In this document: one piece after another, positions 1 to 34,334 of the stretch
How the letters are laid out: each line of letters begins with the position of its first letter
How positions within the stretch are numbered: position 1 is the stretch's first letter
Position numbers and translations under genes: made by a program
Assembly: GCA_903927505.1 (NCBI GenBank)
Contig: CAIYNF010000168.1
Location: forward strand, 1-34,334
Source: an uncultured Bacteroidota bacterium
GTDB taxonomy: Bacteria; Bacteroidota; Bacteroidia; UKL13-3
Direction of reading: 5' to 3'
Length of the DNA: 34,334 nucleotides
Notes under the pieces: model-generated
Seen by the model: the letters and a program-made list of their open reading frames with translations, nothing else
Databases searched by the model: none
Told to the model about the DNA's origin: nothing

Positions 1-657
1 AATTTAGTAGATACCATTTTAGAAACTATTTCTTTGTTTGCTAAATCTCGTAGTTTTTATTTGAGGAGATTTCAATTTGAGCAACAAAATGAAGTAGAAC
101 AAATAATGCAGCAATACCCAAGTGTGATACTAATGTGCGGACATATGGCTAATTGGGAGGTTGCAGGGCAAAGTGTTCATTTATCGGGTGTGCAAATGGA
201 TGTTTTATACCATCCCTTGAGTAGCAAGTTTTTCGATTGGTTTATGTATCATATTCGCAGTCGTTTTGGTTTATATCCTATAAAAATGCAATCTGTTTTA
301 AGGGAATTATTGGATCGTAAAAACCAATCGTCTGTAATAACATTTATTGCAGACCAAACTCCTGGTCCTGATGGGTGTTTATGGATGAATTTTTTGAACC
401 AAGATACCCCCGTTTTTTTAGGTGCCGAAAAATTAGCCAAACGCTTTAATTACCCAGTTTTGTATGGCGCTATTTATCGTCATAAACGCGGTTATTACAG
501 TGTTAAATTTGAGGTAATTAGTTTGGATCCACAAAGCATGTCAGATAATGTAATTACCGAAAAATACATGCATCTTTTAGAGACAGATATTATAGCACAT
601 CCTGAAACATGGCTTTGGAGTCATAAGCGCTGGAAACACAAACGCAAAGCAGCTTAA
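1..657 (+). CDS. LpxL/HtrB-type lipid A biosynthesis acyltransferase, 5'-truncated by window edge
   Basis: Frame is open from base 1. HMANWE matches the HX4(D/E) acyltransferase motif; typical C-terminal 'HPETWLWSHKRWKHK'. Confidence 0.88.
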   Translation, partial: NLVDTILETISLFAKSRSFYLRRFQFEQQNEVEQIMQQYPSVILMCGHMANWEVAGQSVHLSGVQMDVLYHPLSSKFFDWFMYHIRSRFGLYPIKMQSVLRELLDRKNQSSVITFIADQTPGPDGCLWMNFLNQDTPVFLGAEKLAKRFNYPVLYGAIYRHKRGYYSVKFEVISLDPQSMSDNVITEKYMHLLETDIIAHPETWLWSHKRWKHKRKAA

Positions 658-698
658 TTTTTTATTCCGGTTCGAACCAAATTCTAAAAATTCTTCTT

Positions 699-2342
699 AT
701 GAAAACCATTTTTTCACCTATATATTTTACGCTAATCATAACGCTCTTGTTTTATGGCTGTAAGCCCAAAATTCAAGGAGATTTAATTATTGTAAATACA
801 CATATACAATTGTGCGATTCTGCCTATACAAGCGCTGATGCTATGGTAATTGGTTCGGGAAAAATATTGGCAATTGGTTCGGCCAAAGACTTACTTTCCA
901 AATACCAAGTCGACTCTCAAATGAGTTTCAATGGAAAATTTATTTATCCTGGAATAATAGATGCACATTGCCATTTTTATGGTTTAGGTAGGTTCTTGCA
1001 AATGTTAGATTTATCACAAACAAAATCTTTTGATGAAGTTGTTGATGCCTGCCTGCATTATTACTCAAAGCAAACACATAATTATTTATTAGGTAGGGGT
1101 TGGGATCAAAACAAATGGCCGAACCTAGCTTACCCAACCAATAATGAAGCATTGAACAATGCTTTTCCTGATATTCCTGTTTTACTCAAACGTATTGATG
1201 GACACGCTGCTATAGCAAATGATTTTGCTTTGCGTTTGGCTGGTTTGCATTCCAAATCAAAAGTGGCTGGTGGTGAGTTATTATTGAGCAAAGGAAAATT
1301 AAGTGGTGTACTCATTGATAATGCTGTTGATTTGGTAGAAAGGGTAATGCCAAAACCTACTACCCAAGATAACATTAAAGCCTTGTTAGACGCTCAATCT
1401 ACTTGCTTACAATATGGAATAACTGCAGTTACAGATGCTGGTTTAGAAACAAATATTATTTATTTAATTGATTCCTTACAAAAAGTTGGTTTGTTAAAAA
1501 TGCGTATCAATGCTATGGTAAGTTTAACACCAGAAAATTTGGCATTTTGGCTCAAACGTGGACCATTAAAAACAGAACGCTTACAAGTAAATAGTTTTAA
1601 AATGTATGGCGATGGAGCGCTTGGATCTCGCGGGGCTTGCTTGCTCAAGCCTTATTCGGATCAGCCTAAACACAGCGGATTTTTGCTTACACCTGCCGCC
1701 GAAATGGAAAAGTATATTGAGCAAATTGCACGCTCACCTTTTCAATTGTGTACACATGCCATTGGCGATTCCACCAACCGTTTATTGCTTAAATTATATG
1801 GCCGGTATATTGGTCAATTGCCTAACAAACGTTGGCGCATTGAACATGCTCAAGTAGTAAATTCAGAGGACATTAATTTATTTGGTAAATATGGCATTGT
1901 TCCCTCCGTTCAAACAACACATGCCACCAGCGATATGTATTGGGCAATTAATAGATTAGGGCCACAACGTATTCAGGATGCATACAGCTATCAATCATTA
2001 TTGAAACAATTAGCTTGGCTGCCTTTGGGTACCGATTTTCCAGTAGAAGCGGTTTCTCCTTTCTTTACTTTTTATGCAGCTGTTAGCAGACGAGATGGAG
2101 CTGGTTTGCCTCAAAACGGATTTCAAATTGAAGAAGCTTTGAGCAGAAAACAAGCCTTAAGTGGTATTACCACATGGCCGGCAAAAGCGGCATTTCAAGA
2201 AAATGAAATGGGTTCACTTTTACCAGGTACTTTTGCAGATTTTGTAGTGCTAGATATAGATTTATTAGCAGCTGATATGAAGCAAATAAGGACTGCTAAA
2301 GCCTTACAAACTTTCATTGATGGTCTTCCAGTAAATAATTAA
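699..2342 (+). CDS. Amidohydrolase family (YtcJ-like) lipoprotein
   Basis: Lipobox-like LLFYGC; metal-binding DAHCHFYG; 'GRGWDQNKW', 'RIEHAQ' and 'LGTDFPVE' motifs typical of the YtcJ/amidohydrolase_3 family. Confidence 0.88.
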   Translation: MKTIFSPIYFTLIITLLFYGCKPKIQGDLIIVNTHIQLCDSAYTSADAMVIGSGKILAIGSAKDLLSKYQVDSQMSFNGKFIYPGIIDAHCHFYGLGRFLQMLDLSQTKSFDEVVDACLHYYSKQTHNYLLGRGWDQNKWPNLAYPTNNEALNNAFPDIPVLLKRIDGHAAIANDFALRLAGLHSKSKVAGGELLLSKGKLSGVLIDNAVDLVERVMPKPTTQDNIKALLDAQSTCLQYGITAVTDAGLETNIIYLIDSLQKVGLLKMRINAMVSLTPENLAFWLKRGPLKTERLQVNSFKMYGDGALGSRGACLLKPYSDQPKHSGFLLTPAAEMEKYIEQIARSPFQLCTHAIGDSTNRLLLKLYGRYIGQLPNKRWRIEHAQVVNSEDINLFGKYGIVPSVQTTHATSDMYWAINRLGPQRIQDAYSYQSLLKQLAWLPLGTDFPVEAVSPFFTFYAAVSRRDGAGLPQNGFQIEEALSRKQALSGITTWPAKAAFQENEMGSLLPGTFADFVVLDIDLLAADMKQIRTAKALQTFIDGLPVNN

Positions 2343-2396
2343 TGTATTGTATTTCAGCTAATTAAGACTTACAGATAAATAATGTTTGGGCAATTA

Positions 2397-2408
2397 ATGT
2401 ATATACAT
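2397..2408. promoter_or_regulatory. 12-bp perfect palindrome ATGTATATACAT upstream of marR; candidate autoregulatory operator
   Basis: Read directly; ends 17 nt before the marR start codon at 2426. Confidence 0.4.
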
Positions 2409-2425
2409 ATAAATTCGCCCTTATA

Positions 2426-2881
2426 ATGAAATTAGAAGAGGCAATCAAACAAACTAAATTTAATAATGCGCAGCACAAGGTGTTGTTAAATTTAATTTAT
2501 ACGGCTGGTTTGGTTCATGCAGAACAAACGCGTTTTTTTAAAGCCTACGATCTATCTCCACAACAGTTTAATGTTTTAAGAATATTAAGAGGGCAGCACC
2601 CTAATCCTGCAAGTGTGGGTTTGGTGCAAGAGCGCATGTTAGATCAAATGAGCAATGCCTCGCGTTTAATTGAAAAATTAAAGCAAAAGAAATTATTAAC
2701 ACGCAGAGAATGCAAAGAGGATAGAAGGCAAGTTGATATTGTTATAACAGATGATGGACTTAACCTATTAAAAGAAATTGATAAAGTGTTTATTGACTTT
2801 GAACACCGTTTGGCAAAATTATCCAACAGTGATGCAGAAACATTAAATAGTTTATTGGATCAAATCTCACACAGCATTTAA
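2426..2881 (+). CDS. MarR family transcriptional regulator
   Basis: wHTH composition: 'LSPQQFNVLRILRGQ', 'SNASRLIEKLKQKKLLTRRECKEDRRQVDIVITDDG' is a typical MarR wing. Confidence 0.93.
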   Translation: MKLEEAIKQTKFNNAQHKVLLNLIYTAGLVHAEQTRFFKAYDLSPQQFNVLRILRGQHPNPASVGLVQERMLDQMSNASRLIEKLKQKKLLTRRECKEDRRQVDIVITDDGLNLLKEIDKVFIDFEHRLAKLSNSDAETLNSLLDQISHSI

Positions 2882-2887
2882 AAAATT

Positions 2888-3502
2888 ATGAAAAAATATA
2901 TATATATGTTAGCTATTGCAGGTCTGGGTTTATCTGCAATTGCAAATCCACCAGCTAAGAAAGCTGATGCTCCTTACACGGTTGATGCTGCTGCTTCTAC
3001 CTTTAATTGGAAAGCTACCAAAGTTACGGGAGAGCATTCTGGTATTGCTAAAATTGCAAGTGGAATTGTTACCACTACTGGAACTAACTTAAAAGGTGGT
3101 GAAATTGTAATAGATATGTCAACTATTGATGCAACAGATTTAACAGGCGAATACCATGATAAATTAGTTGGTCACTTGAAAAGCGAAGATTTCTTCTCAA
3201 CTGCAAAATTTGTAACTGCAAGTATCAAAATTAAATCTGTAACTCCTATTAAAGGTGCAGCAGCTGGTAGCAACAATTACACTGTAGTTGCTGATTTAAC
3301 TATCAAAGGAATTACCAACGAAATTACTTTTCCTGCTATGGTAGTTATTACTGCTAAGCAAGTAATTTTTAAAGCAGATTTAAATGTTAACCGTACCAAA
3401 TATGATATCAAATACGGTTCAGCTAGCTTTTTTGAAGGTATTGGCGACAAAGCAATCTCTGATGACTTTAACGTAAAAGTAAGAGTGATTGCAAACAGAT
3501 AA
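2888..3502 (+). CDS. YceI family periplasmic/secreted protein
   Basis: Signal peptide; 'YTVDAAASTFNWKATKVTGEHSG', 'HLKSEDFFSTAKFVTA', 'DLTIKGITNEITFP' are YceI signatures. Starts 6 nt after the marR stop. Confidence 0.93.
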   Translation: MKKYIYMLAIAGLGLSAIANPPAKKADAPYTVDAAASTFNWKATKVTGEHSGIAKIASGIVTTTGTNLKGGEIVIDMSTIDATDLTGEYHDKLVGHLKSEDFFSTAKFVTASIKIKSVTPIKGAAAGSNNYTVVADLTIKGITNEITFPAMVVITAKQVIFKADLNVNRTKYDIKYGSASFFEGIGDKAISDDFNVKVRVIANR

Positions 3503-3522
3503 TAAATAAGGGTTTTGTTTAT

Positions 3523-3555
3523 AAGGGTCTGGTGCTTGCACCAGGCCCTTTTTTT
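3523..3555 (+). terminator. Rho-independent terminator after yceI
   Basis: AAGGGTCTGGTGC-TT-GCACCAGGCCCTT followed by a T run; 13-bp stem with one G-U pair. Confidence 0.85.
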
Positions 3556-5221
3556 ATGGCCTTTTTCTTATTTCGCTCGCAAAATAAGCACACTTGGTAT
3601 CTATGCGCATGTGGTAGGAGCCGCTTGCCTTTAAGCTATTTTCTGTGGTGCTGGGATAAATCATTTTGGCACTACCAAATACATCTGTAATATATACGGG
3701 CATTGCAAAATCAGCCGCTACATTTTCCCATTTGTAATATAAAACCTGGTCGCTTGAATTGGCTTTAATATCTAAGTAATAAACCAATTTAGGAACTTGT
3801 CTCGAATTCAAATATTGTTTAAAAAACCAATGGTAATCTTGTCCTGTCTTTTGGTTTACCATTTGAATAAAATCTTCGGTACAAACAGTTTGGTATTTAT
3901 AGGTTTGGTAAAATGATTTTAGGATATCAAAAAACACAACATCTTTATGAATACAGGTTCTTAAACTGTGCATCATTAATGCGCCTTTCATATAGGGGTC
4001 ACTGTCTTTGTAATTCCAATAATTAACATCTTTTGGTCCTTCCATGTTCTGCTTGTTTTTTACAAGCATTCCATAAAAATTTAAATAGTTCAAATAGGTT
4101 TCATGGCCCATGCTCTCTTCCATAAACAATGCTTCGCTATAGGTTGCCATTCCTTCGTGGATCCAAATGTCTGCATAATCTTTTACAGAAATGGCATTGC
4201 CCCACCATTCATGTGCACTCTCATGTAAGATAATATAATCTATGCCGTAGGCGTTGTTTTTGTAAGCATTTCCATATGCTATGGCAGTTTGGTGCTCCAT
4301 GCCTTCAAAGGGACTTTCAACCAATTTAAATTCATCGCGCCAAAATGGATATTCGCCAAAAGTGTTTTCATACACCTGAATAATTTTTCTGGTTTGCTGA
4401 AAATGTTCCCTGGCTTTTTCTAAATTATAATCCAATACATAATAGTGCAAACGCTTATTGTCTATTTTGGCATAACCAGAACTGAAATGTTCAAAATGGC
4501 CTATATAAAAAGTGGCGTTATAGGTATTAATAGGATAACTAACTTTATAGGTAAACGATTTTTTAGTTTCAGTAGAATCCTCCTTTATTAATTTACCATT
4601 GCTCACACATGTGAGTGCTTTGGGAACAATAAATGTCATTTGCATGCTATCGGGTTCGGCACTTAAATGGTCTTTTAATGGCCACCAAATATTGGCACCA
4701 ACTTTCTCGCAAGCCACGCCAATCCATGGTCTTCCTTTCTTGTCTTTTTTCCAAACAAAACCACCTTCCCATGGCGGACGTTTTGCTACAATTGGTTTTC
4801 CACCGTATTTTATCTCTAAAATAATTTGTTTACCACTGTCAATTTGCGATTTAAAATCAAGCCATAATCCAGTAAATTTTCTGCGGTAATTTATTTCTTC
4901 GCCATTGTACTGAATGCTGCGCACCTGCATATTTGGATGTAGGTTCAGCATCAATGTTTTAAAACTTTTAGTAGCCAACAAATGTATTTTTGCTACACCT
5001 TCAATTGATTTTTTATGAATATTAAAATCAATACTGAGTTCATAATAATAGGGTTTGTAGCAATCTCTATCACCACTTAAATAACCAATTAATGAATCTT
5101 CCACTGTAAACTTTGGGAGTTTACTTGGCTTTTTTGGTGTTTCACGTGCTATATTTAATCCCAGCAGCGAGCAACCCACAAAACTGATGGCAATGCCAAT
5201 AAAAAGGAAGAAGTTTTTCAT
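3554..5221 (-). CDS. M1 family (gluzincin) metallopeptidase lipoprotein
   Basis: HESAHEWWG zinc motif with downstream 'WIHEGMATYSEAL'; lipobox-like 'ISFVGCSLLG'. Confidence 0.92.
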   Translation of the reverse strand: MKNFFLFIGIAISFVGCSLLGLNIARETPKKPSKLPKFTVEDSLIGYLSGDRDCYKPYYYELSIDFNIHKKSIEGVAKIHLLATKSFKTLMLNLHPNMQVRSIQYNGEEINYRRKFTGLWLDFKSQIDSGKQIILEIKYGGKPIVAKRPPWEGGFVWKKDKKGRPWIGVACEKVGANIWWPLKDHLSAEPDSMQMTFIVPKALTCVSNGKLIKEDSTETKKSFTYKVSYPINTYNATFYIGHFEHFSSGYAKIDNKRLHYYVLDYNLEKAREHFQQTRKIIQVYENTFGEYPFWRDEFKLVESPFEGMEHQTAIAYGNAYKNNAYGIDYIILHESAHEWWGNAISVKDYADIWIHEGMATYSEALFMEESMGHETYLNYLNFYGMLVKNKQNMEGPKDVNYWNYKDSDPYMKGALMMHSLRTCIHKDVVFFDILKSFYQTYKYQTVCTEDFIQMVNQKTGQDYHWFFKQYLNSRQVPKLVYYLDIKANSSDQVLYYKWENVAADFAMPVYITDVFGSAKMIYPSTTENSLKASGSYHMRIDTKCAYFASEIRKRP

Positions 5222-5224
5222 TAA

Positions 5225-6889
5225 TTATTTTTTATCCTTCAATCGTTCTTTGATATCCAACCTGTGTTTGCGTGCGGTATCAATGGCAATGTCGTAACCT
5301 GCATCTGCATGCCTTATTACGCCCATGGCAGGATCATTGTGCAATACGCGTTTTAACCTGCGGGCTGCATCATCTGTTCCATCTGCTAAAATTACCATAC
5401 CAGCGTGAATACTATAACCCATACCTACGCCACCACCATGGTGCACACTTACCCAACTTGCGCCACCAGCCGTATTAATTAAAGCATTTAAAATTGGCCA
5501 ATCTGCAACAGCATCACTGCCATCTTTCATGGCTTCTGTTTCTCTATTTGGAGAAGCTACAGAACCTGTATCTAAATGGTCGCGGCCAATTACAATTGGT
5601 CCTTTTACTTTTCCGGTTCGAACCAACTCATTAAATGCCAAAGCTGCTTTCTCTCTATCACCTTGTCCAATCCAACAAATACGTGCAGGCAAACCTTGGA
5701 AAGCGATACGCTCGCGTGCCATATCTAACCAACGGTGTAAGGAGGTATTTTCAGGAAACAAATCTTTCATTACTTGGTCGGTAACATAAATATCATTTGG
5801 ATCGCCGCTTAAAGCAACCCAACGGAAAGGACCTTTACCTTCACAAAACAAAGGACGAATATAAGCAGGCACAAAGCCCGGGAAATTAAACGCATTGGCA
5901 ACACCGCGTTGGTCTTTTGCTTGTCCGCGTAAATTGTTGCCATAATCAAATGTTATGGCACCACGTGCTTGCAATTCCAACATCAATTTTACATGATGTG
6001 CCATGGTATCTAAACTCAAACGGGTATACTTATCCGGATCCGTTTTGCGCATTCTGTCCGAAACTTCTTCTGCAATATCTTCTGGGTAATAGCCATTCAA
6101 AGGATCATGGGCAGAGGTTTGATCTGTTAATAAATCTGGCGTGATATTTCTTTCAAGTAGGCGCTCCAATAAATCAATCACATTACAATTAACGCCAATA
6201 GAAAGACTTCTGCCTTCTGCTTTTGCTTTTAATGCCATATCAATTGCTTGGTCTATATCACGACTCATTACATCTAAGTAACGCGTTTCTAAACGTTTTT
6301 TGATACGCCATTCAACCATTTCTGCAGCCAAACAAACACCATCGCACATGGTAACTGCCAAAGGTTGGGCGCCACCCATTCCACCTAAACCAGCAGTAAC
6401 AGTTAGTGTGCCTTTTAAGCTACCCCCAAAATGCTGACGAGCGGCTTCTGCAAAGGTTTCGTAAGTACCTTGCACTATTCCTTGCGAACCAATATAAATC
6501 CAACTTCCGGCAGTCATTTGTCCGTACATCATGAGGCCTTTTTTGTCTAACTCATGAAAGGTTTCCCAATTGGCCCATTTAGGAACCAACATACTGTTTG
6601 AAATGATAACACGAGGCGCATCTTTATGGGTTGGCAAAATACCAACGGGTTTGCCGCTTTGTATTAAGAGTGTTTCATCTTCTTCTAAATCGCGCAATGC
6701 TTTTTCAATTAATTCAAAGCTTTCCCAGTTACGCGCTGCTTTGCCAATACCGCCATAAACTATTAAATCTTCTGGACGTTCTGCTACATCTGGATCGAGG
6801 TTATTATGCAACATGCGCAGGGCTGCTTCTTGTACCCAACCTTTACATGTTAATTCATTGCCTTTAGCGGCGTGTATTACTCTGCTCAT
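5225..6889 (-). CDS. hutU: Urocanate hydratase (urocanase)
   Basis: Whole-length similarity by eye: '[13 protein letters not shown]', '[21 protein letters not shown]', '[14 protein letters not shown]', '[14 protein letters not shown]', '[18 protein letters not shown]'. Confidence 0.97.
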
Positions 6890-7059
6890 TGTTCTATAAT
6901 TTGAGGCGAAAATAGGGCTATTTTTCTTGTTCGCAAAAAGCTTTAAAACTTAGAATACGCCTAATTTATAGGCATTTAGCATATTTGAATACCAATTTGT
7001 AGGAATGTCATATTTTTTTATGAAAAGAAAATCTCATTTTCGTGCTTGAGATTTATACT

Positions 7060-7881
7060 ATGAATTACATGAAATTTCCTTTGTTGCAAGTGGTTTTTTT
7101 AGGCAGTTTTCAATTGTTAAGTTTATTTGGTTCGGCCCAAGACAAAAAGCCTGGCGCTTTTTACCTTACTTGGGGATATAACCGCGAGGCCTACTCAAAA
7201 AGCACTTTGCATTTGTATAACCATACAACAGATAATTATGATTTTAAAATGATGAATGCCAAGGCGCATGATAAAAATAATTTTGAGCATATTGGTCCAT
7301 TGAGCGAACTAACCATTCCACAATACAATTTACATATTGGGTATTTGTTTAATGACAAGCGCAATTTAGGTGTAGAATTAAGTTGGGACCATTTAAAATA
7401 TGTGGTAACAGATAACCAAGTAATGCGTGTTCAAGGCGATATTCGGGGTAGAAGCATTGATAAGGATACTTTGGTTGACCCAGATTTTGTGCATATTCAA
7501 CATACCAATGGAAACAATTATTTGATGTTAAATATTGTAAAGAAAACACCCCTTTGGCATCATCAGAACATGGAATTAAGTTGGCAAAATAAAGTAGGTG
7601 CTGGGGTATTGTATTCGTATACCATTTCTACTGTTTTGGGTAACCATGATGATGGCCATTTTAAACCACAAGGTTTTGTTTTGGGCTTGAACACCAGTTT
7701 GCGTTACGATATGTGTCGTTATTTCTTTTTAGAAGCAACAACCCAAGGGGCTTATGCAGATTACCGTTCAACAGAATTAGGTGCAGATCACCAAGGAAGA
7801 TTGGAACACCACTTTTATTCAATAGCTTTTGCTTTGCAATTTGGCTTTACTATTCCAACGCATAACACCAAGGGAATTTAA
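7060..7881 (+). CDS. Conserved hypothetical outer-membrane/exported beta-rich protein
   Basis: ORF 7042..7881; signal peptide starts more plausibly at MNYMKFPLLQVVFLGSFQLLSLFGSAQ (7060). No recognised domain. Confidence 0.6.
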   Translation: MNYMKFPLLQVVFLGSFQLLSLFGSAQDKKPGAFYLTWGYNREAYSKSTLHLYNHTTDNYDFKMMNAKAHDKNNFEHIGPLSELTIPQYNLHIGYLFNDKRNLGVELSWDHLKYVVTDNQVMRVQGDIRGRSIDKDTLVDPDFVHIQHTNGNNYLMLNIVKKTPLWHHQNMELSWQNKVGAGVLYSYTISTVLGNHDDGHFKPQGFVLGLNTSLRYDMCRYFFLEATTQGAYADYRSTELGADHQGRLEHHFYSIAFALQFGFTIPTHNTKGI

Positions 7882-7903
7882 TTTTTAAACTATCTTTGTC
7901 AAC

Positions 7904-8293
7904 TTGAGGCGCGTTCAACAATATATCGCAGTTGTTTTTGTTTGGTTAATAGGCTTAAGTCTATTGCCTTATAATGCCTTGCATTCGCATGAAGAATCGC
8001 AGCATTTAGCGTCCTTACTAAATTCAAAAGAAGTTGCCCATCATTGTGATTTAGATACACACCAATGTCAGGGAGAATTTAATAAACATTGCCAACACCA
8101 GCAACATGTTTCAAAGCAAGTTGCTAAGTGTTTTACCTGTCAATTTCATTTTATCAAAGGGTATATTGCTGTTGCCCAGCATAATTTAAAAACGCAATTA
8201 GAAACAAGAGATTTATTCCTCGCTTTTCATTTTTATCCTAAGGGTTTACATTTCATAAATATAGAAAACAAAGGTCCACCACATTTGGCTTAA
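7904..8293 (+). CDS. Small exported His/Cys-rich protein upstream of TonB receptor
   Basis: TTG-start ORF; N-terminal hydrophobic segment, then HSHEESQH, HHCDLDTHQC, HCQHQQH, CFTCQFHF; C-term 'NKGPPHLA'. Confidence 0.6.
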   Translation: MRRVQQYIAVVFVWLIGLSLLPYNALHSHEESQHLASLLNSKEVAHHCDLDTHQCQGEFNKHCQHQQHVSKQVAKCFTCQFHFIKGYIAVAQHNLKTQLETRDLFLAFHFYPKGLHFINIENKGPPHLA

Positions 8294-8331
8294 TGTGTTT
8301 TCCTTTTTGTTTATTCTTTATTTAAAATCCA

Positions 8332-10674
8332 TTGAAAAAAATATTTTCCTTGGCTATTTCTACGGGAATTTTTATTTTATTGTTTTGCTGTTTTTCGTTT
8401 CGAACCAATGCCCAAGCAAATCAAATTATTGAAATTCAAATTGTAGATAGCCTTAACTTAGAACCTTTATCTGGCGCTACTGTTAGCATTAGTAAGCACA
8501 GGCATTTCCATATCAGTGATGCCCAAGGAAAGGTAAAAATTGATTCTTTGCCTTTGGGCGAAATTACCTTGCATGTTTCCTATATTGGTTACCACCACCA
8601 AGATGTAAAAATTCATTTGCCAAGCACAAAAATATTACGCGTTTTTTTGTGTTCGGAAATAGGGCATTTGCATGAAACCATCATTGCGGGTGCAACAATT
8701 GGCAACAATTTTTCTGCTCGTTCAAAAACAATCATGAGCGCTGAGGAAATTCAAAAACACCAAGGGCAAAATATTTCCGATTTATTAAAAAATATCAATG
8801 GACTTACATTGATGAATGCTGCTGGAGGTATTGCCAAACCGGTATTGCGCGGCATGCATGGGCAGCGATTAATGATTTTAAATGGAAATGCTGCCATGGA
8901 AGGGCAACAATGGGGCGACGACCATGGACCAGAAATAGACCCCTTTCAAGCAAATGGTATTGAAGTAATAAAAGGTGCTGCAAGTTTAGAATATGGTCCT
9001 GCAGCAATGGGTGGTGTTATTCATATTTTACCAGCTGCTTATTTAAAACAAGAGGGTATTGGCGCTAAAATTAATTTACAAGCATTGAGCAATAACCGCC
9101 AAGGTGCCTTTTCTTTTCAGGTGGAGGGTAGAAAAGGGAAAGAAAAATTTATGGCTTGGCGTGTGCAAGGCAGTATGCGAAAAGCAGGTGATGCGCATGC
9201 TCCCAGCTATCAAATAAGTAATACGGGCTTTACAGAAAACAACCAATCTGCCATGCTTGTTTTTGGCGGTAAAAAATGGACATGGGAAAGTAATTTGAGC
9301 AGGTTTGCAACGGTACAAGGCATTTTTATTGGTTCTCATTTAGGAAATATAGATGATTTGAAAAAGGCCCTTCAAGCAAGTAAACCACTCATTATTCTTC
9401 CATTTTCTTATACTATAGGCAAACCCTACCAAACGGTGGAGCATGTTTTATTCTCAACTAAGTTTAATTACCAACTAGCTAAAAACAAAAAACTGAGTTT
9501 GCTTTATGTGCAACAAGACAATAGGCGACAAGAGTTTGATGCAGATAGAATTTATAACCAAGCCTTGCAGGGGAAACCTGCTACTGACTTGGAGATTCAG
9601 AGCTTTACAGGCGAGCAAAGTTACGAGCAAAAGTTTCATGAGCATTGGATTTTTAAATTGGGTGCAGCAGAATTATTGCAAAACAATTCGGTTCAAGGTA
9701 CGCAGTTTATTATTCCTACTTTTCAATCTATTACTTTAGGTGCATTTGCCTTACTCAAAAAAGAATGGTTAGATGCAAATTTGTCGCTAGGATTGCGCTA
9801 CGATAAACGTTGGCTAGAGGTGCCTAATTATAAACGCTTTCAAAATTCTTACCACTACAATACGCAAATGGGAGGCGCTTCTGCAGGCTTAACCTATAAC
9901 AAACGACTTCAAAAACAACTAAGTGCAAGCATCAGTTTGCAAAGCAGTTGGCGCCCACCCGCAGTGAATGAATTGTACAGTTATGGTTTGCATTATGGTG
10001 TGGCAAGTTTTGAAATTGGTTCAGACAAACTTGTTCCAGAGCGCGCCTTTTTATTGGACATTAATCTGCGCAAAGCCTATCAAAATATAAGTATTGAGGC
10101 AAGTGCCTACCTGCAACAATTCAATCATTTTATTTACCGCAGTCCTATGGCCGAACCCATATTAACCATACGTGGCGCTTTTCCTGCTTTTCAATTTATG
10201 CAACACAATGCGCGGCTAATGGGATTGGAAGTAAGTTTTGTTTATCGGCAGAAAAGGGCCTGGCAATGGGAGAGTAAATTCAATTATTTACATGCGCAAA
10301 ATATAGATTTAAACCAGCCATTAATTTTTATGCCAGCCAATAGAATGGAGCATACTTTGGGCTATGTTTTTAGTGAAAACAAATTATTCAAATTGCCGTT
10401 TATTGAAATGCAAAGTATTTGGGTGGCTAAGCAAAATAGGTATGTAAGTGGTGCAGATTTTACCATTCCACCTGCTGCCTATGTATTGTTAAATATCAAT
10501 GCAGGTGGGTCTTTTCAGCCTTTTAAAAATGGCCAAGTCTGGTTATTTAATTTGAGTGTTCAAAATGTATTGAACCAAAATTACCGCGATTACATGAGTA
10601 AGTTTAGGTACTTTACCAATGATCCTGGAATCAATTTTATTTTTAGTTTACAAATTCCTATTTCAAAAAATTAA
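8332..10674 (+). CDS. TonB-dependent receptor with N-terminal carboxypeptidase-like regulatory domain; putative metal (ZnuD-like) receptor
   Basis: 'GATVSISKHRHFHISDAQGKVKIDSLPLGEITLHVSYIGY' (CarboxypepD_reg-like), plug 'ISDLLKNINGLTLMNAAGGIAKPVLRGMHGQRLMILNG', then beta-barrel to a terminal aromatic-rich strand. TTG start. Confidence 0.9.
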   Translation: MKKIFSLAISTGIFILLFCCFSFRTNAQANQIIEIQIVDSLNLEPLSGATVSISKHRHFHISDAQGKVKIDSLPLGEITLHVSYIGYHHQDVKIHLPSTKILRVFLCSEIGHLHETIIAGATIGNNFSARSKTIMSAEEIQKHQGQNISDLLKNINGLTLMNAAGGIAKPVLRGMHGQRLMILNGNAAMEGQQWGDDHGPEIDPFQANGIEVIKGAASLEYGPAAMGGVIHILPAAYLKQEGIGAKINLQALSNNRQGAFSFQVEGRKGKEKFMAWRVQGSMRKAGDAHAPSYQISNTGFTENNQSAMLVFGGKKWTWESNLSRFATVQGIFIGSHLGNIDDLKKALQASKPLIILPFSYTIGKPYQTVEHVLFSTKFNYQLAKNKKLSLLYVQQDNRRQEFDADRIYNQALQGKPATDLEIQSFTGEQSYEQKFHEHWIFKLGAAELLQNNSVQGTQFIIPTFQSITLGAFALLKKEWLDANLSLGLRYDKRWLEVPNYKRFQNSYHYNTQMGGASAGLTYNKRLQKQLSASISLQSSWRPPAVNELYSYGLHYGVASFEIGSDKLVPERAFLLDINLRKAYQNISIEASAYLQQFNHFIYRSPMAEPILTIRGAFPAFQFMQHNARLMGLEVSFVYRQKRAWQWESKFNYLHAQNIDLNQPLIFMPANRMEHTLGYVFSENKLFKLPFIEMQSIWVAKQNRYVSGADFTIPPAAYVLLNINAGGSFQPFKNGQVWLFNLSVQNVLNQNYRDYMSKFRYFTNDPGINFIFSLQIPISKN

Positions 10675-10675
10675 C

Positions 10676-11236
10676 ATGAAAAAATCAATCGTATATTTTT
10701 TATTAATAAGTACTTTTATACAAATAACTGCCTGTAAAAAACAGGTTTCAAGTACCAATGAATCTCAAAACGAGAATGAGCTAATAAGCACTGTGAGGCT
10801 TAATTTTATTGATACTGCCACCAACGATACACTTCAATTTACTTGGCAACAAATGGGCGGTCCAGGTACAGCCATTGCTGTTGATTCTGTTTCACTCAAA
10901 CCAACTATTTCTTACTTGGGATATATTGAAATTTTAGACGAAACCAAATCACCCGTTTTTGTGGTAAGCGATGAAATTAAAGTGGAAGCAAATGCACATT
11001 TGTTTAAATATATTTCCAGCACCACGCGCTTGCAAGTGAGCAATACCGATAGTGATTTCCATGTTCCACCCATTGAATTGGGTTTGCATTTTTTGGCGCA
11101 AACCAATAGTGATGGCAACATAAATGGCACTTTAAAAGTTTTATTACGCCATTATACGCCAGAATCACCTAAGGCATTGAGTTTAGAGAATGGCACAAGC
11201 GATATGGATGTCATTTTTCCCTTAAAAGTGGAATAA
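10676..11236 (+). CDS. Small lipoprotein, likely co-transcribed with the TonB receptor
   Basis: ATG at 10676, 1 nt after the receptor stop; lipoprotein signal 'LLISTFIQITACKKQ'. Confidence 0.7.
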   Translation: MKKSIVYFLLISTFIQITACKKQVSSTNESQNENELISTVRLNFIDTATNDTLQFTWQQMGGPGTAIAVDSVSLKPTISYLGYIEILDETKSPVFVVSDEIKVEANAHLFKYISSTTRLQVSNTDSDFHVPPIELGLHFLAQTNSDGNINGTLKVLLRHYTPESPKALSLENGTSDMDVIFPLKVE

Positions 11237-11285
11237 TTTTGGATGAAATAATAATTTATCTAATTTTACCGCTTCTACCCTAAGT

Positions 11286-12455
11286 ATGTTTACCCATTCA
11301 GAAATTAATTTACCCCTATTACGCCAGCGTGCATTCAATTTGCGCTGGGCTGCTTTGCCAGATGGTGTAATACCTTTGACCGCTGCAGATCCTGACTTTC
11401 CATGTGCGCCACAAATTTCTGAGGCAATTATTAAATACAGCAAAGACCGTTATTTTAGTTATGCGCCAGCTGAGGGTTATGCTTTTTTTAAAGAAGCAGT
11501 AGCAAAATTTTTTATTGAAAAGCGAAATGTACTTACTCAGCCTTCATTGGTGTTTCCAACTGATAGTGCTGCGCATGGAATCCATGCGGTTTGCAAAGCG
11601 TATTTGCAAAAAGGAGATGAGGCCATTGTTTTTAATCCAGTTGATTTTTTATTTAAATATTCAGTAGAAGCAGTAGGAGGGAATGCCATTTCTTTTCCTG
11701 TTCCACTTCATCCAAATGAAGGAATAGATTTTAATTTACTGGAGAATTTAATCACAGATCGAACCAAATTAATTTGTTTGTGCAATCCCTTAAACCCTAC
11801 TGGAAAGCTATTTTCAGCTGCTGAGTTAATGGTTTTAGGGAATTTAGCCATCAAACATAATTTGCTTATTTTATCGGATGAAATTTGGAGTGATATTGTT
11901 TTTGAACCCAATCAGTTTGTAAGCATAGCTTCCCTAAATTCCAACATTCAAGCGCATACTATAACTGTTACTGGTTATAGTAAATCTTATGGTTTAGCAG
12001 GATTGCGTGTGGGTGCGGTAATTGCACCTAACGAATCACATTTTCAACAAATACTACAAGCTGCAGAACAGCCATCAACTATTCATGGTTGCAATGTATT
12101 GGGTCAAGTTGCAGTTGCTACAGCTTTAAATGATTGTGAGGATTGGTTATTTGAATTTATAAAGCATCTCACACAAATGCGTTCTCTTTTGGTTGATGGG
12201 CTTAACACATTTCCTGGGTTTCATTGTGAGTTGCCACAAGCTTGTTATTTGGCATTTCCATCTATTAGTGCCAGCGGGAAAAACGCTTCTGAGTGGCATC
12301 AGCTTTTTTTAGAAAAAGCTAAAGTGGCCGTTGTGCCCGGTTTGCCGCAATGGTTTGGCGATAGAGCATCTGGTCACCTTCGATTAAGTTTTGCCACATC
12401 AAAAGAAACCATTGAGGAGGCTTTGTTTAGAATGCAAAAAGTTGTGCTCATATGA
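11286..12455 (+). CDS. PLP-dependent aminotransferase class I/II, MalY/PatB-type (cystathionine beta-lyase-like)
   Basis: 'LRWAALPDGVIPLTAADPDFPCAPQISEAI', 'CNPLNPTGKLFSAAEL', 'LSDEIWSDIVF', 'TGYSKSYGLAGLRVG' (PLP lysine). Confidence 0.88.
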   Translation: MFTHSEINLPLLRQRAFNLRWAALPDGVIPLTAADPDFPCAPQISEAIIKYSKDRYFSYAPAEGYAFFKEAVAKFFIEKRNVLTQPSLVFPTDSAAHGIHAVCKAYLQKGDEAIVFNPVDFLFKYSVEAVGGNAISFPVPLHPNEGIDFNLLENLITDRTKLICLCNPLNPTGKLFSAAELMVLGNLAIKHNLLILSDEIWSDIVFEPNQFVSIASLNSNIQAHTITVTGYSKSYGLAGLRVGAVIAPNESHFQQILQAAEQPSTIHGCNVLGQVAVATALNDCEDWLFEFIKHLTQMRSLLVDGLNTFPGFHCELPQACYLAFPSISASGKNASEWHQLFLEKAKVAVVPGLPQWFGDRASGHLRLSFATSKETIEEALFRMQKVVLI

Positions 12456-14383
12456 AAGTAGTAATTATTGGAGGAGGCTTAGCAGGATTTTCATTGGGTG
12501 TATTGTTACAATCTAGGGGCATACCCTTTGTAGTTTGTGAACGTGATCCAATTGGGTTCACAAGAGGCCTGGCATTTTTGGTACATGAAGATGCAATAGC
12601 CTTGGTGGAAGAGTTTTTGCCAAAATTTCCAAAACCTAAATTCCCTGGAAATATTGTAAATGATTTGGTATTACAATACAGCAGTGGGAAAGAAATTGCG
12701 CACAAGAAATTGGGTTCATGGCATGGAATGAAACGCAGCGATTTGGTTGATTTTATAAAAAATTATATTGATAGTAATTTCATTAAATACGAGCGTGTTT
12801 TTTCTCATTTTTTATATGAAGGTGAAAAAGTAATTGCGGCAGTTTTTAAAAATGGAGACATAGAATATGGTGATGTTTTTGTAGGTGCAGATGGCGCAAA
12901 ATCAGCTGTTAGGCACGCGTTATTTGGAGAAACACATTATACACCTGTTGAAGTAAAAGAGATTGTGGGTGTTTTTAAGAGTAAAGAATCGTCCGCAAAT
13001 ACGCCTCATTTATTTAGAAAGTATATTTGTAAAAATAGGTCAATGGCTTTTGGTATTATTCCAATAGCTTCTCATGAATGGGTCTGGTTTATGCAATATC
13101 ATACTGTATTGCAAGGCAATTATTCAGATTCACCAGAAGATATTAAAGCCTTTGTTTTGGAATCGCTGAAAGATTTTCCTGAGGAATTGAATACCCTAAT
13201 TTCACAGCACGATTTTACCAAGTCGTTTGTATGGCATGGAACAGATTTTGACATGTTGCCAAGTTTTCATAAAAACAATGTAGTGCTCATTGGCGACGCT
13301 GCCCATCTTGCTTTACCATTTACCAGCGCAGGCACCACAAATGCTTTTTTAGATGCTATTTCAATTGCAAAATATTTGGTTCCAGATGCTAATTTAGAGG
13401 AAGTTTTTTTAGCCTATTACCAATTGCGTGCACCCATTGTAAACAAGCATTTAGAATTTGGAAGAAATAGCAAAGTAAATTTCTTATCGCGCAAAATGGA
13501 TGATGAAAATTTGCATATTCCATTAATAAAAGATACAGGTTCTACAAGAGTGACAGCCGCATTATCTCAGAAAATAAAACTTATTTATTTTACCGATCCA
13601 ATTTGTTCTACCTGTTGGATTATTCAACCACAATTTAGAAAATTGATGTTGGAATATGGTGCTAATTTAGACTTTGAATACCGCATGGGTGGCCTCCTCC
13701 CTTCATGGGAAGAATACAATAAAGGTAAAATAAAGAATGCAAAAGATGCTGCAGCCTATTGGTCAGAATTGTCCTTAGAAAAGCGCATGCCCATTTTTTC
13801 TGATGTATGGGAAGTGAATCCAATTAACTCTTCCTTTCCACCTTCTTTGGCCATGAAGGCAGCGCAATTGCAAGACAAGAATAAGGCAGCATTGTTCTTA
13901 AGAAGAATTAGTGAAATGGTGTTTTTTGAACGCGTAAATATTTCTGAACAAGCGCGCTTTTTGGAAGCTGCCGAACAATGTGATTTAAATGTGCCTTTGC
14001 TACTTGAACAAATGAATAAGGAAGCGCAAACTGCATTTGAATTAGATTTACAATTTGCCAAAGAGAAAGACATCCAAGTGCTGCCTACCTTTATTTTTTA
14101 TATAGATGACGAAACCAAAATTCGTTTGAAATCGTATCAAAATTATGAAGACCTAGAAAGGGCATTAACCACCCTTGTGCCAGGTGTGGTTAAAAATATT
14201 TACGCCAAAGAGCCGCGTGCCTTGTTTGCAACTTTCCCTAGCTTAACAACCTATGAAGTGGTTTACTTGACAGATTGGCCTGAAGAAAAAGTATTAGCTG
14301 CCTTAAATGAATTGCGTTCTTATAATATCATTAAAGTGCAAGTTCATAAAGGGCAAATGCTTTGGACAAGAAATACGATTTAA
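12452..14383 (+). CDS. FAD-dependent monooxygenase (N-term) fused to DsbA/FrnE/YjbH-like thioredoxin-fold domain with CSTC motif, plus C-terminal winged-helix-like tail
   Basis: N-term 'VVIIGGGLAGFSLGVLLQSRG' and 'VVLIGDAAHLALPFTSAGTTNAFLDA'; from about aa 370 'IKLIYFTDPICSTCWIIQPQFRKLMLEYGANLDFEYRMGGLLPSW' and 'SFPPSLAMKAAQLQDKNKAALFLRRI...VLPTFIFY'. ATG overlaps the upstream stop (ATGA). Confidence 0.85.
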   Translation: MKVVIIGGGLAGFSLGVLLQSRGIPFVVCERDPIGFTRGLAFLVHEDAIALVEEFLPKFPKPKFPGNIVNDLVLQYSSGKEIAHKKLGSWHGMKRSDLVDFIKNYIDSNFIKYERVFSHFLYEGEKVIAAVFKNGDIEYGDVFVGADGAKSAVRHALFGETHYTPVEVKEIVGVFKSKESSANTPHLFRKYICKNRSMAFGIIPIASHEWVWFMQYHTVLQGNYSDSPEDIKAFVLESLKDFPEELNTLISQHDFTKSFVWHGTDFDMLPSFHKNNVVLIGDAAHLALPFTSAGTTNAFLDAISIAKYLVPDANLEEVFLAYYQLRAPIVNKHLEFGRNSKVNFLSRKMDDENLHIPLIKDTGSTRVTAALSQKIKLIYFTDPICSTCWIIQPQFRKLMLEYGANLDFEYRMGGLLPSWEEYNKGKIKNAKDAAAYWSELSLEKRMPIFSDVWEVNPINSSFPPSLAMKAAQLQDKNKAALFLRRISEMVFFERVNISEQARFLEAAEQCDLNVPLLLEQMNKEAQTAFELDLQFAKEKDIQVLPTFIFYIDDETKIRLKSYQNYEDLERALTTLVPGVVKNIYAKEPRALFATFPSLTTYEVVYLTDWPEEKVLAALNELRSYNIIKVQVHKGQMLWTRNTI

Positions 14384-15033
14384 TGTATTTTGTGCGCTAA
14401 AATTAAATTATTACTTCCGCAAACGCGCGCTATTACTTTAACTTCCAAGCCTTGTGATTTAAATCCTGCTTCAATTAATAAATGCTCGTTATTAGGCATA
14501 GTTTTACGCATGGTATTATAAATAATCTGGCCGTTTGCATTTAATCCTTCTCCTAATTTTTTAAGAAAATCTGTTTGCGTAAATGCTGCAGGTACTTTGT
14601 CTTTAATAAATAAATCAACAATTATTAAATCAAATTTGCGCTGTCTTTTTTCCATATAAAGCAAGGCATCTGCTTCTATAATGCTTGTATTTTCAAAAGT
14701 ATCTAAATGAAATGTTGTTCGTGCAATTTCAATAATCAGTGGGTCTATTTCCACCAATTCAATAAATGCATTTGATTTAAATTTTTCTCTAATAGTAGCA
14801 ACTATAGAACCAGCGCCCATGCCTAATACCAAAACATTCTTTTGGTTCGAACCGAAGCCAATTTCTTTTAGACCTCTATGAAGAATTTCCTGCAATGTAC
14901 CATAAGAATAATTGCTGCTTTCTGTATCTAAAACCAATTTTCCATTTTGAAGATTTACTTCTAACATTCCATGTATTTTACTTGGAATTCTTTTTATAGA
15001 AATTGGAAACAAATAACTGAGCAATTTTTTCAT
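14380..15033 (-). CDS. Spermidine synthase-like SAM-dependent methyltransferase-fold protein
   Basis: 'NVLVLGMGAGSIVATIREKF', 'IELVEIDPLIIEIARTTFHLD', 'KFDLIIVDLFIKDKVPAAFTQTDFLKKL'. Confidence 0.75.
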   Translation of the reverse strand: MKKLLSYLFPISIKRIPSKIHGMLEVNLQNGKLVLDTESSNYSYGTLQEILHRGLKEIGFGSNQKNVLVLGMGAGSIVATIREKFKSNAFIELVEIDPLIIEIARTTFHLDTFENTSIIEADALLYMEKRQRKFDLIIVDLFIKDKVPAAFTQTDFLKKLGEGLNANGQIIYNTMRKTMPNNEHLLIEAGFKSQGLEVKVIARVCGSNNLILAHKIH

Positions 15034-15405
15034 TTACTTCTTTGCAGCAATTCTTTGTAATAATTCTGGAAAACGAACCACAGCAATAATCCAAATAAAG
15101 GCAAGAATTATGGCTGGTGCTGCTATTGATAATTGGTGTGTGAAATGCGCAGAAATAGCGCCTCCCATGTATGCGCTTAGAAGCAAAGTGCCTAATAAAC
15201 CAGTACGTGGAATTACAAATAATAGTACCGAAGCGATTTCTATAATTGCTAAAATTTTCAAATCTTCAAGGCTAGCTCCAAAGCTTTTTGCCATAGCTAC
15301 AGCTTCTTCATTGGCAGACAATTTCCCCATTGCACTTCCTAAAAATACCAGTGCTACTAAGCCAGTTAATACCCAGTTGAAAATGTTTTTTGTTTTTGAA
15401 TTCAT
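15034..15405 (-). CDS. DoxX-like small membrane protein
   Basis: Four hydrophobic segments; 'VLTGLVALVFLGSAMGKLSANEEAVAMAKSFG'. Start set at MNSKTKN. Confidence 0.75.
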   Translation of the reverse strand: MNSKTKNIFNWVLTGLVALVFLGSAMGKLSANEEAVAMAKSFGASLEDLKILAIIEIASVLLFVIPRTGLLGTLLLSAYMGGAISAHFTHQLSIAAPAIILAFIWIIAVVRFPELLQRIAAKK

Positions 15406-15496
15406 AAAATTTGTTTTAAGTGTGTGTTTAAAAAAGGAAAAATAATACATGCCCGGCATTTGTCAAAATGTAAAACATGTAGGTTCAAGAATTTAA

Positions 15497-16546
15497 TTAG
15501 GCTTTAATTGCCCACCTAAATTTAGTAGATCTTGCCCTAGGGTTACTGGCAATTTCTTCCACACTGGGCCTAATTGGTTCGAGCGCAATTTCACTGTATA
15601 CCCCAGCTCTATACAAAGCTTGAAATGCCTTCTTTACCCTGCGGTCTTCGCCAGAATGAAAAGTTAAAATGGCTACACGTGCGCCTGGTTTTAAGGCATA
15701 GGGGAGTTTTTCTAAAAATTTATCTAATACGCCAAACTCATTGTTTACCTCAATACGCAAAGCTTGAAAACAACGCTGACAAGTTTTCTTTACCATTTCT
15801 TGTCTGCTGCTTTTTGGGATAAAATCTAATGTCTCTTTTATAATTTCCTTCAATTGTCCTGTGGTAGAAATATCCATACCTCTTTGAACTCTTGTTACAA
15901 TTGCATCTGCAATTTTCCCGGCATAGGCCTCATCAGAATTTTCAATAAAAAGGCGCTCTAAATCATTGCGAGAAATTTTCTTTAATAAGGCAGCAGCAGA
16001 TTTTCCACTGTTAGGGTTTAAGCGCAAATCCAATGGGCCATCCAGTTTTAAAGAAAAACCTCGGTCTGGATTATCAATTTGCATGGATGATACACCTAAA
16101 TCTGCCAAAACAAAATCAAATAGGCCTACCTCATCTTCCAAAATATCTATGCCAGAAAAATTCATTTTTTTAACCAATAAATCGGCATCTCCATAACCCA
16201 AATTATTTAAACGTTCTTTGGTCTTTGGCAATTCAAAAGGATCTACATCCAAGGCAACCAATTTTCCTTTGTGTTTTAATTTTTTGAGCAATTCTAAACT
16301 ATGTCCGCCATAGCCCAAGGTGGCGTCTAATCCGGTTTGGCCAGGTTTTACTTTTAAAAAATCTAGAATTTCATCTACGCAAATAGAACGGTGCATACCT
16401 GCAGGTGTCTTCCCTTTTTGCATAACTTTTTCTACATCTTCACTGTATTTTTCTGGATCTAATTCTTTGTATTTCTCTTTAAAAGCCTTTGGATGCGTTC
16501 CCGCATAACGCACACGTCTTGTTGGTTTTGGTTCTTGTTGCTCCAT
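15497..16546 (-). CDS. rsmH: 16S rRNA (cytosine-N4)-methyltransferase RsmH/MraW family, divergent form with N-terminal extension
   Basis: 'LDATLGYGGHSLELLKKL', 'FDFVLADLGVSSMQIDNPDRGFSLKLDGPLDLRLN', 'TCQRCFQALRIEVNNEF', 'ILTFHSGEDRRVKKAF'. Confidence 0.85.
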   Translation of the reverse strand: MEQQEPKPTRRVRYAGTHPKAFKEKYKELDPEKYSEDVEKVMQKGKTPAGMHRSICVDEILDFLKVKPGQTGLDATLGYGGHSLELLKKLKHKGKLVALDVDPFELPKTKERLNNLGYGDADLLVKKMNFSGIDILEDEVGLFDFVLADLGVSSMQIDNPDRGFSLKLDGPLDLRLNPNSGKSAAALLKKISRNDLERLFIENSDEAYAGKIADAIVTRVQRGMDISTTGQLKEIIKETLDFIPKSSRQEMVKKTCQRCFQALRIEVNNEFGVLDKFLEKLPYALKPGARVAILTFHSGEDRRVKKAFQALYRAGVYSEIALEPIRPSVEEIASNPRARSTKFRWAIKA

Positions 16547-16574
16547 TTTTAATTTTTCAACTAATGAATCGAAA

Positions 16575-17567
16575 TTAATTCAAATGCTGGTAACACCTGC
16601 CACTTGGATTGGTAGTCATTCTTTTGCACCTGTTTCCAGCTTTAGTTATTCCTATACATTGCGTGGCTATATTTTTCTTTGGTCCATTGCCACCATGCGT
16701 TTGGTGATGCATTGCAGTCCAATTCCAGCAAGGAATACAAACATTTGCTTCTAATTCATTTTCGTCTTTGTCTGGCAGCAATGGAAAGAAATTGAGTCCT
16801 GTAACTTCTTCCACTTTATCAATGCTTACGGCAAAGTCTTGCAAGTTTTGGTTCGAACCTTCATTGGGTAAAATAAAACCAATTGCTTTTACATTGGGTA
16901 GTCTGTAATCTAAAATAACTTTATAAAAATATTTTGGTACTGCCACCCTGTGTATCCCTATACGTGGCAAATCTGAAGTTAAAATGGGTCCTGTTACTAT
17001 GTATATATCTTCATTTTCAACAGCCCATGTTCGAACCAACTCTTCTAAATGTTTCCAAATGCCGCGGTTAAAACTTGCCAATTGCGGACTCATATTGCTA
17101 TAGTAAAAAGATTCTGCTACCGCTGTTGCCGACCATTCCATATCTGCTGCAGGAGCCAAATGTCCACGGTCGTAGCCAGAATGCGTATAATCTTCTGTGG
17201 TAGAGGTTCCCGTTTTTACTTTTGGATCGGGATAAAATCTATTGCTGCGTTCAAAAACTTTATGTGTTTCAGTGGCATCCATTTCATAGGCTACCCAAGA
17301 TGCTTGTTCGTATGCCTCGTTATAGAGCAAAGAGTACCCAACATGCGTAACAATATTTTCTTTGTGCGGGGTAAATGGTATTTCTAAATAGGGGATAGCA
17401 ATTGTATTTCCCAGTTGTTCTATGCTGTTAATCTTTTCGCCAGGCTTGTTTTGAAGCGTTTTAAGGGAGGTTTTATTGCTTGCTCCAACAAACTCCCATG
17501 CGCATAATGAAACAACGCTCAGCCCTATTAAAAGAAATTTTATTTTTCGCATGGGAATTGTTTGCAA
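16575..17567 (-). CDS. DNA/RNA non-specific (NUC) endonuclease, exported, with C-terminal Cys/His tail
   Basis: 'YTHSGYDRGHLAPAADMEWS' (DRGH active site), 'YYSNMSPQLASFNRGIWKHLEELVR'; N-terminal hydrophobic signal; C-term 'QCIGITKAGNRCKRMTTNPSGRCYQHLN'. Confidence 0.9.
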   Translation of the reverse strand: MQTIPMRKIKFLLIGLSVVSLCAWEFVGASNKTSLKTLQNKPGEKINSIEQLGNTIAIPYLEIPFTPHKENIVTHVGYSLLYNEAYEQASWVAYEMDATETHKVFERSNRFYPDPKVKTGTSTTEDYTHSGYDRGHLAPAADMEWSATAVAESFYYSNMSPQLASFNRGIWKHLEELVRTWAVENEDIYIVTGPILTSDLPRIGIHRVAVPKYFYKVILDYRLPNVKAIGFILPNEGSNQNLQDFAVSIDKVEEVTGLNFFPLLPDKDENELEANVCIPCWNWTAMHHQTHGGNGPKKNIATQCIGITKAGNRCKRMTTNPSGRCYQHLN

Positions 17568-17582
17568 ATTAATTTAGCCAGC

Positions 17583-18281
17583 TTATCGCTTGCTGGTAGT
17601 TACCTGCTCAATTCTCTTTTGGTAATTGCTTCCTTGAAAAATTCTATTTACATAAATTCCTGGTGTATGAATATGGTCGGGTTCCAAAGTTCCAACTGGC
17701 ACCAATTCTTCTACCTCTGCAATGGTAATTTTTCCGGCCATTGCCATTAATGGATTAAAATTTCTAGAGGTAGCTCTAAAAACCAAATTGCCATGCGCAT
17801 CACCTTTCCAGGCTTTTACAATGGCAAAATCAGAATCAAAGGCATGTTCCAATAAATAGGTTTTCCCATTAAATTCTCTTGTTTCTTTTCCAATGGCAAC
17901 CTCGGTTCCAACCCCAGCAGGTGTAAAAACAGCAGGCATTCCGTATCCAGTTGCCATGCAACGTGTGGCCAAAGTTCCTTGAGGAATTAATTCTACCTCT
18001 AGTTCTCCACTTAACAATTGGCGTTCAAATTCTGCATTTTCACCTACATAAGAAGAAACCATTTTCTTCACTTGTTTGGTTTGTAATAAAAGACCTATTC
18101 CAAAATCGTCTACCCCCGCATTGTTAGAAATACAGGTAAGGTCTTTTACACCTTTTTGAACCAATGCTTGGATGCAATTTTCTGGAATACCACACAAGCC
18201 AAAACCGCCCAACATAATTACTGCGCCAGACGCAATGCCTTCAATTGCTTCTGCTGCATTGTTTACTACTTTCTTTAACAT
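17583..18281 (-). CDS. scoA: 3-oxoacid (succinyl-CoA) CoA-transferase subunit A
   Basis: 'GAVIMLGGFGLCGIPENCIQALV', 'NNAGVDDFGIGLLL', 'PAVFTPAGVGTEVAIGKETREFNGKTYLLEHAFDSDFAIVKAWKGDAHGNLVFRATSRNFNP'. Confidence 0.93.
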   Translation of the reverse strand: MLKKVVNNAAEAIEGIASGAVIMLGGFGLCGIPENCIQALVQKGVKDLTCISNNAGVDDFGIGLLLQTKQVKKMVSSYVGENAEFERQLLSGELEVELIPQGTLATRCMATGYGMPAVFTPAGVGTEVAIGKETREFNGKTYLLEHAFDSDFAIVKAWKGDAHGNLVFRATSRNFNPLMAMAGKITIAEVEELVPVGTLEPDHIHTPGIYVNRIFQGSNYQKRIEQVTTSKR

Positions 18282-18292
18282 ATCGTTTTTTA

Positions 18293-18583
18293 TTATTCAA
18301 CTACCGCCGATAAATCACAATCGCATAAAGCTTGGCAAATGGCTTGCATTTTTTCTAATTCTCCTTTTTTAACAGATGCCTTGCCTTTATAATGAACCAA
18401 TAAGGCGCATTGTTCAGCCTGAATTTGATCGTGCTCGCAAATATCCATTAGGCAATCAATCACATGGTCAAATGTATTTACATCATCATTGTACAATACA
18501 ACTTGGTATTGCTCACCAACATGCTCCAATACATCTACCGATTCCTCTGGTTTGCTTACTTCTTTCACCATGCTATTTTGCAT
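18293..18583 (-). CDS. clpS: ATP-dependent Clp protease adaptor ClpS
   Basis: 'YQVVLYNDDVNTFDHVIDCLMDICEHDQIQAEQCALLVHYKGKASVKKGELEKM'. Start at MQNSM inferred. Confidence 0.92.
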   Translation of the reverse strand: MQNSMVKEVSKPEESVDVLEHVGEQYQVVLYNDDVNTFDHVIDCLMDICEHDQIQAEQCALLVHYKGKASVKKGELEKMQAICQALCDCDLSAVVE

Positions 18584-19223
18584 TTTCAATTTCGGGCTTT
18601 TTATTAAATGCAAATTTGCTTTCTGTTCCTGCCCTCAATCTTTGAACATTGCTTCTATGGGTATAAATTACCATTAATGCCAATGCGGCACAAAAATACA
18701 TGAAAATTGGTTCATTGGGGCCATACACCATAATAACAAAAAGTGGGCTTAAAAGAGTTCCTATCATTGAGCCAAGGGAAATATACTTGCTAATCCAAAC
18801 AACCAGAATAAAGGTTAAGGCGCATAACAAAGAAACTGGTCCGCTAATTCCTACCGTCATTCCTAACAAGGTTGCAATTCCTTTTCCTCCTTTAAAGCCA
18901 GCAAAAATTGGAAATACATGTCCTATTACGGCCAAAACACCAAAAAGCATTTGGTAGCTTTTGTAGCTGGCATCTGTATCCAAGATATCAGGCTGCAACA
19001 ATACTAGGCTACTAGCCGCTAAACCTTTTAAGAAGTCTAAAAATAAAACAGTAATTCCTGCTTTTTTTCCCAAAATACGGAGTGTATTGGATGCACCCGC
19101 ATTGCCACTTCCATGCGCGCGCACATCAATATTAAAAAACCATTTGCCGATCCAAACAGCTGAAGGAATAGATCCTAGTAAATACGCAGCCAATGCTGCC
19201 ATAGCTAAAAATGTTTGATTCAT
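18573..19223 (-). CDS. plsY: Glycerol-3-phosphate acyltransferase PlsY
   Basis: 'YLLGSIPSAVWIGKWFFNIDVRAHGSGNAGASNTLRILGKKAG', 'FKGGKGIATLLG' are PlsY signatures. Confidence 0.96.
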   Translation of the reverse strand: MNQTFLAMAALAAYLLGSIPSAVWIGKWFFNIDVRAHGSGNAGASNTLRILGKKAGITVLFLDFLKGLAASSLVLLQPDILDTDASYKSYQMLFGVLAVIGHVFPIFAGFKGGKGIATLLGMTVGISGPVSLLCALTFILVVWISKYISLGSMIGTLLSPLFVIMVYGPNEPIFMYFCAALALMVIYTHRSNVQRLRAGTESKFAFNKKPEIENAK

Positions 19224-19226
19224 ATT

Positions 19227-22200
19227 TTATCTTTTTTGCGCCCGCACAAATTTATTTCGGTCCGAAATATTGGCTTGCCTAATTTTATAATCTTCTTTTT
19301 CTTTTGAAACTTTATCAATATTCGCTTTTATAATTTCATTAAATAAAATGTCGGAACTAATTACTGCCATTACACCTTTTTGGTATTTAAAGAAATACCA
19401 AGAGCCTTGCGGCTGTTGAAGATAGATTACCAAATCATCGCCGCCTCTCTTTTTGGTGATTTCAATTTTCCCCTTCACGCGTCGTTCAATTAAATTTTTA
19501 TCAATGCTCCTAAGTCCCAATTCACCTGTACTTCCAAAGGAACGTGTGGCAGTATTCCAAACCAATGTAACATCTGTAAAAAAGAAAGTTTTAAGCAAAT
19601 CTTCCATATTCTTAGTGCTCAATTCTTCTTCCATAATGTCACCCAATTTCTTGAAGGTTTTTTCTTCCACCAATTCTGGAATACTAATTTTAATAACCCT
19701 GCTATCATAAAAATCTGCCGAAGCTGCAATTGATTGTTCTGTTAAAGAGTCTACCATCATTTTAATTGCAGCAGATGGCAAAATCATGTCAACCAGCATG
19801 GTTAGTTTTAGGCCAAAAGTGGTATCTGCTAAATTAAACGTTGCATAGCCTGCACTGTTAATATTAAAACCTTGTGTATTGAATCCAAAATTAAACTTCC
19901 CTTCGCCATACACACTTTTCTTTTGTTCGCTCATGGCCATAAAATTGCCACGTTTATCATCTCTAAACACTTTGCCATAACTGCCTAACCTAAATTCATC
20001 AAATTTTTCATTGTAGGTAAAAGTCCCTTCACATTTTAGCAATTCTTGGTCGCTTGTATTGCGTTTTCTTGAAAACAAAGCCGGATAAACGTGCGTAGAA
20101 TCACTGCTAACAAAGAATCCATTGGTTAAAGCTTGTCTGTTTAAATTGGTTAAGGGTGGCGTTAAATTTATATAAACAGAATCTGGATTTATGGTTGCAG
20201 CGGCTCTGAACCAATCTGTTTTAGGGATAAACTGTTTGTGCATGCCCTTGAAAAATCCACTGTATTCTAAGTTTTTATTGAACGAATGTAAAATGGTATT
20301 TCCCCTAAATCCAATTTTTGGTCCTACCATAAAATTAATGGTATCAGGAATTAAAGTTTTTCCTTCTAAGAATTTTTTCTCTACTACATAAATTTGGTCT
20401 AAATAAAATTTCTGTGGTTTCTTATTGTGGTCAAAGTAGGTATAGGTACCTGCGCCAATGCAATCGGTGCGGCCATTAATTTTAATTCCTACCCTTTCTA
20501 TATCATGGTATTGGTTTATGGTATCTGATTTAATTTTTGCATTTACCAACATATCCATTTCTGCATTTTGTCTTAAAACAGCTTTGCCACTATCTGGAAA
20601 TACCTTGCTATCTGCAATAATAATAAAAGGAATTTTACCCACTTTCATCACATAATCGTTGAGTGTTAAAAATGCTGAACCCGCTGAATATTTAAGCTGC
20701 TCTTGACTGGGTTTATTGCTGAGCAAATAACTGCCGGCTTCCATATTTGCTGGCTTCACAGGACCAGTAAATTCTAATGTTTTAGGAATCATATCCCATT
20801 TCAGTTTTTCAAATGAGCCTGAATAATTGTTTAACATAAAAGTATTGTTCAGGCCTGGAAAGTCTTTGTAAGTAAACTCTGCATATTTTAATTCCAGGTT
20901 TACATAAGCTTTCACTTTACCTGTAGCAAAGGCAACTTTTGTAGAGTCTTTTGGATCCATTTGTTTAAAAACAGCATCATCAGAAAGGATCTCTACAGGC
21001 TTTAATTCAAAAATATTGGCTTCTAGTTTTCCTCCTTCAATATCCATATTACCGCGGGCCTTCATGGCCTTTGGCGTTAAAATAATAGTTCCATATAATT
21101 TGGCACCATCATAGGCTATCTTCATTGGTTCGCCTTTATTGGTAATAAACATGGTATCTTGATAGGGTATCCAATGTGTAAAAACATTTGGAGATTTTAT
21201 CACAGTAGGAAACAAAGAAGTTCTATCGTTTTCAAAAATATGACTATTAGAATTCATTGAATCCAACATAAATTCAAAACGATGGGAAGATGTGCGTGAG
21301 GCCAAGTAAGTAAGCGTTCCATCGCCAACCAAACCATCATTACTCAAACGCAAATCCATTTTAGCGTTCCCTCTATTATCGTATAAATTATATTTGGTGC
21401 TGTCTAATGGAATATAAAATCCCAAACTTTTATCTGGCTGCAAATAAATTGCCTGTCGCATTTCTGGTAATATGCCTCCCGAAACAAAATTACCTGCCAA
21501 GGCAAGTGTATATAAATTTAAATCGGCCAAACTATCCAAGGTAAATGGATCTACATCAAAATAGAAACGGCTTCTATCGTAAGACCCCTTCATTGTTGTT
21601 GGATAATCATAAAAAACTTTTGAGCCAACCTCAGAGGTAAATATTGGATATTTAGGATAACGTTTTCTTCCAGATTTGTTATAAGGATAATCTATTTCAA
21701 GCGTTCCATAAATATTTTGAATCACACTCTTTACATGTCTCATCATGCCTACAGAATCATCTGGATACAAGAATTTCAAGGAATCAACATTGTTCAACCT
21801 AATTTTAAAACCATTGTAGTCAAAGGCGAAATTATTTCCATAAAAATCGGCCATACCAGCTCTTAATTTTCCGCTAAAATCCATGCTGCGGTTTTTCTTC
21901 AATGTTACTATTTGGTCTTTAGGAATAATGTAAACATTTTGCGAATCGCTAAAGTAAAATTTAGGCACACCTTGTACCACCAAATCATAATTAATTAAAC
22001 TGATATGGGCATTTGGAAGTGTACTAATGATAGAGTTAAATGAAATAGCATCGTAATCGGTTCGGCCATTGTGCGCATTTACATAATCTATTAATTTACG
22101 CTTCACATAAACCATATTTTTAGGACCATCAAAATTCACATAACCTTTGTCGTTTAAGTCAATCATTTGTATGCGTATATCACTGATATTGCTTCTAAAT

Positions 22201-23603
22201 ATTGCCGCATAGGATTCTACCCTAAAGCTGTTTACCTTATTGTCTTCACAGTATTTTTTTATTCTTTGCAGTGGATTGTAGGAAAGTACCCCTCCAATTT
22301 TTTCATAATTAATATCCCTAAAGTAATTATTGGATTCAAACTTTGCTGGTGCATCGCCCGATAAATTATCCAATTCAATTTTTGGACTATTTAAATCCCA
22401 TTTAATTTCATCTACATAGAATTCAATATTGTGGTAATTGTCCATAAAGGGAGCAGATGAAATGCCCATTTTATTATCTCTGTAAAGTGAAACCTTATCC
22501 TTATCAATCAAATAATTGAAAGCCAATTGCGGATGATAAATAGAATCCTTATCAAGAAAAATGGTTACCTCAGCTTTTTCCACAGAAATTTTATTCTCAC
22601 GTACAAAAAATTCTGGCGATTGTATGCGCATAAAAGGTTTGTTTTTAAAGCTGAACCAAAGCTCTGCTTTTTGTTCAGAATTGCCTTTTCCAATCACCAA
22701 AGCTCCGCGCATACCAAATCCTCCCTTAAATTTGGCTCGGCCATAGCTTGCCCCAGTAAACGTAGAAAAATAGCCTTCAAATTGGGGGTAAGTACTTTTA
22801 TCTCCCTGCGATTTTCCCATTGGCCGGTCTGTCACTTTACCCATCATAGGCTTTGCAGATAAATCTAAATTGTAAAAGTTGCTCGAATCGGCTACCATTT
22901 CGCCATCATTCAAATTTATTTTATAATTTTTTATAATGGCATAAACCTTATTTGAATCTAAACCAACCCTGGTCCAATCTATTTTCCCGCCTTTTCCTAC
23001 CCATAGGTTTTTGCTTGGATAAAATTTCCCAGAGGTATTATACAATTCAAAAGTATCGCCGGGTGTATAGCAAACTAAATCAAGTTTTTTAAATAAAAAT
23101 AATGGCTCTCCTTCAACAATTAAATCTGCATCAGAGGTGCTGGTAACCCAAGTAAAACCGCCTAGTGTGAGCAGTTTGTTTTCTGCAAAAACATTACTTG
23201 ATACCAATAAGAATTTTTGAAAATCTTCCTTCGAACGTTTCAGTGCCGCCGATAAAGTTTTGTGCCAACCATCAAATTTTACCAATTGGTTATTGTTCAC
23301 TAAGGCATTGATGGTTTTTAAATATCCCTCAAAATCTGGACTAATTTGGCAGGTAGCGTTAAGCATTTCATTGCACAAACGAATAATCTGATTTTTCTGA
23401 ACATTGGTAAATCTGCCAGCATTGTAATAACCAGTAAACTCTTCCGCATTATCGCGTATCACTCTATTGGGCGATGTGCCTACAAAATTTTCAAATTCAC
23501 CAATAAAAACGTTTGGATCAAATGAAAAACTATTGGGTCTTTGCGCCTTTGAAGGATTAAGTCCAACAATTACCAATAAAACGAAAGCAAGTATTTTATT
23601 CAT
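19227..23603 (-). CDS. Large (1458 aa) exported protein of unknown function
   Basis: Single long ORF with signal peptide 'MNKILAFVLLVIVGLNPSKAQ'; extended beta-rich composition; no recognised domain. Confidence 0.85.
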   Translation of the reverse strand: MNKILAFVLLVIVGLNPSKAQRPNSFSFDPNVFIGEFENFVGTSPNRVIRDNAEEFTGYYNAGRFTNVQKNQIIRLCNEMLNATCQISPDFEGYLKTINALVNNNQLVKFDGWHKTLSAALKRSKEDFQKFLLVSSNVFAENKLLTLGGFTWVTSTSDADLIVEGEPLFLFKKLDLVCYTPGDTFELYNTSGKFYPSKNLWVGKGGKIDWTRVGLDSNKVYAIIKNYKINLNDGEMVADSSNFYNLDLSAKPMMGKVTDRPMGKSQGDKSTYPQFEGYFSTFTGASYGRAKFKGGFGMRGALVIGKGNSEQKAELWFSFKNKPFMRIQSPEFFVRENKISVEKAEVTIFLDKDSIYHPQLAFNYLIDKDKVSLYRDNKMGISSAPFMDNYHNIEFYVDEIKWDLNSPKIELDNLSGDAPAKFESNNYFRDINYEKIGGVLSYNPLQRIKKYCEDNKVNSFRVESYAAIFRSNISDIRIQMIDLNDKGYVNFDGPKNMVYVKRKLIDYVNAHNGRTDYDAISFNSIISTLPNAHISLINYDLVVQGVPKFYFSDSQNVYIIPKDQIVTLKKNRSMDFSGKLRAGMADFYGNNFAFDYNGFKIRLNNVDSLKFLYPDDSVGMMRHVKSVIQNIYGTLEIDYPYNKSGRKRYPKYPIFTSEVGSKVFYDYPTTMKGSYDRSRFYFDVDPFTLDSLADLNLYTLALAGNFVSGGILPEMRQAIYLQPDKSLGFYIPLDSTKYNLYDNRGNAKMDLRLSNDGLVGDGTLTYLASRTSSHRFEFMLDSMNSNSHIFENDRTSLFPTVIKSPNVFTHWIPYQDTMFITNKGEPMKIAYDGAKLYGTIILTPKAMKARGNMDIEGGKLEANIFELKPVEILSDDAVFKQMDPKDSTKVAFATGKVKAYVNLELKYAEFTYKDFPGLNNTFMLNNYSGSFEKLKWDMIPKTLEFTGPVKPANMEAGSYLLSNKPSQEQLKYSAGSAFLTLNDYVMKVGKIPFIIIADSKVFPDSGKAVLRQNAEMDMLVNAKIKSDTINQYHDIERVGIKINGRTDCIGAGTYTYFDHNKKPQKFYLDQIYVVEKKFLEGKTLIPDTINFMVGPKIGFRGNTILHSFNKNLEYSGFFKGMHKQFIPKTDWFRAAATINPDSVYINLTPPLTNLNRQALTNGFFVSSDSTHVYPALFSRKRNTSDQELLKCEGTFTYNEKFDEFRLGSYGKVFRDDKRGNFMAMSEQKKSVYGEGKFNFGFNTQGFNINSAGYATFNLADTTFGLKLTMLVDMILPSAAIKMMVDSLTEQSIAASADFYDSRVIKISIPELVEEKTFKKLGDIMEEELSTKNMEDLLKTFFFTDVTLVWNTATRSFGSTGELGLRSIDKNLIERRVKGKIEITKKRGGDDLVIYLQQPQGSWYFFKYQKGVMAVISSDILFNEIIKANIDKVSKEKEDYKIRQANISDRNKFVRAQKR

Positions 23604-23609
23604 ATTTTA

Positions 23610-23642
23610 CCCTTCATTCAAGTAGTATACTTGAATGAAGGG
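23610..23642. repeat. Perfect inverted repeat CCCTTCATTCAAGTA-GTA-TACTTGAATGAAGGG directly upstream of the 1458-aa gene
   Basis: 15-bp arms, 3-nt loop; 6 nt from the start codon (minus strand, ATG at 23603..23601). An imperfect extension flanks it (TATTTT / AAAATA). Confidence 0.9.
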
Positions 23643-23691
23643 GCAAAATACAAACGAATTATGACATAGCAGAATTTTTCGACTTTAGGTT

Positions 23692-24456
23692 TTACGCCAT
23701 TGCTTTCACAATGTCCACAAAACTTCTACTTTGCAGGGCAGCACCTCCAACCAAAGCACCGTCAATATCAGGAGCAGCAAATAATTCAGCCGCATTATCA
23801 GCTTTCACGCTACCGCCATATTGAATGGTAATTTCTTGTGCCAATGCTTCATTGTATTGTTTGCTAAGTAAGCCACGAATAAAGGCATGAATTTCTTGTG
23901 CTTGGGCAGTACTTGCAGTTTTACCTGTACCTATAGCCCAAACAGGTTCGTAAGCTATTACTACTTGCTTCATTTGGTCTTCGTTTAGGTGAAACAAACC
24001 TTCGCTGATTTGTTTTTCTAATACTTCAAAGTGGGAATTGTTTTCTCTTTCTTCTAAGGTTTCGCCACAGCAGTAAATTGGGTTTAAGCCAGCCGTTAAA
24101 ACGGCATCAATTTTTTGTGCCAACCAAGCATTGTGTTCACCAAAATATTGTCTGCGTTCGCTATGCCCTATAATTACATATTTGCAGCCAACACTGCCTA
24201 ACATTTCTGCACTTACTTCACCAGTATAAGCGCCACTTTTATGGTTGCTACAATTCTGTGCACCACTTGCCAAACATGGGTTGTTGGCAATTAATTTGCT
24301 AACGGCATTCAAATGAACAAAAGGAGGGATGATCACCACTTTAGCACTGCCTTGGTATTCATCTTTTAGCATGTTACTTACTTCAGAAACAAGTCCCATT
24401 CCTTCTTCTAAGGTCTTGTTCATTTTCCAATTTCCTGCGATAATTTTCTTTCTCAT
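23692..24456 (-). CDS. tpiA: Triosephosphate isomerase
   Basis: 'MRKKIIAGNWKMNKTLEEG', 'GHSERRQYFGE', 'AYEPVWAIGTGKTAS', 'IQYGGSVKADNAAEL', 'DGALVGGAAL'. Start moved from 24486 to MRKK. Confidence 0.98.
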   Translation of the reverse strand: MRKKIIAGNWKMNKTLEEGMGLVSEVSNMLKDEYQGSAKVVIIPPFVHLNAVSKLIANNPCLASGAQNCSNHKSGAYTGEVSAEMLGSVGCKYVIIGHSERRQYFGEHNAWLAQKIDAVLTAGLNPIYCCGETLEERENNSHFEVLEKQISEGLFHLNEDQMKQVVIAYEPVWAIGTGKTASTAQAQEIHAFIRGLLSKQYNEALAQEITIQYGGSVKADNAAELFAAPDIDGALVGGAALQSRSFVDIVKAMA

Positions 24457-24475
24457 GGTATATAATTTTGCTGCC

Positions 24476-25687
24476 TTAGGATGCATTGTTTTCCCAAGTG
24501 CGGTATTTCTTACTTAATTCAAAAACATGTTTTAAAATAGCCTTGTCTGTTTCGGTAAATGGAACATTCCTTCTCCTATAAACGGCCTCGGCGGTCTTGT
24601 AAAATTTGCTGAGCACAAAGGTGTCAAACCCTTGCGCACCACCCCAGCTAAAACTTGGTAAAAAGTTTCTTGGGAAGCCCGAACCAAAAATATTGGCGCC
24701 CACACCAACTACGGTTCCTGTGTTAAACATGGTATTGATGCCACATTTGGCATGGTCTGCCATCATTAAGCCACAAAAAGTTAAACCTGTCTTTTCAAAT
24801 TTTTCTGTGCCGTAATTCCATAATTTAACCTCATCATAGGTATTTTTAAGATTAGAATTATTGGTATCTGCACCCATATTTACCCATTCTCCAATTACGG
24901 CATTGCCAACAAAACCATCATGGCCTTTATTGCTGTATGCATAAAAAATTACGTTGTTTACTTCGCCACCTACTTTGCAATGCGGCCCAACAGTGGTAGG
25001 TCCGTATATTTTGGCATCCATTTTTAGGCCCGCATCTTCACACAAGGCAAAGGGCCCGCGTACTTTGCAGCCTTCCATTACTTCGGCATTTTTGCCAATA
25101 TAAATAGCACCTGTGCTGGCATTTAAAATGGAGAATTGCACTTTGGCGCCTTCTTCTATAAAAATTCTTTCAGGATTTACATATTGGTTGCCTGCTGGAA
25201 TGGCTTGTGATTCCCTGCCTTTGGTAAGGAAATCAAAATCTTGCTCTATGGCCTCCCCATTTTTTGAAAATAAATCGTAGGTATAATTTATTTGGAGCAA
25301 ATTATTGGCCTTGGTTTCAGTGTTTTGGTATTGAGTGATGTCTTCTGTAAAAGAATCCAACTGGGCTGCATCTAAATAGACAGCAAGCAGTTCATTTCCA
25401 CAAACCAGTGCTTGTCCATTTTGTTTGAGTTGTAATATTTCTGAAACTAAAAGCTCATTGGGGCAAATACTGCCATTTATTAAAATATTGGCTGTTCCGC
25501 TATTTAAGGGGAATTTCTCTTGCAAATAGGCTTGGGTTTTATAGCCAAATTCGCCCTCTTTCAAATATTTTCGCCATTTTTCATCAATGGTCATTATGCC
25601 AATACGGAGGTTAGCAACCGGCCTGGTATAGGTAAATGGCAATAAATTGATACGCGTAATTTCGGGGTCGAAAAAAAGATAATGCAT
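24476..25687 (-). CDS. GlmU-like sugar nucleotidyltransferase with left-handed beta-helix
   Basis: N-term 'YLFFDPEITRINLLPFTYTRPVANLRIGIMTIDEKW'; hexapeptide-like C-terminal half 'GAIYIGKNAEVMEGCKVRGPFALCEDAGLKMDAKIYGPTTVGPHCKVGGEV'. Confidence 0.82.
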   Translation of the reverse strand: MHYLFFDPEITRINLLPFTYTRPVANLRIGIMTIDEKWRKYLKEGEFGYKTQAYLQEKFPLNSGTANILINGSICPNELLVSEILQLKQNGQALVCGNELLAVYLDAAQLDSFTEDITQYQNTETKANNLLQINYTYDLFSKNGEAIEQDFDFLTKGRESQAIPAGNQYVNPERIFIEEGAKVQFSILNASTGAIYIGKNAEVMEGCKVRGPFALCEDAGLKMDAKIYGPTTVGPHCKVGGEVNNVIFYAYSNKGHDGFVGNAVIGEWVNMGADTNNSNLKNTYDEVKLWNYGTEKFEKTGLTFCGLMMADHAKCGINTMFNTGTVVGVGANIFGSGFPRNFLPSFSWGGAQGFDTFVLSKFYKTAEAVYRRRNVPFTETDKAILKHVFELSKKYRTWENNAS

Positions 25688-25734
25688 GAAGTAGGGATTA
25701 CTTTGAGCGCACTAAATTACGAGGGATGGGTATA

Positions 25735-25770
25735 AAAAAAAAGCCCCCGCGGTTTAGCGGAGGCTTTTTG
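25735..25770 (-). terminator. Rho-independent terminator downstream of rpmE2
   Basis: AAAAAGCCCCCGC-GGTTTA-GCGGAGGCTTTTT hairpin; on the minus strand it is followed by a long T run. Confidence 0.85.
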
Positions 25771-25776
25771 GTATAA

Positions 25777-26031
25777 TTAATCAGCTTTTTTCTGATAACG
25801 TCTTTTAAACTTGTCAATACGACCAGCTGTATCCACGAACATAGATTGTCCTGTGAAAAACGGGTGGGATTTGTAGGATATATCCAATTTAAATAATGGA
25901 TAATCAGTACCATCTTCCCATTTGATGGTCTCTTTGGTGTCTACTGTGCTCTGACAGATAAACATGTGGTCGTTAGACATGTCTTTGAAAACCACTTTTC
26001 TATAGCTTTTTGGGTGGATACCTTCTTTCAT
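25777..26031 (-). CDS. rpmE2: 50S ribosomal protein L31 type B
   Basis: '[30 protein letters not shown]...[19 protein letters not shown]...[13 protein letters not shown]'. Confidence 0.96.
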
Positions 26032-26226
26032 CTTCTTATCAAAATTTAGGAGGGCAAAAATATGCAATTTTATTCATAAACAAAATTTATGAACATTTTT
26101 TTTTCTTTTGTCCTGTTTCCTCACAAATATAAGCACTTTAACCACATATCTTTTATTTTGTCTGCGAAACTTATATTTGTAGCTAAATAATTTGGGTGGA
26201 ACCAAAGCTTTTTAATTAAAACGCAC

Positions 26227-26724
26227 ATGAAAACACAAATTTTAGATCACCAGCAAGTTCAAAAGATCTTAAAAAGAATGGCTTATCAGATTTATGAGAA
26301 GAATTTCGACCAAAAAGAATTGGTCTTTGCCGCCATCAAAGGACAAGGAATGGAAGTGGCGAAATTGGTTCAAAGCGCCCTGCAAGAAATTTCTAAAATT
26401 AAAATAAGCCTCATTGAACTTGAAATAAATAAAAAAGCACCTGTGTTTAATGGCGCCACTTTAACGCCAGCTAACAGCAAGCTTCAAAATAAAACCCTAG
26501 TGCTATTTGATGATGTTTTAAATACTGGCCGTACTCTGGTATATGGCATGCAAGCCTTCTTACAAGAAAATGTTGCTGCCGTGCAAATTGCAGTGCTGGT
26601 AGATAGAAACCACAAGAGTTACCCAGTGGCGGCAGATTATATTGGCCTATCTCTTCAAACTACTTTGCAAGAACATGTGTCGGTAAATATGAAATCAGGA
26701 AAAATTAGCGTTAGTCTTTTATAA
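26227..26724 (+). CDS. Phosphoribosyltransferase family protein (PyrR-like)
   Basis: PRPP-binding motif 'LVLFDDVLNTGRTLVYGMQAF'; 'VAAIKGQGMEVAKLVQ'. Confidence 0.85.
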   Translation: MKTQILDHQQVQKILKRMAYQIYEKNFDQKELVFAAIKGQGMEVAKLVQSALQEISKIKISLIELEINKKAPVFNGATLTPANSKLQNKTLVLFDDVLNTGRTLVYGMQAFLQENVAAVQIAVLVDRNHKSYPVAADYIGLSLQTTLQEHVSVNMKSGKISVSLL

Positions 26725-26747
26725 AGAATTTTGTTGCAGAAATTGCA

Positions 26748-26787
26748 AAAAAAATCCCCCGCTCGGTAAACGAACGGGGGATTTTTT
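26748..26787. terminator. Bidirectional terminator between convergent phosphoribosyltransferase and HU genes
   Basis: AAAAAATCCCCCG...CGGGGGATTTTTT, symmetric A/T flanks, between converging genes. Confidence 0.88.
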
Positions 26788-26803
26788 ATTTGCTTGAATC
26801 AAA

Positions 26804-27076
26804 TTATTTGATTTTAGCTTGTAAGCCAGAACCAGCTTTGAATTTAACAACCTTTTTTGCTGGGATGCTAATTTCTTTACCAGTTTGTGGGTTACGACCT
26901 TTACGTGCAGCACGTTTAGTAACTGAGAAAGTACCGAAACCTACTAGGATTACTTTGTCGCCTTTTTTCAAAGCAGATTGAGTTGAACTCATGAATGCAT
27001 CTAATGCAGCTTGAGCTTGAACTTTAGTAACTCCGGCAGCTTTTGCCATTGAGTCGATTAAATCTTGTTTGTTCAT
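26804..27076 (-). CDS. HU family DNA-binding protein
   Basis: 'MNKQDLIDSMAKAAGVTKVQAQAALDAFM...KGDKVILVGFGTFSVTKRAARKGRNPQTGKEISIPAKKVVKFKAG'. Confidence 0.97.
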   Translation of the reverse strand: MNKQDLIDSMAKAAGVTKVQAQAALDAFMSSTQSALKKGDKVILVGFGTFSVTKRAARKGRNPQTGKEISIPAKKVVKFKAGSGLQAKIK

Positions 27077-27226
27077 TTTAAATAGATAATTATTGGTTTT
27101 GCATAACAAACTTAATAAAGAGAATTGAAATGTCAAGCACTTTCAAGGGTTTTGAGAAAAAAAAATCATTTTTTTATTTCACACCTTTTCAACATTTCTA
27201 GGCGCTAGGGCTTGGTTCGAACCAAT

Positions 27227-27751
27227 TTAGGCCCGTTGAATAAGCTCTAAAGCCTTGTTAAATAAGGCGTTTGCGTCTTTTTGTGGAATGCTAATTTCTA
27301 GCTTGGCTTGCCTATAAAAGGGGTCTCTTTGCGCCAGTAAAACTTTAATTTTTTCTATAATTTCTTTTTCATCTAGCCCTTTAAATAGGGGTCTTAGCTC
27401 TTTTCCTTGCAAAACTCGCTGTTTTATAAACGCTAGCGAGGCACTTAAATAGATGCTAAAACCGTTCTCATTTATCAATTGCATGTTATTGGAATAAGAA
27501 ATAGTACCCCCTCCGCATGAAATAACGCATGCTGTTTGCGCAAAACTTTCTTTTAAAACAGTTTGCTCCAAGTTTCTAAAAAAAGCTTCTCCGTGTTCGT
27601 TAAATAGGCTTGAGACATTTTGACCAGCTTTTTCTTCAATCTGTTCATCCAAATCAATCCATTGCCATTGAAGTTTTTGGGCAAGCCTTTTCCCAAGGGA
27701 TGATTTTCCAACCCCTGGCATGCCAATCAAATAAATTCGTTCAATAGCCAC
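27227..27751 (-). CDS. aroK: Shikimate kinase
   Basis: 'IYLIGMPGVGKSSLGKRLAQKLQWQWIDLDEQIEEKAGQNVSSLFNEHGEAFFRNLE', 'VISCGGGT'. Confidence 0.94.
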   Translation of the reverse strand: MAIERIYLIGMPGVGKSSLGKRLAQKLQWQWIDLDEQIEEKAGQNVSSLFNEHGEAFFRNLEQTVLKESFAQTACVISCGGGTISYSNNMQLINENGFSIYLSASLAFIKQRVLQGKELRPLFKGLDEKEIIEKIKVLLAQRDPFYRQAKLEISIPQKDANALFNKALELIQRA

Positions 27752-27763
27752 AATCCAATAATA

Positions 27764-28882
27764 TTAGTTCATGTATTTTTGCAGGGTCTTATAGGTAGGC
27801 AAATTATAAGCCCCCCATTTTTTTATTACCACATTGTTTTTTAGTAATAACATACCCGGATTACTTCTCACCATAGATTTTAGTGGAATAGCATCCATAT
27901 TGTAATAGGTAAATGGCAGATTGTTTTTACTGGCATAAGCATTTGCGTCGCTTAAATTACTTGCAGTTAATGCCCAAACCTTTTTGCCACTTTCCATCCA
28001 TTCCTTGGCAGTGTTTCCCATTGCAGTCTCAATGCCTTTGCGGCTGTCTTCTATTTTAGTTTGAACCAAAATTAATTGATACCCTTCAGCTGCAAACATG
28101 CTGTCTGTATACTCAATGGCATTTGCGTCATACAATTTAAAATCATGAATAGGAGGCTTAAACCCTTCTTTAATGAGTTTGTCTTTGCGCGCAATAAAAT
28201 TATAGGCATCTAAATCCTCTGGTAAACTGTCGGCTAAAAACTCAAATGTTTGTCCGGCTTTTTCATATACAAATACCATTTCAAAAACGTCTTTTTCTGC
28301 ATCTTCAGGAATCAAAGTAAGCGCCTGAATATTGTTGCCAATTTTATAGGGTAAAAAATCTTTTACCGGCATAAACATAAAAGTGTAAAATGTAAAAAAA
28401 CACGACACCAATAAAATCACAAATAAGCTAATATTCATAATTACTTTATTGAACAGTGGATGCAAGTATTTTGTATTAAAAAATACAATTAAAATAAGCA
28501 GTAATAAAACAACATCTTTCATAAAACTTGTGAAAGGTGTGAGCTTTAAGGCGTCGCCAAAACAACCGCAATCTGTAACCTTATGGGTAATGTCGCTATA
28601 GCCTGTTAATAGTGTAAAGAAGACAATTAAAATTAGCAATAGCCAAGCGTTAATTTTACTGTAAACTCCTAATAATAATGCTGCCCCACTTGCAATTTCA
28701 AAAATACAAATAAGCATGCTAAAAGTTACCGCATAAGAATTTAAAAATCCAACATGAAATATTTCAAAATACTCCAGTAATTTATAACTAAATCCTAAAG
28801 TGTCATTGGCTTTTATTAAACCAGAAATTATAAATAATACGCCAACCAATAATCGGCTAATATTGCTAATCCATTTCATCAT
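27764..28882 (-). CDS. DoxX-like membrane protein with C-terminal extension
   Basis: 'ISRLLVGVLFIISGLIKANDTLGFSYKLLEYFEIF', 'DITHKVTDCGCFGDALKLTPFTSFMKDVVLLLLI', thioredoxin-like C-terminal segment 'FTYYNMDAIPLKSMVRSNPGMLLLKNNVVIKKW'. Confidence 0.8.
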   Translation of the reverse strand: MMKWISNISRLLVGVLFIISGLIKANDTLGFSYKLLEYFEIFHVGFLNSYAVTFSMLICIFEIASGAALLLGVYSKINAWLLLILIVFFTLLTGYSDITHKVTDCGCFGDALKLTPFTSFMKDVVLLLLILIVFFNTKYLHPLFNKVIMNISLFVILLVSCFFTFYTFMFMPVKDFLPYKIGNNIQALTLIPEDAEKDVFEMVFVYEKAGQTFEFLADSLPEDLDAYNFIARKDKLIKEGFKPPIHDFKLYDANAIEYTDSMFAAEGYQLILVQTKIEDSRKGIETAMGNTAKEWMESGKKVWALTASNLSDANAYASKNNLPFTYYNMDAIPLKSMVRSNPGMLLLKNNVVIKKWGAYNLPTYKTLQKYMN

Positions 28883-28891
28883 TTGTTAAAT

Positions 28892-29500
28892 TTATTTCCC
28901 TGTTTTTTCGCCAATTTTAATCATCGCAAAAATCGAATAATTAATCATGTCCATTAAATTACTATCTACGCCTTCGCTTGCCAAAGTTTTTCCATCATTG
29001 TCAATTATTTGGTGCATGCGGTTTACGCGCATCAATAGCATATCTGTAAATGTACTAACCAGCATATCGCGCCAAATCTCTCCGTAATCGTGGTTTTTCT
29101 GTTCCATCAAACTTTTAGTAAGCGCAACCTGTTTATCATAAACTTGCAACAGATCTGAAGCGCCAAGTTCTTTGTTTTTCAAAGTTTCCTCTAACTGAAT
29201 AAGTCCCATGATGCAATAGTTAATAATGCCCATCCATTCAGATTCAACGCCTTCATCTATTTTTTGGTGGCCATTTTCTTCAATGGTTCTAATTCGGGTT
29301 GCCTTAATATATATTTGGTCTATCAAACTAGATACACGCATAATGCGCCAGCTTGGACCATAATCTTGGTTCTTCTTCTCAAAGATGGCCCTGCAATGGG
29401 CAATAATGGCATCGTATTGGGTGCTGGTTTGATTAATCAAGGTGATTGTATTTACTTTGTTCAAACGCAAAAATAAGGGAGGAGCTGCAATTGCAAACAT
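28892..29500 (-). CDS. DUF1599 domain protein (duplicated nucleotide-modification-associated domain)
   Basis: Two repeats visible: 'IFEKKNQDYGPSWRIMRVSSLIDQIYIKATRI...MGIINYCIMGLIQL' and 'LMEQKNHDYGEIWRDMLVSTFTDMLLMRVNRM...MDMINYSIFAMIKI'. Start codon uncertain. Confidence 0.82.
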   Translation of the reverse strand: MFAIAAPPLFLRLNKVNTITLINQTSTQYDAIIAHCRAIFEKKNQDYGPSWRIMRVSSLIDQIYIKATRIRTIEENGHQKIDEGVESEWMGIINYCIMGLIQLEETLKNKELGASDLLQVYDKQVALTKSLMEQKNHDYGEIWRDMLVSTFTDMLLMRVNRMHQIIDNDGKTLASEGVDSNLMDMINYSIFAMIKIGEKTGK

Positions 29501-30336
29501 TATTAAGTAAAAATTCAATAAATTGTAAGGGAAACTTAATTTCTTTTGATGAACCAAAAGTGATGGGGATACTTAATATAACGCCCGATAGCTTTTATGA
29601 GGGGAGTCGTTTTAAGGATGAAAATAAAATTTTGTTAAAAGTAGAACAGATGCTTTTAGCAGGTGCTACTTTTATTGATATTGGTGGTCAATCTACTCGT
29701 CCGGGCGCCATAGAAGTGGGGCAGGAGGAGGAACTTTCTAGGGTTTTACCTGCAATTCAGCAAATAAGCAAACAATTCCCTGAGGCGCTTATCTCAATTG
29801 ATACCTATTATGCCTCGGTTGCCAAAGCGGCCATTGAAAGTGGGGCAGCTATGGTAAATGATATTGCTGCGGGCGATAAGGACCCAACTATGTTTGCTAC
29901 GCTAGCTGAATTAAAGGTTCCCTATATCATGATGCACAAAAAAGGCAATCCTCAAAACATGCAACATGCGCCAGCATATGAAAATATTGTTTTAGAAATT
30001 GCTGCCTACTTTTCAAGAAAATTGGCAGAATTAAATGCTTTAGGAATTCCAGATATCATCCTCGATCCGGGTTTTGGATTTGGTAAAACCTTGGCACATA
30101 ATTATGAATTATTAAACAAATTGGATCATTTTAAAATCTTCGAATTGCCAATATTAGTGGGTGTTTCAAGGAAGTCGATGATTCAAAAGCTTTTGCAAGT
30201 TGATGCTGCCGAGGCCCTCAATGGAACTTCTGTTTTGCATACAATGGCATTAGTGAAAGGGGCAAAAATTTTGCGTGTTCATGATGTAAAAGAAGCCATG
30301 GAATGTGTTAAATTATACCAAGCAACTTTTGCGTAA
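29491..30336 (+). CDS. folP: Dihydropteroate synthase
   Basis: 'VMGILNITPDSFYEGSRF', 'GATFIDIGGQSTRPGA', 'DIILDPGFGFGKTLAHNYELL', 'LVGVSRKSMIQKLL'. TTG at 29491 suggested as start; ORF call begins at 29446. Confidence 0.95.
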   Translation: MQTLLSKNSINCKGNLISFDEPKVMGILNITPDSFYEGSRFKDENKILLKVEQMLLAGATFIDIGGQSTRPGAIEVGQEEELSRVLPAIQQISKQFPEALISIDTYYASVAKAAIESGAAMVNDIAAGDKDPTMFATLAELKVPYIMMHKKGNPQNMQHAPAYENIVLEIAAYFSRKLAELNALGIPDIILDPGFGFGKTLAHNYELLNKLDHFKIFELPILVGVSRKSMIQKLLQVDAAEALNGTSVLHTMALVKGAKILRVHDVKEAMECVKLYQATFA

Positions 30337-30406
30337 ATGCCACTCTCATTCCTTCTCTAAGCTAATTTCAATTGGCTTTTCCGTTTTTTTTAGTTAAAAT
30401 CGTATC

Positions 30407-31231
30407 ATGTTCAATTCCCACTTTGAATTATTTTCTTATAAAATAACGCCCATCAATGTCATAGATATTTTATTGGTGGTTTTCTTGTGCTTTCAACTTT
30501 TTAAACTTTTAAAAGGGAGTTTGGCCTTCAATATTTTAATTGGTTTAATTACCATTTATATGTTTTGGTTAGCGGTTCGCTATTTTGAAATGCCTTTAAT
30601 GTCGGGCGTTTTGGGAGAATTTGCTAAAGTTGGAATTATTGCGGTGCTCATTGTTTTTCAGCAAGAAATTAGAAAGTTTTTGTTGGTTATAGGCAATAGT
30701 TCCCTATTAGGAGAAAAGAAAAAATGGTGGAATATTTTCCCCTGGAGATGGAAAATTCAAGAAACCTTTCATACGCCTTTTGATGAAATTGTAGAGGCTT
30801 GTAGAGAATTAGCCGCGCAAAATGCAGGTGCTATTATTGTATTTCCCATCACTTCAGAAATGAAATTTATTGCTGCCAGCGGAGAGCCTATGGATTCTAT
30901 TATTTCCAAACGCTTGCTATTGGCTATTTTCAATAAAACAAGTCCTTTGCATGATGGTGCTGTTATTATATCGGGAGGAAAAATTAAAGCGGCCAATTGC
31001 GTATTGCCTGTGAGTGAAAATCCTACCATTATTAATAAATACGGACTGCGCCACCTTTCTGGCATTGGTATCACAGAGCAAACGGATGCCGTTTGTTTGG
31101 TAGTAAGTGAAGAAAAGGGAGCTATCAGTTATATCAAAGAGGGTAAAATAGAGGAAGGCTTATTGGCCGAAGAAATTATTGATAAACTCAATGAGCAATT
31201 TACCAAAGAAATGCTCACAATAGGGGAGTAG
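30407..31231 (+). CDS. cdaA: Diadenylate cyclase CdaA (DisA_N domain), membrane-bound
   Basis: N-terminal TM helices; 'LHDGAVIISGGKIKAANCVLPVSENPTIINKYGLRHLSGIGITEQTDAVCLVVSEEKGAIS' contains DGA and RHxxxxG-type DAC motifs. Confidence 0.94.
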   Translation: MFNSHFELFSYKITPINVIDILLVVFLCFQLFKLLKGSLAFNILIGLITIYMFWLAVRYFEMPLMSGVLGEFAKVGIIAVLIVFQQEIRKFLLVIGNSSLLGEKKKWWNIFPWRWKIQETFHTPFDEIVEACRELAAQNAGAIIVFPITSEMKFIAASGEPMDSIISKRLLLAIFNKTSPLHDGAVIISGGKIKAANCVLPVSENPTIINKYGLRHLSGIGITEQTDAVCLVVSEEKGAISYIKEGKIEEGLLAEEIIDKLNEQFTKEMLTIGE

Positions 31232-31233
31232 GC

Positions 31234-31725
31234 CTAACTTCTAAAATTCTCAAATTGCAAGGGCACATCAAAATCTTCGCCACGCAAATGCGCAATCATC
31301 TCCTGTAAATCGTCAATATTTTTACCATTTACACGCACTTGGTCATCATTAATGGCTGCCTGTAATTTTGGGTTTTTACCTTTTATATAATTGGTAATTT
31401 TTTTGGCTACTTCTTTTTCAATGCCCTCTTTTATTTTCATGTCTTGTAACATCAACCTGCCACTTGGCCTTGGTTCGGTGCTTAAATCCAATAGGCGAAC
31501 ATCTAATTGTTGCTTGCTAAACTTTCCTAAAATAATATCAATTAATGTTTGCAAAGCCATTTCCTGGCGGGCTTCCAACTTTATTAAATTCCCTTTTTTA
31601 TCCAATTCAATAGAACACATGTCATCTTTTAAATCATATCTGTTCAATAGTTCTTTTTTGGCGGTATTTACCGCATTGTCGATCTTCTGAAGATCCATTT
31701 TGTTAACAATATCAAAACTTGGCAT
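31234..31725 (-). CDS. yajQ: YajQ family nucleotide-binding protein
   Basis: 'MPSFDIVNKMDLQKIDNAVNTAKKELLNRYDLK', 'VRVNGKNIDDLQEMIAHLRGEDFDVPLQFENFR'. Confidence 0.95.
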   Translation of the reverse strand: MPSFDIVNKMDLQKIDNAVNTAKKELLNRYDLKDDMCSIELDKKGNLIKLEARQEMALQTLIDIILGKFSKQQLDVRLLDLSTEPRPSGRLMLQDMKIKEGIEKEVAKKITNYIKGKNPKLQAAINDDQVRVNGKNIDDLQEMIAHLRGEDFDVPLQFENFRS

Positions 31726-31781
31726 GTCTTTAAGTAAAATTTGACTAAAATAAATTGGCTTCTTGCATTAAATTGCAAAAG

Positions 31782-31789
31782 CAAATATA
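31782..31789 (-). promoter_or_regulatory. Candidate Bacteroidota -7 element (TATATTTG, minus strand) for yajQ
   Basis: CAAATATA on + strand, about 57 nt upstream of the yajQ start; no clear -33 TTTG. Confidence 0.35.
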
Positions 31790-31823
31790 GAAATTACTTA
31801 ATTGCATCATTTATTTTTTTATT

Positions 31824-32624
31824 ATGACGAACCAATTTCAATTAAAATTAGTCGCTTTTACTTTTGGTATGTTTGTTCTTTTTGCCCAAGGATGTGAACC
31901 AGAAGAAAACTTCCCTGCAGTTAGCATCAATCCATGGGATACTGTTACCAACTATCAAGGTTTAATTATCCCTACAGATGGCGGATCTATTGCCTTTAAT
32001 ATGAGTTATAATTACAAAGGTGAGGCAATCGTTTTTGGTTCGAAAAAATACAGCAATGCTGCAAACGACACCTTTACCATTAACGAATTGAAACATTATT
32101 TAACCAATGTTATTCTTACCAAAGCAGACGGGGAAACGCTTAATTTGGGGAATTATAATTTATTAGATGCCAAGGTGCCAGGCAGTCAAACTTTTACCCT
32201 AAAAAATATTCCAGCAGGAAATTATACAAAACTTTCTTTCCTTTTGGCTGTTGATAGTGCTAAGAACCATGGTGGCTTGCAAGAAGGTGCTTTGGATCCT
32301 GCTTATGGCATGTTTTGGACTTGGAGTACAGGCTATATTTTTTACCGCATCAATGGCGGAACGAATGCTGGTCAGAACTACTCCTTTGATTTGGGTGGCG
32401 ACGAAAACTTGCCAGACGTTTCTTTGGATTTGAAAGCCTATAAATTGAAAGCGGTAAATGCTAAATTAGCCTTGGCAATGGATGTAAATGAAATGTTCCA
32501 AAATCCAAACCTATTTAGCTTTAAAACAGATGGATATATCATTCATAGCAATATTGATCCAGCAGGCAAAAAATTGGCAGACAACATGAAAGACATGGTT
32601 CAAATACTTACACTATTGCCATAA
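31824..32624 (+). CDS. MbnP family lipoprotein
   Basis: Lipoprotein signal 'FVLFAQGCEPE'; 'FTINELKHYLTNVILTKADGET', 'GALDPAYGMFWTWSTGYIFYRINGG' typical of MbnP family. Confidence 0.85.
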   Translation: MTNQFQLKLVAFTFGMFVLFAQGCEPEENFPAVSINPWDTVTNYQGLIIPTDGGSIAFNMSYNYKGEAIVFGSKKYSNAANDTFTINELKHYLTNVILTKADGETLNLGNYNLLDAKVPGSQTFTLKNIPAGNYTKLSFLLAVDSAKNHGGLQEGALDPAYGMFWTWSTGYIFYRINGGTNAGQNYSFDLGGDENLPDVSLDLKAYKLKAVNAKLALAMDVNEMFQNPNLFSFKTDGYIIHSNIDPAGKKLADNMKDMVQILTLLP

Positions 32625-32630
32625 TTTTAA

Positions 32631-33719
32631 ATGATAAAAAACGGGTATTATTTCTTCTTTCTTTTATTCCTTTTGGGTGCTTGTAAAAAAGAGCCTGTAT
32701 TGGGCGATTCCTATGCCTATAACCCAGAACCATTCGCACTTGCCATACCTACCAATTTAGGTTGGTCTACATTCCCTATTCCTGCAGATAATCCCATTAC
32801 GCAAGCAGGCGTGGAACTTGGCAAAAAGCTCTTTTTCGACCCCATACTTTCTGCAAACAATGTCCAAAGTTGTGGTTCTTGTCACATGCAAGCACATGCC
32901 TACGCAGATACAAATAGGTATAGCAGCGGCGCTTTTGGCGATATTGGACAACGCAATGCGCCGCCCCTGTTTAATTTGGCTTGGGCAGAAAAATACAACA
33001 ATACCAATCACCGTTTCTTTTGGGATGGTGGTGCCAACGATTTAGAACGACAAGCCATTGGGCCTATTTTGAACCCAATTGAAATGGCCAATAAGAGTTT
33101 GTTTGATGTGGTGTCACGCTTACAAGCGCATCCGCTTTACCCGCAATTATTTAGAAAAGCTTTTGGTTCGGATAGTATTACAACATTAAAATTGGCAAAA
33201 GCGCTTACCCAATATGAAAGAACACTTATTTCTGGCAATTCTAATTGGGATAAAGCCGAGCGCAGGCAAAGGCTCAGAACACAAAGTGAAATTAATGGGA
33301 TGATTATTTTTAGTACCGAAAAAGGGGATTGTTTTCATTGTCATGGTAACCTCAACTCGCCCTATTTTACAGATTTTGGCTTTCACAACAATGGCTTAGA
33401 TGCTACCCCTACTGATAGTGGTTTATTTAGAATTACCGGTGTGCCGAGCGATTTTGGAAATTTTAAAACCCCTTCTTTAAGAAATATTTCATTTACTGCG
33501 CCTTATATGCATGATGGCAGGTTTAAGACGCTCATGGAAGTGATAGAATTTTATAATTCGGGTACGCAAAATTCGCCTACTGTAGATCCTTTTATCAGCA
33601 AAAATTTCCCTAAAGGCGGACTCAATTTAACCCCTCAAGACAAGCTCGATTTACTGAATTTTTTACTTTCATTGAACGATTCTGATTTTGTTTCAGAAAA
33701 ATCCTTAAAACTTCCTTAA
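32631..33719 (+). CDS. Di-heme cytochrome c peroxidase / MbnH-like lipoprotein
   Basis: Two CxxCH motifs (CGSCH, CFHCH); 'GKKLFFDPILSANNVQSCGSCH', 'FKTPSLRNISFTAPYMHDGRFKTLMEVIEFYN'. 6 nt after the MbnP gene. Confidence 0.9.
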   Translation: MIKNGYYFFFLLFLLGACKKEPVLGDSYAYNPEPFALAIPTNLGWSTFPIPADNPITQAGVELGKKLFFDPILSANNVQSCGSCHMQAHAYADTNRYSSGAFGDIGQRNAPPLFNLAWAEKYNNTNHRFFWDGGANDLERQAIGPILNPIEMANKSLFDVVSRLQAHPLYPQLFRKAFGSDSITTLKLAKALTQYERTLISGNSNWDKAERRQRLRTQSEINGMIIFSTEKGDCFHCHGNLNSPYFTDFGFHNNGLDATPTDSGLFRITGVPSDFGNFKTPSLRNISFTAPYMHDGRFKTLMEVIEFYNSGTQNSPTVDPFISKNFPKGGLNLTPQDKLDLLNFLLSLNDSDFVSEKSLKLP

Positions 33720-33722
33720 TTG

Positions 33723-33753
33723 TTTGCTTTTTTTCTGAGATATCTTATATTTG
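33723..33753 (+). promoter_or_regulatory. Bacteroidota sigma-ABfr-type promoter TTTG-N19-TATATTTG
   Basis: TTTG at 33723..33726, 19-nt spacer, TATATTTG at 33746..33753, 63 nt upstream of the ATG at 33817; fits TTTG-N17-23-TAnnTTTG. Confidence 0.65.
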
Positions 33754-33816
33754 ATTCATATAATTTCGTAATGAATCCTCTTTTTTTACGAATTCAAATT
33801 GAATAATTATTATCAA

Positions 33817-34334
33817 ATGAAAAAACAAATACACTTTAAGTTGTTGTTTGCAATGCTCCTTTTCCTAGGATTTAGCAATGTTTACGGCCAGTATTGTACT
33901 ACTGTTGGTGCTAGTTCCACGGGTGATGAAGACATCGCAAATGTTACATTGGTTGGTTCTTTTGGAACACAAATTAACAATTCAACCACCTGTTATGCTA
34001 CGGTACCGCAGTATGTAGATTTCACTTCTACATTGCCAGGTGTTTCCCTAATTCCTGGAAATTCTTACACCATTTCGGTAACCCTTACCCAATGTTTAGC
34101 AACGTTTTATGGTAACTCTTGTAATGTGTGGATTGATTGGAACAGGGATTTTACCTTTGACATGACAACTGAGTTGGTTTGTAATTTGGTTGCAGGACCA
34201 AGTGTTTTTCCAAGTACACATACCTTTACATTTACAGTTCCTCCAGGAGCAACGCTTGGTGTTTCAAGAATGCGTTTATCACAAATGGAGGGCGGTACAG
34301 CTGCTTCAATTCTACCTTGTGCTACCACAACTTG
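33817..34334 (+). CDS. Secreted GEVED-domain-like protein, 3'-truncated by window edge
   Basis: Signal peptide 'MKKQIHFKLLFAMLLFLGFSNVYGQYC'; 'YTISVTLTQCLATFYGNSCNVWIDWNRDFTFDMTTELV...FTFTVPPGATLGVSRMRLS'. Read in frame to the last base. Confidence 0.8.
   Translation, partial: MKKQIHFKLLFAMLLFLGFSNVYGQYCTTVGASSTGDEDIANVTLVGSFGTQINNSTTCYATVPQYVDFTSTLPGVSLIPGNSYTISVTLTQCLATFYGNSCNVWIDWNRDFTFDMTTELVCNLVAGPSVFPSTHTFTFTVPPGATLGVSRMRLSQMEGGTAASILPCATTT

Follow-up and report, generated by a model that had tools for sequence, protein, structure and literature searches.

The palindromic 10-mer GGTTCGAACC, which recurs through the 34,334-nt stretch of DNA analysed here (hereafter called the window), belongs to a 14-bp dyad, TYGG-N6-CCRA with the centre TTYRAA (TYGG-TTYRAA-CCRA), copies of which recur in all 19 sampled members of one genus of freshwater Bacteroidota. 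The motif is maintained at the DNA level, against codon usage. Our tentative reading, held with less than even confidence, is that the copies are recognition sites of a putative dimeric DNA-binding factor and have spread and been retained in the manner of DNA-uptake sequences.

The five exact copies of GGTTCGAACC reported in the first-pass annotation sit where they had been placed, starting at 669, 5615, 14844, 16850 and 27214, and GGTTCGAACC is the most frequent palindromic 10-mer of the window. The site at 669..678 is intergenic, 11 nt past the TAA of a lipid A acyltransferase-like gene (34-657), and that at 27214..27223 (TTGGTTCGAACCAA), upstream of an HU gene, is 3 nt past the shikimate kinase stop codon (gene 27227-27751, minus strand). 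The site at 5615..5624 is within the urocanase gene hutU (5225-6889, minus strand), in the codon frame ..G GTT CGA ACC (Val-Arg-Thr). The sites at 14844..14853, in a spermidine-synthase/methyltransferase-like gene (14380-15033, minus strand), and 16850..16859, in a DNA/RNA non-specific endonuclease gene (16575-17567, minus strand), are both read as GGT TCG AAC C (Gly-Ser-Asn-Gln); the latter is unchanged in the close relative L052. Near-copies claimed at about 8398 and 17029 correspond to one-mismatch matches at 8397 and 17028, which together with 17904 are the three one-mismatch copies of the window. The site at 8397..8406 (GTTTCGAACC) falls in a TonB-dependent receptor gene, at the end that encodes the signal peptide, and its type of mismatch is in excess genome-wide. 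The site at 17028..17037 (TGTTCGAACC), in the endonuclease gene and also found in L052, is a weak candidate, its type of mismatch being only slightly in excess (5 vs 1.4 expected). The window thus has 8 matches with at most one mismatch, compared to 0.37 expected from dinucleotide shuffles, none of which gave 8. TTCGAA occurs 10 times, 5 of these inside the full 10-mer, as had been estimated.

The over-representation seen in the window extended to the whole genome, in which 300 copies of GGTTCGAACC were counted in 2,821,997 bases (2.82 Mb), compared to 7 of a reversed-pattern control. Copy counts are genome-wide, and site statistics were derived from 804 kb of the genome and from samples of its relatives. 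In the 804-kb sample there were 100 sites against 0.77 expected with an order-4 Markov model whose training sequence had the sites masked, approximately 130-fold. The earlier suggestion that the GG/CC flanks matter was borne out, since TTCGAA outside the sites was at expectation (130 vs 139 in the same sample). The suspected half-site enrichment was also present with the sites masked, for TTGGTTCG (165 vs 51 expected) and more weakly for GGTTCG (373 vs 246).

The description of the motif as a 10-bp palindrome needs correction; it is longer (TYGGTTCGAACCRA), and not every species of the genus has it in a strictly palindromic form. The spacing of TYGG and CCRA is strict, any base is tolerated at position 3, and sequence conservation around the sites stops at about 14-16 bp. 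GGTCGCGACC, considered as a second iterated palindrome, was rejected as it belongs to a longer, unrelated repeat. Because the motif is a dyad with strict one-turn spacing, a dimeric reader is proposed; such a sequence-specific factor would bind its two TYGG elements in successive major grooves and may recognise the central TTYRAA partly via DNA shape. The sites might also be operators of a global transcription factor of the CRP/FNR, LacI or XRE type: the degeneracy of the motif is graded, which is typical of binding sites, and its geometry fits FNR (TTGA-N6-TCAA) and 434-type operators. However, about three-quarters of the copies are within open reading frames and the intergenic ones prefer convergent gene ends over divergent promoters, making operators a very improbable explanation.

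Codon usage did not account for the sites: motif codons were used in 32 of 46 Gly-Ser-Asn-C.. stretches (0.3 expected) and in 30 of 61 Val-Arg-Thr stretches (0.1 expected). The motif is kept at the cost of codon choice, so that these cells probably contain some factor that reads it. Given the predominance of copies inside open reading frames, the sites are not tRNA T-arms, and neither are they a mobile element, since conservation ends at about 14-16 bp and the closest species pair differs by substitutions in the alignment. REP-like or other mobile palindromic repeats were likewise rejected (no unit longer than 14-16 bp, mostly genic copies, no clustering, substitutions in the closest pair), as was a viral origin, IMG/VR stretches that matched 16-mers carrying mostly one copy and four at most.

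GGTT(CG/TG/CA)AACC was enriched in 19 of the 19 sampled genus members, whereas the other sampled genera of the phylum were at background level. Species have dialects: this genome uses the symmetric CG form, whereas others, with up to 1,410 copies, use TG/CA, of which the TG form is asymmetric. Genomes of the genus contain about 90 to 1,410 copies at densities of 25 to 344 per Mb, an approximately 14-fold spread, with a mean spacing of 3 to 40 kb. A search of congeners with few copies, and of another genus, for a different iterated palindrome showed none and led instead to the TG/CA dialect.

The earlier comparison with HIP1 (GCGATCGC) held for the descriptive pattern of an iterated palindrome strongly over-represented genome-wide, in genic and intergenic DNA, but not for a cognate methylase. 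With HIP1 and the alternative cyanobacterial HIPs the motif shares its palindromic, dispersed, mostly intragenic and clade-specific nature, and other words take over in some relatives (PMC4390886). Unlike HIP1 it is 14 bp long, tolerant at position 3 and of lower density. For cyanobacterial HIP1, coupling to a DNA methyltransferase and mismatch repair was reportedly proposed by Elhai. A site of this type would show the dense, dispersed, mostly intragenic pattern observed here, and deamination of methylated C could explain a change from CG to TG. However, none of three main DNA methyltransferase families, as defined in Pfam, tracked the motif among the 19 genus members, contrary to the suggestion of a methylase target: a C5-methylase had no match in 11 of 19, this genome among them, N6_N4_Mtase was above the cut-off in just 6 (absent in this genome) and D12 in just 7. 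In addition, the core without its outer bases is not enriched, and the acceptance of any base at position 3 is unlike a methylase site. We regard methylase coupling as quite improbable.

The preferred locations of the sites are the bases directly past stop codons and convergent (tail-to-tail) gene pairs. If the motif acted at gene ends as an RNA element or to terminate transcription, sites past stop codons would be expected, and in the relative G008 9 of 10 near-stop copies share the TG orientation relative to the gene; CG forms can also make a 7-bp hairpin (-5 to -7 kcal/mol). The dominant TG-dialect form, however, barely folds (-1.6 kcal/mol, z +0.5), the copies are mostly intragenic and in both orientations (32 sense and 42 antisense in G008), and on the sense strand A follows rather than a T-tract, so that this explanation is hardly probable at all. 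Polar signals of the Chi/KOPS type would be expected to show a strong strand bias along the replichore; a 658-kb contig of G008 had 48 TG and 31 CA copies, with no clear strand bias, and the CG form is symmetric.

In this genome the sites are dispersed and slightly even (variance/mean 0.67 in 10-kb tiles), and their positions are kept across species in the alignment of relatives. Both features would suit chromosome-organising sites, i.e. dyads to which a dimeric helix-turn-helix protein acting like Noc, SlmA or MatP would bind along the chromosome, serving nucleoid occlusion, condensation or segregation, as would the 14-bp dyad with one-turn spacing and the mostly intragenic location, which argues against promoter regulation. 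Sites of Noc, SlmA and MatP are 12-16-bp dyads scattered on the chromosome, with tens of copies in defined domains. Although the scattered dyads are shared, contig stretches of 658 kb in G008 and 810 kb in G003 (no closed genome) showed no depleted or dense domain, density differs greatly and dialects shift between congeners, and the TG dialect is asymmetric. Nor was a Noc-like ParB paralogue found: almost all genomes have a single, canonical-looking ParB, whose helix-turn-helix region resembles, by eye, that of a motif-free relative, and the 3.3-kb parB loci had no parS-like sequence at up to 3 mismatches. A ParB/Noc paralogue or an altered parS was rejected, and a chromosome-organising role in general, which would cover the nucleoid or segregation protein suggested earlier, is considered unlikely, if still worth serious attention.

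The genomic distribution, judged by analogy, appears most like that of DNA-uptake sequences, and placement and dialects seem closer to these than to HIP1. As with the DUS of Neisseriaceae and USS of Pasteurellaceae, a short, iterated, clade-specific word has species dialects, permissive sites, more divergent flanks and many one-mismatch copies (PMC3630211, PMC2397512, PMC1852404), and gene ends and tail-to-tail regions are preferred, as by neisserial uptake sequences (PMC1852404). The hundreds of copies are confined to the clade, and their flanks diverge more than matched positions (29.5% vs 25.8%), placing them in permissive regions; this resembles the value of roughly 15% published for DUS (PMC2397512). 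Copies are fewer than the 2,245 to 5,918 per genome of DUS dialects (PMC3630211). The motif also differs from DUS/USS in being a strictly spaced dyad, in lacking inverted-pair terminators and in occurring in a genus with no type IV pilus ATPase.

The uptake-like reading is supported by genus-wide copies with dialects, maintenance at the DNA level, conservation in place, divergent flanks, gene-end preference, strict spacing and the presence of ComEC. Known uptake sequences, in contrast, lack a dyad structure, and the protein that reads them is a type IV minor pilin. A PilB/PilT-type ATPase (PF00437) was at background in 19 of 19 genus members, and ComEC, found in 37 of 37 genomes tested, does not discriminate since it is equally present in motif-free genera. 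Permissive placement would also be seen with any DNA site under weak selection. No recogniser was found among the three methylase families, ParB/Noc and the type IV pilus ATPase. Less certain than the reader itself is an advantage for motif-bearing DNA during transfer or recombination, through which the word may spread and persist; it would then be a marker of self that biased uptake and gene conversion enrich, as in Neisseriaceae and Pasteurellaceae. The route could be the pilus-independent competence known from Bacteroidota; Riemerella is competent without type IV pili, so this is possible for the phylum (PMC8459023). The approximately 14-fold variation in density among congeners is easier to reconcile with drive than with an essential structural site. 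That the genus has a DNA self-recognition system of its own, in which a dimeric reader, a genus-specific dyad with dialects and pilus-independent biased uptake or recombination rewrite codons and some amino acids, is a bolder proposal and a rather doubtful one.

Iterated recognition words are known from a handful of clades (HIP1, DUS/USS); none was described for Bacteroidota in the literature searched, and among full-text papers containing GGTTCGAACC none concerned a bacterial genome-wide motif, judging by titles and the start of abstracts. With 19 sampled species, 25 to 344 copies per Mb and at least two dialects, the genus offers a natural experiment on spread by drive or selection, and the motif points to a putative DNA-binding factor able to shape both codon choice and protein sequence. 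An uptake signal would constitute a pilus-independent self-recognition system, and a nucleoid-related role would point to a chromosome-organising protein, a type of factor of which little is known in this phylum. An 18-nt palindrome of unknown function in Caldithrix abyssi is uniformly scattered between convergent genes, with 38 exact copies that are essentially extragenic (PMC5317091), whereas most copies of the motif described here lie within genes, and it occurs genus-wide and in dialects.

The five exact copies of the 10-bp palindrome GGTTCGAACC which the first-pass annotation had placed in the window were all found at the positions given, and its idea of an iterated motif was right, the observation being confirmed and extended here. 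Window copies with at most one mismatch numbered eight, against 0.37 expected from shuffles. The MAG of 2.82 Mb (99.67 % complete) has 300 copies of GGTTCGAACC, compared with 7 of the reversed control. Statistics for this genome were taken from an 804 kb sample, window included, with expectations from an order-4 Markov model whose training sequence had the sites masked; the proposed check against such an expectation gave 100 exact copies and 0.77 expected. The claim that the GG/CC flanks rather than the core are selected also held, since TTCGAA, present ten times in the window and five of these within the 10-mer, was not enriched outside the sites in the 804 kb (130, 139 expected).

One-mismatch copies of GGTTCGAACC in the 804 kb showed an excess graded by position, with position 3 the most tolerant (43 variants, 1.6 expected), T to C at position 4 the second most tolerated change and the outermost G nearly obligatory. 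Flanking preferences for T at −1 (84 %) and for C or T at 0 extend the motif to TYGGTTCGAACCRA. In spacing scans the inverted pair TYGG-N6-CCRA occurred 182 times in the sample of this genome (56–102 at other spacings), 105 times in the congener G008 (13–38) and 51 times in the congener G013 (5–21), and the excess was confined to this pair. We infer from this geometry a dimer contacting two major grooves with one helical turn between. With sites masked, the half-site TTGGTTCG was the top over-represented octamer by z-score (165, 51 expected). A related word, GGTTCGGCC, which probably represents the site in one-sided form, was seen in the window at 876–884, 7129–7137 and 22059–22067 and was also over-represented in the genome sample with sites masked (37, 4.4 expected), where Gly-Ser-Ala was spelled GGT TCG GCC 25 times against 0.8 expected.

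Within genes, the word is maintained at the DNA level. Codon usage would predict the spelling GGT TCG AAC C in 0.32 of the 46 Gly-Ser-Asn-(Pro/His/Gln/Arg/Leu) peptides, yet 32 had it; ..G GTT CGA ACC was used for 30 of 61 Val-Arg-Thr (0.11 predicted) and the motif spelling for 13 of 41 Phe-Glu-Pro (0.55 predicted). Both TCG and CGA are rare codons in this genome, and the three tripeptides are themselves over-abundant. All three intragenic sites of the window fit the pattern, with Gly-Ser-Asn at 14844 and 16850 and Val-Arg-Thr at 5615 (urocanase).

Exact copies were intergenic in 24 of 100 cases, though non-ORF bases, by crude longest-first ORF calls without a trained gene finder, made up only 7 %; position-3 variants were genic in 42 of 43. 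The sites were scattered without clusters and, in 10-kb tiles of this genome, slightly more evenly than by chance (variance/mean 0.67, as low in 1.5 % of simulations); evenness was not significant in G008 or the congener G011, and the small G013 sample was clumped if anything. Intergenic copies favoured convergent gene pairs and lay at most 25 nt behind a stop codon in 16 of 27 cases in this genome and 10 of 19 in G008 (13–14 % expected), but G013 and G011 had only 1 of 10 and 3 of 11 there, respectively. In several of these the G of TAG doubled as the first G of the motif. The near-stop TG form of G008 (samples L166–L185) had gene-sense orientation in 9 of 10 cases, whereas intragenic TG copies had none (32 sense, 42 antisense); the near-stop orientation may reflect transcription-linked C-to-T change or real polarity. 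The sole triple cluster in the sample of this genome was at the parB operon (L090, G000:C117, 2179, 2998 and 3596); G011 and G016 retain two of its copies and G003 one; G008 and G010, which use the TG dialect, retain none.

Enrichment of GGTTCGAACC was seen in 15 of the 18 congeners, with background levels elsewhere. The seeming exceptions, G015, G017 and G018, led to an examination of gapped inverted repeats and to the discovery that many relatives use GGTTTGAACC or its complement GGTTCAAACC; the TG-dialect consensus is asymmetric, about TTCGGTTTGAACCAAA. By whole-genome counts, one or both spellings were enriched in 19 of 19 genus members, with 300 CG and 60 TG/CA words in this genome and 92 and 1,318, respectively, in G013. 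In the genera sampled elsewhere in the family and class both words were at background, as was the CG form, the only one scanned, in 395 genomes drawn from the phylum (at most 14 copies each). The scaffold TYGG-N6-CCRA was 2.5 to 5.6 times as frequent as its reversed control within the genus (G015, 1.3); across 13 further genera of the same family the ratio was about 0.5 to 2.2. Relatives of one window protein in public data belong to MAGs, in part from ponds, whose titles read Bacteroidetes bacterium, Bacteroidia bacterium or Chitinophaga pinensis; the label "freshwater" was inferred from these titles.

Aligned copies were identical to those of G011 (89.5 % nucleotide identity) in 5 of 6 cases, compared with 41 % for equally GC-rich 10-mers, and non-identical sites had changed by substitution. 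Site identity was 28 of 32 in pairs at least 85 % identical (44 % for comparison) and 78 of 266 in more distant pairs (4 %), counts in which pairs are non-independent and sites common to both species are counted twice; the site was gapped in 57 distant comparisons, where gain or loss by indel is possible. The flanks were less identical than matched positions (0.705 and 0.742; difference 0.036, s.e. 0.008), so the word persists within surroundings that have diverged.

HIP1 has been linked to cognate methylases (PMC4390886), and a methylase had been suggested for this word too. Such a link, looked for in three families, found no support, as these do not track the word across the 19 genus members: C5 methylases were absent from 11, this genome among them, N6_N4 methylases were above cut-off in six, with none in this genome, and D12 methylases in just seven. 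Two adjoining D12-class adenine methylase genes at G000:C170 752–2564 look like a species-specific restriction-modification locus; neither turned up in G011 or G016, both close relatives.

The word resembles DUS/USS in its dialects, permissive locations, flank divergence of similar size and tail-to-tail preference (PMC3630211, PMC2397512, PMC1852404). By this analogy an uptake-like drive, which would spread and keep the word, is tentatively proposed as the mechanism, the odds being somewhat against it. DUS/USS, however, lack dyad symmetry, whereas the word of the genus is a dyad, and they are served by type IV pili, which the genus does not have; no PilB/PilT-type ATPase was found in it. The main rival, binding of the word by a chromosome-organising dimer, is rated somewhat less likely than the drive. 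ParB is single copy in nearly every genus genome, as it is outside the genus, and no Noc-like ParB paralogue was found in the genus. As to the uptake-like drive, natural competence occurs in Bacteroidota (PMC8459023) by a route that involves ComEC, DprA and ComF along with proteins whose function is unknown, so such a mechanism may be possible in the genus. ComEC was universal in the genomes tested, with and without the word. Virus contigs matching the word carried no arrays of it.

A second, longer type of palindromic repeat, TGTAGGGACAGGTCGCGACCTGTCCCTACA, was seen at L056 (G000:C33) 12266 and 12302 and at L062 (G000:C39) 4867, 4937, 9855, 9902 and 10200, paired 36–70 bp apart close to exopolysaccharide genes; its GTAG/CTAC ends recall REP elements. 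GCCAGAAGCC, CGAGAAGCGA and their complements, perhaps a repeat family, were also over-represented in the sample of this genome.
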